This document shows, piece after piece, positions 1 to 64,000 of a stretch of 64,000 nucleotides of DNA; the stretch's first letter is position 1, and the number at the start of each line of letters is the position of its first letter. The stretch lies in contig NZ_CP034450.1 of assembly GCF_003952505.1 (NCBI RefSeq), forward strand, positions 6,221,001 through 6,285,000. The letters are read 5' to 3'. Below the pieces are notes generated by a model that was not told the DNA's origin, did no database searches, and worked only from the letters and a program-made list of their open reading frames with translations. Position numbers and translations under genes: made by a program. The DNA is from Mesorhizobium sp. M4B.F.Ca.ET.058.02.1.1. GTDB taxonomy: Bacteria > Pseudomonadota > Alphaproteobacteria > Rhizobiales > Rhizobiaceae.

Positions 1-461
1 GAAACCCCGAGAGTGGCGGCCAAAAGCGACTCTGCGAAGTTCTCCAAATGCGGTGGAGCGAATAGAAGAGCCGCAGCAATGCACGACAGGGCCAGTGTCG
101 CAAACAGAGCCGGCAGCAGCCGGCGGGCGCGGCGCCGATAGAACTGCGCTAGGCTGAAACGCCCCCGGTCGATATCGGCTGCAACAATTTTCGTGATCAG
201 AAAACCGCTGATTACGAAAAAAACATCGACACCGACGAAGCCACCGGAAAATCCGAAAACCCTCAAATGAAAGCAGAGCACTGCCAAAACAGCGAGCGCT
301 CTAAGGCCATCTATCTCTGTCCGATGACGGTTCAGCCTGTCCCGTGTTGCGAATGACGCGGCCGAGGTGGAACCGGCTTGCTCCTCAACGGGTCGGGCAA
401 CGCTGCTTTCCCGCCAAGCCGCGCCAGCCGTAGTTGAAGAAAGGGCTTGGCGGCTTCGCAT
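1..461 (-). CDS. Acyltransferase 3 family membrane protein (N-terminal part, cut by window edge)
   Basis: This frame is open from an ATG at 461 to the window edge, so only the N-terminal ~153 residues are visible. After a ~46-residue hydrophilic leader it carries the acyltransferase-3 hallmark: HRTEIDGLRALAVLAV, then FVGVDVFFVISGFLIT, then FSLAQFYRRRARRLLPALF. Proteins of this family move acyl groups (often acetyl) onto cell-envelope sugars across the inner membrane. It starts 4 nt after the stop of the related gene at 466-2583, so the two are probably co-transcribed and encode paralogues. Whether it also has an SGNH domain cannot be seen. Confidence 0.85.
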   Translation of the reverse strand, partial: MRSRQALSSTTAGAAWRESSVARPVEEQAGSTSAASFATRDRLNRHRTEIDGLRALAVLAVLCFHLRVFGFSGGFVGVDVFFVISGFLITKIVAADIDRGRFSLAQFYRRRARRLLPALFATLALSCIAAALLFAPPHLENFAESLLAATLGV

Positions 462-465
462 GCAC

Positions 466-2583
466 CTAGTTGCTCTTGCGGGTTGTCGGAGGCCGTGGAA
501 CGTTCATGACCGATACCCGAGTCTGTCTGTCATCAGCGGCGAGAGCCTGGTAGAGGCCCATCATCCGAGCGAGTAAGTCGTCGGTCTCCGGCTTCAAGTT
601 TCTGCGCATATGTGATGCGTCGCGGTAAATGAACTCACCATTGATGTAGGTGGCGCACTGCCGGTTCGGGCACATCCCTTTGAGCGGATCGACAAAGAAC
701 ACCCCATCATGCTCAGTGAGCGACGCCAGCGCGACGACCGTCGGTGACCACACCCTCAGGATCCGGTCGCTATCTATATCGGTCGAGCAACGCCTCAATA
801 TCCTTTCGCGCATCGCCGCGCATGAGGTCAAATCCAGGCCGGGCCCCGGCACCTGACCAATGATTCCAATGCGCCGTTCGGGAGCGGTGATTTCTTCAAC
901 GAGGCTTCGCAGACCGTCGCGCATCAGCAGGACTTTGTCCGCTTGCCTGCCGTCGTCAGCAACGACATTGGTGTAGGCAAGGCTTGTCCAGGCAGAGGAC
1001 AGCACCACGAGGTCGACGTCCGTGCGCTGTCTCAGCATGCTGACCACGGCCTTTCGGGACGATGCGCAGCTTTCCCGGTAGTTAGGCTGCTCCGGAAAGT
1101 CGCGATGGACACCTTCTCCGAATGCGGCCGGGCAGGCATGATAAAGAAAGAAGGCCGTATTCTCCCTTTGGCCAACCGCATCCAATAGTGGGGCGAGATG
1201 CTCCGCATGGCTGTCGCCCCACAGCATGGCATGGCGTGCCGCCTTGTCCCAAGGTGCTCCGAATGCGCAAAACGTGCCGTCCAGTTCGCTTATCTCGACC
1301 ATCTGCGGACATGGCCAATCCCACATCACCTCGAGGCTGCGCATCGCCTCGACCTCCTTCGGGATCCTGCTGGCGATACCCCCGCCTTGGAAGATTGAAT
1401 TGCCGCCCAGACCAACGATCAACGCGGTGGTCGCGCCGGCGATGACGGTTCTCAACGGAGGCTGCCGCAGTCGGCGAACGGGTTCTTCGACGAATCGCCA
1501 GGACAAATAAGCCGTCACCCAGGCTGCCGCGATGAGGATCAGCGCTTCGCCCGCTGTCGGCATCGCACCGCCGGCATAGTGACGGAAAAAGACCAGAATC
1601 GGCCAGTGCCAGAGGTACAGGCTGTATGAAATTTTGCCTGTGAAGCGGAGAGGCGCGCTTGAAAGGACCGCCGTAGCGATAGACGGGGAACAAGGCCAGA
1701 CGAGCAAGACAGCCCCAGCCACTGGGGCGAGTGCATTCAGTCCCGGAAATGGCTGGCTCGAGGATAGCCAGATGGCGCTAGCGGCTATCAGGCAAAGGCC
1801 AAACAGTCCGAATGCCTCGGAAGTGCCCCGGCGGCCGATCGGTGGAACAAAAACCAGCAGGCCGCCTAGCGCCAGTTCCCAACCCCGGCTGAAGGGAGCA
1901 TAGAACGCTTGCTTGGGATCGACTGCCACCAGGTAAAGGGCAATCGAAAAGCTGGTCAGCGCTACAAGGCAGATCGCCGCGACGATCGGTGACTGATGGC
2001 CCCGCCACAATCGGCTGGCGATGAACAAGAGGGCTGGCCACACGAGATAGAACTGCTCTTCGACGCCGAGGGACCAAAGATGCAGGAGCGGCAGAAGCGT
2101 CGCCTCGCGGTCGAAATAGCCCGTATTCCAGAGGAAATAGTAGTTCCCAAGGCCGGCAGCGGAGAAGGCCGCACTGCGCCCAAGGCCGGCATAGTCACCC
2201 GGGAGCAGGAGAAACCAACCCGCCGCGAGCGACAGCCCCATCATCACCAGCATTGCTGGCAGGATACGACGCGCGCGCCGACCGTAGAATTCGGCGAGCG
2301 ACAGTTCGCCGCCCTCCGCAACCAAAAGGCCTGTGATCAAGTAGCCCGAAATGACGAAGAAGATATCAACGCCGACGAATCCCCCGGGGAAACCGGGAAC
2401 GTCGAAATGGAAAAGGATGACGGTGATGACCGCGATAGCGCGCAAGCCGTCGACGTCTGCCCGATAATCGAACTTCAAAGGTTCCCCCGAGCTATCTGTC
2501 GAAACGTCATGGCGTGATTGCAATCCGTGAGTCGATGGCGCGACAAGGCGCGGCCGGCGACGTTGCGATTCCAATAGTCTCAC
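466..2583 (-). CDS. Acyltransferase 3 with C-terminal SGNH domain (OafA-like)
   Basis: This 705-residue protein probably O-acylates a surface polysaccharide. The N-terminal half (~40-390) has the acyltransferase-3 pattern: DVDGLRAIAVI with the essential Arg, FVGVDIFFVISGYLIT, FYGRRARRILPAM, and about ten hydrophobic segments. The C-terminal half (~430-680) carries SGNH-hydrolase block I (WGDSHAEH) and block V (DASHM). In this family the membrane part brings the acyl group across and the periplasmic SGNH part is thought to transfer it. The longest frame starts at a GTG (2583) without a clear ribosome site; a TTG at about 2523 would still keep the whole membrane domain. The target sugar cannot be read from sequence, but the divergent epimerase and sugar-phosphate transferase point to EPS or O-antigen. 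Confidence 0.9.
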   Translation of the reverse strand: MRLLESQRRRPRLVAPSTHGLQSRHDVSTDSSGEPLKFDYRADVDGLRAIAVITVILFHFDVPGFPGGFVGVDIFFVISGYLITGLLVAEGGELSLAEFYGRRARRILPAMLVMMGLSLAAGWFLLLPGDYAGLGRSAAFSAAGLGNYYFLWNTGYFDREATLLPLLHLWSLGVEEQFYLVWPALLFIASRLWRGHQSPIVAAICLVALTSFSIALYLVAVDPKQAFYAPFSRGWELALGGLLVFVPPIGRRGTSEAFGLFGLCLIAASAIWLSSSQPFPGLNALAPVAGAVLLVWPCSPSIATAVLSSAPLRFTGKISYSLYLWHWPILVFFRHYAGGAMPTAGEALILIAAAWVTAYLSWRFVEEPVRRLRQPPLRTVIAGATTALIVGLGGNSIFQGGGIASRIPKEVEAMRSLEVMWDWPCPQMVEISELDGTFCAFGAPWDKAARHAMLWGDSHAEHLAPLLDAVGQRENTAFFLYHACPAAFGEGVHRDFPEQPNYRESCASSRKAVVSMLRQRTDVDLVVLSSAWTSLAYTNVVADDGRQADKVLLMRDGLRSLVEEITAPERRIGIIGQVPGPGLDLTSCAAMRERILRRCSTDIDSDRILRVWSPTVVALASLTEHDGVFFVDPLKGMCPNRQCATYINGEFIYRDASHMRRNLKPETDDLLARMMGLYQALAADDRQTRVSVMNVPRPPTTRKSN

Positions 2584-2809
2584 CGATACATTCGAATACT
2601 ACCGTTTCCTTGCAATGCTAAACTGCGAGAAACATGGGGATACCGTGACAATTCATTTCACGCTAGAACGACAAAAACCTACACAGGTGTACCGGAATCA
2701 GTTCTGCCCTGTTGGGCTAGGGCGTCTGGCTCCCGGTGACATGTCGGACGCTTGTTCGTTGGAGATATCGAGGACCGTCGAAAAACTCGGTCGACTTGTA
2801 GAAAACGAG

Positions 2810-2837
2810 TTGTTCAACGTGTCCTCGACTGTATAGA
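2810..2837 (+). promoter_or_regulatory. Possible sigma70-type promoter for the epimerase gene
   Basis: The 306-bp gap between the divergent acyltransferase and epimerase genes (2584-2889) has no convincing gene. It holds TTGTTC (2810-2815), a 16-nt spacer and TATAGA (2832-2837), which together resemble a housekeeping promoter about 50 nt before the likely TTG start at 2890. This is only motif matching. Confidence 0.3.
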
Positions 2838-2889
2838 AAGGCTATCCCGTGAGAGGCGAGGGCCACGGGTCGTTCTGGAGGCGGCAACT

Positions 2890-3903
2890 TTGGACAACCA
2901 TAGCCCGGACGTGGTTGAATTCGGCCCGCGGACACATGTCCTGGTTACAGGTGGCGCGGGCTTTCTTGGATCGGCACTGGTCGATCTGTTACTTGACCGC
3001 AATTGCAGCGTAACCGTCATCGATGATCTCTCGAACGGCTCGCTTCGCAACCTTCCGGTCGACAATCCCCGCCTGACGATCCGTACCTTCAGGGTCGGCA
3101 GCCCGGCCTTCAATGCGGCGGTCCATGACGAGGTTGGCCTGGCCGACGCCGTATTCCATCTGGCGAGCCCGATCGGGGTTCAGCTTGCCCACACGGAACG
3201 CTTTGCTGTCACCAGTGGCATTCTTGAATCAGGTTGCGCAATCGTCGAGGCGTGCCGGCTGCACCGGCGTCCGCTTCTTTATACATCGAGTTCGGAAGTT
3301 TACGGCTCCGGGCGCGACCGTCCGATTACCGAGTCTGATCCTGTGGTGACGGATCTCCGACCGCGATGGGGATATGCTGCCGCCAAGGCAGCGGTTGAGC
3401 ATCTGATCGCCGGACTGTTTTTCGATTTTGGCATTCCTGCCTGGATTGTCCGGCCGTTCAATATGGCTGGGCCGCGGCAGCGCTCGGCGACCGGCCTTGT
3501 GCTGCCGGTATTTGTGAACTCGGCCTTACGGGGCGAACCGCTTGTCGTTCACGACGACGGCGAGCAAAGGCGGGCATTCCTGCATGTTGCCGATGCCGCC
3601 GAAGGGCTGCTCCTGGTCATGCAGTGCCGATCCTTGCAAGGACGACCGGTCAATCTGGGCGGCAGCGAGGCGGTGCAGATCGGAAATCTCGCAAGGATGG
3701 TGGTTGAGGCGACCAAGACGAACGCGCCGATCGTCATGAGGTCTTCCAACGCGGTCTATGGCGAGAGGTTCGCCGTAACGCATGATCGCGTACCGGACAC
3801 GAGTCTTCTGAGTACCATGACAGGTTGGCGCCCGCTGCGAAGCACAAGGCAGACGATTGTCGACTGCATCGAGCATATGCGTACCGAACGAGTGATGGCT
3901 TGA
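2890..3903 (+). CDS. NAD-dependent sugar epimerase/dehydratase
   Basis: An extended short-chain dehydrogenase of about 337 residues, probably changing a nucleotide-activated sugar for glycan assembly. The Rossmann motif TGGAGFLGSALVD lies near the N-terminus. The Ser-Tyr-Lys triad appears as LLYTSSSEVYG and WGYAAAKAAVE, and RPFNMAGPRQR is the usual sugar-nucleotide-binding segment. The open frame reaches back to 2752, but the TTG at 2890 is preferred because GGAGG lies 8 nt upstream (2877-2881) and it puts the Rossmann fold at the N-terminus. The stop overlaps the start of the next gene (TTGA), so the two are translationally coupled. The exact substrate (UDP-glucose, UDP-GlcNAc, GDP-mannose and so on) is not decidable here. 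Confidence 0.85.
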   Translation: MDNHSPDVVEFGPRTHVLVTGGAGFLGSALVDLLLDRNCSVTVIDDLSNGSLRNLPVDNPRLTIRTFRVGSPAFNAAVHDEVGLADAVFHLASPIGVQLAHTERFAVTSGILESGCAIVEACRLHRRPLLYTSSSEVYGSGRDRPITESDPVVTDLRPRWGYAAAKAAVEHLIAGLFFDFGIPAWIVRPFNMAGPRQRSATGLVLPVFVNSALRGEPLVVHDDGEQRRAFLHVADAAEGLLLVMQCRSLQGRPVNLGGSEAVQIGNLARMVVEATKTNAPIVMRSSNAVYGERFAVTHDRVPDTSLLSTMTGWRPLRSTRQTIVDCIEHMRTERVMA

Positions 3904-4688
3904 CGCCTGGCTTATTGGTCCCGGTCATCGGGGCCCTGCTCATCGCGGTTCCTTGCGTATGGCTGTTCGCTCGCCTTGCTAGGCGCATTGGGGCCGTCTC
4001 CAAGGTCAAGAGCGACCGATGGCACACATCGGGCGAAGTCCCTCGACTTGCAGGGCCCGCCCTACTGATTGCGATGTCCCCATGGCTTCCGGTTGGCCAT
4101 ATCCTGTTGCTGGCTCTTTTCTGCCTTGTCGGCGCGCTCGACGATGTCCGATCCCTTTCCGCCGGCGCCAAGGCAGCAGCGTTGGCCGCGGCAGCGATAC
4201 TTGCCGGGATCATCACTGGTTTTTGGTGGGTACCGATCGTCATTTGGATCGCCTGCAACGCGGTCAACATGCTTGATCATGCCGATGGTCTTGCCGCGAG
4301 CACAATCGCAGCCGCCTCCCTCGGCCTTGGCGGTGATGCCGGGCTGGCCTGCGCCGGGGCGTGCGTCGGGTTCCTTTGCTTCAACTATCCGCCCGCCCGC
4401 GTCTTCATGGGCGATAGCGGCAGTCTTCTGCTCGGCGCGGCGGTCGTGCTTCACGCTTCTGAAAGGGGTTTCGGCTCCTCATTAGCGTGGCTTGCCGTCC
4501 CGCTGATCGACGCAATATTCGTTATCATCCGCCGTCTGCGGCACGGACGGCAGCCTTGGATTGGCGGCACGGACCACCTTGGCCACACTTTGCTGCGTCT
4601 GGGCGTAGGCGGTAAGACCTTGCCGGCTCTCTATGGGGTGACGGCACTCGCGATCGGCCTCGCATTCACTGCTTGGCAAAGTTCATAG
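3900..4688 (+). CDS. MraY/WecA-like polyprenyl-phosphate sugar-1-phosphate transferase
   Basis: An integral membrane enzyme of the glycosyl transferase 4 (PF00953) family. These enzymes put a sugar-1-phosphate onto undecaprenyl phosphate as the first step of EPS, O-antigen or peptidoglycan repeat assembly. Motifs visible in order are GALDDVRS (the Asp pair), NAVNMLDHADGLAA (catalytic Asp region), FMGDSGSLLLG, and GTDHLGHTLLR (His motif). About 262 residues is shorter than WecA (~360), and membrane segments at the N-terminus look reduced. The start is chosen at TTG 3900, overlapping the epimerase stop. Together with the epimerase it forms a two-gene unit for making and loading a lipid-linked sugar. 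Confidence 0.85.
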   Translation: MTPGLLVPVIGALLIAVPCVWLFARLARRIGAVSKVKSDRWHTSGEVPRLAGPALLIAMSPWLPVGHILLLALFCLVGALDDVRSLSAGAKAAALAAAAILAGIITGFWWVPIVIWIACNAVNMLDHADGLAASTIAAASLGLGGDAGLACAGACVGFLCFNYPPARVFMGDSGSLLLGAAVVLHASERGFGSSLAWLAVPLIDAIFVIIRRLRHGRQPWIGGTDHLGHTLLRLGVGGKTLPALYGVTALAIGLAFTAWQSS

Positions 4689-5022
4689 AACCAAATGGAT
4701 ATCATCGTCCCAGGCCGCCATCCGAAATCGCAACCTGGCACGCTGCGAAATAATATTCCCTAATTGTGGAGCGCCGCAAAGATGGCTTTGCCGATGGCGG
4801 GTGCGACGACGCTCTGCCAGGCTCGCCGAGGCCGGATCAGCCCTGCCTTTGGAGCAAAGACGCGCGCGCCGACCCCACTCTTAGTCCATCTTTCGTGTGC
4901 TTGCGATGACCATTCGCCATGCCGATGACCGAATTCGCGTAGCAGGCCTCGCCGGCACGTCGAGTGAACTCGGAAAGATCGATGCTGCGATCTCCTGAAA
5001 AGGAGTTGGCACGTAATCGGGC
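4689..5022. other. Intergenic region between convergent genes, no supported gene
   Basis: This 334-bp stretch lies between two gene ends that face each other. I see no RNA gene or strong terminator. On the minus strand a ~60-codon stretch (about 4850-5030) reads like protein but has no start codon with a ribosome site and no family I recognise; it may be a decayed remnant. Confidence 0.4.
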
Positions 5023-6468
5023 CTATCCGCGCTGGATGCGATAGACAGTTGCGTCACCTTCCACACCTCGAAGCGGCGCGTCAAAAGCCACGACACGGTG
5101 GCCGGCAAGCATTTCGCTGACCCCGGGCGCGGAATGGAGCGCCTCGGAAATGCAGATCTGTCCGGCCTCTGCCAGGGACTGCACGCGCGCGGCGACATTC
5201 ACGGTCTGGCCGAAATAATCGAGGTTGTCGTTGAGCGTCACGGCGATCGACGGTCCACAGTGGGCACCGATCTTGAGGATGATCCCCGGCCCCTCATGGT
5301 CGCCGTTGAAGCGATCGATTTCTTCAAAGATGTGGAGTGCAGCCGAAATCGCATCCGACGGTTGCGAGAATACGGCCATCACCGCATCCCCAATCGTCTT
5401 GACCACCGCTCCGGAATGTTGCTGGACCGCAGCGTTGACCAGAGCGAAATGCTCGCGGACCAAAGCATAGGCGTTGAGATCGCCAAGGCGCTCATACATG
5501 GCGGTCGAACCCTTGAGGTCCGTGAACAGGAAGGTGATCTGCCGGATGCCCAGCCCCTCCTTCTCGTCGACACGTTCGGACCGGAAGAGCTGGCGGAAGG
5601 TTTGCCGCGCAAGCAGCGCTCCACCGGAAACATAAGGGTCGAAATCGAGTGCCGGCTTGGTGGTCAGCGCGACAAGCTCGGGCGGCCAGTTGATGACAAG
5701 CAACGAACCTCGCACCGGCCCCCTGTTCGCTACCTCAATGGCAATCGGACCAGGCGGCACAGCGGGCAACGCCGGCAAGAAGCGTTTGCCGTCGTAATCG
5801 ACCTTCAGGAGTGTCGGCGCTGATACCGGGTCGCCCGATATTGGCACAGCGAATGCGGCCTGTGTCTGCACGTTGACGCCTGCAAGGGCGCCCGGTCCCA
5901 GGTCGGCGCGGAGCACTGTGGTGGTGCCGGGCGGTAGAAACGTCATGCCCCGAACGAAGCCACGCAGAACGTCGAGAAAGCGAACGTCTTGCCCCGGCAG
6001 CCGCCCGTCATGTCCGAAGTGGAGTTTCCAGTGAAAATCCTCGACAGGGAGCGTCTCGGGATTGTGGTAGGGAAGGTGCCGTAACTTCGGCGATACCGAA
6101 AAGGTGACCTCGATGAAGTCGTCGAGGTCGGTGTCGCCCGATACGTCGCACAGGCCACAGACGTAGTGGGTCCTCAGTGTGCGCAGGGCGCCGAAACTAT
6201 CGAGCACCATCCCGGACTGGGGACAGAGCACATCCCAGCTCATGTCGAACACGCCACAGCGGGCGGCATGAAGGAAGAGGTCGATTGCTTCAGGCTCGGC
6301 GATTGCGCGGTCGCGAGCAAAGGCTAGCGGATTAACGCGATAGAGTGAGTGGTCGTCGGCGCTCCTGATCAGCGCCTCGAATTTCGAGATGACGCGTGGG
6401 CTCCAGGCTCGCGCCTGCTCCACCTTGGTCATCTTGCTTTCGAGAAGACGATCGTTGACTTCCGTCAC
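5023..6468 (-). CDS. Adenylate/guanylate cyclase with DUF5939-like N-terminal region
   Basis: A soluble 481-residue class III nucleotidyl cyclase. The C-terminal catalytic domain (~295-480) has both metal-binding Asp residues (FLFTDLKGSTA and VKTIGDAVMAVF), the Lys just before the second Asp, and the Asn/Arg pair in FGQTVNVAARVQ, so it should be active. The N-terminal ~280 residues match the arrangement of the paralogue at 30131-31546, including a region that is a CxxC...CxxC zinc ribbon there. Here the first knuckle is degenerate (LCPQSG) while the second (CGLC) remains. It likely makes cAMP or cGMP in response to a signal read by the N-terminal region. It stands alone, downstream of the MscS-like gene on the same strand with a ~125-bp gap. 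Confidence 0.88.
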   Translation of the reverse strand: MTEVNDRLLESKMTKVEQARAWSPRVISKFEALIRSADDHSLYRVNPLAFARDRAIAEPEAIDLFLHAARCGVFDMSWDVLCPQSGMVLDSFGALRTLRTHYVCGLCDVSGDTDLDDFIEVTFSVSPKLRHLPYHNPETLPVEDFHWKLHFGHDGRLPGQDVRFLDVLRGFVRGMTFLPPGTTTVLRADLGPGALAGVNVQTQAAFAVPISGDPVSAPTLLKVDYDGKRFLPALPAVPPGPIAIEVANRGPVRGSLLVINWPPELVALTTKPALDFDPYVSGGALLARQTFRQLFRSERVDEKEGLGIRQITFLFTDLKGSTAMYERLGDLNAYALVREHFALVNAAVQQHSGAVVKTIGDAVMAVFSQPSDAISAALHIFEEIDRFNGDHEGPGIILKIGAHCGPSIAVTLNDNLDYFGQTVNVAARVQSLAEAGQICISEALHSAPGVSEMLAGHRVVAFDAPLRGVEGDATVYRIQRG

Positions 6469-6595
6469 ACCGGATCCTCAACCTAGCCTCGCGACAGCCT
6501 ACTAAAAAAGCCAGCAGGATGCGAATGGTTTGGATTCCTTTGTTGTACGACAGTCTGTCTAGGAGGATGTGCACCAGAGCAGGTGTCACGGTTTC

Positions 6596-8887
6596 CTACT
6601 CCGTTGTGCTGGCTTTTTTTCTGCGCCGATTGGTGTGCGACTGCGCGACTGCCATTTTTAGCTCGGGTTTGGCCTCCACAGGTGCATTCTCTGCCCCATG
6701 TGAGTTCTGTAGCCCCTCGACGTGGACGGTCGGAAATGGGAGTTCGATGCCCTGCTCCTTGAAGACCTGGCGGAGGCGTACATAGAATTTGCGTTTCATA
6801 CTGAAGGCGCCTCCCGGTCTTGTTGTGACCTTGACCCTCAATACGATGCCGTACTCGCCGAACTCCTGCACGCCCTGCATCTTGATCGGTGAGAGCACCC
6901 AGTGTTTGAATTCGGGATCTTCCGCCAGTTCGAGACCTATTCGCTTGATCAGCTTGCGAGCGAAGTCGATGTCAGTGTTATAGCCAACGGTGATGTTGAA
7001 TTTGTCGGTGACCCAGTCACGACTCTGGTTCTGGACTGCACCGAGTTCACCGAAAGGTATTGTGAACAGCGGGCCACGATGATGGCGCAGCTTCACCGAG
7101 CGCAGCGAAAAGCTTTCCACCGTTCCCACATAGCGGCCCGATGTAATGTATTCGCCAACACGAAACGCATCATCGAGAAGAAAAAACACGCCTGAAATGA
7201 CGTCCTTGACTATGGTTTGTGCGCCAAATCCCACAGCGACACCAACGACGCCAGCGCCGGCGATCAGCGGGCCGATCTCGATACCCATTGAGGCGAGCAT
7301 CATCAGCACCGCCATCACGACGATCACGGCGAGCAGAATGTTCTGGATGATCGGCAAAAGTGTGCGCAGCCGCGCCTGTTGCGGATCGAGGGTCGGGACC
7401 TCCTCGTCGTCGATCACCGCGTGCGGCGTTTCGATGCCCAGCTTTCGCTCGATCAAGGCTTTGATGATCGACCAGCCGAAGTCGGCTGCAAGCGCAATGA
7501 CCATGACATTAATCAAGCCGCGCAATATGAGGTTGGTCGTCGTATCGCTGTCCCGCATGGACTGCATGTTCAGACCCCAGACACGCGCGAGAAAGTAAGC
7601 CGCCGCCAGGATCAAGATCATCCGGACTCCGCGATCGATGACAGCGATCGTCACCGCCGGAATCGTGGGCCGGCCGGCGTCGTCCGAACCCGGCCGCAGC
7701 ACGAAATTGACGCCGCGCTGCGTCAGCACGATTGCCAAGGGCAGGAAGAATGCGGCGAAGGTAAACCAGAACAATATATTAAGACCGGCGATGCGCTGCA
7801 GGAACAGAACGACGAAATAAGCTGTCAACAACCATGTCGTTGCCGTATGACTGCTTTGGTGCGCACCATCTCGCTGTGTTCTTGGCCGGCGCCAAACGGC
7901 AACCAGCAAAAGCAATAGCAGCACGAAATCGGCGCCCGTTGACAGGACCAGCATTCCATCCTGATCGATGCCGAGACCCGGCAAGAGGATAAACGCGGCG
8001 GCGAAGAAGGCGAAGACGCCGACGATCCGGGGCAGCCAATAGAACCAATGGTCAGCCGTTTCGTTGGTGACCGGCAAGGCACGAACCTCGACCGCGTTCT
8101 CGACGTTCATGAAGGAAGGGACGAGCATGGCTGCCAGGTACATGCGCACAGCCGCTGTACCGACTGCAGCCAGCAGAAATGTCAGCACGATCTCGCGGAT
8201 AAGCATTGGCCAGTCGAACAACATGAACGCGCCGGCGCTGCCCAGCGCGAACGAGACGATCAGCAGGCTGGAATAAAGCGTGCGACCGCCAATCTTCTTG
8301 GCTCGCCCAATGGGCGTATCCTTCGGCTGCGCGATGATCCAAAGACGAAACGGACGGGTCAGCCTGTACGTTGCCCAGGCGAGCGCCACGCCGGCAGCGA
8401 TGAACATCGCAATCAGCAGAAATACGCCGGGAGGCCCCTTTCTGGACATATCCTGCATGGTCTCTGCCCGAGCGCGCTCAAACTGGTCTGGCAGCAAAGG
8501 CAAAGTTCGCACGATTCTTTCGATATGATGCTTGATCCGATCGAGCGTCGATGATGCCATCGTATTCATCTGGCTCGGGGCGACGGCAGCGTTGGACGAT
8601 GCGCCGGCCGGTGAAGCTCCTGCCGCGGCAGGCGCTGCCGTTGACCCGGCGTCCTGATTTCGTTGTTCGGCCATCCAGGCCTTCACCGACGGATCGTCGA
8701 GTAGCTCGAATAGCTGTTTGACCTTTTCAGGCGGGACGGGCGCCGGCGCCTGCGCCTGTGCCGAACCAGCAAACAAGAGGGCGATCCCGAAGACCAGCGG
8801 CCCGGCAACCCGGACAAGCATGGCAGTCAGATCTCCGAGAGTTCGTGTCGGACGCCCAACTCCCAATCGTCGAACCAAGAGTGGCAT
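6596..8887 (-). CDS. MscS-family mechanosensitive channel, large periplasmic/multi-TM type
   Basis: A 763-residue inner-membrane protein. A signal-like hydrophobic segment ending in AGSAQAQA is followed by a periplasmic linker rich in Pro/Ala, several membrane helices (~170-480), and the conserved MscS pore and beta domain (~500-720): GVVGVAVGFGAQTIVKD, FRVGEYIT, and IPFGELGAVQNQSR. Such channels open under membrane tension on osmotic downshift; the large forms may have other roles. The ATG at 8887 has a good GGGGAAGG site ten bases upstream. An ATG at 8821 (MLVRVAGPLVFG) would give a more usual signal peptide with a weaker site. The extreme C-terminus is very basic. Confidence 0.88.
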   Translation of the reverse strand: MPLLVRRLGVGRPTRTLGDLTAMLVRVAGPLVFGIALLFAGSAQAQAPAPVPPEKVKQLFELLDDPSVKAWMAEQRNQDAGSTAAPAAAGASPAGASSNAAVAPSQMNTMASSTLDRIKHHIERIVRTLPLLPDQFERARAETMQDMSRKGPPGVFLLIAMFIAAGVALAWATYRLTRPFRLWIIAQPKDTPIGRAKKIGGRTLYSSLLIVSFALGSAGAFMLFDWPMLIREIVLTFLLAAVGTAAVRMYLAAMLVPSFMNVENAVEVRALPVTNETADHWFYWLPRIVGVFAFFAAAFILLPGLGIDQDGMLVLSTGADFVLLLLLLVAVWRRPRTQRDGAHQSSHTATTWLLTAYFVVLFLQRIAGLNILFWFTFAAFFLPLAIVLTQRGVNFVLRPGSDDAGRPTIPAVTIAVIDRGVRMILILAAAYFLARVWGLNMQSMRDSDTTTNLILRGLINVMVIALAADFGWSIIKALIERKLGIETPHAVIDDEEVPTLDPQQARLRTLLPIIQNILLAVIVVMAVLMMLASMGIEIGPLIAGAGVVGVAVGFGAQTIVKDVISGVFFLLDDAFRVGEYITSGRYVGTVESFSLRSVKLRHHRGPLFTIPFGELGAVQNQSRDWVTDKFNITVGYNTDIDFARKLIKRIGLELAEDPEFKHWVLSPIKMQGVQEFGEYGIVLRVKVTTRPGGAFSMKRKFYVRLRQVFKEQGIELPFPTVHVEGLQNSHGAENAPVEAKPELKMAVAQSHTNRRRKKASTTE

Positions 8888-9129
8888 CGTGCTGTAACCT
8901 TCCCCTCAAATCGGCAAGCAACGACATCTATGTCCGTCGTTGCGCCTACCTTGAAGAAACCGATGTTGTGGTGCAAGACATCCTTCCGGGCTAGACCGTT
9001 GCGCCGGGTACCTAACAGTGTTTATTTTCCCGGCGGGGCAGGGCATTCCGGCCTCGGCCTGGCGTCCCTGACGAACTAAGTGCTTTGAAAGCAGCATCTG
9101 CGGCGACCACGCTGGAGGTCGTGGTTGCG

Positions 9130-9521
9130 CCTCCAAGCTGGCGGCACCGAATGACAGCACAATGTCGTCGCGCTGTGCATTTGGCAAAAGCGTGTGGATT
9201 CGATCCCCTCCATCGGTATGCGCTCGAAACACTAGGCAGTGTGTCTGGGTGTATGGCCGCCGCTTGGGACCCTTCAGATGAAGGACATTTGATGGTGTCA
9301 GCGAGGACAGGTGCGAGCGCTTTGTGCGAATGTGGCTACATGGAGGGCTTCGGATTCTTGGCGTCCGTGTACACCTCGAGGTACGAGTTTGGGGTGACGA
9401 GCGCCATCTGGCCTTTCGCATCGCGCCGGTCGGCGAAGTGTGCATAGGGGTCGACGAGCTCGCGGATGGCGAGGCGATCTGCGCCTTCTTGGGTAATACA
9501 AATTGAAAATTGCGCCTTCAT
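9130..9521 (-). pseudogene. Decayed SnoaL/NTF2-like protein gene
   Basis: From ATG 9521, a 61-codon frame reads like the N-terminus of the SnoaL-like (NTF2 fold) proteins common in rhizobia, with ADRLAIRELVDPYAHFADRR and KGQMAL. It stops at a TAG (~9336), just past NPKPS. Translation continues in the same frame with KALAPVLAD, the expected next block. At about 9150-9245, in another frame, THCLVFRAHTDGGDRIHTL resembles the family's later region. One stop plus at least one frameshift point to a pseudogene. The family match is from memory of typical sequences, not a search. The rest of the 725-bp gap (8888-9129 and 9522-9612) has no supported gene. Confidence 0.5.
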
Positions 9522-9612
9522 GTTTCAAAACAGGTCGGTTGACCCAGGATGGTTTCGAAGCCAGCGGGTCGCTGACGGTCCTCAAGGCGAGAATTCGAAA
9601 AGACGTTCAACC

Positions 9613-10827
9613 ATGACCCAACACGCAGAAAACGCCCGAATTCTCATGTACAGCCACGACACGTTCGGGCTCGGCCACCTGCAGCGCTGCCGCACTATCG
9701 CGCATTCGCTTGTCGAGAATTTCCACGGACTTCAGGTGCTTATCATTTCGGGTGCAACGATCGCTGGCGCATTCGACTACCGCGCCCGTGTCGACTTCGT
9801 GAAGATCCCCAGCGTCATCAAGTTGCGCAATGGCGAATACACCTCGCTGGAAAAGGATATCGATCTGCATGAGACGCTAAGGATGCGCCAGTCGATTATC
9901 CGCCACACGGCCGAGACATTCCGGCCGGATATCTTCATCGTCGACAAGGAACCGCTCGGCCTGCGTGGAGAGATTGAGGACACGCTGTCCTACCTCAAGA
10001 CGCGGGGCACCACGCTCGTTCTCGGCCTGCGCGAGGTGATGGATGCGCCGCATCTGCTCGAAGCGGAGTGGGCACGCAACGATGTGATGCGCAAGATAGG
10101 CCTATTCTACGACAAGGTCTGGGCCTATGGTCCGCCGGATTTCTACGATCCGTTGACGGGCTTGGATGTGCCGCCGGCAGTCAGGGCAAAGATGAGGTTC
10201 GTCGGTTTCCTGCAACGGAGCCTGCCGCGGAATGAGTTGCCCGGCCACAGGCCCGAGGGCGACTATATCCTCGTTACCACCGGTGGCGGCGGTGACGGCG
10301 CCGAACTGATCCACGACGTCATCGATGCCTATCAGCAGGATCCACGATTGCAGCACAGGGCGCTGATCGTGCTTGGGCCTTACATGCCAGCGCGCAAGCG
10401 CAACAAGCTGCTCAGGAAGGGGGCCAAGATCCCCTACATCAAGATCATCGAGTTCGACAACCGCATGGAAGACCTGATTGCCGGCGCCAAGGCGGTCGTG
10501 GCAATGGGCGGCTACAACACCTATTGCGAGATATTGTCTTTCGACAAGCCGGCGCTGATCGTGCCGCGCGTCGAGCCTCGGGAGGAACAACTGATCCGCG
10601 CTCGGCGCGCAGCCGAACTCGGCCTCATCGAGATGCTTTTGCCGGAAGAAGCCAAGGATTCCCAGCGGTTTGCCGATGCACTGGTGATGCTGCCAGACCG
10701 GCCCCGCCCATCACAGAGCAATCCGCATCTGACGCTGGAAGGGCTGCCTCATATCTCCGAAATCGTTGCGGAACTGCTCGACCGGCGGGCCGGCCATCAC
10801 CTTTCGGTCATCGAAGGACTGAACTGA
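9613..10827 (+). CDS. GT-B fold glycosyltransferase, MurG/GT28-like
   Basis: A cytosolic glycosyltransferase of 404 residues, first of three overlapping transferase genes. The N-terminal Rossmann-like domain begins ILMYSHDTFGLGHLQRCRTIA, the GHL-x-R pattern of MurG-like enzymes. The C-terminal domain has VTTGGGGDGAELI and VAMGGYNTYCEIL, which form the nucleotide-sugar pocket in this fold. The frame extends upstream to 9466, but the ATG at 9613 places the fold at the N-terminus and fits the homologous third gene (12070-13221). The next gene begins 1 nt after its stop. The acceptor is unknown; the neighbours suggest a polysaccharide or a modified lipid. Confidence 0.85.
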   Translation: MTQHAENARILMYSHDTFGLGHLQRCRTIAHSLVENFHGLQVLIISGATIAGAFDYRARVDFVKIPSVIKLRNGEYTSLEKDIDLHETLRMRQSIIRHTAETFRPDIFIVDKEPLGLRGEIEDTLSYLKTRGTTLVLGLREVMDAPHLLEAEWARNDVMRKIGLFYDKVWAYGPPDFYDPLTGLDVPPAVRAKMRFVGFLQRSLPRNELPGHRPEGDYILVTTGGGGDGAELIHDVIDAYQQDPRLQHRALIVLGPYMPARKRNKLLRKGAKIPYIKIIEFDNRMEDLIAGAKAVVAMGGYNTYCEILSFDKPALIVPRVEPREEQLIRARRAAELGLIEMLLPEEAKDSQRFADALVMLPDRPRPSQSNPHLTLEGLPHISEIVAELLDRRAGHHLSVIEGLN

Positions 10828-10828
10828 G

Positions 10829-12073
10829 TTGCAACGTCGCAAGATCGTCGTGGTTCTGAAGGGCTATCCGCGGCTGTCGGAAACCTTCATCGCGCAGGAA
10901 CTGCTTGGTCTCGAGCGTGCGGGATTCGACCTAGTGATCGTCGCGCTCAGGCGGCCGACCGATGCAAAACGCCACCCCGTGCATGATGAGATCAAAGCGC
11001 CCGTCCATTATTTGCCAGAATATCTGCATGACGAGCCGCTGCGCGTCGTTCGCGCGCTGATTGCTTGTCTGCCGCGGCCGGGCTTCTGGCGCGCACTTAG
11101 ATCGCTGGCTAGCGATATCCCCCGCGACTTTACGCGCAATCGCGTGCGCCGCTTCGGGCAGGCACTCGTGCTGGCGGCCGAATGGCCGCAAGACGCGGGA
11201 TGGTTGCATGCACATTTCGTGCACACGCCGGCGTCGGTGACGCGCTATGCCAGCCTGCTTCGTGGCCTGCCCTGGAGTTGCTCGGCCCATGCCAAGGACA
11301 TCTGGACTTCGGCGGACTGGGATCTGGCCGGCAAGCTTTCCTCGGCGCGTTGGACGGTAACCTGCACGAAAACCGGCTTCGACCGCCTGAAGGAGCTCGC
11401 CAACGGCAACTCGTCCGTGCATCTGAGCTATCATGGGCTCGACCTTGATCGCTTCGGCAGCTTTGGCGAGGCGCGAAAACAGCATGACGGCTCAGCGCCG
11501 GGCGAACCGGTTGTCGTTCTGAGTGTCGGGCGCGCAGTCGAAAAGAAAGGTTACGATACCTTGCTGGAGGCCCTTGCCCTTCTGCCCGCGGATTTGGCGT
11601 GGCGTTTCGAGCATATCGGCGGCGGCGAGGAACTGGAACGGCTCAAGGCGCTGGCGCGAAAGCTCGGCCTGGAGGGTCGCGTCTCCTGGAAAGGCGCGCT
11701 TGCGCAGAAGGAGGTGCTGGAACACTACCGAAGCGCCGACATTTTCGCCCTGGCCTGCAGGATTACTGCAAATGGTGACCGGGACGGTCTGCCGAATGTT
11801 CTGGTGGAGGCGGCCAGCCAGCGGCTTGCCTGCGTGTCGACCGATATTTCCGGCGTGCCGGAGCTTATATCGCCGGACGAAACCGGTCTGCTGGTGCCGA
11901 CGGAACACCCTATTGCCTTGGCACAGGCGCTGGAGCGTCTGATTCGTGATCCCTTGCTGCGCGCCCGCCTCGGCGAGGCCGCTGAGGGGCGCGTGCGAAG
12001 CAATTTCGATCATATGGCAAGCATCGGACAGCTCAAGCAACTGTTCCAGCAGGAGTGGCAGGCTGCCGAATGA
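10829..12073 (+). CDS. Glycosyltransferase family 4-like protein
   Basis: A GT-B glycosyltransferase of 414 residues, starting at a TTG 1 nt after the previous stop. It opens with IVVVLKGYPRLSETFIAQELL, typical of the exopolysaccharide GT4 enzymes that begin with YPxLSETFI. The C-terminal half has VVLSVGRAVEKKGYDTLLEA (donor-binding Lys), then DGLPNVLVEAASQRLACVST in the place of the ExxxxxxxE motif; the first Glu is replaced (DGLPNVLVEA), as in many family members. It ends in an ATGA overlap with the next transferase gene. It probably adds one sugar to the same glycan as its neighbours. Confidence 0.88.
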   Translation: MQRRKIVVVLKGYPRLSETFIAQELLGLERAGFDLVIVALRRPTDAKRHPVHDEIKAPVHYLPEYLHDEPLRVVRALIACLPRPGFWRALRSLASDIPRDFTRNRVRRFGQALVLAAEWPQDAGWLHAHFVHTPASVTRYASLLRGLPWSCSAHAKDIWTSADWDLAGKLSSARWTVTCTKTGFDRLKELANGNSSVHLSYHGLDLDRFGSFGEARKQHDGSAPGEPVVVLSVGRAVEKKGYDTLLEALALLPADLAWRFEHIGGGEELERLKALARKLGLEGRVSWKGALAQKEVLEHYRSADIFALACRITANGDRDGLPNVLVEAASQRLACVSTDISGVPELISPDETGLLVPTEHPIALAQALERLIRDPLLRARLGEAAEGRVRSNFDHMASIGQLKQLFQQEWQAAE

Positions 12074-13221
12074 AGCGGCTGCGCGCCTTCTTCTATGTCC
12101 AGCACCTGCTCGGCATCGGCCATCTCGCGCGCGCCAGCCGCATCGCGGCGGCTTTGGCCGATGACGGGTTTGACGTAACCGTCGTGACCGGCGGAGCGCC
12201 GATCGCGGGGTTTCCGGGACCGGGGGTAAAATCTGTGCCCCTGCCAACTGTCACCTCCGGTGATGAAGGATTTTCAGGGTTGGTCGACCTGCAGGGCAAA
12301 CCCATCGACGATGATTTCAAGAAGTGGCGCTCAGAGATGCTGCTGCAGGCATTCCGGGATTGCAGGCCTGATATCGTCATTATCGAGGCGTTTCCATTTG
12401 GACGCCGGCAGATGCGTTTCGAACTCTTGCCGCTGATCGAGGCCATCGAAGCGACGTCGCCCAGACCGCTGCTGGCGACGTCCGTCCGCGATATCCTTCA
12501 GGAGCGCGTCAAGCCGGGCCGAAACGAGGAAACGGTCGATCTCATCAACAGGCATTTCGACCTTGTCATGATCCACGGCGACCCGGCTTTCGCAACCATC
12601 GACAGGACATTTCCACTGGCTGGGGCGATCACAGCCGAGGTCACCTACACGGGGCTCGTTGCCGCGCCGCCACCGCCCGCGGCCTCCGAGCGCTTCGACG
12701 TTCTGGTGTCGGTTGGCGGCGGCGCTGCCGGAAAACACCTGGTCAGCTCCGCCATCGCCGCCGCTAGGAATGCCAACAACGCTTGGAAATGGTGTTTGAT
12801 CACCGGCCCAAACCTACCGAAAGACGAATTTGACGCGATCGCGCGCGATGCCACGCCGGGTCTGTCCATCTTCCGGTTCCGCGAGGATTTCGCCAGCCTG
12901 CTAACCGGCGCCCGCCTGTCAGTTTCGCAGGCGGGTTACAACACGGTCTGCGATGTCCTGCGCGCGGGTTGTCGCTCCCTGCTCGTTCCATTTGCAGCTG
13001 GCGCGGAAACCGAACAAACGGTTCGCGCCCTGATGCTCGAAGAACTCGGTCTTGCAACGGTGCTGATGGAAAAGGACCTGTCGCCTGAAGGTCTGGCGCA
13101 AGCGATCGAACAGGCGCTTGTGGGACCGACGCCACCCGGGCATCGTCTCGATCTGGAAGGGGCGCGTCACTCGGCGCAAATCCTGCGCGAGCGGTATCGA
13201 ACCTGGTCCGTAAGATCCTAA
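12070..13221 (+). CDS. GT-B fold glycosyltransferase, MurG/GT28-like (second copy)
   Basis: A 383-residue GT-B transferase that resembles the gene at 9613-10827. It opens FFYVQHLLGIGHLARASRIAA and carries VSVGGGAAGKHLV and VSQAGYNTVCDVLRAG near the C-terminus. The start is the ATG at 12070 inside an ATGA overlap with the GT4 gene; a frame opening 15 nt earlier is less likely. It shares few identical positions with the first copy, so the pair is old or the acceptors differ. It is the last gene of the three-gene unit and faces the methyltransferase-like gene 37 nt away. Confidence 0.85.
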   Translation: MKRLRAFFYVQHLLGIGHLARASRIAAALADDGFDVTVVTGGAPIAGFPGPGVKSVPLPTVTSGDEGFSGLVDLQGKPIDDDFKKWRSEMLLQAFRDCRPDIVIIEAFPFGRRQMRFELLPLIEAIEATSPRPLLATSVRDILQERVKPGRNEETVDLINRHFDLVMIHGDPAFATIDRTFPLAGAITAEVTYTGLVAAPPPPAASERFDVLVSVGGGAAGKHLVSSAIAAARNANNAWKWCLITGPNLPKDEFDAIARDATPGLSIFRFREDFASLLTGARLSVSQAGYNTVCDVLRAGCRSLLVPFAAGAETEQTVRALMLEELGLATVLMEKDLSPEGLAQAIEQALVGPTPPGHRLDLEGARHSAQILRERYRTWSVRS

Positions 13222-13258
13222 CGCGGGTCGCGCCTGGATCAGATTCGCGCAACGCGCT

Positions 13259-13933
13259 TCAAACAGTTCCAATCAGCATGAAGCGCGTATAGTTCTTTGT
13301 CGGCAACTCGCCGGAAAACCTGATCTCCCGCAGCGCCGCCATGGCTTCGAAGGCTGCCAGTGAAGCCACGCAGTTGATGTGCGTCGGCTCGCTGAAATAG
13401 TCGTTCGATTGCAGAAGCACAGTCGTGCCCCGCGGAAGCAGAGCAAGCCAGGCGCTGAGATCGGCTATGTGTTCGCAGCTTGTATTGACAACCAGGTCAG
13501 GTTGCCCGGCCGCATAGTCGAGTGCGTACATATCGTCCGTCAGCGCCCGGAACCGATCGCCGGCTTCCCGGTTGAGGGTCCGGGCGACCGGCGCGACTTC
13601 GGGATCGATGTCGATGCTATCGACCGCCGCGATGTCGAAGCGGGCATCGTTGAAAAGCATTGCCGGCAATACGCCGTACCATCCGCCCAGCACCCATATG
13701 CGCCCGAACCGGCCGCTGCAACTTTCGAACAGCCTGTCGAGCGCCCACATCTTGCAGGCGACCTGCTTGTGGTTGAAGGCATTGGCGATGTCGGCCTGCG
13801 GATGCTTGGCTATGACGCGCGCCAGCCCTGCAACGAGAGGGTGCTTGACATAGGCGGCAATTCCCCGCGTGAGGTCCAGGGCCTGTTCGTGCCCGTCCGT
13901 GCCGGCATTGCGTGGTTGCGTGATATCCATCAT
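13259..13933 (-). CDS. Class I SAM-dependent methyltransferase-like protein
   Basis: A protein of about 224 residues with a methyltransferase-like Rossmann region: RIWVLGGWYGVLPAML in the position of motif I, AAVDSIDIDPEVAPVARTL with an acidic end of beta-2, and PDLVVNTSCEHIADL as motif IV. The glycine loop differs from the usual GxGxG, so catalysis is not certain. The frame opens at 13966, but the ATG pair at 13933/13930 (MMDITQPRN) looks more natural. It is transcribed towards the glycosyltransferase operon and divergently from the ABC exporter-like gene at 14084. It may modify the glycan or its precursor; no specific substrate can be named. Confidence 0.65.
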   Translation of the reverse strand: MMDITQPRNAGTDGHEQALDLTRGIAAYVKHPLVAGLARVIAKHPQADIANAFNHKQVACKMWALDRLFESCSGRFGRIWVLGGWYGVLPAMLFNDARFDIAAVDSIDIDPEVAPVARTLNREAGDRFRALTDDMYALDYAAGQPDLVVNTSCEHIADLSAWLALLPRGTTVLLQSNDYFSEPTHINCVASLAAFEAMAALREIRFSGELPTKNYTRFMLIGTV

Positions 13934-14083
13934 ATTCGCCTTGTATGTTGGGATTTCGGGCGACACAACGCAATCTTGCCTCCGCCTCGCAGGCTTTGAA
14001 CGTGTCGCCAGCGCTGATTGCCGATGCGCCGTTCACCAGCAGATGCTTTTACTTTGCTTTAGACCGAAGGTTCACAGTCGCAT

Positions 14084-16798
14084 ATGGAACCCAGCCTAGC
14101 CCGCTATATCTGGAGGCACACCAAGAAGCAGCAGATATGGATATTGCTGATCGTTCTGCTGTCGATGATCCCGTATTTCATGTCCTTCGACCTGCCGAAG
14201 CTGATCGTCAACGGCCCGATCCAGGGCAAAGGTTTCGAGCAACCGGGAGCCACCCAGCCATTCATGAGACTGCACTATGACCTGCCGTTCATTGGCGAGG
14301 TCCAGTTGTTCTCCGGCTTTCAGCTCGACCGCACGGCAACGCTGCTTGCCCTCAGCGTCGTGTTCCTGTTGCTGGTCGTCATCAACGGCTTGTTCAAACT
14401 CTACATCAACACCTACAAGGGCCGCCTCGGCGAACGCATGCTGCGGCGTATCCGCTTCGATCTGGTCGATCGAGTGCTGCGGTTTCCGCCGTTTTACTTC
14501 AAACGGGTGAAATCCGCCGAAGTGGCGACCATGGTGAAGGACGAGGTGGAGCCGCTGGGCGGCTTCATCGGCGACGCCTTCCTGCAGCCGGTGCTGCTCG
14601 GCGGCCAGGCGCTGACGGCCATGCTGTTCATCATGGTCCAGAATTTCTGGCTCGGAATGATAGCGGTCGTGATCGTGGTGATCCAGATCGTGCTGATCCC
14701 GCGAATGCGGCGGCGGCTGATCGTGCTCGGTCGCGAACGGCAGCTGACGGCGCGCGCGCTTTCGGGCCGGGTTGGCGAAATCGTCGACGGCATCGGCGCG
14801 GTTCACGTCCACGACACGTCAAACTACGAGCGCGCCGACATAGCTGCCCGGCTCGGGCTCATCTTCAAGATCCGCTTCGATCTTTACCAGTGGAAATTCA
14901 TGGTAAAGTTCCTCAACAATTTTCTCGCGCAGCTGACGCCCTTCCTGTTCTACATGATCGGCGGGTATCTGGTCATCGAGGGGCGGCTGGACGTCGGCCA
15001 GCTCGTGGCCGTGATCGGCGCCTACAAGGACCTGCCCGGACCGATGAAGGAACTGATCGACTGGGATCAGGCGCGGCAGGATGTCCAGGTCAAATATCAG
15101 CAGGTGGTCGAACAGTTCACCGTCGACGGTGTCATTGCGCCGACAATCGGGGCATTGACGATCGAAGCCCCCGGTCCGATGACCGACCCGCTGTCGGCGA
15201 TCGGTCTGTCGATAGCGGACGATGGCGGTGCATTGCTCCTCGACCGTATCTCCGTCCAGGTCAAGCCGGGTGAAACGGTGGCGCTGGTCAGTACCGCAAC
15301 AGGTGGAGCGGAGGCGCTTGCAGAAGCCTTCGCGCGCCTGAACCGGCCGAAAGGCGGCAAGGTCGCTTCGGGCGCCCACGACCTGCTTGAACTCCCCGAA
15401 GCAGTGACCGGCCGGCGCATGTCCTATGCCTCGTCGGATGTTTTCCTGTTCCAGGCAAGCCTCCGCGACAACCTGCTCTACGGGTTGAAGCATGCGCCGC
15501 TGACATCGGTGACTTATGACGGTGCTGCGGCAGACCAGCGCCGCTGGAACATCCACGAGGCGCGCCGGTCGGGCAATCCGGATCATGATATCCAAAGCGA
15601 CTGGATCGACTACGCTTCCGCCGGCGCTACCGGCCCGCACGACCTCTTTGAAGCCGTGCGCCGGGTGCTCGACGCGGTTGTTCTGTCGCGCGACATTCTG
15701 GATCTTGGCTTGCGCTCTTCGGCCGACCTGACGCGTCACACGGAGCTTGCCAGGCGAATCGTCGAACTGCGTGCGGCGCTGCGAACGCGGCTGGAACACG
15801 AAGGGCTGAGCGGACTGGTGGTTCCGTTCGAACCCGGCGCCTACAACAAGGAAGCAACGATCGGCCAAAACCTGCTCTTCGGCGCTGCCGCCGGCCCCGA
15901 ACTGGCCGACAGGGCTCTGGCGGCCAATCCCTATTTTGCTTCTGTGCTCAGGCAAGCCGGCCTCGACCGCACGCTCTACGAAATGGGCATGGAGATCGCG
16001 GACCAGGCGATCGAGCTGTTTGCCGACCTGCCGCCCGATCACCAGTTCTTCCAGCAGCTCGCCTTCATGAGCGCCGAGGAGATACCCGCTTACGAAACCT
16101 TGCTGCAACGGCTCAAGAACCGTGCCTACGAGGCGGTTTCAGAGAACGATCGCGCCATGATCGTCACCTTGAGCTTTGCCTATATCGAGCCCCGGCACCG
16201 CTTCGGCCTGCTGAGCGACGAACTGATGAGCAAGATCGTCGCTGCTCGCAACGGGTTCTATGAAAACCTGCCGCCCGAGCTGCAAAACGCGGTCGAACGG
16301 TATGATCCTGCCAAATACATTGCCGCGGCTACTGTCATGGACAATGTCCTGTTCGGGCGCGTGGGCAACAACCATCCCGACGCACCGGACCGCATACGCT
16401 CCATCGTCTATGCCATTCTTGACGAGCTGGGGCTTTATGCCGAAGTTCTGGATGTCGGTCTGGACTTCAACGTCGGCTCCGGCGGCAGGCGGCTGACCGG
16501 TGGACAGCGACAGAAGCTCGATGTTGCCCGCGCCCTGCTCAAGCGTCCCGATTTTCTCATTCTCAACCGGCCGCTGTCGGCGCTCGACCAGCGCATGCAG
16601 GATAAGGTGCTGCAAAACGTGCTCGAGGAGGCCAGACGCGACGGCCATTCGCCGGCAATTGTGTGGGTCGTGACGAATCCGGCAATGGGGATGATGTTCG
16701 ATCGCGTTGTCGTCTTCGACTCGGGCCAATTGGTGGAAGACGGAACACACGAGACACTTTTGGCAGAGAGCGGTATCTTTAAGGAATTGCTATCATAG
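14084..16798 (+). CDS. ABC exporter-like protein with interrupted, degenerate nucleotide-binding domain
   Basis: A 904-residue protein. Residues ~20-330 look like an ABC exporter membrane domain, including VDRVLRFPPFYFKRVKSAEV. A nucleotide-binding domain begins near 375 (LLLDRISVQVKPGETVALVS), but the Walker A site reads STATGGAEAL and lacks the P-loop Lys. After ASLRDNLLYG (~459) a ~290-residue insertion follows that contains two further copies of that motif, ATIGQNLLFG (~591) and ATVMDNVLFG (~749). The signature LTGGQRQKLDVARAL then appears, and Walker B ends LILNRPLSALD, where NR replaces the usual Asp-Glu. ATP hydrolysis at this site therefore looks lost. The cyclic-nucleotide-binding gene follows on the same strand. 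Export of the product of the nearby glycosyltransferases is an inference. Confidence 0.75.
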   Translation: MEPSLARYIWRHTKKQQIWILLIVLLSMIPYFMSFDLPKLIVNGPIQGKGFEQPGATQPFMRLHYDLPFIGEVQLFSGFQLDRTATLLALSVVFLLLVVINGLFKLYINTYKGRLGERMLRRIRFDLVDRVLRFPPFYFKRVKSAEVATMVKDEVEPLGGFIGDAFLQPVLLGGQALTAMLFIMVQNFWLGMIAVVIVVIQIVLIPRMRRRLIVLGRERQLTARALSGRVGEIVDGIGAVHVHDTSNYERADIAARLGLIFKIRFDLYQWKFMVKFLNNFLAQLTPFLFYMIGGYLVIEGRLDVGQLVAVIGAYKDLPGPMKELIDWDQARQDVQVKYQQVVEQFTVDGVIAPTIGALTIEAPGPMTDPLSAIGLSIADDGGALLLDRISVQVKPGETVALVSTATGGAEALAEAFARLNRPKGGKVASGAHDLLELPEAVTGRRMSYASSDVFLFQASLRDNLLYGLKHAPLTSVTYDGAAADQRRWNIHEARRSGNPDHDIQSDWIDYASAGATGPHDLFEAVRRVLDAVVLSRDILDLGLRSSADLTRHTELARRIVELRAALRTRLEHEGLSGLVVPFEPGAYNKEATIGQNLLFGAAAGPELADRALAANPYFASVLRQAGLDRTLYEMGMEIADQAIELFADLPPDHQFFQQLAFMSAEEIPAYETLLQRLKNRAYEAVSENDRAMIVTLSFAYIEPRHRFGLLSDELMSKIVAARNGFYENLPPELQNAVERYDPAKYIAAATVMDNVLFGRVGNNHPDAPDRIRSIVYAILDELGLYAEVLDVGLDFNVGSGGRRLTGGQRQKLDVARALLKRPDFLILNRPLSALDQRMQDKVLQNVLEEARRDGHSPAIVWVVTNPAMGMMFDRVVVFDSGQLVEDGTHETLLAESGIFKELLS

Positions 16799-16811
16799 AG
16801 CATTGGACATT

Positions 16812-16936
16812 CAGATGGGATCATTCTGGCGGTGGGAGCTTGTGGCAAGATCAAGGGATTCGGGTTTCCGGCTGATCGGCCCGCCACCTTTCGCGTGGTT
16901 CGTCTCGCCGTCCGGAAACAGAATTGATCCCATCGG
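16812..16936. repeat. Palindromic intergenic element
   Basis: The gap between the ABC-like gene and the cyclic-nucleotide-binding gene contains nested inverted repeats. The outer arms are CAGATGGGATCATTCTG (16812-16828) and CAGAATTGATCCCATCGG (16919-16936); the inner arms are GTTTCCGG (16864-16871) and CCGGAAAC (16912-16919). It could form one long hairpin in RNA or DNA. It may be a dispersed repeat or a transcription attenuator between the two genes. Confidence 0.55.
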
Positions 16937-16985
16937 GGTGTCGGTTGTTCTAGTCTCGCAGACGTGAATGGGAAGGTTCGCGACA

Positions 16986-17435
16986 ATGCTGCTCAAGGAT
17001 GAGGTTGGAATGCTGCAACGCGTTCCCTTGTTCTCTGGCATAGAGCCGACAAAGCTCAAGCTGCTTGCGTTCACATCCGATCGCGTGAGCTACAGCGCCG
17101 GGCAGATCCTTTTCCGGCAGGGCGATGAGGGCGACGCCGCCTATGTCATCCTTTCAGGCAGGGCGGATATTCTGGTCGATTCCGACAACGGACCGATAAA
17201 AGTTGCCGAACTGCTGCCAAATTCGATCGTTGGCGAGATCGCCATATTGTGCAACAGCTCCCGCACGGCCACCGTCAGAGCTGCCAGTCCGGTGGAAGCC
17301 TTGAGAATTCGCAAGGATCATTTCCTGAGGCTTATGAAGGAGTTCCCGGAAATGACCATCGAGATGGTTCGGGTTCTTGCCGATCGCCTGAGCCATACGA
17401 CCGCGGATCTGATCGATGCACGAAGCGCCAAATAA
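16986..17435 (+). CDS. Cyclic nucleotide-binding domain protein
   Basis: A 149-residue protein that is almost entirely one CRP-type cyclic-nucleotide-binding domain, with no DNA-binding or enzymatic part. The fold starts at LQRVPLFSGIEPTKLKLLA, continues through FRQGDEGDAAYVILSGRADI, and has the phosphate-binding cassette GEIAILCNSSRTATVRA with its conserved Glu and Arg. It should bind cAMP or cGMP. The ATG at 16986 is preferred over 16968 because GGAAGG lies 9 nt upstream. It stands after the ABC exporter-like gene and before the metallo-hydrolase, so it may act as a small receptor subunit for one of them. This is inference from position. Confidence 0.88.
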   Translation: MLLKDEVGMLQRVPLFSGIEPTKLKLLAFTSDRVSYSAGQILFRQGDEGDAAYVILSGRADILVDSDNGPIKVAELLPNSIVGEIAILCNSSRTATVRAASPVEALRIRKDHFLRLMKEFPEMTIEMVRVLADRLSHTTADLIDARSAK

Positions 17436-17569
17436 CGAATGATTTGCGCTCGATCCTTCGCCGTGATGGCACTGGCCCTCTCACGGACAAGGTCACCAGG
17501 AGGAAGACCTGTCTCGCCTAGCAGCAGTTGTTTGGCTACGATGGCCGAGGGGGACTACGAAGGGCTTGC

Positions 17570-18424
17570 ATGGACGACGACGTTTTCCTGGTCAGGTTTT
17601 GGGGCGTGCGCGGCAGCATTTCGGTATCGGGGCCAGAATTCTCTCGCTATGGCGGCAACACAAACTGCATTGAGATGCGATGCGGTAAGCATACGCTTCT
17701 GTTCGACGCGGGCTCTGGCTTGCGGCCTGCCGGCTGGGCGCTTCGGGCGTCGGGCGTGACCGATACCGACCTGTTTTTCACCCATTGCCATTACGATCAC
17801 ATCATCGGGCTGCCGGCTTTTAAGCCGATCTATGACCGGAGCGTCAAAATCAGGCTCTGGTCCGGGCATCTTGCAGGACGCATGACGACGCGGCAGATGG
17901 TAGATGAGTTCATGCGGCCGCCTTGGTTTCCGGTGAGACTGGACGTCTGCAAGGCAAGCCTCGACTACCGCGATTTCGTATCCGGAGACGTGCTTCGGCC
18001 GCGCCAAGGGGTGGTGATCCGAACCGGCAGTCTCACCCATCCCGGTGGCTGCATCGGCTACCGGGTCGAATGGGGTGGCCGCGTCGTTGCGGTGATCACA
18101 GACACTGAGCACGAGCCGGGCAAACTCGATCAGGCGGTGCTCGGCCTGATCGAAGATGCCGACCTCGTCATTTACGATTGCACCTACACCGAGGAGGAAA
18201 TGGAGCGCTATCGCGGCAACGGGCACTCGACATGGCAACAGGGCGTCAAGCTCTGTGAGGCCGCCGGCGCGCGGGGGCTTGCGCTGTTTCACCACGATCC
18301 GTCGCGCACCGACGATGAGTTGGACGAGATGGAGAAATTGGCCAAAGACAGGTTTGCCGGCGCGTTTGCCGCCCGGGATGGCCAGAGGCTCAAATTTCCA
18401 GTCTCATTGCGGAAAAAGCGCTGA
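17570..18424 (+). CDS. MBL-fold metallo-hydrolase (PhnP/COG1235-like)
   Basis: A 284-residue metallo-beta-lactamase-fold hydrolase. It begins VRFWGVRGSISVSG and has YGGNTNCIEM, the metal motif THCHYDHI, a later His in SLTHPGGCIGYR, the Asp in VITDTEH, and a final His in LALFHHDPSRTDDEL. Related enzymes cut cyclic phosphodiesters (PhnP) or RNA. The ATG at 17570 has AAGGG 6 nt upstream; the frame opens earlier at 17528. It lies 134 nt after the cyclic-nucleotide-binding gene, so breakdown of a cyclic nucleotide is a reasonable guess, but the sequence does not prove the substrate. Confidence 0.82.
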   Translation: MDDDVFLVRFWGVRGSISVSGPEFSRYGGNTNCIEMRCGKHTLLFDAGSGLRPAGWALRASGVTDTDLFFTHCHYDHIIGLPAFKPIYDRSVKIRLWSGHLAGRMTTRQMVDEFMRPPWFPVRLDVCKASLDYRDFVSGDVLRPRQGVVIRTGSLTHPGGCIGYRVEWGGRVVAVITDTEHEPGKLDQAVLGLIEDADLVIYDCTYTEEEMERYRGNGHSTWQQGVKLCEAAGARGLALFHHDPSRTDDELDEMEKLAKDRFAGAFAARDGQRLKFPVSLRKKR

Positions 18425-18425
18425 A

Positions 18426-19190
18426 CTATTTTCCTTTGCCGGCGCAGCGCCCGATCAATGTCCTGACCGGAAGCCATACACAGGCCTCAGTCTGTGTGGT
18501 GACTGTGAGCAGCCGTTCGAGGAAAAGCCAGGCCGATTCATCATGCACGAGATGGTGGGTGAGCAGGCCGACCGGTTGGCCGCCGTCGAATGCATGCCGC
18601 AGTTGCGCGATGATGGCCTGAACCAACAGGCCATGATCGCGGCAACCGCGCGTGCCATGCCAATCCATGATGTCGACATTGCTGTTGATGACCGCCAGCG
18701 AAGCCGGCTTCGGCGGCCCATAGACCGACAATGCGGCAAATCCTATCGATCCGAGGTCGGGTACCAAGCCGGCGTCGATCCTGTTCCAGGGTGGCACCAG
18801 CATCGGAACGGCACGTGCGCCGTGCAGGCCGGCTACGTGCGACAGCCCACGGGCCAGCTCATCGAGCACCGCCTCGCGTGGCCGATGCGGGCCGAGCTCC
18901 TGCTTTTTCTGGTCCCCGGGCGCATGATTTCGGTGCGCCCAGCCATGGATGGCGACCGTGGCATGCGGCGTCTCGTCAAGCCGGGCGACAAGCTTCTCAT
19001 CAGTCAGGGCCGGAATCACGGCCAGGGTGACCGGAATCGCGAATTCACCGGTGAGGTCGAGCAGCCTATCAAGCGCAGGCGTCGGATCCACGGCGTCATC
19101 GTCGCGCAGCCAGAACTCTGCCTTACGGCCCGCTCGTTGCAGGCTCGCCAGTTCCTCCACCAAGGGTTGCCAGATCTGATCGGGTGTCAT
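18426..19190 (-). CDS. Polysaccharide deacetylase-like protein (CE4-type fold)
   Basis: A 254-residue protein with divergent carbohydrate-esterase-4 features. LRDDDAVD stands in the place of the metal-binding Asp pair, HGWAHRNH supplies the HxxxH metal ligands, LVPPWNRID is the substrate-groove motif, and LTHHLVHD near the C-terminus carries the late His. These enzymes remove N- or O-acetyl groups from sugars. It has no signal peptide, which would place it in the cytosol. Its ATG overlaps the stop of the upstream GT4 gene (ATGA), so the pair is coupled. Its stop lies next to the stop of the convergent hydrolase gene. Confidence 0.78.
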   Translation of the reverse strand: MTPDQIWQPLVEELASLQRAGRKAEFWLRDDDAVDPTPALDRLLDLTGEFAIPVTLAVIPALTDEKLVARLDETPHATVAIHGWAHRNHAPGDQKKQELGPHRPREAVLDELARGLSHVAGLHGARAVPMLVPPWNRIDAGLVPDLGSIGFAALSVYGPPKPASLAVINSNVDIMDWHGTRGCRDHGLLVQAIIAQLRHAFDGGQPVGLLTHHLVHDESAWLFLERLLTVTTQTEACVWLPVRTLIGRCAGKGK

Positions 19191-20275
19191 GAAATCGGGA
19201 TCTTCGCAAGAAGTCCGGCCAGACGCGCCGCCGCAACACCGAGGGAACGTTCTTCAAGGATGAAACGTCTGGCTTGTGCGGCCATGATGGTTCTTTCGTC
19301 GCTACGGGTCAGAAGCCTTTCAATGGCAGAAGCGAATGCCGCCACATCGCCCGGCGGCGTGAGAAACCCGGCTTGGCCATCCCGCACGACCTCCGGCACC
19401 CCGGCGATGTCCTGCGCCACCACTGGAAGGCCGGCGGCCTGTGCTTCAAGATAGGCAACGCCATAGGCCTCGCCGAAACCCGGCCAGACGTAAATTCCCC
19501 CACTGTACAGGACATCCGGTACGGCGGCTGGCTCAATCGCGCCAAGCCATTCGATACGGTCGGCGGGCAAGCCGGCGAATTGCGCTTTGACCTCTTCACG
19601 GGCAGGCCCGTCCCCGACGACAGACATGGTCCAGGGCAGGTGGCCGATCGAACCGAGCGCCTGCGCCAGCATGCGATAGCTTTCGACTTTGTCGCCCGGC
19701 CGCATCATGGCGACGGTAACTAGCCGCGTCGAACAACCCCGCGCCGGCGTTTCCCGGAATGCCGATGTGTCGATGAAGGGCGGAAGCATGCCGAGAGCGG
19801 CGTCGGGTATCGCATCTGCCAGTCCCTGACGATCCCTTTGCGTGAAGCAGATGTTCAGCGCCGCCTGTTCGACGGCTCGCGCCACCAACGCTTGCGTATC
19901 GGCCCACAAACCGGCGTTGCGCCGCCTCGAATAGGAGGCTTCCGCCGTCACATAGGGGACGGCAAAGGCCGACGCCAGTTCGGGTCCGATCAGGTCGGGC
20001 GCCTTGTAGTAGAGATGATAGGAGAACCAGAGATCGGGCTTGCCGTCACGATCCCAAAGTCTTGTCAGCCGCGCGGCTTCCTCTCGGGCTTCGATCTTGA
20101 GCGCATCGAAACTTTTCGACTCCGGTTCGCTTAGATAGAAGCGTATTTCGGATGCCAGTTCGACGCTATGCCCTCCATGTTCCAGCGCCTTGACCAGCGT
20201 CCGTGCCATCTGGCGGTCGCCGGAGGCAACGGGATGATTGGGTGACTTCAGCGGCGCGTAAAAGGCAATTCGCAT
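19187..20275 (-). CDS. Glycosyltransferase family 4 protein
   Basis: A 362-residue GT-B retaining glycosyltransferase. MRIAFYAPLKSPNHPVASGD opens the acceptor domain. The donor domain has LVTVAMMRPGDKVESYRML, VVGDGPAREEV, and the Glu pair in WPGFGEAYGVAYLEAQAAGL, so it looks catalytically intact. The ATG at 20275 has no competing start. The gene is first in a two-gene unit with the deacetylase-like gene. It is transcribed divergently from the DUF3095 cyclase-like gene across a 73-bp gap that must hold both promoters. Confidence 0.88.
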   Translation of the reverse strand: MRIAFYAPLKSPNHPVASGDRQMARTLVKALEHGGHSVELASEIRFYLSEPESKSFDALKIEAREEAARLTRLWDRDGKPDLWFSYHLYYKAPDLIGPELASAFAVPYVTAEASYSRRRNAGLWADTQALVARAVEQAALNICFTQRDRQGLADAIPDAALGMLPPFIDTSAFRETPARGCSTRLVTVAMMRPGDKVESYRMLAQALGSIGHLPWTMSVVGDGPAREEVKAQFAGLPADRIEWLGAIEPAAVPDVLYSGGIYVWPGFGEAYGVAYLEAQAAGLPVVAQDIAGVPEVVRDGQAGFLTPPGDVAAFASAIERLLTRSDERTIMAAQARRFILEERSLGVAAARLAGLLAKIPIS

Positions 20276-20348
20276 TTCCGGACCCTATCATCGCAAAGCC
20301 AGCGCAAGTCAATTTCGAGCACGATCGACTTCACCTTCAAGCAGTGGA

Positions 20349-21527
20349 ATGTGCTATTTGATGCTCATGGAAACAGCCGCCGCGTCCGACCCGTTTGTCG
20401 CTTCTCTGCCGGTCTTCGCAAAGTTCGAAAGCGTTGCCGATATCGACAACTACAAGCCTCTCCCCGATGGCTGGGCTCTGGCCACGGCCGACATCGTCGG
20501 CTCGACCAGGGCGATCGAGGCAGGGCGCTATAAAACCGTCAACATGGCCGGCGCCAGCGTCATTTCGGCGCTGCTCAACGCGCTGGGTCGGCAAGACCTT
20601 CCCTTTGTCTTCGGCGGCGACGGCGCGCTCGTGGCGTTTCCCGGCTCGGCGCTGGAGGTTACCCGCAACGCGCTGGCGGCTGTCCAGAGATGGGTGGCAG
20701 ACGAGCTGGACCTCACCTTGCGTGCTGCAATCGTGCCGATAAAAGATATAAGAGCGCAAGGCCGCGACGTCCGCGTGGCGAGGTTTCAAGCCTCAGAAGC
20801 GGTCTTCTATGCCATGTTCGCCGGCGGAGGCGGCAGTTGGGCTGAAGCCGAGATGAAAGCGGGGCGCTACCGCATCGATCCTGCGCCGGCTGGCGCGCGG
20901 CCGGATCTGACCGGCCTGTCCTGCCGCTGGAACCCGATCGAAGCCCGGCATGGCGAAATCGTCTCGATCATAGCCATACCGGGGGCGTCGCGTGACTTGC
21001 GCGGTTTTCAGTTTCTGGCGTCCGACATCATCGCCCTTGCCGGCAGGCAGGAACGCGATGGCCACCCGGTACCGGTGAACGGGCCGGACTACAGTCTGCT
21101 GCCTGCCGGCCTCGATATCGAGGCGCGCGCCACGGCGCCGGCAGGACGGCGGTGGTTAACGAAGCTGTGGGTAATGTTCCTGATGACGCTTACGGCTGTC
21201 ACCGATAGATATGGCTGGACGATCGGCAGTTTCGATCCGAAGATCTACAAACGCGACGTGGCCAGCAACTCGGATTTCCGGAAGTTCGACGACGGCTTGA
21301 AGATGACCATCGACGTTGACGCGGATGTGTTGCAACGGATCGAGAACCGGCTGAAGCAGGCGGAAGAGGCGGGCATCTGCAACTATGGCCTGCACCGCCA
21401 GAAATCGGCATTGATGACATGCCTGGTCGCTTCGCCGCTGCAGCGCGATCACCTTCATTTCATCGATGGCGCGGCCGGCGGCTATGCCGTGGCTGCCGCA
21501 AGCCTGAAGGCGAAGGTACCGGTTTGA
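20349..21527 (+). CDS. DUF3095 family protein, cyclase-homology domain
   Basis: A 392-residue protein of the DUF3095 type. The N-terminal third has the first two elements of a class III cyclase: LATADIVGSTRAI with the first metal Asp and FVFGGDGALVAF with the second. The later part does not show the Asn/Arg catalytic pair, so activity is uncertain. A conserved module around PDLTGLSCRWNPIEARHGE follows. Possible starts are ATG 20349, 20361 and 20367; none has a strong ribosome site. It is followed by a full class III cyclase 459 nt downstream on the same strand. Its role is unknown; a nucleotide-binding regulator is one possibility. Confidence 0.8.
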   Translation: MCYLMLMETAAASDPFVASLPVFAKFESVADIDNYKPLPDGWALATADIVGSTRAIEAGRYKTVNMAGASVISALLNALGRQDLPFVFGGDGALVAFPGSALEVTRNALAAVQRWVADELDLTLRAAIVPIKDIRAQGRDVRVARFQASEAVFYAMFAGGGGSWAEAEMKAGRYRIDPAPAGARPDLTGLSCRWNPIEARHGEIVSIIAIPGASRDLRGFQFLASDIIALAGRQERDGHPVPVNGPDYSLLPAGLDIEARATAPAGRRWLTKLWVMFLMTLTAVTDRYGWTIGSFDPKIYKRDVASNSDFRKFDDGLKMTIDVDADVLQRIENRLKQAEEAGICNYGLHRQKSALMTCLVASPLQRDHLHFIDGAAGGYAVAAASLKAKVPV

Positions 21528-21986
21528 TGACGGCTTTGCGGAAATCGATCTTCCGCAATATGCCTCGGCCAATGGTTCTTGGGACCCAAGTCACCATGGG
21601 AACGGACAGCCTGTCCGGAGTTGACGGGAAACCAGATTTATTGGACGCCTCACCTCCGGATAGTCGACACACGCAATGTTCTTTGGCCGCCTCGGGCTGT
21701 CTCGAGAGACGGTGTGAAGGCCTGACGGCGTCCGGGTCGGCGAATTTTTGCCCGATGTCAGTATCGTGATTGCACTCTGCCGGCGCCCTCGCCACATAAG
21801 TCGACATGACATAGATGCAGTTACGCCTGCTCCTTGGCTGCGAGGATAGTCATCCGAGAAATTCTTCGCCGCTTTTGCCGCCGAAGCCGGCCTCGTTGAC
21901 TTCGGGCGACCTATTGGGCCGTTGGCGGACTGTGTTATGGCGGATCAACGGATAATGGCTTCGTCTTCGACGGGTTTCGAGAGAGC
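21528..21986. other. 459-bp intergenic region, nothing recognised
   Basis: The gap lies between the DUF3095 gene and the next cyclase gene. Short frames exist on both strands but none has a ribosome site or family likeness. I see no tRNA or strong terminator hairpin. It probably holds the promoter of the cyclase gene. Confidence 0.45.
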
Positions 21987-23327
21987 ATGAGTAAAACGCA
22001 AGCAGAAATTTCTACCATTCTCATGGATAAGGTTGCAGATTGGCTGACCCAATCGGCGCTGGCGGGCAGCGACCTGGAAGCCTTGGTAAAGGGCTTTTGC
22101 GAACGGCTGGCTGCTGCCGGCCTGCCGCTAAAGCGGGTGCATTTGAGCTTTTCGATGCTGCACCCGCTTTATGATGCGCTTGGCTTCACGTGGATTCGCG
22201 GCCAGGGCATGGAAGTGGAAGGCTTCCGGGTTGAGCCCGGCGAGCCGTCCGACAGATTCCTGACCAGCCCGTACTACCATCTGCTCAGCAACAAGCTCGA
22301 CCATCTGCGACGCCGGATCGACCCGTCATTGCCGCCGGAGTTTCCGATTTTCGGTGAACTCGCGCTTATGGGCGTCACCGACTACATGGCTTTCGTACAT
22401 CCCTTCAGCGACGACACAAGTCAGGGCATGATCGGGTCTTGGTCCACCGACGGTACTGCAGGCTTCAGCGATAGCATGATTTCAGCGCTGCTTCGCATCC
22501 AGAGCCATCTCGCGATCGCAACCAAGATGGCGGTGCTTACCAAGCTCGCCGACAACATGATGACCACCTATCTCGGCGGCGACGCCGGCAGGCGCGTGCT
22601 TGACGGTCAGATCAGGCGCGGCGAGGGCGATACAATCCGGGCCGCACTTGTCATGGGCGACATGCGCGGCTCGACAAGGCTTGCCGCAACCTCGGGCCGT
22701 GAAATCTATATCGATACGCTGAACCAGTTTTTCGACGCCGTTGCCGCACCTTTCAATCGCAAAGGCGGGCAGATCATGAGTTTTATTGGGGACGGCTTCA
22801 TTGCCGTATACCCTTGCGAACGGCACCGTTCGCAGTCCGAGATCGCCTGCCAGGCTGCTCTTGCGGCAGCGCATCAGGCTACCGCGCGCGTCGTGGATCT
22901 CAATCTGCGCCGAAAGCAGCAGGGGTTGTCCGACATAAAATTTGGCATCGGCCTGCATGTCGGCAATGTGATGTTCGGTAATGTCGGGCTTACCGACCGG
23001 CTCACATTCTCTGCCTTCGGCTCAGCTGTAAACGAGGTCCAGCGCCTCCAGATCCTGACCAAGAAGTATCCGCACAGCGTTCTCGCCAGCAAGGACTTCG
23101 CCAGCTATTGCGGCGCAAACAGCTGGCTGACGCTGGGCCATGAGGAGCTGACTGGCATCAAGCAGAAGCTGACGGTGCTTTCACCCGATCTGTCGGGTGC
23201 GCTCGCACTCGATGAGGACGGTGCGATGGAGACCATTCACGATCGGAAATCGGAGGCCGAGCAGGTCATGCTGCTGCACCGCGATGCCGCCCGGCTATCG
23301 GCGGGAGACCCGAGCAAGCTCCAGTAA
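21987..23327 (+). CDS. Adenylate/guanylate cyclase with GAF-like N-terminal region
   Basis: A soluble 446-residue class III cyclase. Residues ~1-190 resemble a sensor region (possibly GAF-like), with FSMLHPLYDALGFTWIRG and LALMGVTDYMAFVHPF. The catalytic domain (~215-410) has AALVMGDMRGSTRL and MSFIGDGFIAVYP with the metal Asp residues, and FGSAVNEVQRLQ with the Asn and Arg. The Lys usually three residues before the second Asp is not present (MSFIGD), so substrate choice may differ. The ATG at 21987 has GAGAGAG directly upstream. It may share control with the ABC importer that starts 142 nt later. Confidence 0.88.
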   Translation: MSKTQAEISTILMDKVADWLTQSALAGSDLEALVKGFCERLAAAGLPLKRVHLSFSMLHPLYDALGFTWIRGQGMEVEGFRVEPGEPSDRFLTSPYYHLLSNKLDHLRRRIDPSLPPEFPIFGELALMGVTDYMAFVHPFSDDTSQGMIGSWSTDGTAGFSDSMISALLRIQSHLAIATKMAVLTKLADNMMTTYLGGDAGRRVLDGQIRRGEGDTIRAALVMGDMRGSTRLAATSGREIYIDTLNQFFDAVAAPFNRKGGQIMSFIGDGFIAVYPCERHRSQSEIACQAALAAAHQATARVVDLNLRRKQQGLSDIKFGIGLHVGNVMFGNVGLTDRLTFSAFGSAVNEVQRLQILTKKYPHSVLASKDFASYCGANSWLTLGHEELTGIKQKLTVLSPDLSGALALDEDGAMETIHDRKSEAEQVMLLHRDAARLSAGDPSKLQ

Positions 23328-23469
23328 GCGTAACGAACAGCCCGAACGCCCTTGGCAGGCCGTCCGGGCGCAGGTTCCGCCACTGGCCCGCTTCGAATCC
23401 AAGTTGCTACAAGCTGGCAATGCGGTAGTCTCGCTTTCTGGGAGCTGCCAGAGTGGGACTGGTGTGAGA

Positions 23470-25365
23470 ATGAATTCGGGCGTTGATCTGCTACGGATCG
23501 AGGATGTTGGCATCTCTTTTGCCATTATTGGGGGACCCTTGCATGCGGTCAGGCGCGCAAATCTTCGCGTCCTGCCGGGCAAGGTCACCGCGCTTGTAGG
23601 CGAGTCAGGTTCCGGAAAATCGGTTCTCAGCCAGGCAGTGATGGGCATTTTGCCGAACACAGCCCATGTTCGCGGCCGTATCCTGTTTTCCGACCCTGAA
23701 AAACCCGGCATGACGCAGGATATCCTGCAGATGCCGCGTGATGGACCCGAAATCCGAGCGTTGAGAGGGAGCCGCATCGGCAAGATATTTCAGGAGCCGA
23801 TGACATCGCTGTCGCCGCTGCACACGATCGGCAACCAGGTCAGCGAATCCCTGCAGATTCATACGCCCATGGCTCGGGCGGAGCGCAAGGCGCGGACCGA
23901 GGAAATGCTCAGCCTTGTCGGCTTTCCCAATCCCAGGCGCGCTTACGACATGTATCCCTTTGAACTTTCGGGAGGATTGCGTCAGCGCGCGATGATCGCC
24001 ATGGCGCTTATCTGCCGGCCCGCCCTGTTGATCGCCGACGAGCCGACGACGGCGTTGGACGTCACCATACAGGCGCAAATCCTGCAATTGCTGCGCGGGC
24101 TTCAGACAAAGCTGAACATGGCGATGCTGCTGATCACGCACGACCTCGGCGTGGTCGCCAATGTCGCCGACGAGGTGGTGGTCATGTACCATGGCGAGAT
24201 CATGGAAGCGGGACCCGTCGAGGCGATATTCCGCCGGCCAGGCCACCCTTACCTTAAGGGTCTGATGGCAGCCGTTCCGCATTTCGACCTGAAGCCTGGC
24301 GAAAGGCTAAAGGCGCTCCGCGAGGTGCCGGTGAGTGTCGGGAACCTGCTCGGCGAGCAGACGGCGCCGGCATCGAAGGGGCCGGACGACCTCCTGCTAT
24401 CGGTCAGGGATCTGAAAAAGACCTTCACTATCCGCAAGTCCGGATGGTTCGGCGGGGATCATCAAACCTCTGTTCGTGCCGTGGACGGCGTGAGCTTCGA
24501 TATCAGGCGGGGTGAGTGCCTGGGTCTGGTCGGCGAAAGCGGCTGCGGCAAAACCACCGTCAGCAAGATCCTTATGCGGGCTGTCACCCCTAGCGGCGGC
24601 TCTGTGATCTTCAACGGCCGCGATGGGCCGATCGACGTCCTGGAAGGCGAGGGAGATGCCCTGCGTATGCTGCGCGCGAAAATCCAGATGGTCTTCCAGG
24701 ATCCGGTTTCGTCGCTTTCACCTCGCATGACGGTGGAGAACATCTTGAGCGAGCCGTTGGAAATCCATCAACGTGGCAATGCCGCGTCCCGACTTGCCAC
24801 GGTGAAGAGCCTGATGCAGGCAATCGGGCTCGATCCGCGCTTTATCAAGCGTTATCCGCACAGTTTCTCCGGTGGGCAGCGTCAGCGTATCGGCATTGCG
24901 CGCGCCTTGGCGCTGGGGCCTGAACTCCTGATCTGCGACGAGCCGGTTTCGGCGCTCGATGTCTCTGTCCAGGCGCAGATACTGAACCTTCTGAAGGACC
25001 TGCAGAAGGAACTGGGTCTGACCTACCTGTTCATATCCCACAACCTGGCGGTGGTGGATTACATGGCAGACCGCATCGCGGTCATGTGCGGCGGGCGTAT
25101 CGTCGAGCTTGCGCCGCGCGAAATTCTGCTTAGGAGACCGATCCACCCCTACACACGCTCACTGGTTGCCGCAGTACCTTTCCCTGATCTCGACAGGCCG
25201 ATGGATTTCAAGACGCTGAAGCTCGGCGGCGCTTCCGACACCAGCGCTTGGGGACCGCAATTCCGCGACGAGGGCGAAGAGGATACGCTGTCGCCGCTCG
25301 ACCTTGGCGGCGGCCACCTCGTGCTGGCCCGACGTTCGGCCGATGTCAGCGAGCTACGCCCTTGA
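23470..25365 (+). CDS. ABC importer ATPase with two nucleotide-binding domains (DppDF/YejF type)
   Basis: A 631-residue cytosolic ATPase that joins two oligopeptide-type nucleotide-binding domains. Domain 1 has [26 protein letters not shown] and [12 protein letters not shown]. Domain 2 has [27 protein letters not shown] and [12 protein letters not shown]. Each is followed by the oligopeptide-transporter C-terminal motif with HPYLKGL or HPYTRSL. The frame opens as early as 23197, but that would overlap the cyclase; the ATG at 23470 (or GTG 23464) starts the domain correctly. Its stop overlaps the binding-protein start, and it powers the importer made by the next three genes. Confidence 0.92.
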
Positions 25366-27260
25366 TCAGCCGGCGCACCGTCCTTGGGCTCATGGCTTCG
25401 GCATTTCTGCCGAATACGTCAAGCGCCGGCGATCTGGAGCCGGAATTTCTTCAGCCGCGGCTGCAGGCCGGGGCGCTGCCGGCACTCGCCGAACGTCTGC
25501 CGAAGCGCCCGCGCGCGTTGAATCTCGCTGCGATCGGCCGGCAGCCCGGCCAGTATGGCGGCACGCTGCGCACGATCATCGGCAGCCAGAAAGATATCCG
25601 GCTGATGACGATCTATGGGTATGCTCGCCTGGTCGGCTATGACGAAAAGCTCAACCTGCAACCCGACATTCTCGAAAGTTTCGACGTAGCGGATGATCGC
25701 GTCTTCACTTTCAAGATACGGGAAGGGCATAAATGGTCTGACGGTGGCACGCTGACGCCGGAGGATTTTCGCTATTGTTGGGAAGATGTCTGGCTGAACG
25801 ATGAGCTTTCGCAAGGCGGGCTCGCCCCAGCCCTGCTGGCTGACGGCAAGCCGCCGCGCTTCGACATCGTCGATCCGTTGACGGTCCGCTATAGTTGGGA
25901 TGCGCCCAATCCCGACTTCCTGCCCAAGCTCGCTGCTGCTTCGCCGCTATCGCTTGTTCTGCCGGCCGCCTATCTCAAGCAGTTCCACAAGAAATATCAG
26001 GATCCATTCCGGCTCGCCGGCCTGATGAAGGAGAACCGGGCCAAGAAATGGACGCTCCTGCATATCCGCATGTCGCGGCAGTATCGCCCGGAGAACCCGG
26101 ATCTGCCGACGCTCGATCCCTGGCAGAACCGGACCAAGCCGCCGGCCGAACAGTTCGTCTTCGAGCGGAACCCGTTCTTTCATCGAATAGACGAGAATGG
26201 CCGGCAACTACCCTATGTTGACCGCATCGTCATGAATGTCAGCTCGTCGGCGATCATTTCCGCCAAGACCGGTGCGGGCGAGAGCGACCTGCAAAGCATG
26301 GGAATTGACTTCGCCGACTACGCCTTCCTGAAGGACGCGGAGAAGCGGTACCCGGTGAAGATGCATCTCTGGAAACGCACACAGGGTTCGCGGCTGGCGC
26401 TGCTACCCAATCTGAATTGCGCCGACCAGGTGTGGCGTGGCCTTCTTCGCGACGTTCGCGTGCGCCGCGCACTTTCGCTCGCTGTGGACAGGCGCGAGAT
26501 CAACATGGCCGTGTTCTACGGATTGGCGCAGGAAAGTGCCGATACGGTCCTGACGGAGAGCCCGCTCTACCGGCCGGAATTTGCCAAAGCCTGGGTCGCC
26601 CATGACCCCGACCAGGCCAATGCCCTGCTCGACGAGGTCGGGCTTCAGACGCGTGACGATGACGGCCTGCGGATACTTCCCGATGGACGCCCGGCGCAGA
26701 TCATCGTGGAAACGGCCGGCGAAAGCACGCTGGAAACCGACGCACTCGAACTCATCACCGATCACTGGCGCAAGATCGGCATTGCGCTGTTTATCCGGAC
26801 TTCGCAGCGCGACATCTTCCGCAGCCGCGCGCTTGGCGGCCAGATCATGATGTCGATGTGGTCGGGCATCGACAATGGCGTGCCGACCGCCGACATGAAC
26901 CCGTACCAGCTGGCCCCCACCATCGACGACCAGCTGCAATGGCCGCTCTGGGGTGCTCACTACTTGTCTCACGGCACGCTCGGCGAGGCGCCCGATCTTG
27001 CGCCTGTGGTCGAGTTGATGGCTTTGCTCAAGCGCTGGAATGCATCGACCGAAGCCACGGAGCGCGCCGAAATCTGGAATTCAATGCTGTCGATCTACAC
27101 CGATCAGGTGTTCTCGATCGGCACGGTGAACGGAACGCATCAGCCGGTTCTGGCATCCTCGCGGCTGCGCAATCTGCCTGAAAAGGCGCTCTACGGCTAC
27201 GACCCGACAGCCTATTTCGGTGTCTACATGCCGGATACATTCTGGCTTGGAGAGACCTGA
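25362..27260 (+). CDS. Extracellular solute-binding protein, family 5
   Basis: The periplasmic binding protein of the importer, ~632 residues. It starts at TTG 25362 overlapping the ATPase stop (TTGA). The N-terminus SRRTVLGLMASAFLP reads as a twin-arginine-type signal peptide ending near SSAGD. The mature part carries family-5 features such as YGYARLVGYDEKLNLQPDIL, FTFKIREGHKWSDGGTLTPE, and VRRALSLAVDRREINMAVF. Family 5 members bind peptides, but some bind nickel, opines or oligosaccharides. A sugar-derived ligand is possible given the glycan genes nearby. Confidence 0.9.
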   Translation: MISRRTVLGLMASAFLPNTSSAGDLEPEFLQPRLQAGALPALAERLPKRPRALNLAAIGRQPGQYGGTLRTIIGSQKDIRLMTIYGYARLVGYDEKLNLQPDILESFDVADDRVFTFKIREGHKWSDGGTLTPEDFRYCWEDVWLNDELSQGGLAPALLADGKPPRFDIVDPLTVRYSWDAPNPDFLPKLAAASPLSLVLPAAYLKQFHKKYQDPFRLAGLMKENRAKKWTLLHIRMSRQYRPENPDLPTLDPWQNRTKPPAEQFVFERNPFFHRIDENGRQLPYVDRIVMNVSSSAIISAKTGAGESDLQSMGIDFADYAFLKDAEKRYPVKMHLWKRTQGSRLALLPNLNCADQVWRGLLRDVRVRRALSLAVDRREINMAVFYGLAQESADTVLTESPLYRPEFAKAWVAHDPDQANALLDEVGLQTRDDDGLRILPDGRPAQIIVETAGESTLETDALELITDHWRKIGIALFIRTSQRDIFRSRALGGQIMMSMWSGIDNGVPTADMNPYQLAPTIDDQLQWPLWGAHYLSHGTLGEAPDLAPVVELMALLKRWNASTEATERAEIWNSMLSIYTDQVFSIGTVNGTHQPVLASSRLRNLPEKALYGYDPTAYFGVYMPDTFWLGET

Positions 27261-27262
27261 GC

Positions 27263-28261
27263 GTGCTTCGATATATTGTCTGGCGCATCGCCGTGATGGT
27301 TCCAACGCTGCTGGTCATATCGGCGCTGGTGTTCACGATCATCGAACTTCCCCCTGGCGACTATTTCGACAGCTATGTTGCCGAGCTTCGGGCTCAGGGC
27401 GAAGCGGTGGATTCCGATCGCATCGAGATGATGCGCAAGGACTATGGTTTCGACAAGCCGCCGATCATTCGCTACTTCTACTGGGTCGGCGGGATGCTGC
27501 ACGGCGATTTCGGCTATTCCTTCGAATATGAGCTGCCAGTTCGCGACGTCGTCGGGGAGCGAATGTGGCTGACCGTGCTGGTTTCCTTCGTCACGATCGT
27601 CTTCACCTGGCTCATCGCCTTTCCGATCGGCATGTACTCCGCCACGCATCAATACAGCTGGGGCGACTACGGCCTGACCTTCTTCGGCCTTCTCGGCCTT
27701 GCCATTCCGAACTTCATGCTGGCGCTGATCCTGATGTATTTCGCCAATATCTGGTTCGGCACGTCCATCGGCCATCTCATGGACCAGCAATATCTCAGCG
27801 AGCCGATGAGCTGGGCCAAGGCGAAGTCGATCCTCGCCCATCTTTGGATCCCGGTTTTGATCATCGGCACCGGGGGCACGGCAAGCATGATCCGGCGGCT
27901 GCGCGCCAACCTGCTGGATGAGCTACACAAGCAATATGTCGTGACCGCGCGCGCCAAAGGCCTTCATCCCTTTAAGGCGCTGGTCAAATATCCGCTGCGC
28001 ATGGCGCTTAATTTCTTCATTTCGGACATCGGCTCCATCCTGCCGGCCATTATCTCCGGCGCTGAAATCACGGCGATCGTGCTGTCTTTGGAAACGACCG
28101 GGCCGATGCTGATCAAGGCGCTGCAGAGCCAGGACATGTATCTGGCGGGGTCGTTCCTGATGTTCCTCGCTTTCCTGACGGTCATCGGAGTCCTGATTTC
28201 CGACCTGGCGCTGGCGCTGCTTGATCCACGAATTCGTTTGCAGGGCGGCAGCACCAAATGA
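27263..28261 (+). CDS. ABC importer permease (DppB/YejB-like)
   Basis: A 332-residue inner-membrane permease with about six membrane helices, starting at GTG 27263 with GGAGAG just upstream, 2 nt after the binding-protein stop. Its family motifs include KDYGFDKPPIIRYFYW, LLDELHKQYVVTARAKGLHP (the cytoplasmic EAA-type loop that contacts the ATPase), and the C-terminal ALLDPRIRL. It overlaps the next permease gene by ATGA. It pairs with the second permease to form the channel of the importer. Confidence 0.92.
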   Translation: MLRYIVWRIAVMVPTLLVISALVFTIIELPPGDYFDSYVAELRAQGEAVDSDRIEMMRKDYGFDKPPIIRYFYWVGGMLHGDFGYSFEYELPVRDVVGERMWLTVLVSFVTIVFTWLIAFPIGMYSATHQYSWGDYGLTFFGLLGLAIPNFMLALILMYFANIWFGTSIGHLMDQQYLSEPMSWAKAKSILAHLWIPVLIIGTGGTASMIRRLRANLLDELHKQYVVTARAKGLHPFKALVKYPLRMALNFFISDIGSILPAIISGAEITAIVLSLETTGPMLIKALQSQDMYLAGSFLMFLAFLTVIGVLISDLALALLDPRIRLQGGSTK

Positions 28262-29439
28262 ACACGCAATCGCCGCTGCCCGCTCCGGGTGCCCCACTGC
28301 AACACTACGTTTCCATCGCGCCCTTTGACCTGCAGTCGGTCGAGGCGATGACGCCGGAGCAGTCGAAGGTTTTTCAGGCGTCACAGTTGCGGCTGATGTG
28401 GTGGAAATTCCGACGGCATCGGCTTGCCCTTATATCCGGCATGTTCCTGGCAGCGCTTTATTTCGGGATACTGATCTGCGAGTTCCTGGCACCCTACAAT
28501 CTGCACACGCGCAACATGGACTACATCTATTCGCCGCCGCAGCGGGTGCACCTGTTCCACAACGGCCAGTTCGTCGGGCCGTTCGTCTATGGCCGCCAGA
28601 TGACGCTGGATATGGACACGCTCAAGCGGAACTACATCGAGAGACAGGATGATGTACAGCGGATCCGCTTCTTCTGCAGGGGCGACGGTTATCGGTTCTG
28701 GGGTCTGATCGAAGGTGACAGGCACCTTGTCTGCCCTGCCGAAAACGGCCAGCTCTTTCTTGCCGGCACTGACAGGCTAGGGCGCGATGTCTTCTCGCGC
28801 GTCATCTATGGCGCACGCATTTCACTGACAATCGGGCTCGTCGGCATCAGTTTCAGCTTCCTGCTTGGCATAGTCATCGGAGGCCTGGCCGGCTATCACG
28901 GCGGTATCTTCGACCTGATCGTTCAACGGATAATCGAAATTCTGCAATCGATTCCCAGCATTCCGCTATGGCTGGCTCTGGCCGCGATCATGCCGATGAC
29001 CTGGAGTCCGATCCTGATCTATTTCGGCATCACCGTCATCCTCGGGCTGCTCGACTGGACCGGACTGGCGCGGGCAGTGCGTTCAAAGCTTCTAGCCTTG
29101 CGCGAGGAGGATTACGTTCTGGCCGCGCAATTGATGGGCGCCAGCAGCAGCCGCATTATCCGGCGGCACCTCATTCCCGGTTTCATGTCGCATCTGATCG
29201 CGACGGCGACGATTTCCATACCAGGCATGATCCTGGGCGAGACGGCGCTCAGCTTCCTCGGGCTCGGACTGAGGGCGCCGATAACCAGCTGGGGCATCCT
29301 GCTCACCGAGGCGCGCAGCGTCAGCGTGATCGCGTTCTATCCATGGCTGCTTTTGCCGATGCTCCCCGTCATTCTCGTCATCCTGGCGTTCAACTTCCTA
29401 GGCGACGGCTTGCGGGACGCCGCAGACCCCTACAAGTGA
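28258..29439 (+). CDS. ABC importer permease (DppC/YejE-like)
   Basis: The second permease, 393 residues, with a longer soluble N-terminus that includes SQLRLMWWKFRRHRLALISG before the first helix. An extracytoplasmic stretch (~80-165) precedes GTDRLGRDVFSRVIYGARIS, the usual family mark. The EAA-type loop is REEDYVLAAQLMGASSSRII, and GDGLRDAADPYK closes the protein. It has the length of YejE rather than DppC (~300). It ends the four-gene unit. No further importer gene is visible. Confidence 0.92.
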   Translation: MNTQSPLPAPGAPLQHYVSIAPFDLQSVEAMTPEQSKVFQASQLRLMWWKFRRHRLALISGMFLAALYFGILICEFLAPYNLHTRNMDYIYSPPQRVHLFHNGQFVGPFVYGRQMTLDMDTLKRNYIERQDDVQRIRFFCRGDGYRFWGLIEGDRHLVCPAENGQLFLAGTDRLGRDVFSRVIYGARISLTIGLVGISFSFLLGIVIGGLAGYHGGIFDLIVQRIIEILQSIPSIPLWLALAAIMPMTWSPILIYFGITVILGLLDWTGLARAVRSKLLALREEDYVLAAQLMGASSSRIIRRHLIPGFMSHLIATATISIPGMILGETALSFLGLGLRAPITSWGILLTEARSVSVIAFYPWLLLPMLPVILVILAFNFLGDGLRDAADPYK

Positions 29440-29629
29440 CATCGCTGTCCCGCCGCGCGCCGGGCCCGCCGGCTGCACCGGCAAGACCCCTGTTGGCAGC
29501 CTGTTCGGTTGTTGCGGTGTTGATCGTTCGCCTCTATATGCGGCGAGGCTCGATCGGGGGTTTAACCCGTGAACCGTTATGGTCGCGGGCATTGCCGATC
29601 ACTTGAGCCGGTTCAGGACACAGACGCAT

Positions 29630-30109
29630 ATGTCTCGCCTCGAGAGCTTCATCCGCAGGCTGACCGCACAGCGCGACATTCTCGATCAAGTCTGCGCGGG
29701 GGTGGCGAAGATCGAGGGCCCCGTGCTCGAACTCGGCCTCGGCAACGGCCGGACGTTCCATCATCTGCGCGAGCGCCTGCCCGGACGCCGGATCGTGGCA
29801 TTCGACCGCGCGCTCGCCGCGCACGCCAGCTCAATCCCCGAAGCTGAAAACCTTGTGCTCGGCGAAATACGCGAGACGGCGAACAGGTTCATTGGCATAG
29901 ACGCCGCCCTTGTTCATGCCGACATTGGCACCGGCTATGACGATCGCGATGCAGTGACCGCTACCTGGCTTCCCGATCTGACCGCGCGCCTGCTTCGCGT
30001 CGGCGGCATCGCGGTCAGCGGCACGCCGCTCGACCACCCGCAGTTGCAGCGCCTCTTGCCGCCGCCTTCGGTGCCCGCAGATCGTTATTTTATCTATAGG
30101 CGCGTGTAA
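29630..30109 (+). CDS. Small class I SAM-dependent methyltransferase
   Basis: A protein of about 159 residues with a clear motif I, VLELGLGNGRTFHHL, and VAFDRALAAH at the end of beta-2. It resembles the short rhizobial SAM-methyltransferase family (PF12692-like, from memory). ATG 29630 (MSRLESFIRRL) is preferred; a frame from 29579 adds 17 residues. Its stop lies 22 nt from the convergent stop of the cyclase gene. The substrate is unknown, and its size makes a small molecule likely. Confidence 0.78.
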   Translation: MSRLESFIRRLTAQRDILDQVCAGVAKIEGPVLELGLGNGRTFHHLRERLPGRRIVAFDRALAAHASSIPEAENLVLGEIRETANRFIGIDAALVHADIGTGYDDRDAVTATWLPDLTARLLRVGGIAVSGTPLDHPQLQRLLPPPSVPADRYFIYRRV

Positions 30110-30130
30110 GAGCCGGAACGACTCAGGTCT

Positions 30131-31546
30131 TCAAGGGATCGTATATACTGCTATCTCTCGCTCAATGCCGCGCAGCGAGACCTCGTGGGCTACGGGCGTC
30201 AGCGCGTTCCTGTGCAACAGGTCGGCGGTGAGATTGTCGTCGACCACCGCGCGAGTGGCGAAGATCGCCTGTGCGTTGGCAAGGTTCTGGACCCGCGACG
30301 CAATGTTGACCGTCTGGCCGAAATAATCCTGCCGCTCGTTCAAAGACACGGCGATGCAGGGGCCGGCATGGACGCCGATCTTGAGCAGCAAATCCTCGCG
30401 CCCGCTCGTGTCGTTGAGCGCACGCATCGCATCGCGCATCCTGAGGGCCGCGGCAATCGCACGATCGGGCGTCGCGAAGGTCGCCATAACCGCATCACCG
30501 ATCGTCTTCACCACCGCGCCGGCCTCCGCCGCCACGATCTCGTGCAGAATCTGGAAATGCGCGCGCACGAGATCGAAGGCCGCAAGGTCGCCCACCCGCT
30601 CGTAAAGCGCGGTCGATCCGCGCAGGTCGGTGAACAGGAAGGTCAGGCTGGTAATCTTCAGGCGCTGGTCGATGTCGAGTGTATCCGTGCGATAGAGATC
30701 GCGGAACGTCTGGTTGGTGAGCAGGCGCTTGGCGGTGAGGAAGGGCCGGCGTTTGCCCAGGAAATCATGCAATGCCTCGCCGGCGATGAAGACCGTCGGC
30801 AGCACGCGGGTTTCGGTCCTGTTTTCCAGCGAAATGCGCAACGGGCCAGGTTGCATCTCCAGCGTCTGGTTCTGGATATGGTCGCGGTCGAAGACTAAAG
30901 AGAGACTTCGGCGCTCCTTTGTTGGTTCGCCCTTCACGTCGATGAACTGCGCTGAATGGGTGACCGGCTCGAAGACGATAATGAATTCGGACGGAAGCTG
31001 TATGGGCAGAACCGCCTTTTCACCGGGCGCAAGTTCGATATCCTCCAGCGAGAACGCTTCCAGCTTTTTCGCGAAATCCTCATCCGGGACATCGACGCCG
31101 GACGCCCAGTAGATCTGGCGGAAATATTCCACCATCGGCAGTTCGTGTGGATTGTGGGCCGCAATCCTGCGTATGCGGGGACTGACGGTGAATGTCACCT
31201 CGACCATCTCGTCGAGGGTCGGCGAATAGCCCTGCGAGCACAGTGCGCAGCTGTATTCGTCCTTCTGAAGGGTTTTCAGCGTGGCGTTGGTGTCGAGCAC
31301 GCCGCCACAGCCGGGGCACAGGACATTCCAGGAAATGTCGAAGATGCCGACCCGCGCAGCATGGAGAAAGGCGCTTATGGCGCGCTCCTCGTCGAGGCCA
31401 TGCTTGCTGGCGAAGGCCAGCGTATTGATGCGGCAAAGTTCACGGTCCTCGCCCTCCGCGATGGTTCGCTTGATCGCTTCGATTGCCAGTGGATCGACAT
31501 CGGTCGATTGCCGCAGAAGCGAGAACAGATCCTGGGCTTCGTTCAT
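30131..31546 (-). CDS. Adenylate/guanylate cyclase with DUF5939-like, zinc-ribbon N-terminal region
   Basis: A 471-residue paralogue of the protein at 5023-6468. Here the N-terminal region keeps both zinc knuckles (LCPGCGGVL and SCALCSQG), about 25 residues apart, so it may bind zinc. The cyclase domain has FLFTDLRGSTALYERVGD, KTIGDAVMATF, and FGQTVNIASRVQNL, with all metal and transition-state residues. The frame opens at 31672, but ATG 31546 has GGAG 9 nt upstream and matches the paralogue better. Its activating signal is unknown. It should make cAMP or cGMP. Confidence 0.9.
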   Translation of the reverse strand: MNEAQDLFSLLRQSTDVDPLAIEAIKRTIAEGEDRELCRINTLAFASKHGLDEERAISAFLHAARVGIFDISWNVLCPGCGGVLDTNATLKTLQKDEYSCALCSQGYSPTLDEMVEVTFTVSPRIRRIAAHNPHELPMVEYFRQIYWASGVDVPDEDFAKKLEAFSLEDIELAPGEKAVLPIQLPSEFIIVFEPVTHSAQFIDVKGEPTKERRSLSLVFDRDHIQNQTLEMQPGPLRISLENRTETRVLPTVFIAGEALHDFLGKRRPFLTAKRLLTNQTFRDLYRTDTLDIDQRLKITSLTFLFTDLRGSTALYERVGDLAAFDLVRAHFQILHEIVAAEAGAVVKTIGDAVMATFATPDRAIAAALRMRDAMRALNDTSGREDLLLKIGVHAGPCIAVSLNERQDYFGQTVNIASRVQNLANAQAIFATRAVVDDNLTADLLHRNALTPVAHEVSLRGIEREIAVYTIP

Positions 31547-31750
31547 CGTGCAGGCTCCGGAAAATGCGCCCTCGAGGCGAGTTGACCGGACCGCGCTTTG
31601 GTCCGAGTGCCCCATTTTACGTCGAAACGGACCGTACGGCCATTCGAATAGATGAGCCTGGTGACAGTTCAATTCCCATTCGGCAGATTTTCACCGGCCG
31701 CAAGCGGCACTTTGATGGTATATAGGCATTCATCTTTGGGGCTCGCTCCC

Positions 31751-32575
31751 ATGCCGACATCCAACAACCCACCGTTTCCCGCGGCCCTGCGCCTTTTCTC
31801 TGTGGCGGTCATCATCGTCTTGATCGTGGGCGCGGGCCTGTTTTTCGCGCCTGTGCTGGTCAAGCCGCGCTGGCCTTGGGCCGTCACGCCGTTCAATGCC
31901 CGCTTCCTCGGCGGCTTCTACACCGCCGAAATGGTCGTGATGGCGGCGCTCCTGTTGTGGAATCGCTGGTCGCCCGGCAGGCTCGTGCTCGTCATGGCCT
32001 TCATCTTCACCGTCATCGTGTCGGCGGCTTCATTCATCAATCTCGGCTATTTCAACTTCGAGCGCAAAGCACCGTGGCTCTGGTTTTTGGTCTATCTTGG
32101 CTCGGTCGCGGTATCCGGGGTGTTCCTGTGGCGGGCCAGGGCGCGTCCTTCGGCAAAAGGCGTGACGTTAAGCGCCGCATGGCGCGGCTACATGCCGGTG
32201 GAATCGGCGATCCTTGGGCTCTATGGCGTCGGCCTGCTGCTGTTTCCCCTGACATTCAGCAGCACCTGGCCATGGCCGGTCGATGCCTTCCACGCTCAGG
32301 TCTATAGCGCCATCTTCCTCGCCGGTGCGGGCGGCATATATCTTGTGTGGAGAAGCGCGCCGCGCGAGGAACTGCTGGTGCTCGGCCTGGCGCAGTTTCT
32401 GGTTGGCCTGCTTGCCATCCTTGGCCTCGTCATCACCGACGCCGCGGTGCACCGGATCGGCTGGACGGCGACCGGAACATTGGCGTGGCTCGCCCTTTTC
32501 GGCTGGATCGGCATCAGCGGCGTCTTCAAACTGTACGTCGCCTCTCGTTACTTTGGCTCGCAATCGGCATCATAG
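31751..32575 (+). CDS. Multi-pass membrane protein of unknown function
   Basis: A 274-residue protein made mostly of hydrophobic helices, about eight by eye, for example LFSVAVIIVLIVGAGLFFAP and LAQFLVGLLAILGLVITDA. I see no enzyme motif. Its start is probably ATG 31751 (MPTSNNPPFPA), because the longer frame from 31652 begins with a non-membrane stretch. It is transcribed away from the cyclase gene (divergent starts at 31546 and 31751). The intervening ~205 bp hold both promoters. I do not recognise the family. Confidence 0.7.
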   Translation: MPTSNNPPFPAALRLFSVAVIIVLIVGAGLFFAPVLVKPRWPWAVTPFNARFLGGFYTAEMVVMAALLLWNRWSPGRLVLVMAFIFTVIVSAASFINLGYFNFERKAPWLWFLVYLGSVAVSGVFLWRARARPSAKGVTLSAAWRGYMPVESAILGLYGVGLLLFPLTFSSTWPWPVDAFHAQVYSAIFLAGAGGIYLVWRSAPREELLVLGLAQFLVGLLAILGLVITDAAVHRIGWTATGTLAWLALFGWIGISGVFKLYVASRYFGSQSAS

Positions 32576-32635
32576 ATTGCAGAGACGGCTGGATTTTCAG
32601 GTGACGTCCGGTGCATCGTGCCCAGCCGATTACCA

Positions 32636-32736
32636 TAGAGCATTTCATCGTTCCAAAGGAAACGGCGAACTGCTCTATCTTTGTTCGGACGCAATTCCGG
32701 GCGGAAAACCGCTTACACTTTCCTGGAATTGCTCTA
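32636..32736. repeat. Palindromic intergenic repeat of rhizobial type
   Basis: A ~100-bp element with two hairpins in tandem: TAGAGCA (32636-32642) pairs with TGCTCTA (32671-32677), and AATTCC (32693-32698) pairs with GGAATT (32725-32730), ending in GCTCTAG. I remember near-identical elements between genes in many Mesorhizobium genomes; this was not checked by search. It ends 12 nt before the acetyltransferase start, so it may affect that messenger. Confidence 0.6.
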
Positions 32737-32748
32737 GCCGGGAACGCC

Positions 32749-33273
32749 ATGAACAGCACGACTTCGCCATCCTCCGAGAAAATCCAGCCGCAGCTCCGAC
32801 CCGTGCGGCCAAGCGATGCGGAGGCGCTTTGCACGATCTTCAACATGCCGGGCTTCCGCTGGGGCACTTTCAGGATGCCCTTCGAGAGGGTGGAGCAGGT
32901 GGAGCGGCGCATCGCCAAGTCCGGCCAGGAAACCACCTGGATCGTTGCGGAGCTGGACGGCAAGGTCGTCGGCCATGGCAGCTTGGTCGTGCAGGGTTCG
33001 CCGCGCCGTTCGCATATCGGCGAGATCAACATCGGCGTCGACGATGCCTTTGTCGGCAAGGGCATTGGCTCTGCCATACTTGGCGCGCTGCTTGACGTGG
33101 CCGACAACTGGCGGGCCCTGAAACGGGTCGAATTGACGGTCTATGCCGACAACGAACCGGCCATCCGTCTCTACACCAGCCACGGTTTCGAGGTCGAAGG
33201 TCGGCATGTGAAGGCCGGCTTTACCGACGGGCAGTACCACGACCTGCTGAGCATGGCCCGGCTGCGATTCTAG
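32749..33273 (+). CDS. GNAT family N-acetyltransferase
   Basis: A 174-residue acetyl-CoA-dependent N-acetyltransferase. LRPVRPSDAEALCTIF starts the fold, IGVDDAFVGKGIGSAILGAL holds the acetyl-CoA loop (Q/RxxGxG/A as GKGIGSA), and AIRLYTSHGFEVEGRHVK is the C-terminal beta-alpha unit. It resembles the PhnO/RimJ-like small-substrate branch. ATG 32749 has GGGAAC 5 nt upstream. A longer frame begins in the intergenic repeat and is rejected. Confidence 0.88.
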   Translation: MNSTTSPSSEKIQPQLRPVRPSDAEALCTIFNMPGFRWGTFRMPFERVEQVERRIAKSGQETTWIVAELDGKVVGHGSLVVQGSPRRSHIGEINIGVDDAFVGKGIGSAILGALLDVADNWRALKRVELTVYADNEPAIRLYTSHGFEVEGRHVKAGFTDGQYHDLLSMARLRF

Positions 33274-33342
33274 GATCCGCTGTATGGTCTTAACTGTCTG
33301 GTCTCCCTTGGCGTTTGCACCGCAAGCGGCTAGACGGGACCA

Positions 33343-34728
33343 ATGACCGCCGTCTTTGATCCACCCCCTACGCCCCCGGCGGAAATTCTGGCGGTGCTTT
33401 CGCTGCTCTGCCCGGAAGTGGTGCGTGACATCGAGCAGAACTGGAATTCACAGGTTTCCGATTACGCCCGCCATCTGTGGCGGCCGGTGGCAAGGCCTGC
33501 ATCAGGCCCGGCGATCGCTGCCCGCTCGATCCTGCGCGAAGTCCTGCATCAGCGCCTCAGTGTGATTGTGCAGCCTGAGGAGATCGGCAAGGCCCTCGAA
33601 GAGTTCGAGCACAGACCGGTGATTCAGTCCGGCCTGCATTGCCTGCTTCTGATGGACCGGATCACCTTCGATGCCCTCCTGCTTGCCTGGCTCGGCGCGG
33701 TCGAAAGCGGGCTGTCGGCCTTCTTCGCTTTCATGGGAACGACGATGACCATGGAGACAATTGGCCGGGAGGGGCCGGGCTGGCTCGATGTCGGCGACGA
33801 CAAGGTCAACCTGTTTGGCATGGGCCGCCACAAACTGTGCCGCAAAAGCGCCTGCGCGGCCGGTCCCGTCTCCCTCAACAAGCGTGCGCTCGAAGCAGTC
33901 GGCGATGAAACCGATGCCAGCCGCTGGCTGGGCACGCTGCTTGCCAGCCAAAACAAGGTGTTTGGAACCGCTGCCGATGCGCTGACAGCCCTCAACGAGG
34001 ATCTGGTCACCAATTGGGATCGTTCCGGCATGGCCCTGCCGGTTTTCATCGATGATCGGCTCGCCGCGGTTGCTGTAGCGCGGCATCTGGAAGATGACGG
34101 CAGCCTTCTTTCCAAGCTGCTCATCGAGCCCGCAAGACGCCAGCGCCTCGAGCATGCCTTGCAAGAGGCCGCATCGGGACCATTCGGCAGATTCCTGCCC
34201 AATGCCACGGACTATTTCTGGGGTATCCGCGAGCAGCGAGTACGCAAGCTCGTGCTGAAGAACGGGCACCTGATCGAGCCTGACAGGCCGCATGGTCTTT
34301 CCATCCCGTTCGAGCGGCCGCAGCTTGGGCAGGCGCTGCTGGATGGCGTGCTGCTGCCGAACTTGTTCCTGATGTTCCTCGCCCTTGCCATATTGCCGCG
34401 GGTGCGGGTCGTGGGCGGCCTGAGGCAGATCGGCTATGTAGCGCTTTTCCACTCGATCCTGCTGGCTGCGCTAGACGAAAACGTGCCGCAAGAGCGCGAT
34501 CTGGCTGCGGAGCTGCAGGTACGGGAAAATGCCTGGGGCACTCGGGTCATTGATGAGAAGACCTCGGTCCGCGAGCAGCTTGCCGGCTTGCCGGAGGGGG
34601 CGCTCTTCCCGGACTTGCTTCGGCAATACCGATTGCGGACATTTGCCGAGACGACCGAAGACCTGAAACTGGTTCGTGAAAACGCCCGATGGCGCAAGAT
34701 CGGCCAGGCAGGAATCAAGGCGACCTGA
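33343..34728 (+). CDS. Hypothetical protein, 461 residues
   Basis: I do not recognise this protein. It opens MTAVFDPPPTPPAEI, is soluble for most of its length, and has one strongly hydrophobic stretch near 340-365 (LLPNLFLMFLALAILPRVRV). Two Cys residues lie in RKSACAAG. No known catalytic motif is seen. It begins with an ATG 69 nt after the acetyltransferase gene and may be in the same transcript. It points at the stop of the trifunctional gene. Codon use looks like that of the neighbours, which argues for a real gene. Confidence 0.7.
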   Translation: MTAVFDPPPTPPAEILAVLSLLCPEVVRDIEQNWNSQVSDYARHLWRPVARPASGPAIAARSILREVLHQRLSVIVQPEEIGKALEEFEHRPVIQSGLHCLLLMDRITFDALLLAWLGAVESGLSAFFAFMGTTMTMETIGREGPGWLDVGDDKVNLFGMGRHKLCRKSACAAGPVSLNKRALEAVGDETDASRWLGTLLASQNKVFGTAADALTALNEDLVTNWDRSGMALPVFIDDRLAAVAVARHLEDDGSLLSKLLIEPARRQRLEHALQEAASGPFGRFLPNATDYFWGIREQRVRKLVLKNGHLIEPDRPHGLSIPFERPQLGQALLDGVLLPNLFLMFLALAILPRVRVVGGLRQIGYVALFHSILLAALDENVPQERDLAAELQVRENAWGTRVIDEKTSVREQLAGLPEGALFPDLLRQYRLRTFAETTEDLKLVRENARWRKIGQAGIKAT

Positions 34729-34807
34729 GCCTCTCACGTCAGGCCCTATTTCAGGGGGATGTTCTGGTGCGCAACCGCAAGCGAGGGCGGCGTCTGATCC
34801 AGTCGCA

Positions 34808-37693
34808 TCATTCGAGCACCGCCTCGACAATGGCAACAAAGTCATCGAGCGAGCGATCCCCGCGAACCTCGATGCGCGGAAGGTCGATGGGATCGCAATC
34901 GAGGTCCGCCGGCCCGTGTCTACCGCCGAAGCCGATCCGATAGCCGCACTCCCTGGCCAGCCGGCCAAGCCTTCGGTCGGTGACAGAGAAGGGCGCCGCG
35001 AACGCCGTGGTTGGCCGACCGATCCACCGTTCGATGACCATACGAGAGCGCAGGAGCTCGGCGGCCAGGCCAGAACTCGACAGACCATCGATGGCGCGAT
35101 GCGTCGCCAGATGGCTTCCGAAGAACGCACCTTCGGCGGAGAGGCGTCGCACCGTCCCGGCGTCCATAAGCTGCGTCGGCGGGCCGATCTCGGCGTCCCA
35201 GCGTGCGCTTTCACCCACCAGGTCCGTCACCAGGAACACTTCCGCGGTCAGGTCGTTCGCGCGCAAGGTCGGCCAGGCATGGTCGGCAAAGTTCTGGAAG
35301 CCGTCATCGAAGGTGATGAGCACCGGGCGGCCAACGAAAGGGCTGCGGTTGGCGATGAACCCTTCCAACTGCTCGGAATTAATCGCGTGAAAGCCATTGG
35401 CGCGCAGCCATCTCATCTGGCTGGCGAATGCGGTGGGCGTGAGCCGAAAGCGGGCGAGCGCGGCCGGACCATCGTCGGAGACGCTGTGATACATGAGGAC
35501 AGGGATACGCTGCCGCCGCTCGTTACGCGCGACGTCGCGGCGCAAGGCCCGCGCCCCGCCCCAGACGATATTTCGCGCGACGCTGATTTCGATAGGCGCG
35601 CGGATTGGCACATAATCGATCACCGGTTCCGTCGCCACATCGTCCGGCGACAGCCGGCGGAAGCGGTCAATACGGTAGAGCTCGGTCTGGATCGATTGCT
35701 CGAGCACGAGACCTTCGGTCGCTGCCAGCGTCTCCGAGATCGCTTTTGCACCGAATGTGTTCCAGTCGAAGCCCGTCCTTTCAACATTGTCACGCAGCAC
35801 GAATGCGTGCGCGCTGATGAAACTGCCGCCAGGCGCCAATGCTTCGGCGAATTTTTTGGCGATGCGCCGCAGCTCGGCGAGATCATCCAGATAGTAGAGC
35901 ACTTCCGAACAGAAGATCAGATCCATCCCACCCGGCAGCGTGTCGGCAGCGAAATCCAGTACGCCGAACTCAACATTCGGCTGATCGCTGCATCGCGCGC
36001 CCGCCCGCTCGATGGCTATGGCGGAGATGTCAGTTGCGGTCAAACGGCCCACACGCGGCGCCAGCTGCCGCGTGAAGTGGCCCTCCGCGCAGGCCAGCTC
36101 AAGCGCCCGTCCGATGGGACCGGCAGGAAGGATTTCGAGCTGCCGCTCATATTTTTCCTGCTCATAGCGCGAACCGTAGCTCCAGGGATCCTCGGTCGCG
36201 AAATAGCTATTCCAGAACGCCGTGCGATCACTCCTATCCGTGGTCCGTGCTCGGCGCGGCGTTGCAGGAGGTTCTGCGGGTTCGGCGCTCGACCGAACCA
36301 GCTCCAGCGCTTCCGCGGCCAATTGCGCGAGTTTGCCGAAGTGGCTGTCCGGATCAGACCGGCGTTCCGCTGTGGATAATGCCTCGGCACTGTCTGAAAG
36401 CCGGTCAGGGGGCAGGATGTCCAGGATCAATTCGATCCAATGATCCGTTGTCACTGTTCCGAGTACGCCGAACTGCACGACAGCGTCGATCTGGCCATCC
36501 ATGATCAGATGGGCATAGATTTGATCGGTTCCTTCCGGCAGTTCGGTCGAGGTCGGATTTCGAGCGTCGACGCGAAGTCCAAGTGTCCGCGCCAGACTGC
36601 GCGGCGCGGCAAGATCGTCGGCCTCGAGAAGCATCTGCTCAAGGTGATACTGGACGCGGCGAGCCGCGGCGGCATTGTCCCAGACCTTGCCGAGTCCGAT
36701 AATCAACTCAGTAATAGCGCCGCCGAACCTGTCCCACCTGGCAGCCAATTGCGCCGGCACCGACAGGCTCCCTACCATAAGGCCATCGACGGCCACCCTG
36801 GCGATCTCACGCGCCCACTTACGTGCTACCGGAAGCGCGCGCAGGGACTGCGGGTCGATCGGGAGCGAGCTGCGGCCGCAATCCGACGCGGTGTTCCACA
36901 ACGCGAACCATGCGAGGGCTTCGGAGGCGGAGCAGCCGTTCGCTTCTATCGCACCATTGGCGTGAGCCGCTGCCGGGTCTTTGACCCTGGAATCAGGAGA
37001 AAAGCCGCGGGCGATCACGATTCCCGCATCTGCCAGCATCTGCGTCGAATCGCGGGAGAGCGAGTTGGGGCTGATCCGATAGAAAGCGAGCGGCTCGTCG
37101 ACCATTACCCAATTTTTGCCCAGGCGTGCGAGGCGCTGCCACAGATCCCAGTCCTCGCAGGTGCGCAGCGACACATCGAAACCGCCCAACTCGACAATTG
37201 TCTCCCGGTCGACCAGCAGCGCGTGAGTACAGACGGCACACTGGCGGGCGAATGTTTCGAAGGGCTGGATCGCGACCTCGGTTGAGATGCTCGACGGGGT
37301 GAGTTCGCCATCGGGCATCACACGCCGAGAACCGCAATAGACGGCCGCCGCATCGGCAGCGGTTTCCAGTGCGGCCAGCATTTTCGCAAGGAAGCTGGCA
37401 TCCACCCAATCGTCCGCATCCAGAAACATGAGCCAGTGGCCGCGCGCTGTCGAAATCCCGCTATTGCGCGCGGCGGCGGCGCTATACGCGCACGACCTCA
37501 ACGTCCGAAATCGGGCATCGCGCTGCACATAGCCGGCGATGATCGAGGGGGTGCGGTCTGTGGAGGCGTCGTCGACGATGATCGCCTCCCAATCCGCCAT
37601 TTGCTGATCGAGAAGGCAATCGAGCGCGCGCGCCAGCGTCGCCTCCGCGTTGTGCGCAGGCACCACGATTGAAACCAAGGGGTCATGCGCCAC
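34808..37693 (-). CDS. Trifunctional GT2 glycosyltransferase / SAM methyltransferase / polysaccharide deacetylase
   Basis: A 961-residue fusion. Residues ~1-240 are a GT2 (GT-A) glycosyltransferase with VVPAHNAEATL, VDDASTD (41-47), the DxD in FLDADDW (91-96), and TCEDWDLW (180-185). A ~250-residue linker follows. Around 490-700 is a NodS-like methyltransferase with DPWSYGSRYEQEKYERQL, ALELACAEGHFTRQLAPRVG and DLIFCSEVLYYL. Residues ~730-961 form a CE4 deacetylase with IPVLMYHSV, ITFDDGFQ, and the HxxxH of SHLATHRA. The three activities match the NodC/NodS/NodB logic of chitooligosaccharide modification, but no NodC-type synthase is present. The start is a GTG at 37693. I recall proteins with this layout in other rhizobia. 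Confidence 0.85.
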   Translation of the reverse strand: MAHDPLVSIVVPAHNAEATLARALDCLLDQQMADWEAIIVDDASTDRTPSIIAGYVQRDARFRTLRSCAYSAAAARNSGISTARGHWLMFLDADDWVDASFLAKMLAALETAADAAAVYCGSRRVMPDGELTPSSISTEVAIQPFETFARQCAVCTHALLVDRETIVELGGFDVSLRTCEDWDLWQRLARLGKNWVMVDEPLAFYRISPNSLSRDSTQMLADAGIVIARGFSPDSRVKDPAAAHANGAIEANGCSASEALAWFALWNTASDCGRSSLPIDPQSLRALPVARKWAREIARVAVDGLMVGSLSVPAQLAARWDRFGGAITELIIGLGKVWDNAAAARRVQYHLEQMLLEADDLAAPRSLARTLGLRVDARNPTSTELPEGTDQIYAHLIMDGQIDAVVQFGVLGTVTTDHWIELILDILPPDRLSDSAEALSTAERRSDPDSHFGKLAQLAAEALELVRSSAEPAEPPATPRRARTTDRSDRTAFWNSYFATEDPWSYGSRYEQEKYERQLEILPAGPIGRALELACAEGHFTRQLAPRVGRLTATDISAIAIERAGARCSDQPNVEFGVLDFAADTLPGGMDLIFCSEVLYYLDDLAELRRIAKKFAEALAPGGSFISAHAFVLRDNVERTGFDWNTFGAKAISETLAATEGLVLEQSIQTELYRIDRFRRLSPDDVATEPVIDYVPIRAPIEISVARNIVWGGARALRRDVARNERRQRIPVLMYHSVSDDGPAALARFRLTPTAFASQMRWLRANGFHAINSEQLEGFIANRSPFVGRPVLITFDDGFQNFADHAWPTLRANDLTAEVFLVTDLVGESARWDAEIGPPTQLMDAGTVRRLSAEGAFFGSHLATHRAIDGLSSSGLAAELLRSRMVIERWIGRPTTAFAAPFSVTDRRLGRLARECGYRIGFGGRHGPADLDCDPIDLPRIEVRGDRSLDDFVAIVEAVLE

Positions 37694-37912
37694 GCCGTCT
37701 TACCCGCGCCTGGTTCGAGGGGAGAACAAGGGTTCCGAAACGTAGCCGGCGATTTCCTGGTTCATCGAGCTTTGGTTTTCTTCGGCAAGAGTCGGCTGTC
37801 AAAAACGGATGATGGCATCGGATGGCAGTACTGCTCTGTCAAGATCGGCGCGATCCAGAAACAGGCAAAAAGGATCGACCGCAGCTCAAGGCCCGCCCCC
37901 TGACTCACCCTG

Positions 37913-39685
37913 TCATTGCACGATACCGGCTTTGCGGAGCCCGTCCACCGCGACTTCGAAATCGGCAGGGTTCTTGTAGGGCAAGACTTTGCGACGGTAT
38001 TCCAGCGAATAGTCGGGATTGACGCGAAGCACCTCCTCCCATGCCGCGCGGGCCTCGGCGAAACGGCCCAGATGGCCGTAGCAGGCGGCTAGAAGCGCGC
38101 GCGAGACGTCGGTGACGGCGTTGCGAGCCAGCCGTTGCATCAAAAGGTCAACGGCCTCTTCGTACCTCCCTAATTGAAACTGGGCCAAAGCCTGGAAGTG
38201 CAGAAGCACGTCCGGAAAGTAGGGATTCAAGGTCTTCCCCCGGGCGAAACTCTCGAGGGCCTCCTCGGATCTGCCCGAATAGTACAGCGCCTCGCCGAGG
38301 ATGACGTGCCCTTCGGCGAAGTTCGGATTGAGGACGATCGCGCGCTCGGCCTCGTTGATGGCGCCGTCGTGCCGTCGAGTGTACAGCTTAGTGATAGCCA
38401 GCGCCCAGTGCGCCCAGGGATTGCTGCCATCCAGCGTTACCGCTTGCGTTGCGACCTCTTCCGCTTGCGCCATCGATTCCGACGGCGACGCACTCCACCT
38501 GTTCAGGTAATCGAGTCCGTGCGTGAGGGCGAGGAAAGCGTGAGCAGAGGCAAACGTCGGGTCCAGTTCGATGGCACGTTGCAGGAGGTCGCGGGCTGCG
38601 ATGTTCGTCTCCCTCGTCAGCCGGTGCCACAGTTCCCGGCCCCGCAGGAAATAGTCATACGCCTCCGTGTCGCGCGAGTGCTCGGGCGCCAGCCGCTGAC
38701 GGTCACCGTCAGTCAGATTGAGCGCCAGCGCACCGACGATCTGCTGCGTCACGTCGTCCTGCACGGCGAATATGTCGGTCAGGTCGCGGTCGAACCGCTC
38801 CGCCCAAAGATGGCCGCCCGTAGTTGCATCGATGAGCTGTGCGGTGATGCGCACCCTGTTCCCCGACTTGCGTACGCTGCCCTCAAGTACATGCCGCACG
38901 CCGAGCTTCGCGCCCACCTCCTGCACACGGACGTTCTGGCCCTTGAAGGTGAACGACGAATTGCGGGCGATGACGAAGAGCTGCGACAGTTTGGACAGCG
39001 CCGTGATGATGTCTTCAGATATGCCATCGGCGAAGTAGTCCTGTTCGGTGTCCCCGCTCATGTTGGCGAACGGCAGGACGGCGATCGACAGCTTCGGCGG
39101 CGCTGCCGTCGTCGGCCGGCTCGTCGCGGTTTCCGAGGCCGCGGCCGCCTTGGTCGCGGCGCTGCCGACTTGCAGCGAATAGACCCTGATCGGCTCGGCG
39201 ATGTTCTTGAGCTGCGTGCTCCCGAGATCGCTGACCGAGAGGTCGAGCCTCGCCTTGACCTGGCGATAGGCATCCTCGGACAGGCAGATAGCGCCGGGCG
39301 ACGCGACGCCCTCCAAACGCGAGGCGATGTTGACGCCGTCGCCCATCAGGTCGCCGTCACTTTCTTCCACCACATCCCCCAGATGGATGCCGATCCTGAA
39401 CTCGATGCGACGGTCCTGCGGCACGCCGGCATTGCGCTCAACCATACCATTTTGAACCTCAACGGCGCAGCGCACGGCATCCACCACACTGCGGAACTCA
39501 ACCAGCGCCCCATCCCCGGTGCGCTTGATCACCCGCCCGTTGTGCACTGCGATGGTGGGATCGATCAGGTCGCTGCGCAGTGTCCGCAATCTTGCCAAAG
39601 TAAGATCTTCGTCCGCGCTCGCGAGCCGGCTATATCCGACCACATCTGCAGCCAGGATTGCCGCTAGCTTACGATTCTCGCTCAT
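37913..39685 (-). CDS. Adenylate cyclase with TolB-like and TPR regions
   Basis: A 590-residue protein with an N-terminal class III cyclase domain (LAAILAADVVGYSRL, RVIKRTGDGALVEF, MGDGVNIASRLE), a Pro/Ala linker, a central region with LSIAVLPFANMSGD and TQQIVGAL (TolB-like fold in similar proteins), and C-terminal TPR units such as ALYYSGRSEEALESFARGK. The usual Phe before the first metal Asp is Ala, as in many members of this group. ATG 39685 has GGAG close upstream. The gene is divergent from the zinc-ribbon cyclase gene at 39927, with about 240 bp between the two starts. Confidence 0.9.
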   Translation of the reverse strand: MSENRKLAAILAADVVGYSRLASADEDLTLARLRTLRSDLIDPTIAVHNGRVIKRTGDGALVEFRSVVDAVRCAVEVQNGMVERNAGVPQDRRIEFRIGIHLGDVVEESDGDLMGDGVNIASRLEGVASPGAICLSEDAYRQVKARLDLSVSDLGSTQLKNIAEPIRVYSLQVGSAATKAAAASETATSRPTTAAPPKLSIAVLPFANMSGDTEQDYFADGISEDIITALSKLSQLFVIARNSSFTFKGQNVRVQEVGAKLGVRHVLEGSVRKSGNRVRITAQLIDATTGGHLWAERFDRDLTDIFAVQDDVTQQIVGALALNLTDGDRQRLAPEHSRDTEAYDYFLRGRELWHRLTRETNIAARDLLQRAIELDPTFASAHAFLALTHGLDYLNRWSASPSESMAQAEEVATQAVTLDGSNPWAHWALAITKLYTRRHDGAINEAERAIVLNPNFAEGHVILGEALYYSGRSEEALESFARGKTLNPYFPDVLLHFQALAQFQLGRYEEAVDLLMQRLARNAVTDVSRALLAACYGHLGRFAEARAAWEEVLRVNPDYSLEYRRKVLPYKNPADFEVAVDGLRKAGIVQ

Positions 39686-39926
39686 GGTCCATCTCCTCAT
39701 CTCCACGATAGCAGGAAGAAGGAGGGCAAGAGGGAACTTTCGCAAACGATGGCTACCCAGCGGTCCGGATCGGCAGCGCTCTGCCACAGGGTCCACACGG
39801 GTCGCTCGACGCCCATTTGCGCTGCCGCTTGCTGGTAGACGGCTATCGGTTCATGCTTGTGAATACCGTGACCGTGAAGCGCTAAGCGAGATCACGCCGT
39901 CACGGCCGCAAGTGAGGTCTTGCTCT

Positions 39927-42900
39927 ATGGAGTGCTCAGGCTGCGGTTTCGAGGTTGAGGGCGGTTTCGCTTTCTGTCCGAAGTGTGGCAGGCGCCAGCC
40001 CGTGCCATGCGCCGGTTGCGGCTACCTCTGCGCACCTGATTTCGAGTTCTGTCCGAAATGTGGGGCAAGCCTCGGCGCGCCGGCAAAGGGCGTTGAACGG
40101 CCTGCTCCGACACCAAGCCGGACGATTGAGCCGCCTTCTCGAACTCCGTCGCTGCTTGCGAACATCGAGAGCGAAGAACGGCTGCATCCCGTCTCTGACG
40201 CCGATCGCCGGACGGTAACGGTCCTGTTCGCCGACCTTTGCGGCTTCACGACACTCAGCGAGCAGCTCGACCCCGAGGTCATGCAAACGCTGCAGAACGA
40301 ACTGTTCAAGGAATTGACAGCGGCCGTGCGAAACTTTGGTGGTTTCGTGGACAAATTCATCGGCGATGCACTGCTCGCTTTGTTCGGTGCACCGGTCGCG
40401 CACGAGGACGATCCGGAACGTGCGCTCCGCGCCGCTCTCGACATGATCGCCCGGACGGCACGGCTCGGCGAACGCACCTCCCACTCCGGCTCGCCTCTGT
40501 TACTCCACATCGGCATAAACACCGGTCCGGTCGTTACTGGAGGATTGGGCATCGGCGCCGCCAAATCCTATTCGGTGACCGGAGACACAGTGAATACGGC
40601 GCAACGCCTGCAATCGCTGGCCGCACCGGGTGAGGTGCTGGTCGGCGAGCTCACTCACAGGCTGACCCGGCATGCCTTCTCTTACGAGTCGCTGGGGGAT
40701 GTCGTGCTTCGCGGCAAGGCTGGCAGTGTGCTCGTCCATCGACTGGATGCACCGCTTACGGCGCCGCGCGCGGCGCGCGGGCTCGAGGTGCTCGGCCTCA
40801 GTGCGCCGATAATAGGTCGCGGTGCGGAGCTGAATAGAATGCTGGCGAGCCTCGACCAGGCGTGCGGCGGCTCGGCCCAACTTGTCCGCCTCGTCGGAGA
40901 AGCCGGTATCGGGAAATCGCGGCTGGTGAAGGAGTTCGTCGCCCGCGTCGGCGACGAGGATCGTTTTCGCAACGTCGCCGTGCGGCAGGCCACGTGCTCA
41001 CCGCTGGGCGAACAATCATTTGGCGCCTTGGGCGCAGTGGTGCGCAGCGCTGCCGGGATGATGCAAAACGACAGCGGGGACGAAATGCGGGGCAAGCTCG
41101 CGGGCTTGCTTACCGATCTCGGCCTGCAGGGCGAGGAGGCGAAGCGGCTGATGCCTTTGCTCTACCATGTGCTTGGCCTTGGCGACCCCGATGCCACCCT
41201 GCAGCATGTCGAGCCCGAGCAGTTGCGGCGGCAAATTCTCTACGCGGTCCGCACCATCATCGAACGGCGGCTTGCGTTGTCGCCGCTTTTGATTGTCGTC
41301 GAGGACCTGCACTGGGTCGACGCCGCGTCGCTCGAGGCACTGCGTTTCGTGATGGACAGGTTGGAACGTACGCGGTTGATGTTGCTGGTCACGCATCGTC
41401 CGGCGCCGGACAACGACCAGCTCGACTCAAGTCGGGTCAGTCACACAGCGCTCAGGCTTTCGCCGCTCAACAGTAGTGACGGACGCAGCCTGCTGGCGGC
41501 GCTTTTCGGCGAGAGCTGGGTAAGCTCCGCAGGCGGGCTTGTCGACCAGATCCTCGAGCGCGCGGGTGGCAACCCGCTTTTTGTCGAGGAGATCGTTCGC
41601 GGCCTTATCGATGGCGGTGTCCTGATGCGCGAGGGCCAGCGATGGCGGACCGTGGCAGGCGAAGTCGCAACCGGCATTCCCGCCACTATCCAGGCAATGT
41701 TGCTTGCCCGCGTCGACCGGCTGCCCCCGGAGGTGCGCCGGTTGGCCCAGGAAGCCGCGGTAATCGGCCCGCGCTTCGATGCCACACTTCTGAAAGCGGT
41801 GACAGCCGACCCCGGCCGGTTGGAGGCAGGCTGCGAATTGCTTTGCGATGCGGAAATCATCGAGGAGGTTGCAGGATCAGGCTCGGTCTCGTCGCAAAGC
41901 TACCGCTTTACGCAAACATTGCTGCAGGACGTGATCTACCAGAACCTGCTCCTGCAACGCCGGACCGATATCCACGGGCGGGTCGGTACCGCCTTGGAGC
42001 AACTGTGCGGCGACAAGCCGGAACGGCTCGAGGATTTGACCGCGCTCGGTCATCATTTCGCACAGAGCGCCGAGCGGGAGAGGGGGGCGCATTACCTGCA
42101 GGCGGCGGGCGATCGCGCTCGCATGATATACGCCAACGACGACGCGCTTCGTCTCTACGAGCGAGCACTGACTGCGTTGGGCGCGATCGGGCAAACACCG
42201 CTCAAACTGGCAATTCAAGAGCGCATTGCCGATTTGAGCGGCCCGCTAGGCCGCCGCGAAATCGCGCACCGCCACTACGAGACGGTCTTGCAGGCATACC
42301 GCGAATCCACCGATCGTGTCGCTTCGGCGCGCGTTTTGCGCAAGATCGGGCGGCTGTTCTGGGATGTCGGCAAGCGGGACAACGCGGAATCCCGCTATGC
42401 TGAAGCGGCAGCGCTCCTCGATGGAGCTGATGCCCCGATCGAGCAGGCGCATCTCTGGCAAGAACGTGGCCGACAGGCGTTCCGTAGCGGAGATCACGCT
42501 CTCGCCGCAAAATGGGCGGACGCGGCGCTGGATTGCGTAAGCACTCTGACAACGGAGCATGTTTCCGAAGGAGGGGCTGACGCCACTCTCGTGACCGCCG
42601 AGGCACTTAATACCAAGGCTGTTGCACTGGCTCGCCTTGGACGAAACCGCGAAGCCGTTGGCCTGGTTGAACGTAGCATTGAATTGGCCGAAGCCGCCGG
42701 TCTACCCGGCGCGGCGTGCCGCGGCTACACCAATCTCGGCGTGCTTTACACGACCATCGATCCCGCAAAGGCAATCGAGGTCTGTCGGCGCGGTCTTGAA
42801 GTGGCGCGCCATATTGGTGATTTGGGTTTCCAGGCGCGCCTCCTCGCCAATCTCGCGGTTGCTTGCTGCACTTTCACGGATCGCTGTCCAACGGAGGGCG

Positions 42901-43226
42901 TGCCTGCTGCCGAGAAGGCCATCGAGATCGACCGGGCGCTCGACCAGCGCGAGCACCTGCCGGTGCCGTTAATCGTGCTTGGGCAGATCCACCAGTGCAA
43001 TGGCCGTCCGGAACTGGCGGTTGGGTTGTTCCACGAAGCACTGGACGTAGCCCGCGAAACGGGCGAGCCCCAACTGCTGTTTCCGTGCTATGATGGTCTT
43101 GCAACGCTTAGTCTCGACCTCGACAATCTGGCCGAGGCCGAACGCTACTTTTCCCTGGCGCAGGGCATATGCGCCCAGCACGGGCTCGACCCGGAAGCGC
43201 TTGTGGTGCTGCCTTTTCTCGACTAG
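39927..43226 (+). CDS. Zinc-ribbon adenylate cyclase with NTPase and TPR regions
   Basis: A 1099-residue signalling protein. Two zinc ribbons open it: CSGCGFEVEGGFAFCPKCG (3-21) and CAGCGYLCAPDFEFCPKCG (27-45). A class III cyclase follows (~95-270) with VLFADLCGFTTL, VDKFIGDALLALFG and TGDTVNTAQRLQ. Then a STAND/AAA-type ATPase with VRLVGEAGIGKSRLV and LLIVVEDLHWVDAAS, and a long TPR C-terminal half. This layout is known from large rhizobial and actinobacterial cyclases that may sense ligands through the ATPase. ATG 39927 has GAGG nine bases upstream; the frame opens at 39519, far inside the divergent cyclase gene, and is rejected. Confidence 0.92.
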   Translation: MECSGCGFEVEGGFAFCPKCGRRQPVPCAGCGYLCAPDFEFCPKCGASLGAPAKGVERPAPTPSRTIEPPSRTPSLLANIESEERLHPVSDADRRTVTVLFADLCGFTTLSEQLDPEVMQTLQNELFKELTAAVRNFGGFVDKFIGDALLALFGAPVAHEDDPERALRAALDMIARTARLGERTSHSGSPLLLHIGINTGPVVTGGLGIGAAKSYSVTGDTVNTAQRLQSLAAPGEVLVGELTHRLTRHAFSYESLGDVVLRGKAGSVLVHRLDAPLTAPRAARGLEVLGLSAPIIGRGAELNRMLASLDQACGGSAQLVRLVGEAGIGKSRLVKEFVARVGDEDRFRNVAVRQATCSPLGEQSFGALGAVVRSAAGMMQNDSGDEMRGKLAGLLTDLGLQGEEAKRLMPLLYHVLGLGDPDATLQHVEPEQLRRQILYAVRTIIERRLALSPLLIVVEDLHWVDAASLEALRFVMDRLERTRLMLLVTHRPAPDNDQLDSSRVSHTALRLSPLNSSDGRSLLAALFGESWVSSAGGLVDQILERAGGNPLFVEEIVRGLIDGGVLMREGQRWRTVAGEVATGIPATIQAMLLARVDRLPPEVRRLAQEAAVIGPRFDATLLKAVTADPGRLEAGCELLCDAEIIEEVAGSGSVSSQSYRFTQTLLQDVIYQNLLLQRRTDIHGRVGTALEQLCGDKPERLEDLTALGHHFAQSAERERGAHYLQAAGDRARMIYANDDALRLYERALTALGAIGQTPLKLAIQERIADLSGPLGRREIAHRHYETVLQAYRESTDRVASARVLRKIGRLFWDVGKRDNAESRYAEAAALLDGADAPIEQAHLWQERGRQAFRSGDHALAAKWADAALDCVSTLTTEHVSEGGADATLVTAEALNTKAVALARLGRNREAVGLVERSIELAEAAGLPGAACRGYTNLGVLYTTIDPAKAIEVCRRGLEVARHIGDLGFQARLLANLAVACCTFTDRCPTEGVPAAEKAIEIDRALDQREHLPVPLIVLGQIHQCNGRPELAVGLFHEALDVARETGEPQLLFPCYDGLATLSLDLDNLAEAERYFSLAQGICAQHGLDPEALVVLPFLD

Positions 43227-43245
43227 CCGGGGTGGGAGGTTGGAA

Positions 43246-43926
43246 ATGGCCGCGCGTATTGACTTGATACCGCTTCAGCCGGGCGACCGAGCGCCGAACG
43301 TGGTACTCGACGCCATTACCCAGGAAGGCAAGATCGCGCTTGACGACTTTCGCGGACAAAAACCGGTGTTGGTCGGCCTGTTTCGAGGTCTGCACTGTGC
43401 GTTTTGCCGGCGCCATATTGCCGCCCAGGCGCGGCTTGATCCGGAGCTGCGCGAAAAGGGTGTGGGGAGCCTGACGGTGGTCAATACGCCGATCGAGCGG
43501 GCGCGTCTCTATTTCCGCTACCACCCGATGCCGAATCTGCTTGCGGCCTCCGACCCTGAACGCGCTTCACATCGTGCTTTTGGATTGCCCAATCTCGAAT
43601 TCACCCAAGACGAGACGAACTGGCCGTACAAGGTCTCGATGGCAGCGGTAAAGGATATGAGGATCGACATACCAGGCGAGTTGCCCGGTCCCATGGATCC
43701 TATCGCAGCCGGCGAAATCCTTGGCAAAAAGGACCACTACGAAATGACCGAAGCCGACGAGCAGATGATGGCAACGGGACACGGACAACTGGTCGGTCAG
43801 TTCCTGCTGGATCGCCAGGGGATCGTCCGCTGGAGCTTCACGGAGGTTCCAGAGGGCGGGCGATACATGTTTGCGGCGCCAAGCCCCCAGGAGCTGATGT
43901 CAGCCGTGTCCCAAGTCGCCCAATAG
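43246..43926 (+). CDS. AhpC/TSA-family redoxin with CxxC motif
   Basis: A 226-residue thioredoxin-fold protein. It starts ATG 43246 with GGGAGG six bases upstream and lies 19 nt after the large cyclase gene, so it is probably in the same transcript. The active-site region FRGLHCAFCRRHIAAQ has a CxxC motif in the thioredoxin position of the alkyl-hydroperoxide-reductase family. The C-terminal part, FLLDRQGIVRWSFTEV, is typical. It may reduce peroxides or a protein disulfide. It has no signal peptide. Confidence 0.85.
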   Translation: MAARIDLIPLQPGDRAPNVVLDAITQEGKIALDDFRGQKPVLVGLFRGLHCAFCRRHIAAQARLDPELREKGVGSLTVVNTPIERARLYFRYHPMPNLLAASDPERASHRAFGLPNLEFTQDETNWPYKVSMAAVKDMRIDIPGELPGPMDPIAAGEILGKKDHYEMTEADEQMMATGHGQLVGQFLLDRQGIVRWSFTEVPEGGRYMFAAPSPQELMSAVSQVAQ

Positions 43927-44408
43927 ATTTGTAGATGGCTCCGTATCGTGGGGTCGCTGCCACAGCACCCCTTCCAATCGTCAGCATGCCGTCAATGGCG
44001 GCGGGAGCCATTCCACACCATCCGACCGCAGAAAAGACTGCAATGAACCAGTTGAGGCGTCAAAGAGGGGGAGGGGTCACCCTATTGCTCATGACACAGC
44101 TTTCAAATCACTCTTCGTCCTGGTTGTTGGGTTCGCCAGGACCATATGAGAGGGTACGATGGAAACGGATTGGCGAACAATCCGCTAACGTATTGATTTC
44201 ATATAGGAAACGTTGACCCACCGGGCCCACCATTCCAAGGTTTCTATTTCGCAGGGTCGATCTGCTCTCGCCGTGGTGCGGTTTCCGGTACGCTCTCCCA
44301 GCCGCTTAAGAGCCGGAGTCTACGCAATGGTGACAAGCAAAAAAATTCTGTCGTCGATGGCGCATTCACGACATCCGGTGCGCGACACGGACGTTAGTCA
44401 CAGTGAAC
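43927..44408. other. 482-bp intergenic region upstream of the GlxA-type gene
   Basis: I see no gene here; short frames lack ribosome sites. It contains CCGGGCCCACCA at 44221-44232, which recurs at 48360-48371. The promoter of the regulator gene should lie in the last 150 bp. Confidence 0.45.
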
Positions 44409-45404
44409 ATGTCTGAACATCCGATCAAGCGCTCGCTCGTCTTCTTTCTGGTGCCGGATTTCACCATGGTCGCCTTTGCGACTGCGCTGGAGCCGATCCG
44501 CATCGCCAACCGGATGCTCGGCTACGAAGCCTATAAGTGGCGGCTGGCTAGTATCGACGCGCGGCCCGTGCCCGCTTCGAGCGGCGTGCTGTGTGCGGTC
44601 AACACCTCGTTGCAGGACGAGCGGCGGATGCTGGCTGGCCCCGACAGGCCATCGATGGTCATCGTCTGCACCGGCATCAACGTCGAGCGTTATTCGAACA
44701 AATCTGCCTTGGCCTGGTTGCGCGAGGAACATGCTCGCGGCGTTGCGATCGGCGGCCTCTGCACCGGCGCCCATGTGCTGGCGGCTGCCGGGTTGCTCGC
44801 CGGCAAACGCTGCGCCATCCATTGGGAAAACCTGCCAGGCTTCGCCGAGGCATTTCCGAACGCGCATGTGTTTGCCGACCTCTTTGAGGTCGATCACGAC
44901 ATCTACACATGCGCCGGCGGCACGGCCGCTCTTGACATGATGTTGAAGCTGATCGGCGATGATTTTGATGAATCCCTGGTCAGTCGCGTCTGTGAGCAGG
45001 TGCTGACCGATCGGGTGCGCGGCGCAAGCGATGGCCAGCGACTGCCTTTGCGAGCGCGGCTCGGCATTCAGAATTCGAAAGTGCTGACCATAATCGAACT
45101 GATGGACGCTAACCCGTCCGACCCAATATCCGTGGGCGATATTGCCAAGCAAGTCGGACTGTCGCGACGGCAGATCGAGCGTCTTTTCCGCGATGAGATG
45201 GGGCGCTCGCCCGCCCGTTATTATTTGGAGATACGCCTCGAGCGTGCACGACATATGCTGATCCAGTCATCCGTGCCGATAGTCGAGGTGGCCACCGCAT
45301 GCGGCTTCATTTCAGCGTCGCATTTTTCCAAATGCTACCGCGAACTCTACGCCCAAACGCCGCAGCAGGAACGATTGGAGAGGAAATACCCCGCCGCCTC
45401 ATAG
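44409..45404 (+). CDS. GlxA-family AraC-type transcriptional regulator
   Basis: A 331-residue regulator. Residues ~8-190 form a DJ-1/PfpI-like domain, with VAIGGLCTGAHVLAAAGLL containing the nucleophile-elbow Cys and CAGGTAALDMMLKLI after it. Residues ~220-320 form an AraC DNA-binding domain with two helix-turn-helix units: SVGDIAKQVGLSRRQIERLF and IVEVATACGFISASHFSKCY. Members such as GbdR and CdhR sense glycine betaine or carnitine. The BCCT transporter gene follows on the same strand 396 nt later, which fits control of betaine uptake. GTG 44403 is an alternative start. Confidence 0.9.
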   Translation: MSEHPIKRSLVFFLVPDFTMVAFATALEPIRIANRMLGYEAYKWRLASIDARPVPASSGVLCAVNTSLQDERRMLAGPDRPSMVIVCTGINVERYSNKSALAWLREEHARGVAIGGLCTGAHVLAAAGLLAGKRCAIHWENLPGFAEAFPNAHVFADLFEVDHDIYTCAGGTAALDMMLKLIGDDFDESLVSRVCEQVLTDRVRGASDGQRLPLRARLGIQNSKVLTIIELMDANPSDPISVGDIAKQVGLSRRQIERLFRDEMGRSPARYYLEIRLERARHMLIQSSVPIVEVATACGFISASHFSKCYRELYAQTPQQERLERKYPAAS

Positions 45405-45544
45405 GCGTCATCAATTTTGTCGCTTCCACGACTGGTTCGGCCAGGTAGCCGGGCGAGCGTCTACTGGCGCCGCGCTTGGACAGCGACCAATCCGACTGGC
45501 TCGACATAGGATTTCGCAGAGCGCCGCAGCATGGCCTGCCTTTG

Positions 45545-45570
45545 CCCGGGTAGGCTCTTCCCTACCCGGG
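45545..45570. promoter_or_regulatory. Perfect inverted repeat between the regulator and BCCT genes
   Basis: CCCGGGTAG (45545-45553) pairs exactly with CTACCCGGG (45562-45570) across an 8-nt loop. No T-run follows on either strand, so it is more likely an operator or a stabilising hairpin than a classical terminator. The rest of the 396-bp gap (45405-45800) holds no supported gene. Confidence 0.5.
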
Positions 45571-45800
45571 ATCTACCGGTTCCCCACCGACCCGCCAGAT
45601 TCCTCCCATCCTTCCCTGCCCACCCTTTCTACCCTGACGGGTGTGGTGGAGGAGGGTCAAATCCGACACTTCGAAACGGCGCCAACGGCGAACGCTTCAC
45701 GTTCGTCGTCCGCGACCTTGGTCTCGCAGGAGGTCGGGTCTTTGACGTCCAAGGGGAGTTTTTTAGGAACTGGTTTCGAAATTGATTTGGGAGGTCACGC

Positions 45801-47366
45801 ATGTCGACTACAAGCAGGTTACGGGGCATAGATACGGCGGTATTCTGGCCGGCCCTAACCATAACAGCCGCGTTCATCTTATGGGGAGCCACTGCCCCGG
45901 ATAGCCTCGCCTCCGTGACGAACGCCACGCTCGCGGCGATCATCAATGGTTTCGGATGGGGCTTTGTTGTCTCGACGGCTATGTTTCTGGTCTTTGCCGG
46001 GTTCCTGGCGATCAGCCGTTTCGGCAAGATCCGACTTGGAGCCGACGACGAGTTGCCGGAATTCACTACCGTTTCGTGGGTGTGCATGATGTTCAGCGTC
46101 GGCATGGGCATCGGACTGATGTTCTGGGGGGTTGCCGAGCCGGTCTTCCATTTTGGCGCGCCGCCTCACGGGCTGGCCGCCCCGCAGTCCAAGGAAGCTG
46201 CGCTGATCGCAATGGAATATGCCTATTTTCATTGGGCGCTGCACCCTTGGGCGATCTACGCCATTGTCGGTCTGGCTATCGCCTATTTCACTTACCGCAA
46301 GGGCCTGCCCATCCTGATCTCGAGCGCATTCACCCCCTTGCTCGGCAGCGCGGTCAACGGACCGATCGGCAAGACGATCGATATTCTCGCCCTCATCGCC
46401 ACGCTGTTCGGCACTGCGACATCGCTCGGCCTTGGCGCACAGCAGATCAACAGCGGTCTGAATTTTCTCTGGGGAACCGGCGAGGGAACAGGCATTGCCC
46501 TTGCGATCATCGCTGTGCTGTCGGTGCTGTTCATCCTTTCGGCAGTGTCGGGAGTCGGCAAGGGCGTCCAGTTCCTGAGCAACATGAACATGGTTGTCGC
46601 CGCCGCCTTGCTGCTCTTCCTGGCCGTTGTCGGACCGACCGTCTTCATCCTCAACACCTTCACCGAAGCGCTCGGCGAATACCTGACCAATCTCGTCACG
46701 ATGTCGTTCCGCACCGCTGCCTTCAGCGACGGCAAATGGCTGAGCAGCTGGACCATCTTCTACTGGGCGTGGTGGGTTTCCTGGGCACCTTTTGTCGGCG
46801 TTTTCATTGCCCGCATCTCCAGGGGGCGGACGATCCGCGAGTTCGTCATCGGCGTTCTGCTCATCCCGAGCGGCGTAACCTTTCTCTGGTTCACCATCAT
46901 GGGCGGCACCGCGCTGCACTCTGAACTGATGGGGGTCGGCGGACTTGTCGAGGCGGTCAACACCAAGGGTGCCGCCATCTCGCTGTTTGCCCTACTCGAA
47001 CAATATCCGGGAACGGCGCTCACCTCGTTCGTCGCGATCTTCCTTGTGGCGATCTTCTTCATCTCGGGAGCTGATGCCGCCTCGATCGTGATGGGTATGC
47101 TGTCGTCACGCGGCACGCTTGAGCCCGCGCGCATCGTCGTGGTCCTCTGGGGCGTCCTAGCGGGCGCGTCGGCCTGTGTGCTGCTGGTGATGGGAGGCCT
47201 GGAGGGCCTGCAGACCGCGTCGATCATCGCGGCAGCACCCTTCCTTGTCGTCATGGTCGGGCTGTGCATCTCGCTGTGGATGGCGCTGCTGGACGACCTC
47301 GAAGGGCGGGGTGAACCCGCCTCTCTCCTGCCCGAAGCCCAGCCTGTCACGGCAGCGGCAGAATAG
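45801..47366 (+). CDS. BCCT family betaine/choline/carnitine transporter
   Basis: A 521-residue inner-membrane transporter with about twelve helices. It bears the BCCT marks GMGIGLMFWGVAEPVFHFG and the signature FYWAWWVSWAPFVGVFIARI followed by SRGRTIREF, where the Trp-rich helix binds quaternary ammonium compounds. The short N-terminus lacks long osmosensing tails, so it is perhaps a catabolic rather than an osmotic-stress transporter. The ATG at 45801 has GGGAGG just upstream. The GlxA-type regulator before it probably controls it. No betaine-degrading enzyme gene is nearby. Confidence 0.93.
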   Translation: MSTTSRLRGIDTAVFWPALTITAAFILWGATAPDSLASVTNATLAAIINGFGWGFVVSTAMFLVFAGFLAISRFGKIRLGADDELPEFTTVSWVCMMFSVGMGIGLMFWGVAEPVFHFGAPPHGLAAPQSKEAALIAMEYAYFHWALHPWAIYAIVGLAIAYFTYRKGLPILISSAFTPLLGSAVNGPIGKTIDILALIATLFGTATSLGLGAQQINSGLNFLWGTGEGTGIALAIIAVLSVLFILSAVSGVGKGVQFLSNMNMVVAAALLLFLAVVGPTVFILNTFTEALGEYLTNLVTMSFRTAAFSDGKWLSSWTIFYWAWWVSWAPFVGVFIARISRGRTIREFVIGVLLIPSGVTFLWFTIMGGTALHSELMGVGGLVEAVNTKGAAISLFALLEQYPGTALTSFVAIFLVAIFFISGADAASIVMGMLSSRGTLEPARIVVVLWGVLAGASACVLLVMGGLEGLQTASIIAAAPFLVVMVGLCISLWMALLDDLEGRGEPASLLPEAQPVTAAAE

Positions 47367-47394
47367 CTACAGCACCGCCATTCAGGCGGCCAAC

Positions 47395-47429
47395 AAACCG
47401 CATCTGAAAATGAACTTCAGGTGCGGTTT
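47395..47429 (+). terminator. Hairpin after the BCCT gene, possible terminator
   Basis: AAACCGCATCTGAA (47395-47408) and TTCAGGTGCGGTTT (47416-47429) form a 14-bp stem with one G-U type pair and a 7-nt loop, 29 nt after the BCCT stop. Only three T residues end the stem, so termination may be partial; it could also guard the messenger 3' end. Confidence 0.5.
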
Positions 47430-47535
47430 GCCGATCCGCGCCGCCGCGACCGGCGCTCCTCATCGTCGCCACCGGCAGCGCGACAAGATCAAGCCAAAAG
47501 CAAATCCAACTGGGTGCCCGAAGGGAGGGCGAAAG

Positions 47536-48345
47536 ATGATAACCGACCCGCAAATCTGGCTCAGCCTGCTGACGCTTACAGCGCTCGAAATCGTCCTGAG
47601 TGTCGACAACCTTGTCGTGATCTCGGTTCTGGTCAGCAAACTTGCTCCCGAGCTGCAGCCAAAGGCGCGGTTTCTCGGAATGGCGCTGGCCCTCGTTCCG
47701 CGACTGATCCTGCTGCTGTTCATCGGGTGGATCATTGGCTTGACCGAACCTTTGTTCGAGGCCTTCGGGCACGGCTTTTCCGGGAAGGATCTCATCCTGG
47801 CAGGCGGCGGTCTGTTCCTCATCTACAAGGCCACCCAGGAGATACATGCAAGTCTCGAGGGAGAAGAGGGCCACATTGGTGCCACCGTGCGCGCAGGTTT
47901 CGTAGCCGTCGTGTCGCAGATTGCCCTGATCAACCTCGTGTTTTCCATTGACTCGATCGTGACCGCCGTCGGCATGGCCAACCAGATCTGGGTCATGGCC
48001 GTCGCTGTCGTCGCGTCGATGGCCGTCCTGATCGCGGCCGCCGGACCGGTTGGAAAGTTTGTCGATGCTCACCCTACTGTGAAGATGCTGGCACTCGGCT
48101 TCCTCATCATGATCGGCATGACGTTGGTCGCGGATGCCTTTGGCGTCCATGTCCCCAAGGGTTATATCTATTCAGCGATGATCTTCTCGATGGCGGTCGA
48201 AGGCGTGAACATGCTGCACCGCCGAAAAGCCAGGCCCGTTCATTTGCACAATCAGTATGGGCCGGAGGTTGCGGTTGCGGCCAACGGCGGACACACACGA
48301 TCCGTAGCGGTTTCTCAAACCCGCAAACAGGCAAATGAAGCCTGA
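47536..48345 (+). CDS. TerC/YkoY-family integral membrane protein
   Basis: A 269-residue protein with about seven helices and the TerC family pattern: ALEIVLSVDNLVVISVLV with the acidic membrane motif, and LINLVFSIDSIVTAVGMA repeating it. TerC-type proteins are linked to tellurite resistance and, in others, to manganese export. The ATG at 47536 has AGGGAGGG just upstream. The hydrophilic C-tail (~235-269) is not conserved by eye. It is on the same strand as the transporter, with a hairpin in between, so it may have its own transcript. Confidence 0.88.
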   Translation: MITDPQIWLSLLTLTALEIVLSVDNLVVISVLVSKLAPELQPKARFLGMALALVPRLILLLFIGWIIGLTEPLFEAFGHGFSGKDLILAGGGLFLIYKATQEIHASLEGEEGHIGATVRAGFVAVVSQIALINLVFSIDSIVTAVGMANQIWVMAVAVVASMAVLIAAAGPVGKFVDAHPTVKMLALGFLIMIGMTLVADAFGVHVPKGYIYSAMIFSMAVEGVNMLHRRKARPVHLHNQYGPEVAVAANGGHTRSVAVSQTRKQANEA

Positions 48346-48573
48346 CCGTTATACACCCTCCGGGCCCACCAAAGCACTGTCTACCGACTGATTTCCTTTA
48401 TTTTTATTGGAGACCTCGAAATCTGGGACTCGAAACCCACCGGCGCTCGAACCGCTCCAAGCGACTCTCAGCCGCTTTGGCTGGAAGGCTGCCCGACGGA
48501 ATGCGTGCCCTGTGGCTTGCGCCTCAAGGCGTCGTGAATCCGCGCGATGCCCTTGCCATGACCAGAGTTGGAC

Positions 48574-49221
48574 TCATTCACTCATATCGCGCAGCGCGTC
48601 CTGTCTAACGATTTCGATGCAGCGCAGGCTGAGCAGGCGAATGACGCCTCGCTCCTTCAGCTTGGTGAAGACCCGCGAGACGGTCTCGATGGTGAGGCCG
48701 AGATAGTCGCCGATGTCCACGCGCGACATGGGCAGTTCGACTTGCCGCAGACCACCTTGGCGCTCTGCCAAATCGACCAGGAACGCCGCGATACGTTCTA
48801 TGGCGTTCTGGCGGCCGAGGACGAGCAAGTGCTCTTGCGCCCTTGTCAGCCCCTTGAGCGCGAGCGGCAGCAGCTGCTGCGACATGTCAGCCCCGGCCGC
48901 GGTGCGAAACACGCGGACACCGGTGGCGTTGATCGCTTCGGCGAAGAAATGATGTGTCGTGTCGGCTTCGAAGCCGAATGTCTCTCCAGGCAAGTGGAAG
49001 GCGCTTATCTGCCGGCGACCATCGGCAAGCAAGCGGTAGACACGGACGGCGCCGAACTCGACCTGGTAGAAGGCGCCAGCCTTCTCGCCCTGGGCATAGA
49101 TTTCCGACCCGGCGGGGAAGAAGCTGATTGGCTGGACCGGCACCGAGCCAAATGCCACCTTCAGGTTCGGATTGGCTGGCTGTAAGGGAATTGAAATCCT
49201 TGCGGTGGTGTAGGCGTTCAT
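48574..49221 (-). CDS. Crp/Fnr family regulator, FixK-like
   Basis: A 215-residue CRP/FNR-fold activator. The N-terminal effector domain (~25-140) includes FPAGSEIYAQGEKAGAFYQV and FHLPGETFGFEA; it lacks the N-terminal Cys cluster of FNR, which is the FixK pattern. The DNA-binding helices read MSRVDIGDYLGLTIETVSRV, whose E-TVSR recognition helix fits TTGAN6TCAA boxes. Five such boxes follow within 14 kb. A FixJ-like site stands upstream (49286-49312), so FixLJ probably controls it. The gene name fixK is likely but not proved. Confidence 0.85.
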   Translation of the reverse strand: MNAYTTARISIPLQPANPNLKVAFGSVPVQPISFFPAGSEIYAQGEKAGAFYQVEFGAVRVYRLLADGRRQISAFHLPGETFGFEADTTHHFFAEAINATGVRVFRTAAGADMSQQLLPLALKGLTRAQEHLLVLGRQNAIERIAAFLVDLAERQGGLRQVELPMSRVDIGDYLGLTIETVSRVFTKLKERGVIRLLSLRCIEIVRQDALRDMSE

Positions 49222-49285
49222 CGCTGCGTCCCCGGTTGACCGTTGTCACAGCAATCGCTCGAATTCACGGAGCGCGAAATTCGGT

Positions 49286-49312
49286 TATGTCCCTACGGGA
49301 AACTACGTAGAA
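49286..49312 (-). promoter_or_regulatory. Possible FixJ binding site upstream of the FixK-like gene
   Basis: Read on the minus strand, CTACGTAGTTTCCCGTAGGG lies about 65-90 nt upstream of the regulator start. It resembles FixJ sites (GTAMGTAG and TTAMGTA, from memory). The fixLJ genes are only 1 kb away on the same strand, which supports the guess. Confidence 0.45.
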
Positions 49313-49438
49313 CCCGTCATAGGCGGACAAGGGTCCTCTGGGATTGCAGAAGCAATCAAGGTCGACAGCCATCGGGCAGCGCCGTGCATGCCTCGAAACA
49401 GGCCGCGCCGGGGCGGCCATTCTTTGGCGGCAGAAGAC

Positions 49439-49885
49439 CTACTCAATTGCTTCCCGGCCCGACACCTCGCCAATGAAGATGCGGAAGAAGACATGCGGAC
49501 CGCCATCGGAAACGGCAGGCAGGACCGGTTTGAGGGCGCCTGGCTCCCACCAGTCGGGGTGCTTGCTCAGCACTGACCACGCATGATCGCGCTGAAGCTT
49601 ATGACCGATCCGGTCAGGCAGCTCTTCATAGCGGCCGTCGACAACAACGCTTCTCCAGCCTCGGCCTTGGCCGCGCTCATCGACCTGGACCGACACCAGA
49701 GGGTTGGCCCGCATCCAGTCGATCTTCTTGCCGGGCATTGAAAACGCATAGAGATGGTTGTCAGCATGCGCGTAGTACAACGGCACGACGTAGGGTTGCC
49801 CATCCTTCGCGCACGCCAGGTGGCCTAGGCGATTTGCGGTCAGCAATTTCGTGCATTCCAGGGCAGAAAGTGTGCGGATCAGCAT
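49439..49885 (-). CDS. Pyridoxamine 5'-phosphate oxidase-like flavin-binding protein
   Basis: A 148-residue split-barrel protein of the flavin reductase/PNPOx class. It opens MLIRTLSALECTKLLTANRL, has HLACAKDGQPYVVPLYYAH and LYAFSMPGKKIDWMRANPLV, the usual FMN/F420-binding strands, and ends VFFRIFIGEVSGREA. Such proteins may bind FMN or haem; the precise role is open. The ATG at 49885 has AGGAG ten bases upstream. The FNR/FixK-type box at 49973-49986 lies ~90 nt upstream, so low oxygen may induce it. Confidence 0.85.
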   Translation of the reverse strand: MLIRTLSALECTKLLTANRLGHLACAKDGQPYVVPLYYAHADNHLYAFSMPGKKIDWMRANPLVSVQVDERGQGRGWRSVVVDGRYEELPDRIGHKLQRDHAWSVLSKHPDWWEPGALKPVLPAVSDGGPHVFFRIFIGEVSGREAIE

Positions 49886-49972
49886 CGGTGCGATCTCCTA
49901 CTGCTCGCGGCCATCCGGGTGCTCCGGTTCGGGCTCGCAAGCCCAAGTTCGCGCATTCGGCGATTTCGGAAA

Positions 49973-49986
49973 ATGATTCAGATCAA
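49973..49986. promoter_or_regulatory. FNR/FixK-type box
   Basis: ATGATTCAGATCAA, one base off TTGAT-N4-ATCAA. It stands between the flavin-oxidase gene (minus) and the small-protein gene (plus) and could act on either; the plus start is only 34 nt away, so the minus gene is the better target. Confidence 0.55.
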
Positions 49987-50019
49987 GGCGAGGCCTGCCA
50001 TCTCGCGCATCCTAGGGCG

Positions 50020-50244
50020 ATGTGGAAGCCTATCCTAAGCGCCCCGTTCGAATGCGATCTCGAACTCGCCGTCCTCGACGAGGATGGCGAGCATGCGCTT
50101 GTATTTCCCTGCATGAGGACGCGGAACGGATGGAAGAACGCGACGACGGGCGCCTATATCGACATCCACCCGACCCATTGGCGCGACTGGGACGCGCAGA
50201 GGGCGCCGACAGATGACCGCAATTCCGTTCCTCAATTACCCTAG
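50020..50244 (+). CDS. Small conserved hypothetical protein, 74 residues
   Basis: A 74-residue protein that begins MWKPILSAPFECDLELAVLD and continues through HALVFPCMRTRNGWKNATTG to IDIHPTHWRDW. I recall similar short proteins in Mesorhizobium and Bradyrhizobium, but no function is known. It has no membrane segment; one Cys lies near the middle and a second near the N-terminus. Its stop and the fixJ stop overlap in the tetranucleotide CTAG, so the two genes end inside one another. Confidence 0.65.
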   Translation: MWKPILSAPFECDLELAVLDEDGEHALVFPCMRTRNGWKNATTGAYIDIHPTHWRDWDAQRAPTDDRNSVPQLP

Positions 50245-50861
50245 TGCTTGGGATCCAGGATCAGCGCCATGCGAACCAGGTGCGACAGGCTGCCGGCGGC
50301 CATCTTGCTCATGACATTGGCGCGATGGATTTCGACCGTGCGCGGGCTGATTCCCAGATCATAGGCGATCGTCTTGTTCGGCAGACCCGACACAAGCCCA
50401 TCCAGCACCTGCCGCTCCCGCTCCGAAAGCGTTGACAGCCGCCCGCGGATTTCCGCGGATTGCGGGTGGGTTGCATCAACTCGATTGCGATTGCCCAGCG
50501 CTGAACGGATCGCGTCGATCAAAATGTCGTCGTCGAACGGCTTTTCGATGAAATCCGCAGCCCCTTCCTTCATCGCCTGAACGGCGAGCGCGACATCGGC
50601 ATGACCCGTCATGACAATGACCGGAAGCCTGTGCCCGCGAGCCCTCAGCTGCCGCAGGAACTCGATGCCGTCGATACCTGGCATGCGCACATCGGTCACG
50701 ATGCAGCCGTCGACATTGTCGGTGGCTGAAGCCAGGAAGGCTGTCGCGGATTCATGCAGGCGCACGGCAAAATCGGCTGTCGCGAGAAGAAAACCGAGCG
50801 ACTTGCGAACTTCGACGTCATCGTCGACCACATGCACGAGATCATTCCCGGCCATTGGCAA
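50241..50861 (-). CDS. fixJ: Response regulator FixJ
   Basis: A 206-residue two-component regulator, partner of the FixL gene just upstream. The receiver domain has the phosphorylated Asp in [18 protein letters not shown] (D57), Thr in VIVMTGHAD, and Lys in [11 protein letters not shown]. The output domain is LuxR-type: [20 protein letters not shown] and [19 protein letters not shown]. Phosphorylation by FixL under low oxygen should let it activate fixK and related promoters. The start (ATG 50861, or ATG 50855) overlaps the end of fixL by about 20 nt. Confidence 0.93.
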
Positions 50862-52398
50862 CCTCTTCCTTGTTCACGATGCGCAAGGTGAACCGGAAAG
50901 CGGTTCCTCCAGACGGCATTGCCTCGGCCCAGATATGACCGCCGTGCGATTCGACGATTGTGCGGCAAATGGAGAGGCCGACGCCCATGCCCTGCTTCTT
51001 AGTGGTGACGAAAGGCTGGAAAAGCTGGGCGGACACCTCGGGCGAGAGGCCCGTGCCCGTATCGATCACGCTTACTTCGGCCATACCGTCGTCCCTGGCA
51101 ATCGTCATGACATGCAACTCGCGACGTGTCGCGCCCTGCATGGCCTCCACCGCATTGCGCATCAGGTTGAGCAGAACCTGCTGAATCTGGATGCGGTCGG
51201 TCAGGACCAGTTCGGCCGCGGGATCGAGCTTGTAGCTTACTCGCATATCGGCTTCTCTTGCGCCAACGAGAGCCAGGGACGAGGCTTCCTCGATCAGTGC
51301 CGGCAGGCGCTCGACCTGGCGCTCGCTTTCACCTCTTGAGACGAAGTCGCGAAGGTGCCGGATGACATCTCCCGCCCGCAAGGCCTGCTCCGCTGCCTTT
51401 TCAACGGCCTCCCTCAACATCGGCGCATTCTCTTCCGTGCTTCTTTCGAGCAGCCGGCGGCTGCCCTTTAGGTAATTCGTGATCGCGGTCAGTGGTTGGT
51501 TGATCTCATGCGCAAGCGTCGAGGCCATTTCGCCGAGCGCGGTGAACCGCGCCATGTGAAGCAGCTCCTGTTGCTGCTCCTGTATTCTTGCTTCTGCCCG
51601 GTGACGCTCGGTCAGATCGCGGCAGAAGCCGGTGAAGAAGCGTCCGGTTCCTGGATGCATCTCGCCGACGGAAAGCTCCATGGGAAAGGTCGAACCATCC
51701 TTGCGCATTCCCGTGACAGTGCGGCCAAGCCCGATGATCCGGCGCTCTCCGGTCGCCAGATAGCGGCGCAGGTAGGCGTCATGCTCGTCGCGATAGGGTG
51801 CCGGCATCAGCAGGCTGACATTCTGGCCTATGACTTGGCTCGCTGCGTAGCCGAACAACGTCTCGGCGGCCGTGCTGAAGGATTGAATGCGACCTTGTTC
51901 ATCGATGACGACCATTGCATCCGGCACCGTTGCCAGGATCGAACGCAGATGGTCCTCACGCAGCCGAAGTGCGGCATTCGCAAAAGAGAGCTCGCTGACA
52001 TCCGTGCCTTCGACGAAGATCGCAGTGGTGCGGCCATCGCCGTCCTGGATCGGCTGATAAACGAAATCCAGGATGCGCTCTTCTGCCGGCTCGCCTTGCT
52101 TGTTGCGAAGAGCGACCTTCACGCCTTGGCCCCGGTATGGCTCACCGGTCTTGTACACATCGTCAAGCTGTTCGAAGAAGCCTTGGCCTTCGAGCTCGGG
52201 AAGCGCCTCACGCACCGGCTTCCCAATCACCCGCCTGTCGCCGATTAACCGCTGATAGGCGGCATTGGTCAGTTCGAAGACATGGTCCGGCTCTCGCATC
52301 AGGGCCATGAAGCCCGGAGCCTGCTCGAACATCTGCGACAAGACGGATCGCAGCATCATCCCGCCGGCCGACGAAATAAGCGCTTCGTTTTGGCTCAC
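50842..52398 (-). CDS. fixL: Oxygen-sensing histidine kinase FixL
   Basis: A 518-residue sensor kinase. After a PAS-like segment (~20-135), the haem PAS domain (~150-265) keeps the haem-binding His206 ([12 protein letters not shown]) and the oxygen-contacting Arg226 ([10 protein letters not shown]), as in known FixL proteins. The kinase part has the phospho-acceptor His297 ([14 protein letters not shown]), the N box ([12 protein letters not shown]), and the G box ([12 protein letters not shown]). No membrane helices are seen, so it is soluble like the Bradyrhizobium protein. The start is GTG 52398 with AAGGACC upstream. It drives FixJ and through it the respiratory genes on its left and right. 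Confidence 0.93.
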
Positions 52399-52722
52399 CT
52401 GAGGTCCTTGGGTGCCACGCTTGCAAGAGGGCTAATTATCACTCCTGGCCGCGCACGCAAAACCAATCCAGGCAAAAGCGCTCGGATGAGTCAGGGGTCG
52501 AACTGGCCGAGCGTTTCGGAGCGCACTTTGTTGGCCCTGGCTGCCGATTGTTCCGCCCTCGTCGAGACGGCCTTTGGCGGCGTCACGTACTCCGCATGCA
52601 TCGCTTCATGTCGTATTGACCGCCGGCCGAAACGATCCTTGCAAGCGGAGTTGCCTGTTGACCAAGATCAAGGCGGCGACCCCCGGCATGGCAAAGATGG
52701 TTGGGAAACAGGAGTGATCCCA
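52399..52722. other. 324-bp region upstream of fixL and the DUF6455 gene
   Basis: No gene is supported. The region separates the divergent fixL and DUF6455 genes. Its right end carries the FNR/FixK-type box at 52658-52671. I see no second box near fixL, so fixL itself may be constitutive. Confidence 0.5.
52658..52671. promoter_or_regulatory. FNR/FixK-type box upstream of the DUF6455 gene
   Basis: TTGACCAAGATCAA: both TTGA and TCAA halves are exact. It lies 51 nt before the start of the DUF6455 gene, a usual distance for activation by FixK or Fnr. Confidence 0.6.
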
Positions 52723-52992
52723 ATGACTTTTCTCGACTATCTGATTTCAGTAGACGCCAGGACCGCCCTGATGGGGCGCATGATGCAGAAGCTCGGTGTC
52801 GACAGGCAGTTGAAGGTCATCGCGGACCATGCCGCCGTTACCAATCGGGCGGTGGACCGCTGCCGCTCCTGCGGCCACCAGGATGAATGCTCGACCTGGC
52901 TTGACCAACACCTGCAAGCCGACGATCCGCCAGATTACTGCCGCAACCGCGACCTCATCGCACGGCTGCAGCACGCGGCCGGCCGGCAGTAG
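52723..52992 (+). CDS. DUF6455-like small cysteine protein
   Basis: An 89-residue protein. After an amphipathic N-terminus (MTFLDYLISVDARTAL) it carries VDRCRSCGHQDECSTWLDQH and later DYCRNRD, so four Cys residues could bind a metal or an iron-sulfur cluster. I recall such short proteins as DUF6455 in rhizobia, often near microaerobic genes; function unknown. ATG 52723 has AGGAG eight bases upstream. The box at 52658 suggests low-oxygen control. Confidence 0.75.
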   Translation: MTFLDYLISVDARTALMGRMMQKLGVDRQLKVIADHAAVTNRAVDRCRSCGHQDECSTWLDQHLQADDPPDYCRNRDLIARLQHAAGRQ

Positions 52993-53079
52993 TTGCTTTC
53001 AGAGGCTGCCGACGCTCAGGTAGCGTCCCATGGCTTGCGCGTAGCGGGGAGAGGTTTGCGAATGCCGTTGGAGGTCCGG

Positions 53080-53105
53080 GTTTGACGAGAGCCGCCGCGT
53101 CAAAC
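53080..53105. promoter_or_regulatory. Inverted repeat upstream of the LysE-like gene
   Basis: GTTTGACG (53080-53087) and CGTCAAAC (53098-53105) are a perfect 8-bp inverted repeat with a 10-nt spacer, 44 nt before the likely start. The spacing is too long for an FNR box. It could be an operator for an unknown regulator. Confidence 0.4.
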
Positions 53106-53149
53106 CGAGCTTTGCGGTTGATGGATGTGCGCCCACGGGACCGGCAGTT

Positions 53150-53698
53150 TTGAGTACGCTATTTTTCCTGGAAGCATTTCTGCTTTTCGTCGCGCCGGGG
53201 CCAACCAACGCCCTTCTGATGGCAGGGGCTGTCAAACGCGAAAAGGCGGTCAGGCTTTTGATCGCGCAGGCCTGCGGGTACGGGATCGCCGCCGCCTGCT
53301 GGTTTTCGCTGCGTCCCTGGATGCCGCCCGGTGCCATCGAGGCACTGAAGCTGGTCGCCGCCGCATGGCTCGTAGTCCTTGGCCTGCGCCTGATAACAAG
53401 TGCCCGGATCAACGCCTCCAAGGATGGCGGCGCCATTTCCGTCCTGGCAACCAGTGCCCTCAATCCGAAGGCGTCTATCTATTGCCTGGCAATCGTGCCG
53501 ACAGACGCCGCAGCGCGGGCGCTGGCGATATTCTGGATTGTTCTCCCGATTATCACGGCTGCCACGGGATCGGTGTGGCTTCTACTCGGTAGCCGGCTTG
53601 GCGAAGACGGAAGAACAACAGACAGGGTAGCGGGCACGGCGCTCATTGCATTCGCCATGCTGCTGCTTCGACCATTGATACCCCTGATCGCGACCTAA
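53150..53698 (+). CDS. LysE-family-like small transporter
   Basis: A 182-residue membrane protein with five or six helices. MSTLFFLEAFLLFVAPGPTN is close to the LysE/RhtB start (FxxxPGPxN). The later part, ATSALNPKASIYCLAIVPT, also fits. The usual length is 200-210, so a helix may be reduced. LysE-type proteins export amino acids. It starts at TTG 53150 without a strong ribosome site. It is convergent with the CBS-BON gene. Confidence 0.75.
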   Translation: MSTLFFLEAFLLFVAPGPTNALLMAGAVKREKAVRLLIAQACGYGIAAACWFSLRPWMPPGAIEALKLVAAAWLVVLGLRLITSARINASKDGGAISVLATSALNPKASIYCLAIVPTDAAARALAIFWIVLPIITAATGSVWLLLGSRLGEDGRTTDRVAGTALIAFAMLLLRPLIPLIAT

Positions 53699-53739
53699 GG
53701 TTGGTCGCCACCGCTTGCTGCCGACTTCTGTCAGACCTA

Positions 53740-54438
53740 CTAGGACACAAGCACAACTGACAATGGTCCCGCGCAGAACAGGCTGTCCTTGACCGCCTTG
53801 ACGCCTGCAACGTTCTCCGCGGCAACCACAGCCGCCTTCCGCTGGCGCTCGTCAAAGATTGCGCCGCTCAGTTCGACAGTTCCTCGGTCGACACTCACCC
53901 CGATCAAGCCCCCGTTGCTCCAGGCTTGGCGTTTGAGCTCTGCCAGAACGTTCTTGCGGATGGAGTCGTCATCAGCCGTCGTCGCGCCCGATTTCGGCAG
54001 GACGCACAACAGCGCGCGCAGCAGGTCCGTGCGCGTGACGATGCCGACGAGCTTGCCTGCCTGGACGATCGGCACATTCTTGATCTTGTTCTCGGTCATC
54101 AACCCGACAATCTCGGCGAGCGAGGCACCGGGCGGCGCCGACACGACCTGACCTGTCATCACCTCGTCAACTCGACGTCCGCTTGCCAGGACGTATTCGT
54201 TGGCCAACTTGCCGGGGCCGACGACAAACTCCAGCCAGCGAGGACGAACACGCTGGGTGCCGAGCTCTTGACGGCGCAGGAAATCACCCTCGCTGATGAT
54301 GCCGGCAACTGTCCCGTCATCGCGGACGACCGGCAGGCAGCCGATCTTCCTGGCGAGCATCAGTTCGGCCGCATCGGCGATCGACGCGCCCGGACCTACG
54401 GTGACGACCGGCGTCGTCATTATGGCTTGGGCCTGCAT
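53740..54438 (-). CDS. CBS domain pair with C-terminal BON domain
   Basis: A soluble 232-residue protein. Two CBS domains (~5-60 and ~95-150) form one module that binds adenine nucleotides in other proteins: IMTTPVVTVGPGASIADAA with GCLPVVRDDGTVAGIISEGD, and VDEVMTGQVVSAPPGASLAE with KNVPIVQAGKLVGIVTRTDL. A BON domain follows (~165-225), with GGLIGVSVDRGTVELSGAIF. This layout is common in rhizobial low-oxygen clusters. AGGAGG is directly upstream of ATG 54438. The box at 54511 suggests FixK/Fnr control. Confidence 0.9.
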   Translation of the reverse strand: MQAQAIMTTPVVTVGPGASIADAAELMLARKIGCLPVVRDDGTVAGIISEGDFLRRQELGTQRVRPRWLEFVVGPGKLANEYVLASGRRVDEVMTGQVVSAPPGASLAEIVGLMTENKIKNVPIVQAGKLVGIVTRTDLLRALLCVLPKSGATTADDDSIRKNVLAELKRQAWSNGGLIGVSVDRGTVELSGAIFDERQRKAAVVAAENVAGVKAVKDSLFCAGPLSVVLVS

Positions 54439-54510
54439 TGCTGCCTCCTGATTTCCATCCAGCCCTTTATCGGATGCCGCCCATTGTCGGACGATTGAGC
54501 GATCGGGTCA

Positions 54511-54524
54511 TTGACCTGCGTCAT
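54511..54524. promoter_or_regulatory. FNR/FixK-like box upstream of the CBS-BON gene
   Basis: TTGACCTGCGTCAT: the left half is exact, the right half is TCAT instead of TCAA. It lies 73 nt before the CBS-BON start, between it and ccoS. Confidence 0.5.
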
Positions 54525-54542
54525 TTCAGAGGAGCGGCGCAG

Positions 54543-54695
54543 TCACTTTGGCGGCTCATCCCGATCGATCAGAATGCGCGCCGCGGCCCCATCAAGATCC
54601 TCGTACTGACCGCTCCTCAGGGCCCACAGGAAGCCAGTCAGTCCAAGCGCACCGAGGAACAGCGCCACCGGGATGAGGTAGACGAGCGTCGTCAT
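54543..54695 (-). CDS. ccoS: cbb3 oxidase maturation protein CcoS/FixS
   Basis: A 50-residue membrane protein. It begins MTTLVYLIPVALFLGALGLT with one membrane helix, then ALRSGQYEDLDGAAARIL, where the YEDLDG segment is typical of CcoS. The CcoS family is needed to put cofactors into the cbb3 oxidase. ATG 54695 overlaps the ccoI stop (ATGA). It ends the ccoGHIS unit. Confidence 0.9.
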   Translation of the reverse strand: MTTLVYLIPVALFLGALGLTGFLWALRSGQYEDLDGAAARILIDRDEPPK

Positions 54696-56983
54696 GAGGG
54701 TCGAACCAGCAGGCCGGGGGGTGCGCGCCGATCTTGCGGAGCGCTTTCAGCCGATGAACTTTTCGCTGAGCCTTGCAGTCGCAGGGCGTTTCCGATCACA
54801 AGCAGCGACGAGGCGGACATCGCGACCGCTGCGATGAGCGGCGTCACATGCCCAGATATGGCGATCGGCACCGCAAACGCGTTGTAGACGATCGCAATTG
54901 CGATGTTCTGCCCGATCAGTCGGCCCGCCTTGCGGGAAATGTCCAATGCCAAAGGCACAGCCAGGAGGCTTTCGCGCAGGAAGACGAAGTCGGCGGCATT
55001 GCGACCGACATCGGCCGCGGTCGCCGGGGCCATCGAGACATGCGCCGCACCAAGCGCGGGCGTGTCGTTCAGCCCATCGCCCACCATCAGAACCTTGTGG
55101 CCCTGCCTCGACAGAGCCCCGATCCGCTCGACCTTGCCGGACGGAAGCAGCGCCGGAACGTAGCTGTCGATATCCAGCGCCTTGGCGACTTCGGCACAGG
55201 CATTGGCGGTGTCGCCGGACAGCATCTCGACGGATACGCCGGCATCCTGCAACTTTGCGAGCGCTGCCTTGGCATCGGAGCGCGCCGCATCCTCGAACGC
55301 GAAGGCGGCGACGATCGTCCCGTTCTTCGAAAGCACCGTCCCGCCATAGCCGCCATATTTACCTTCGCCGCCGGTCCGTGCCTTCCATCCAGCCCATCCG
55401 CGCCGGCCGAGACGCCAGGTGTTGCCCTCTGTGCTGGCCTCGATACCAAAGCCTGGGTGCTCACCGACGGATCCGAGACTGGGTTGACCGGAAAAGCCCG
55501 CGAAACCGGCTATGGCCTTCGAGAACGGATGGCGCGAATGCGCGGCGATGTCTGCCGCGATCGCCAGCATGGTCGGGTCGATGGACGGCGCGTTGACCAG
55601 CCTTGGCTGGCCGAGCGTGAGCGTCCCGGTCTTGTCGAACAGTGCGGTATCGATCGCCGCCAGCCGTTCCATGGCCGAACCATCCTTGACCATGACACCG
55701 GCTTCGAACAGGCGTCGCGCCGCGACCACCTGCACGATCGGCACGGCGAGGCCGAGCGCGCATGGGCAAGTGATGATAAGAACGGCAATTGCGATCGTCA
55801 TTGCCAGGTGCCAGTCGCCGGACGCGACCATCCAGCCCAGGAACGTCAGCAAGGCCGCGAGGTGGACCACAGGTGCGTAGAGGGCAGAGACCCGGTCGGC
55901 GATCCTGCGATACTGGGAGCGGCCACCTTCTGCGGCTTCCATGAGCCGGACCATTTCGGCCAGGAAGGAATCCTTCGCGGCGGCCGTCGCCTGCATTTTC
56001 AGCGGACCGGTGAGATTGAGCGTGCCGGCCTGAACCTGCGCCCCCAGGCCCACGGTGCGGGGCGTGCTTTCCCCGGATACCAGCGAGCAATCGAGATCCG
56101 AGTTTCCGCTGAGGATGTTGCCATCGACCGGAATTCGCTCTCCGGCGGCGATGAGCAACTCCATGCCGGGTTCGATCTCGCCGACCGGCAGGTAGTCGCG
56201 GATGCCATCGCCACGCAGCACTACGGCGCCGCGCGCTGCGAGCCGTGCCAGTCCGTTCACCGCGGTCCGTGCCCGCTCCCGCATCACATGATCCAGTGTG
56301 CGGCCGATCAACAGGAAGAACAGCAGCGACACCGACGCGTCGAAATAGGCGTGGTCGCCGTGGTTGATCGTCTCGTAGAGGCTCATAGCGTAGGCCAGCG
56401 AGACGCCGACAGCGATCGGCACATCCATGTTCATGCGTCCATGACGCAGCGCATTCCAGGCCGAGCGGAAATAGATGCCGCCGGCGAAGGCGAGCGCGGG
56501 GATGGCGATCAGTGCAGACACCCAATGAAACAGATCGCGCGTCGGCCCCTCGGCGCCGGACCAGACGGACACCGAAAGCAGCATGATGTTGCCCGCCGCA
56601 AAGCCGGCGACCGCGACGGCGCGGATCAGTTCCGAGAGCGTCTTGTCCTGGCCGTCAGCCTCCGGATCGAACAGGTGCGCATCGTAGCCCAGCCGCCCAA
56701 GCGTGGCGACGATTGGCGGAACCTCGTCACCGTGCCACCGCACCGAAACGCGCTTTGTCGACAGATTGACGCGCGAGCTCTCGATACGCCCGAGCTTTCC
56801 AAGCGCTGTCTCGATCGTCTGAATGCAGGCTGCGCAGTGAACCGCCGGTACCGAGAGATCCGTTTGGCGCAGGTCCCCGCCAAGCGAGCGGCTAGCCAAC
56901 CGCATTTCCTGGCTTGACGGCAGGGCGGCTGCGCTCTCGTTCAGAGCCAACGCCATTTCAGCGCCCGGTGCACAACAGCTCAT
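54692..56983 (-). CDS. ccoI: Copper-transporting P1B-type ATPase CcoI/FixI
   Basis: A 763-residue copper pump that supplies the cbb3 oxidase. The N-terminus MSCCAPGAEMAL has a Cys pair, followed by an HMA domain with VHCAACIQTIE. The membrane CPC motif is ITCPCALGLAVP, the phosphorylation site is LFDKTGTLTLG, and MVGDGLNDTPALGAA is the hinge. The family transports Cu(I) into the periplasm. It overlaps its neighbours on both sides by ATGA. It is the largest gene of the ccoGHIS unit, which depends on the box at 59101. Confidence 0.95.
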   Translation of the reverse strand: MSCCAPGAEMALALNESAAALPSSQEMRLASRSLGGDLRQTDLSVPAVHCAACIQTIETALGKLGRIESSRVNLSTKRVSVRWHGDEVPPIVATLGRLGYDAHLFDPEADGQDKTLSELIRAVAVAGFAAGNIMLLSVSVWSGAEGPTRDLFHWVSALIAIPALAFAGGIYFRSAWNALRHGRMNMDVPIAVGVSLAYAMSLYETINHGDHAYFDASVSLLFFLLIGRTLDHVMRERARTAVNGLARLAARGAVVLRGDGIRDYLPVGEIEPGMELLIAAGERIPVDGNILSGNSDLDCSLVSGESTPRTVGLGAQVQAGTLNLTGPLKMQATAAAKDSFLAEMVRLMEAAEGGRSQYRRIADRVSALYAPVVHLAALLTFLGWMVASGDWHLAMTIAIAVLIITCPCALGLAVPIVQVVAARRLFEAGVMVKDGSAMERLAAIDTALFDKTGTLTLGQPRLVNAPSIDPTMLAIAADIAAHSRHPFSKAIAGFAGFSGQPSLGSVGEHPGFGIEASTEGNTWRLGRRGWAGWKARTGGEGKYGGYGGTVLSKNGTIVAAFAFEDAARSDAKAALAKLQDAGVSVEMLSGDTANACAEVAKALDIDSYVPALLPSGKVERIGALSRQGHKVLMVGDGLNDTPALGAAHVSMAPATAADVGRNAADFVFLRESLLAVPLALDISRKAGRLIGQNIAIAIVYNAFAVPIAISGHVTPLIAAVAMSASSLLVIGNALRLQGSAKSSSAESAPQDRRAPPGLLVRPS

Positions 56984-57474
56984 TGCAGCGCTCCATGGGA
57001 GATCATGATTCTACGGACGTCGCGATAGGGTTCCGCGAGACCGGCATCGGCATCGACTTCGACGATCCAGACGCCATCTCTCGGCGTGTGCTGCGCTGCA
57101 AATTCTTGGCCCGTGGAGGCCAGAATGATGGACTTGTCCTCTGCCTCGTAGGCGGGGTGGCGAAACAAAACCTTCACCGCGTGCAGGGGAACGGGTTTGC
57201 CTGCGGCATCGCTGAGGCCGTAGCGGACCTCACCCCATGCGATCGTCAGTTTGCCGGTCCAGCCGAGCGCCGCCCGCGCGCGCCCTTCCTCGGCCTTTCG
57301 GTTAAACTGCTGGCTCGCCACATAGGTGTTTTCGACAACGAGCCCGGTCCAACTCTTGCTGGCCAGCGTCGCCATGGTCAGGTTGACGCCAATGACCACG
57401 CCGAAGAAGCCGAGAATAATGAACAGCATATGCCGGCCGGTGAATTCGCGGGATTTCTGCGAATGGGCGCTCAT
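56980..57474 (-). CDS. ccoH: cbb3 oxidase biogenesis protein CcoH/FixH
   Basis: A 164-residue FixH-type protein. One membrane helix near the N-terminus (FTGRHMLFIILGFFGVVIGV) anchors a periplasmic domain with NTYVASQQFNRKAEE and DGVWIVEVDADAG. CcoH helps assemble the cbb3 oxidase and works with CcoI. ATG 57474 overlaps the ccoG stop (ATGA), and its own stop overlaps ccoI, so the whole unit is translationally linked. Confidence 0.93.
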   Translation of the reverse strand: MSAHSQKSREFTGRHMLFIILGFFGVVIGVNLTMATLASKSWTGLVVENTYVASQQFNRKAEEGRARAALGWTGKLTIAWGEVRYGLSDAAGKPVPLHAVKVLFRHPAYEAEDKSIILASTGQEFAAQHTPRDGVWIVEVDADAGLAEPYRDVRRIMISHGALQ

Positions 57475-59041
57475 CTGGCGGGCTCCGGTGCATTGAACGT
57501 GGCCGTGTATTCGGCGGATTCGAGGCCGGCCTTGTCCTCGATCAGGAACTTGAAGCTCTGCGCGGCGCCGCCGATCTGGTCGGCTGGCTGGCGGACGAAG
57601 ACCTTCAGCGTCTTCAGCCGGTCGGGATCGGCCAGGGTGGCGAAAGAGCGGGCGGGGGGAAGCTCAATGCCGACCGCGCTCATCTCGGCGCCCGGCAGGC
57701 CTTGCAATGTGACGACGATCGTCCTCGGCTCGGGGATCATGTTGAGCAGCTTGACGGTGTAGCCGTTGCGGATCGAGCCGTCCGAGAGCGTCACGAATTG
57801 CGGATTGCGGTCGTGCAGGACGTTGAGCTCCAGGCGCTCGCGGGTCAGCAGCGAATAGAGCAGCGCGAGCCCGACCGCCGACCATGCGCCCAGATAGATG
57901 AAGGTGCGCGGACGGAAGATCTTGCGAATGTGGAAATGCGCCAACTTTTCCGAAAAGGCGCCGTCGGCAGTTCGCACCAGCGAGGGATCCACCGGGCGTG
58001 ACCCCCCGCAGTGGCCACAGCCATGTTGGCATTGTAGTCGGACAATGTCGCATAGGAGATCAGTCCGCGCTGCCTGCCGAGCTTGTCCATCACGCTGTCG
58101 CAGGCATCGATGCAGAGCGCGCAGGTGATGCATTCGAGCTGCTGACCGTCCCGAATGTCGATACCCATCGGGCAGACAGCGACACAGGCATTGCAGTCGA
58201 CGCAATCGCCAACTAGCTGTCCGGCGGCAAGGGCTTTCTTGGCATGGCGCGAGCGGGGCTCGCCGCGCCAGTCATTGTAAGTCACAGTGAGCGAATTCTC
58301 GTCCAGCATGGCGGCCTGGATGCGCGGCCATGGGCACATGTAGGTACAGACCTGTTCGCGCATCAGCCCGCCGAATGTGTAGGTGGTCGCCGTCAGCACG
58401 AGGATGGTCACATAGGCGACCGGCGCGGCCGTGCCATGGAAAACCTCACCGGCCAGTGTCGGCGCATCGGCGAAATAGAAGATCCAGGCGCCGCCGGTTG
58501 CTGCCGCTATCACCAGCCAGATGGCGTGCTTCGATGCACGCAGCACCAGCTTGCGTGCCGTCCATGGGCCGGCGTCAAGCTTCATGCGGGCGTTGCGATC
58601 GCCTTCGATCGCCCGCTCCACCACCAGGAACAGGTCGACCCATACGGTCTGCGGGCAGGTATAGCCGCACCAAGCGCGGCCGACCGTGGATGTAATCAGG
58701 AAGAGGCCGATGCCGGCCATCATCAGAAGTCCAGCGACGTAGTAGAATTCCTGCGGCCATATCTCGATGAAGAAGAAGTAGAAGCGGCGGTTGGCGAGAT
58801 CGAGCAGCACTGCCTGATCGGGCGCGAACGCGCCGCGATCCCACCGCAGCCATGGCGTCAGGTAGTAGATGCCCAGCGTGATCGCCATCACCAGCCATTT
58901 GAAGCGGCGAAAGCTGCCTGAAGCGCGTTTCGGGAAGATCTTCCTGCGCGGGGCATAAAGCGGCTGCCGGACCCTGGCGGAGTTGACCGCCTCTGCCTCC
59001 AGCCGTTCCACCTGCGTCTGATCCAGCACCTTCATCTCCAT
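57471..59041 (-). pseudogene. ccoG: CcoG/FixG iron-sulfur protein gene with a frameshift
   Basis: Together the two frames make a normal CcoG of about 523 residues, but one base is missing. The first frame (59041 to 57845) has YNANMAVATAGG, then leaves the family. The rest, from RPVDPSLVRTADGAFS to the stop at 57471, is in another frame. The break falls in a run of six C (58002-58007; G on the coding strand), where one more base would restore the frame. The N-terminal part has membrane helices, WCGYTCPQTVW, and the ferredoxin-type motifs CVDCNACVAVCPMGIDIRDG and CITCALCIDACD. CcoG reduces copper for CcoI. A sequencing error, a real mutation and ribosomal slippage cannot be told apart. Confidence 0.85.
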
Positions 59042-59100
59042 TTGCGCACGACCGATAATCCCGCCCGAGCAACTCTTGCCGCCGGACGGGCTTCGCCGCG

Positions 59101-59114
59101 TTGATGCAGGTCAA
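59101..59114. promoter_or_regulatory. FNR/FixK box upstream of ccoG
   Basis: TTGATGCAGGTCAA: TTGA and TCAA halves exact, 60 nt before the ccoG start on the minus strand. It should control the ccoGHIS unit. Confidence 0.7.
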
Positions 59115-59136
59115 TCTTCACATGACGGAATGAAAC

Positions 59137-59160
59137 GAGGCCCGGCGCTGGCCGGGCCTC
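59137..59160 (-). terminator. Terminator hairpin after ccoNOQP
   Basis: GAGGCCCGGC (59137-59146) and GCCGGGCCTC (59151-59160) pair perfectly around a 4-nt loop, 41 nt after the ccoP stop. On the minus strand it is followed by GTTTCATT. It probably ends the ccoNOQP transcript before the ccoG promoter. Confidence 0.75.
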
Positions 59161-59200
59161 TACGCTTTGGCGGCCGAGGGCCGAGAATAGGCCCCGCCTC

Positions 59201-60064
59201 CTATTCTCCGCCGCCAAGCGAATGGACGTAGACCGCAAGCTCCTTGACCTTGGTCTCGCCGAGACGTCCGATCCAGGCTGGCATGACGCCATGTTTCGGC
59301 ACGCGGACCTGGGCCGCGATGGCCATCTCGCCCGATCCGTAGAGCCAGATCGCATCGGTCAGGTCGGGCGCCCCGAACTCCCTGTTGCCCTTCGCATTAG
59401 CGTCATGGCAGGCGACGCAATTTTCCGCGAACACCTTGGCGCCGGGCTCGATCAGGCCTTTGTCCTGGACCGGACCGGAAAGGCTGGCGACATAGGCGCT
59501 GACCTGCTTGATCTGGTCGCCCGTGATGATGTCGCCAAAGGCAGGCATTTCCGATTGCCGCGTATCAGGATTGGAGGCGAAGCGGATGCCGTGCATGATT
59601 GTCTGCTCGAGCTGCTCGGCATTGCCGCCCCACAACCAGTCGTCGTCGTTGAGGTTGGGGAAACCCGCGGATCCTTGGGCGCCTGAGCCGTGGCACTGCA
59701 CACAATTGACCTTGAACGTCGCTCCGCCGGCCGCAACCGCGAATTCACGCAGCGCGTCATCAGCAGCGATCTCGGAGACGGTCTTCGCCTGGATGGCGGC
59801 GACATACTTGCCTTTTGCGGCTTCGGCAGCGGCCAACTCGTTCTTGACATCGTTGCGGCTGGAGTAGCCGAGCACGCCCCTTGTCGCCGAAGACAGCATT
59901 GGCCACGCCGGGTAGGCGATGGTGTAGCCGATCGCCCAGGCGATGGTGATGTAGAAGGTTATCACCCACCAGCGGGGAAGAGGGTTGTTGAGCTCCTTGA
60001 TGCCGTCCCACTCATGGCCGGTCGTCGAGATGCCCGAGACGTCGTCGATATGCTCTGTGCTCAT
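59201..60064 (-). CDS. ccoP: cbb3-type cytochrome c oxidase subunit III, CcoP/FixP
   Basis: A 287-residue dihaem cytochrome c subunit. The N-terminus (MSTEHIDDVSGISTTGHEWD, then LNNPLPRWWVITFYITI) is the classic CcoP start with one membrane helix. Two haem-binding CxxCH sites follow: NCVQCHGSGAQG and NCVACHDANAKG, each with a later Met ligand. Electrons pass from here through CcoO to CcoN. The start is ATG 60064, 2 nt after ccoQ. It is the last gene of the oxidase operon and is followed by a strong hairpin. Confidence 0.95.
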   Translation of the reverse strand: MSTEHIDDVSGISTTGHEWDGIKELNNPLPRWWVITFYITIAWAIGYTIAYPAWPMLSSATRGVLGYSSRNDVKNELAAAEAAKGKYVAAIQAKTVSEIAADDALREFAVAAGGATFKVNCVQCHGSGAQGSAGFPNLNDDDWLWGGNAEQLEQTIMHGIRFASNPDTRQSEMPAFGDIITGDQIKQVSAYVASLSGPVQDKGLIEPGAKVFAENCVACHDANAKGNREFGAPDLTDAIWLYGSGEMAIAAQVRVPKHGVMPAWIGRLGETKVKELAVYVHSLGGGE

Positions 60065-60066
60065 GA

Positions 60067-60216
60067 TCAGTCGTCCTTGAGGGGAATGCGGGCGGCTTCG
60101 TCAGCTTGGCTGCGACCGCCGGGCCGCAGTGCGAAGGCAATGCATCCGACAAAGAACAGCGCCATGGCGAGCAGGCCCCAGCTGTCGGCGAATTCCCGCA
60201 TCAGATTGTAATCCAT
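60067..60216 (-). CDS. ccoQ: cbb3 oxidase small subunit CcoQ/FixQ
   Basis: A 49-residue membrane protein: MDYNLMREFADSWGLLAMAL and FFVGCIAFALRPG, one helix followed by a short charged tail. CcoQ stabilises the cbb3 complex. The ATG at 60216 has GAGGAG upstream. It lies between ccoO (11-nt gap) and ccoP. Confidence 0.93.
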   Translation of the reverse strand: MDYNLMREFADSWGLLAMALFFVGCIAFALRPGGRSQADEAARIPLKDD

Positions 60217-60227
60217 GGTCGGTCTCC

Positions 60228-60959
60228 TCAGCGGTAGCCGGCGGCTTCGTCGTAGGTCTTGAAATCGACCAGAGTGCCGAGCATCTGGAGATAAGCGACC
60301 AAGGCATCCATCTCGGTGACCTGCAGCGGATTGCCGTCGAAGTCGCCGACCTTGGCTTTCGGATAGCGCTTTTCCAGGCCGGACGTGTCGGCACTGGGAT
60401 CGGCCTGTGCCATCAGATCGGCATTGGCGTTGGCGATCATGTCGTCGGAATAGGGGACACCGACCCGGCTGTTGGCGACCAGATGCGTCGAGAAGTTCTT
60501 CACCTCGACCGGCGTATCCTTCAGGAAGGCATAGCGAGGCATGATCGATTCCGGCACCACCGAACGCGGATCGGCGAGGTGCTGCACATGCCAAGCGTTG
60601 GAGTAGCGATCGCCGACGCGCGCGAGATCGGGGCCGGTTCGTTTGGAGCCCCACTGGAACGGATGATCGTACATCGACTCCGCCGCCAGGCTGTAGTGAC
60701 CGTAGCGCTCGACCTCGTCGCGGAACGGCCGGATCATCTGGCTATGGCAGAGATAGCAGCCCTCGCGCACATAGATGTTGCGCCCCGCGAGTTCGAGCGG
60801 CGAATAGGGCCGCATGCCTTCGACCTTCTCGATCGTGTTGTCGAGATAGAAGAGCGGTGCGATCTCGACGATGCCGCCGACAGTCACCACGAGCAGCGAG
60901 CCAATGAGAAGAAGCGTCGCGTTCTTCTCGATGATTGCGTGTTTGTCCATCAAGCCCAT
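60228..60959 (-). CDS. ccoO: cbb3-type cytochrome c oxidase subunit II, CcoO/FixO
   Basis: A 243-residue monohaem cytochrome c. One membrane helix lies near the N-terminus ([20 protein letters not shown]). The haem site is [20 protein letters not shown], the hallmark of CcoO, with later Met residues such as SIMPRYAFL. It carries electrons from CcoP to the CcoN active site. The ATG at 60959 is 10 nt after ccoN, so the operon order is N-O-Q-P. Confidence 0.95.
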
Positions 60960-60969
60960 GTGTGGCTCC

Positions 60970-62580
60970 TTATTCGGCAGGCTGGAGGGCGGGCTCGGAA
61001 CCCGGCAACGGTTGCTCCTCGCGCTGGTAGCCGAGGATGGTCATGGTGATGTTCCAGGCCATCAGCAGCGCGCCGGAGAGATACATCGCGCCGCCCGCAG
61101 CCCGCATCACATAGTAGGGATGCATGGCAGCGACGGTTTCGGCGAAGGAGTAGACCAAGAAGCCCTGCTCATCATATTCGCGCCACATCAGGCCCTGCAT
61201 GATGCCGGAAACCCACATCACCGCGGCGTAGACGACGATCCCCAGCGTGGCCAGCCAGAAGTGCCATGTGACGAGCCGCAGCGAATACAGACGCTCGCGG
61301 TTCCAAAGTTTAGGCACCATGTAATAGATCGCGCCGAACGAGATCATGCCAACCCAGCCGAGCGCGCCGGAATGGACGTGGCCGATGGTCCAGTCCGTGT
61401 AGTGCGACAGCGAGTTGACCGCCTTGATCGACATCATCGGACCTTCGAAGGTCGACATGCCGTAGAAGGCGATGGCTACGACCATCATGCGGACAATCGG
61501 ATCGGTGCGGATCTTGTCCCAGGCGCCGGAGAGCGTCATGAGGCCGTTGATCATGCCACCCCAGGAAGGCATCCACAGCATGATCGAGAACACCATGCCC
61601 AGCGTCTGCGCCCAGTCGGGCAGGGCGGTATAGTGCAGGTGATGGGGGCCCGCCCAAATGTAGAGAAAGATGATCGCCCAGAAGTGGATGATCGAAAGCC
61701 GGTAGGAGTAGACCGGCCGGTTCACTTGCTTGGGCACGAAATAGTACATCATGCCGAGGAACCCGGCGGTCAGGAAGAAGCCAACGGCGTTGTGGCCGTA
61801 CCACCACTGCGTCAGCGCGTCCTGAACGCCGGAAAAGGCGGAATAGCTTTTCGAGCCCAGCAGCGAGGCGGGCATTGAGAGGTTGTTGACGACATGCAGC
61901 ATCGCGATGGTGACGATGAAGGACAGGTAGAACCAGTTCGCGACGTAGATGTGCGGTTCCTTGCGCTTCAGGATCGTGCCGAGGAACAGGATGAGATAAG
62001 CGACCCAGACGATGGTCAGCCAAAGGTCCACATACCATTCGGGTTCGGCGTATTCGCGGCTCTCGGTGATGCCAAGCAGGTAGCCGGTCGCGGCCATGAC
62101 GATGAAAAGCTGATAGCCCCAGAACACGAACCAGGCGAGATCGCCGCCGAAGAGCCGGGCGCGGCAGGTGCGCTGCACAACATACAGAGACGTGCAAAGC
62201 AGCGCATTGCCGCCGAAGGCGAAGACAACGCCGGATGTGTGCAGCGGCCGCAGGCGGCCGAAGTTGAACCAAGGCTGGATGTTGAGGTCCGGGTAGGCAA
62301 GCTGCAAGGCAATGATCACGCCGACCAGCATGCCGACGACGCCCCAGAACATCGTTGCGATGGCACCGTAACGGACCGGCCCATCCATATAGGCGGAGGG
62401 ATCAATCGGGACGGGCGCTGCAAAGCTCGTGTTGCGCAGGAGGACAACGACAGAACCGAGCAACACAAAGAACAGCACCCACATGTGCTGCCGGAAAGGT
62501 TCGTCGACACCAAAGCCGGCTGCCACCAGCGCCAGGAAGGTGAAGAAGCACAACAAGACAATTTCCGTGCCGAATTTCAT
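60970..62580 (-). CDS. ccoN: cbb3-type cytochrome c oxidase catalytic subunit I, CcoN/FixN
   Basis: A 536-residue haem-copper oxidase with about twelve helices and the high-affinity oxygen site used at low oxygen. Family signs include [60 protein letters not shown], and [14 protein letters not shown] with haem- and copper-binding His residues. The frame opens far upstream at 62955, but ATG 62580 gives the standard N-terminus ([15 protein letters not shown]). The FixK box at 62660 is 80-93 nt upstream of this start. It begins the ccoNOQP operon. Confidence 0.96.
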
Positions 62581-62659
62581 GGCATGTCCCGACCTTGGAT
62601 TCTGGTGCGCGGACGTCGATCCGCATCGGCACCAATTCCGCAGTTGCTGCGGTGTCGCC

Positions 62660-62673
62660 TTGATCCAGGTCAA
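62660..62673. promoter_or_regulatory. FNR/FixK box between ccoN and the hemerythrin gene
   Basis: TTGATCCAGGTCAA has both TTGA and TCAA halves exact and one base off TTGAT-N4-ATCAA. It lies 80 nt from the ccoN start on the minus strand and 52 nt from the hemerythrin start on the plus strand, so one box may serve both. Confidence 0.75.
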
Positions 62674-62724
62674 AGCCGCCTTGTTTTGGATTGGGCAGCC
62701 TCGATCCAGCCAAGGGAGACTGCA

Positions 62725-63237
62725 TTGAGCGGGGAGCAAGGACCGTCGTTGTTCGATGCGCGCAGCGAAGACGCGATGGCTTCGGCGCGAGTGGGCAGGG
62801 AGGCGATCCCAGCCGCGGTGATGAAGCGCGCGCATTGGGAGAAGCTGCAGCTCTGCGTTGCCCTGGAAAGAATTGCAGACGCCTTGCCAGGCGTCGATCG
62901 TCTGAAGTGCCTCGGCACGGCCAACGCGATCGTTCCGCTGCTGCGCAGCATTCATCGATACGAAGAGACGGTCATCTTTCCCGCCTACGAGGTTGCGGTG
63001 GCGGCCAACAATGCGGGTGTTGCTTCAATCCAGCGGCTGCGCGCCGAGCACGTCGAAGACGAATGCTTCGCCGACGAGATCACTGAAATTCTGCTGGCGA
63101 TCGGTCACGGCGAGAGGGTAGATAATGCAGAAGCCATTGGCTTCATGTTGCGCGGTTTCTTCGAAAGCCTGCGCCGGCATATAGCGTTTGAACGCGAGCA
63201 CGTGCTGCCGCTGATCGGGATCCCAGATTCTGACTAG
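62725..63237 (+). CDS. Hemerythrin-domain protein
   Basis: A 170-residue four-helix protein with the spacing of a hemerythrin: [25 protein letters not shown] (HxxxE), [14 protein letters not shown], and [18 protein letters not shown] (HxxxxxEH). These can bind a di-iron site and react with oxygen or nitric oxide. The best start is TTG 62725, with AAGGGAG seven bases upstream. It diverges from ccoN and shares the FixK box at 62660. It is convergent with the fnrN gene. Confidence 0.85.
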
Positions 63238-63265
63238 AACCGCAACGGCGCCGGCGACGCCGGGT

Positions 63266-63994
63266 CTAGGCGCCGGAGCGCTGCTCCAGCCGTCCGAGAC
63301 TGTCCACCAAAACGCGCCGGTTGTTCTCGATCCGGATGACGCCATCGGTTCGCAGCCTGGTTAACTGGCGGCTTACCGTCTCGATCGTCAGACCGAGGAA
63401 ATCCGCGATATCCGCGCGCGTCAGCGGCAGATCGAAAGTCGCCGACCTAGCCGCCGGGTCGGCTGTGGGGTCGATGTTCCTGGCGATCATCAGGAGGAAG
63501 CTTGCCACCTTCTCCGACGCAGTCTTGCGGCCCAGCGTCACCATCCAGTCGCGCGCCTCATCGAGCTCGTTCAGCGCCTGCTTGAGCAGGCGATGTTCGA
63601 GCTCCGGCGATTCCTTCATCATGCGTTCGATGGCCGTCTTCGGGAACGAACAAAGGGAGACAGCCGTTGCGGCCTCCGCGTTGATTTCGCTTTCCGCCTT
63701 GAACGGACGTCCCAGAAAATCCGGCGCGAACTGGAGGCCGACAATCTGCTGGCGTCCATCCGAAAGGCTCTTCGTCAGTTTCACGACGCCGGAAAGTATG
63801 TTCGAATAGCTGTCGATGGCCTGGGCGTCGCCGATCAGTTCGGCCCCGGGCTCGACACTGTGCCTTGACGAGGTTCTGGCGAGCCCGACGAGCTGGTTGG
63901 GATCGAGAGCGCCGCAGACGCCGCGATGCCGCGCTTCGCAGGACTGGCAAAGCACGGGAATGCCGGAACTGTGAACGTCCTGTCTGACTGTCAT
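63266..63994 (-). CDS. fnrN: Fnr-type oxygen sensor regulator, FnrN-like
   Basis: A 242-residue CRP/FNR-family regulator. The N-terminal cluster CQSCEARHRGVC gives Cys16, Cys19 and Cys27 (CX2CX7C); with a later Cys (VSLCSFPK) they can hold a [4Fe-4S] centre, as in FnrN. The helix-turn-helix reads LTRADIADFLGLTIETVSRQ. It should bind TTGAN6TCAA boxes when oxygen is low, beside the FixK-like regulator. ATG 63994 is the first start, six bases from the window edge, so its own promoter is out of view. Confidence 0.92.
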   Translation of the reverse strand: MTVRQDVHSSGIPVLCQSCEARHRGVCGALDPNQLVGLARTSSRHSVEPGAELIGDAQAIDSYSNILSGVVKLTKSLSDGRQQIVGLQFAPDFLGRPFKAESEINAEAATAVSLCSFPKTAIERMMKESPELEHRLLKQALNELDEARDWMVTLGRKTASEKVASFLLMIARNIDPTADPAARSATFDLPLTRADIADFLGLTIETVSRQLTRLRTDGVIRIENNRRVLVDSLGRLEQRSGA

Positions 63995-64000
63995 TTCATC

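Follow-up and report, generated by a model that had tools for sequence, protein, structure and literature searches.

A co-inherited alphaproteobacterial gene cluster pairing glycan enzymes with a cyclic-nucleotide-binding protein and a predicted ATPase-dead ABC-exporter-like protein

Background

Parts of the locus analysed here resemble several described systems. The phazolicin-protecting polysaccharide (PPP) region of S. meliloti, smb21252-smb21271, has a published phenotype of envelope protection; in the passages on PPP, the polysaccharide is uncharacterised and an smb21265 mutant has a phazolicin MIC of 0.18 vs 1.47 ug/ml (Travin 2023, PMC10128002). In the same species, according to sections of PMC5498481, the cAMP-Clr system puts genes for surface polysaccharides under cyclic-nucleotide control, pSymB genes among them. 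Further likenesses concern single proteins: type IV ABC exporters, bacteriocin-type transport-associated cyclic-nucleotide proteins (TIGR03896) and the cyclic-nucleotide-gated membrane protein SthK. TIGR03896 proteins are associated with ABC exporters.

We analysed 64,000 nt of Mesorhizobium sp. M4B.F.Ca.ET.058.02.1.1 (GCF_003952505.1, NZ_CP034450.1, positions 6,221,001-6,285,000, forward strand; hereafter the window). At positions 9613..34728, an earlier note had proposed a cyclic-nucleotide-controlled system for glycan synthesis and export. We compared this block with 289 Alphaproteobacteria genomes sampled class-wide, 37 Mesorhizobium genomes and 153 loci encoding the ABC-exporter-like protein (ABC), including 80 named rhizobial loci. 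Neighbourhood counts used 60 class-wide loci, and 8 Mesorhizobium loci for the second cyclase. The reading that we prefer, with the balance tipping slightly in its favour, is an old alphaproteobacterial envelope-glycan locus of two co-inherited modules, in which a cyclic nucleotide, acting through a stand-alone cyclic-nucleotide-binding protein (CNB), would control an ATPase-dead, exporter-derived protein.

Gene content of the Mesorhizobium locus

The gene cluster is real and broader than first described. ORF and Pfam checks placed every named gene, with its stated domain, where the earlier note had put it. The core set comprises four glycosyltransferases, a deacetylase-like protein, an importer of putative saccharide type, ABC and CNB. 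Of the glycosyltransferases, three had been listed together in the earlier note and the fourth as part of a deacetylase/GT4 pair. GTa (GT28-like, 9613..10827, PF04101; the ORF opens at 9466 and homologues agree with an ATG at 9613), GTb (GT4-type, 10829..12073, PF00534) and GTc (MurG-like GT28, 12055..13221, PF04101) lie on the plus strand. GTb and GTc are each near ABC in 70/80 rhizobial loci, and in 42/60 and 37/60 class-wide loci, respectively. On the minus strand, GT4 (19187..20275, PF00534/PF13692; 38/80 rhizobial and 39/60 class-wide loci) is partnered by PDA, a divergent polysaccharide-deacetylase-like protein (18426..19190; 38/80 and 30/60). The GT4 half of this pair is borne out by its domains. 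PDA scores 13.2 bits against Polysacc_deac_2 (cut-off 27.5, E 0.048), and its deacetylase assignment comes from genes at the same position in relatives, annotated "polysaccharide deacetylase family protein".

The importer consists of four plus-strand genes at ~23.4-29.4 kb of the window: a double ATPase (23470..25365, start uncertain, ORF opening at 23197; two PF00005 stretches and oligo_HPY), an SBP_bac_5 solute-binding protein (SBP; 25248..27260, start uncertain, PF00496) and two permeases (27263..28261, PF00528; 28258..29439, PF00528 and PF12911). It had been described as interleaved with the other genes; it is present, as a member of the conserved set itself.

ABC (14084..16798, 904 aa, PF00664 and partial PF00005), CNB (16968..17435, placed at 16986 in the earlier note, 155 aa, PF00027), an MBL-fold hydrolase (MBL; 17570..18424, PF12706) and the class III nucleotidyl cyclase CYC1 (21987..23327, PF00211) are also on the plus strand. 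The DUF3095 gene (20349..21527, plus, PF11294) and a second cyclase, CYC2 (30131..31672, minus, DUF5939 PF19363 plus PF00211), are present as claimed. The DUF3095 gene occurs within 10 kb in 21/80 rhizobial loci, and close to R. leguminosarum and Phyllobacterium loci too. Other genes include an accessory methyltransferase-like protein, MTx (13259..13966, minus, PF13649 below cut-off; 34/80 rhizobial loci), and a Methyltransf_17 protein (29579..30109, plus, PF12692) that is often near CNB elsewhere (29/60 class-wide loci). Beyond the block, the window runs on into further polysaccharide genes.

Co-inheritance across genomes

ABC was present in 97 of the 289 class genomes and GTa in 93. Both occurred in 91 genomes, ABC alone in 6, GTa alone in 2 and neither in 190. 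The corresponding counts for ABC and SBP were 88, 9, 3 and 189. In 26 of the 91 genomes with ABC and GTa, the genes are co-present yet not within 12 kb of each other: in 7 they share a contig at distances of 39 kb to 1.2 Mb, and in 19 they are on different contigs, some of which may reflect draft breaks. Within the genus, ABC, GTa and MBL occupy the same 24 of 37 Mesorhizobium genomes and are all missing from the other 13. Other families show the arrangement too, with ABC identities of ~30-53%, which indicates more than chance. Some observations count against the preferred reading. Four of the six genomes with ABC and no GTa are at least 97% complete (G104, G229, G270 and G326), and glycosyltransferases were not seen in the examined stretch of some ABC-CNB loci (e.g. 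L128, L134 and L161).

Independent occurrence of the genes in related genomes, with no conserved neighbourhood, was not what we found in the 289 class and 37 Mesorhizobium genomes. An accidental or regional grouping of unrelated genes, to which the adjacent polysaccharide genes and the genus-level neighbours inside the block would lend some colour, is already contradicted by this co-inheritance, by ABC-CNB adjacency in 149/149 loci and by a natural fusion, and we give it almost no credence. These genome and locus counts support the glycan enzymes, the importer, ABC, CNB and, in rhizobia, CYC1 as a co-inherited set. Joint inheritance of much of the set in many Alphaproteobacteria makes it probable that the cluster is a real, little-studied system to make or gate a cell-surface sugar.

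Relation to the PPP region of S. meliloti

We found an orthologous gene set on S. meliloti pSymB, where CYC1, a lyase, the importer, GTa, GTb, GTc, ABC and CNB run in the same direction, with MTx on the opposite strand. The pSymB record carries no locus tags, so we infer the smb mapping from the relevant parts of PMC12542648 and PMC10128002. On this mapping, the S. meliloti version of the locus apparently overlaps the PPP region. The listing of SMb21257 as a truncated adenylate cyclase (PMC12542648) fits CYC1, which is interrupted in the S. meliloti 1021 record. SMb21265, a glycosyltransferase between SMb21257 and SMb21271, would be one of GTa, GTb and GTc if the tags follow gene order. A contribution of one locus glycosyltransferase to the putative S. 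meliloti surface polysaccharide is supported by others' data, as given in the PPP passages. Gene order differs between the two species, and MBL, DUF3095 and the GT4/PDA pair lie inside the Mesorhizobium block. The earlier note knew of no described system with this layout. The apparent overlap with PPP qualifies this, although the PPP passages of PMC10128002 do not mention the ABC/CNB pair, cyclic-nucleotide control of the locus genes or class-wide conservation.

The ABC-exporter-like protein

ABC combines an exporter-type transmembrane region (PF00664) with a nucleotide-binding domain (NBD) fold. Its AF2 model (pLDDT 81.4) matched TmrAB chains in Foldseek with TMt of 0.59-0.65; by E-value the top matches were P-glycoproteins, at TMq of ~0.27. 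The transmembrane region and overall fold are those of type IV ABC exporters (MsbA, TmrAB, the cyclic glucan transporter). Unlike these, ABC has an insert, with the NBD helical region present three times (~aa 451-545, 584-636 and 735-795), and, as judged from alignments, an ATPase site that is decayed family-wide. Walker A (~aa 402-411) and Walker B (~828) are degenerate, and the signature lies at 804-808. None of five key residues (Walker A Lys, Walker A Ser/Thr, Walker B Asp, Walker B Glu and H-loop His) is present in the window protein. We used canonical exporters of the same genome as controls, and five of six retain all five residues (the sixth, in a wrong frame, was left out). The earlier pseudo-ATPase reading therefore holds. 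No ABC protein among the 153 has the complete set and 100 have none of the five; in the 80 named rhizobial loci, all five are lost in every one. Annotations that we looked at call the protein an ABC transporter, in many cases "ATP-binding", or list it as hypothetical.

Two alternatives keep ATP hydrolysis in the system. ABC could be a true ATP-driven exporter of glycan or glycolipid with an unorthodox nucleotide site, which CNB only tunes. The retained fold fits this, as do the Walker A Lys in 37/153 members, the Walker B Glu in 33/153 and the signature Gln in 142/153; that Lys or Glu is kept more often outside rhizobia counts against the preferred reading. However, most members have Glu (94/153) or Asp (41/153) in place of the Walker A Ser/Thr and Asn (122/153) in place of the Walker B Asp; no member retains all five residues, and in the 80 named rhizobial loci all five are gone. 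We consider this alternative unlikely, and likewise export powered by ABC's own ATP hydrolysis. ABC could also be the inactive member of a heterodimeric exporter, with the active member encoded at another site. Exporters of this kind, in which one of the two sites is degenerate, are known; the Foldseek matches include TmrAB and 3qf4, and the genome encodes several canonical exporters. Yet a second exporter-type transmembrane domain is near ABC in just 1/153 loci, the signature motif that a partner would need is eroded too, and a partner encoded away from the locus would need to be retained class-wide; this explanation seems to us less probable still.

The cyclic-nucleotide-binding protein

CNB was detected in 149/153 ABC loci, always directly behind ABC on the same strand (149/149), with a median of 79 bp between matches. 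The four loci in which no CNB was detected (L148, L153, L163 and L176) count against the preferred reading. Ten of the 153 ABC frames extend far enough to take in CNB, and fusion was checked by alignment in L035 and by Pfam in Sulfitobacter. The phosphate-binding cassette is conserved (Gly 149/149, Glu 145/149, Arg 149/149, Ala 145/149), and CNB is expected to bind cAMP or cGMP. PF00027 is the sole Pfam domain over the 155 aa, in keeping with the stand-alone protein first described; CNB has the cyclic-nucleotide domain and cassette of the Crp/Fnr family, and its C-terminal HTH DNA-binding domain was not found.

CNB therefore differs from Clr, a transcription regulator, and the published Clr-box had 0 matches across the 64-kb window. 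With TIGR03896, CNB shares a cyclic-nucleotide-binding domain, but its 45 bits are far below the cut-off of 161, and its partner is a pseudo-ATPase accompanied by glycosyltransferases. SthK is among CNB's PDB matches, and in some species CNB follows a membrane domain within one fused protein; its membrane partner is, however, of ABC-exporter type and not an ion channel.

Cyclases and the MBL hydrolase

Aligned to PDB 2w01, CYC1 keeps the metal Asps and the catalytic Asn and Arg, as judged by eye. Both ATP/GTP specificity positions, likewise judged by eye, read as Ser, a pair that we take to be neither the adenylyl nor the guanylyl cyclase pattern. CYC1 sits 9-17 kb from ABC in all 19 plasmid records common to both listings; a CYC1-type cyclase is near ABC in 3/60 class-wide loci, which counts against the preferred reading. 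CYC2, a GNAT protein and a 461-aa protein are kept beside the locus in 8/8 Mesorhizobium loci. Despite this, CYC2 occurs in only 5/289 class genomes, and we rejected it as a core member.

MBL is mainly a rhizobial component. It scored 36.2 bits against the cyclic-nucleotide phosphodiesterase family NF041851 (cut-off 400), and the PDB entries that it matches best are those of ELAC1/RNase Z; a role as the enzyme that destroys the cyclic nucleotide is not supported. The proposed co-occurrence of ABC, CNB and MBL thus stands for CNB with ABC, and for MBL in Mesorhizobium (24/24) and not class-wide (1/60 loci). A complete loop that makes, senses and destroys a cyclic nucleotide is not supported, in view of the MBL score, these counts and the rarity of CYC2 outside the genus.

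Glycan and imported substrate

Several hints suggest that the glycan is possibly uronate-bearing. In relatives, a nucleotide sugar dehydrogenase adjoins the locus, a PF14099 polysaccharide lyase occurs at some loci and a UDP-glucuronate epimerase is annotated; SBP is related to the pectin-binding SPH1118. Against this reading, the dehydrogenase was not seen in the Azospirillum locus stretch. The window's own genome yielded only distant dehydrogenases, and a lyase search of it gave no match, an empty answer that is weakly informative. The nearest PDB entry to SBP is 5ipw, labelled oligopeptide-binding, putative (E 2.1e-72), and further matches are the saccharide binders SPH1118 (E 5.9e-66) and AgpA (E 2.6e-27).

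The locus might instead mainly sense and take up plant or algal uronides, with the cyclic nucleotide reporting uptake and the glycosyltransferases as downstream responders. The closeness of SBP to SPH1118 and, more distantly, AgpA agrees with this, as do the lyase in some loci and the position of CYC1 adjoining or near the importer in rhizobia. But the importer goes with the glycosyltransferases: SBP lies no more than 12 kb from GTa in 62 of the 88 genomes with both, and from ABC in 45 of the 88 with both. In addition, no sugar-catabolic genes were noted among the block's Pfam matches, and the PPP passages report envelope protection (PMC10128002). We regard uronide uptake as an improbable main role. 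The block's Pfam matches include no polymerase, flippase or outer-membrane exporter. The locus by itself thus leaves the route of a glycan to the surface unaccounted for, which counts against the preferred reading.

Discussion

In the preferred reading, GTa, GTb, GT4, GTc and the deacetylase-like protein would assemble a glycan, possibly with uronic acid in it, and the importer, putatively of a saccharide-binding branch, would take up a related oligosaccharide, perhaps fragments of the glycan. The control module would consist of ABC and CNB, as neighbours or one polypeptide, to which rhizobia add the dedicated cyclase CYC1 and often MBL. Cyclic nucleotide would bind CNB, which would act on the enlarged pseudo-NBD; the transmembrane part would then switch state without ATP hydrolysis and either gate passage of a lipid-linked glycan or recruit glycosyltransferases. 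Published data back the link to a glycan; that ABC gates its passage is our inference. A bolder and more tentative proposal is that an exporter was converted in Alphaproteobacteria into an ATP-independent, cyclic-nucleotide-gated device. Its triplicated-helical pseudo-NBD would dock CNB, and ligand binding, in place of ATP binding, would trigger the opening of a path for the glycan or the assembly of glycosyltransferases into a complex.

About a third of the sampled alphaproteobacterial genomes encode ABC, which the annotations that we looked at name as a transporter or as hypothetical despite its decayed ATPase residues. S. meliloti allows direct testing, as mutants in neighbouring genes already show a phenotype. 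Should ABC and CNB together gate a surface glycan upon a cyclic-nucleotide signal, rhizobial cyclic-nucleotide signalling would gain a direct, non-transcriptional envelope output, and the unexplained PPP region would gain a regulator. If the gated-device proposal is true, ABC would represent a new class of ABC-derived, second-messenger-gated membrane protein.

Gene order and boundaries of the locus

The genome that holds the window is a single contig of 6.46 Mb, and all genes named in the earlier note were found where it had placed them. Three glycosyltransferases in a row (GTa, GTb and GTc, 9.6–13.2 kb) are followed by a methyltransferase-like gene on the opposite strand (MTx, 13259..13966), and then by the genes of a 904-aa ABC-exporter-like pseudo-ATPase (ABC, 14084..16798), a stand-alone cyclic-nucleotide-binding protein (CNB, 16968..17435) and an MBL-fold hydrolase (MBL, 17570..18424), all on the plus strand. 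A minus-strand pair (18426–20275) encodes a deacetylase-like protein (PDA) and a GT4 glycosyltransferase, after which come DUF3095 (20349–21527), the class III cyclase CYC1 (21987..23327, plus strand) and a four-gene importer (about 23.4–29.4 kb). The right end of the block comprises a Methyltransf_17 protein (MT17, 29579..30109, plus strand), the DUF5939 cyclase CYC2 (30131..31672, minus strand), a gene without a Pfam match, a GNAT gene and a 461-aa protein. The earlier note had presented this block as one candidate system. Three tests (near relatives, class and neighbourhoods) upheld that reading for the core and not for the rest of the block; overall, the observation was confirmed, the block boundaries were redrawn and the interpretation was supported only in part.

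On the left, an MscS-type mechanosensitive channel gene (6596–8887, minus strand) adjoins GTa, and mechanosensitive channel genes likewise lie close to the glycosyltransferases of the Sulfitobacter locus. By eye, positions 466–4688 hold acyltransferase, NAD-dependent epimerase and glycan-phosphotransferase-like genes, so the block adjoins other polysaccharide genes. At 34808–37693 (minus strand), a 961-aa protein combines GT2, NodS-like methyltransferase and polysaccharide deacetylase domains. A tRNA call by ARAGORN at 55688–55776 (minus strand), with an unusual anticodon of four bases, is probably a false positive.

Co-inheritance of ABC, the glycosyltransferases and the importer

ABC is present in 24 of 37 Mesorhizobium genomes (the window's own included) and absent from 13, and both MBL and GTa show the identical split. 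Among 24 genomes of other families in the order, ABC was found in 8; GTa accompanied it in 7 of these and occurred in no genome without it, and MBL was found in 5 of the 8 and in one genome lacking ABC. We then used 289 Alphaproteobacteria genomes, drawn evenly, as a class sample. ABC was detected in 97 and GTa in 93 of them: 91 genomes have both, 6 have ABC only, 2 have GTa only and 190 have neither (Fisher's exact p = 5e-65, a value that ignores shared ancestry). SBP, the SBP_bac_5 binding protein of the importer, is present in 91 of the 289 genomes, 88 times together with ABC; 9 genomes have ABC only, 3 have SBP only and 189 have neither. CYC2, the control, was found in 5 of the 289. It was rejected as a core member, as were the GNAT gene and the 461-aa protein, and the earlier proposal that a second cyclase belongs to the system was not borne out.

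Where both genes occur, GTa lies ≤12 kb from ABC in 65 of 91 genomes, further away on the same contig in 7 and on another contig in 19. The corresponding numbers for SBP and GTa are 62, 5 and 21 of 88, and the window's own genome, in which the two are 15.6 kb apart, is one of the 5. Many of the class genomes are drafts, so placement on another contig is no proof of distance. SBP is linked to GTa more often than to ABC, from which it lies ≤12 kb in 45 of 88 genomes. The locus appears to be made up of two modules, a glycan module with the importer and an ABC-CNB module, which are co-inherited and usually, not always, linked. When a class-type ABC protein was used as query in a phylum-wide draw, 22 of 299 genomes gave a match, 21 of these inside the class. 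The sole match outside it (G451:C67:160-1047) is partial and 44% identical.

Neighbourhoods of the ABC gene

The named genome loci, inspected over ≤10 kb on each side, were the best 80 of 575 confirmed and are thus a biased, close sample. In these best 80, CNB was found at all 80 loci, GTa, GTb and GTc at 70 each, the importer ATPase at 64, MBL at 41, PDA and GT4 at 38 each, MTx at 34, CYC1 at 26 and DUF3095 at 21. A class-wide set of 60 loci from 58 genomes was hand-chosen among the 97 class genomes with ABC for spread over families. Here CNB was present at 56 loci, GTb at 42, GTa at 41, GT4 at 39, GTc at 37, the importer ATPase at 31, PDA at 30, MT17 at 29, a CYC1-type cyclase at 3 and MBL at 1. 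The counts for the importer ATPase are the least specific, because such ATPases are common proteins. Clustering of predicted ORFs at 69 loci placed a histidine phosphatase at 29 and, by eye, look-alikes of exonuclease III at 18, FtsK at 14 and LolA at 12; the frequency of these neighbours suggests an old chromosomal position.

Three loci from Agrobacterium, Rhizobium and Allorhizobium (L094, L104 and L106) carry MBL, CYC1, ABC and CNB with no matching glycosyltransferases within 10 kb, possibly a minimal signalling set. One genome (G214) has three ABC copies (L170, L171 and L172), all with frames long enough for an ABC-CNB fusion, and a single GTa match.

Loss of ATPase residues in ABC

We examined 153 ABC proteins, of which 152 are distinct (L036 equals L054). 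They are not independent: numerous members are closely related, and one genome contributes three loci. None retains all five of the Walker A Lys and Ser/Thr, the Walker B Asp and Glu and the H-loop His, and 100 retain none of them. Among control exporters of the window's own genome, 5 of 6 have all five residues; the sixth, read in the wrong frame, was left out. In active ABC proteins, the Walker A Ser/Thr and the Walker B Asp bind Mg. The former is Glu in 94 and Asp in 41 of the 153 family members and the latter is Asn in 122, so both Mg-binding positions are changed in the family. The decay is graded: the Walker A Lys is kept in 37 and the Walker B Glu in 33 of the 153, mostly outside rhizobia, and none of the five residues is kept at any of the 80 named rhizobial loci sampled above.

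The ABC protein has an insert between the Q-loop and the signature. When the profiles of residues 436–575, 576–735 and 728–830 were compared pairwise, the hhalign probabilities were 91.5, 90.0 and 97.4% (75.8, 84.7 and 98.1% with shorter stretches), and we read this as a triplicated NBD helical region. An AlphaFold2 model (mean pLDDT 81.4, pTM 0.75, weak at about residues 176–199 and 305–321) was assigned an exporter fold by Foldseek, with TMt of 0.59–0.65 to TmrAB chains. A second exporter-type TMD was found nearby at 1 of 153 loci, leaving ABC without a linked partner.

CNB is adjacent to ABC and sometimes fused to it

CNB has 155 aa, with PF00027 as its sole domain. It was detected at 149 of 153 ABC loci (all except L148, L153, L163 and L176), always directly behind ABC on the same strand, with a median of 79 bp between the matches and none above 1 kb. 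The cyclic-nucleotide cassette is conserved, with Gly and Arg in all 149 proteins and Glu and Ala in 145 each. The ABC frame is 1003–1103 aa long in 10 of 153 loci. Fusion of ABC to CNB was verified by alignment for L035 and by Pfam for Sulfitobacter; annotated Azospirillum and Ruegeria genes match the fusion length, the latter being named cyclic nucleotide-binding. Fusion is the strongest hint that CNB may act on ABC.

Cyclases, MBL and DUF3095

In an alignment to PDB 2w01, judged by eye, the metal-binding and catalytic residues of CYC1 are conserved; its specificity residues are unusual. Among the plasmid records listed (the best 40 and 60 of 262–264 for ABC and the best 60 of 236 for CYC1), CYC1 lies 9–17 kb from ABC in all 19 common to both, and records with this arrangement come from Mesorhizobium, Rhizobium, Sinorhizobium and Phyllobacterium. 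In R. leguminosarum, the cyclase, importer, GTa, GTb, GTc, ABC and CNB all point in one direction. No box for Clr, the cAMP-dependent S. meliloti transcription regulator, was found in the window (0.46 expected).

MBL, which is found chiefly in rhizobia and the order they belong to, looks RNase Z-like. With this resemblance and its presence near ABC at a single one of the 60 class-wide loci, a dedicated cyclic-nucleotide phosphodiesterase was rejected, and the signal-destroying step raised tentatively in the earlier note was not supported. DUF3095 has cyclase-like stretches (ADIVGST and GGDG) by eye and no PDB sequence relative (best E 0.7). Left of the block (5023–6468, minus strand) lies another DUF5939-type cyclase, which shares 39% identity with CYC2.

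The glycan, the S. meliloti PPP region and a proposed mechanism

In relatives, a nucleotide sugar dehydrogenase, a PF14099 polysaccharide lyase, an annotated UDP-glucuronate epimerase and also a histidine phosphatase lie beside or inside the locus. The Azospirillum locus stretch has no dehydrogenase; those detected in the window's genome are all distant (36 and 28% identity), and a search of that genome for the lyase gave no match. In a PDB sequence search, SBP was close to SPH1118, a pectin-binding protein (PMC9314435), and more distant from AgpA; the top match is labelled oligopeptide-binding. With moderate confidence, we infer that the glycan carries uronate. GTa had no PDB sequence relatives at E 0.01.

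According to Travin et al. 2023 (PMC10128002), nine S. meliloti genes between smb21252 and smb21271 are required for an as-yet-uncharacterised surface polysaccharide, the phazolicin-protecting polysaccharide (PPP). The same paper gives a phazolicin MIC of 0.18 ug/ml for both the smb21252 and the smb21265 mutants, against 1.47 ug/ml, and mentions A. tumefaciens orthologues reported from a pyocyanin screen. Seven of the nine genes are reported to be up during Myxococcus predation (PMC10315480). The main text of PMC7268258 gives no locus tags of the region. PMC12542648 lists SMb21257 as an adenylate cyclase that is truncated. Over 19.8 kb, only two single bases separate the pSymB records of strains 1021 (L196) and 2011 (L120), and CYC1 and ABC each contain one of them; because the CYC1 difference fits the truncation, SMb21257 is likely CYC1. 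In the 1021 record, both CYC1 and ABC appear interrupted; the public records of strains 2011 and Rm41 have an uninterrupted ABC. GTa, GTb and GTc are the only glycosyltransferases between CYC1 and CNB in S. meliloti, so SMb21265 would be among these three, provided that the tags run in gene order. The data of others support a role in a surface glycan for one of the neighbouring glycosyltransferases.

We propose that CNB would bind a cyclic nucleotide and dock on the pseudo-NBD of ABC. Docking could switch the membrane part of ABC and so gate passage or assembly of the glycan, gating being the weakest step, and the importer may recover glycan fragments. The literature searched gave no description of the block layout, and our limited searches found none of the ABC/CNB pair. 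The earlier note knew of no described system with this layout, a remark that now has to be qualified: we read the block as a surface-polysaccharide locus, apparently known in part as PPP, whose control element is unusual.
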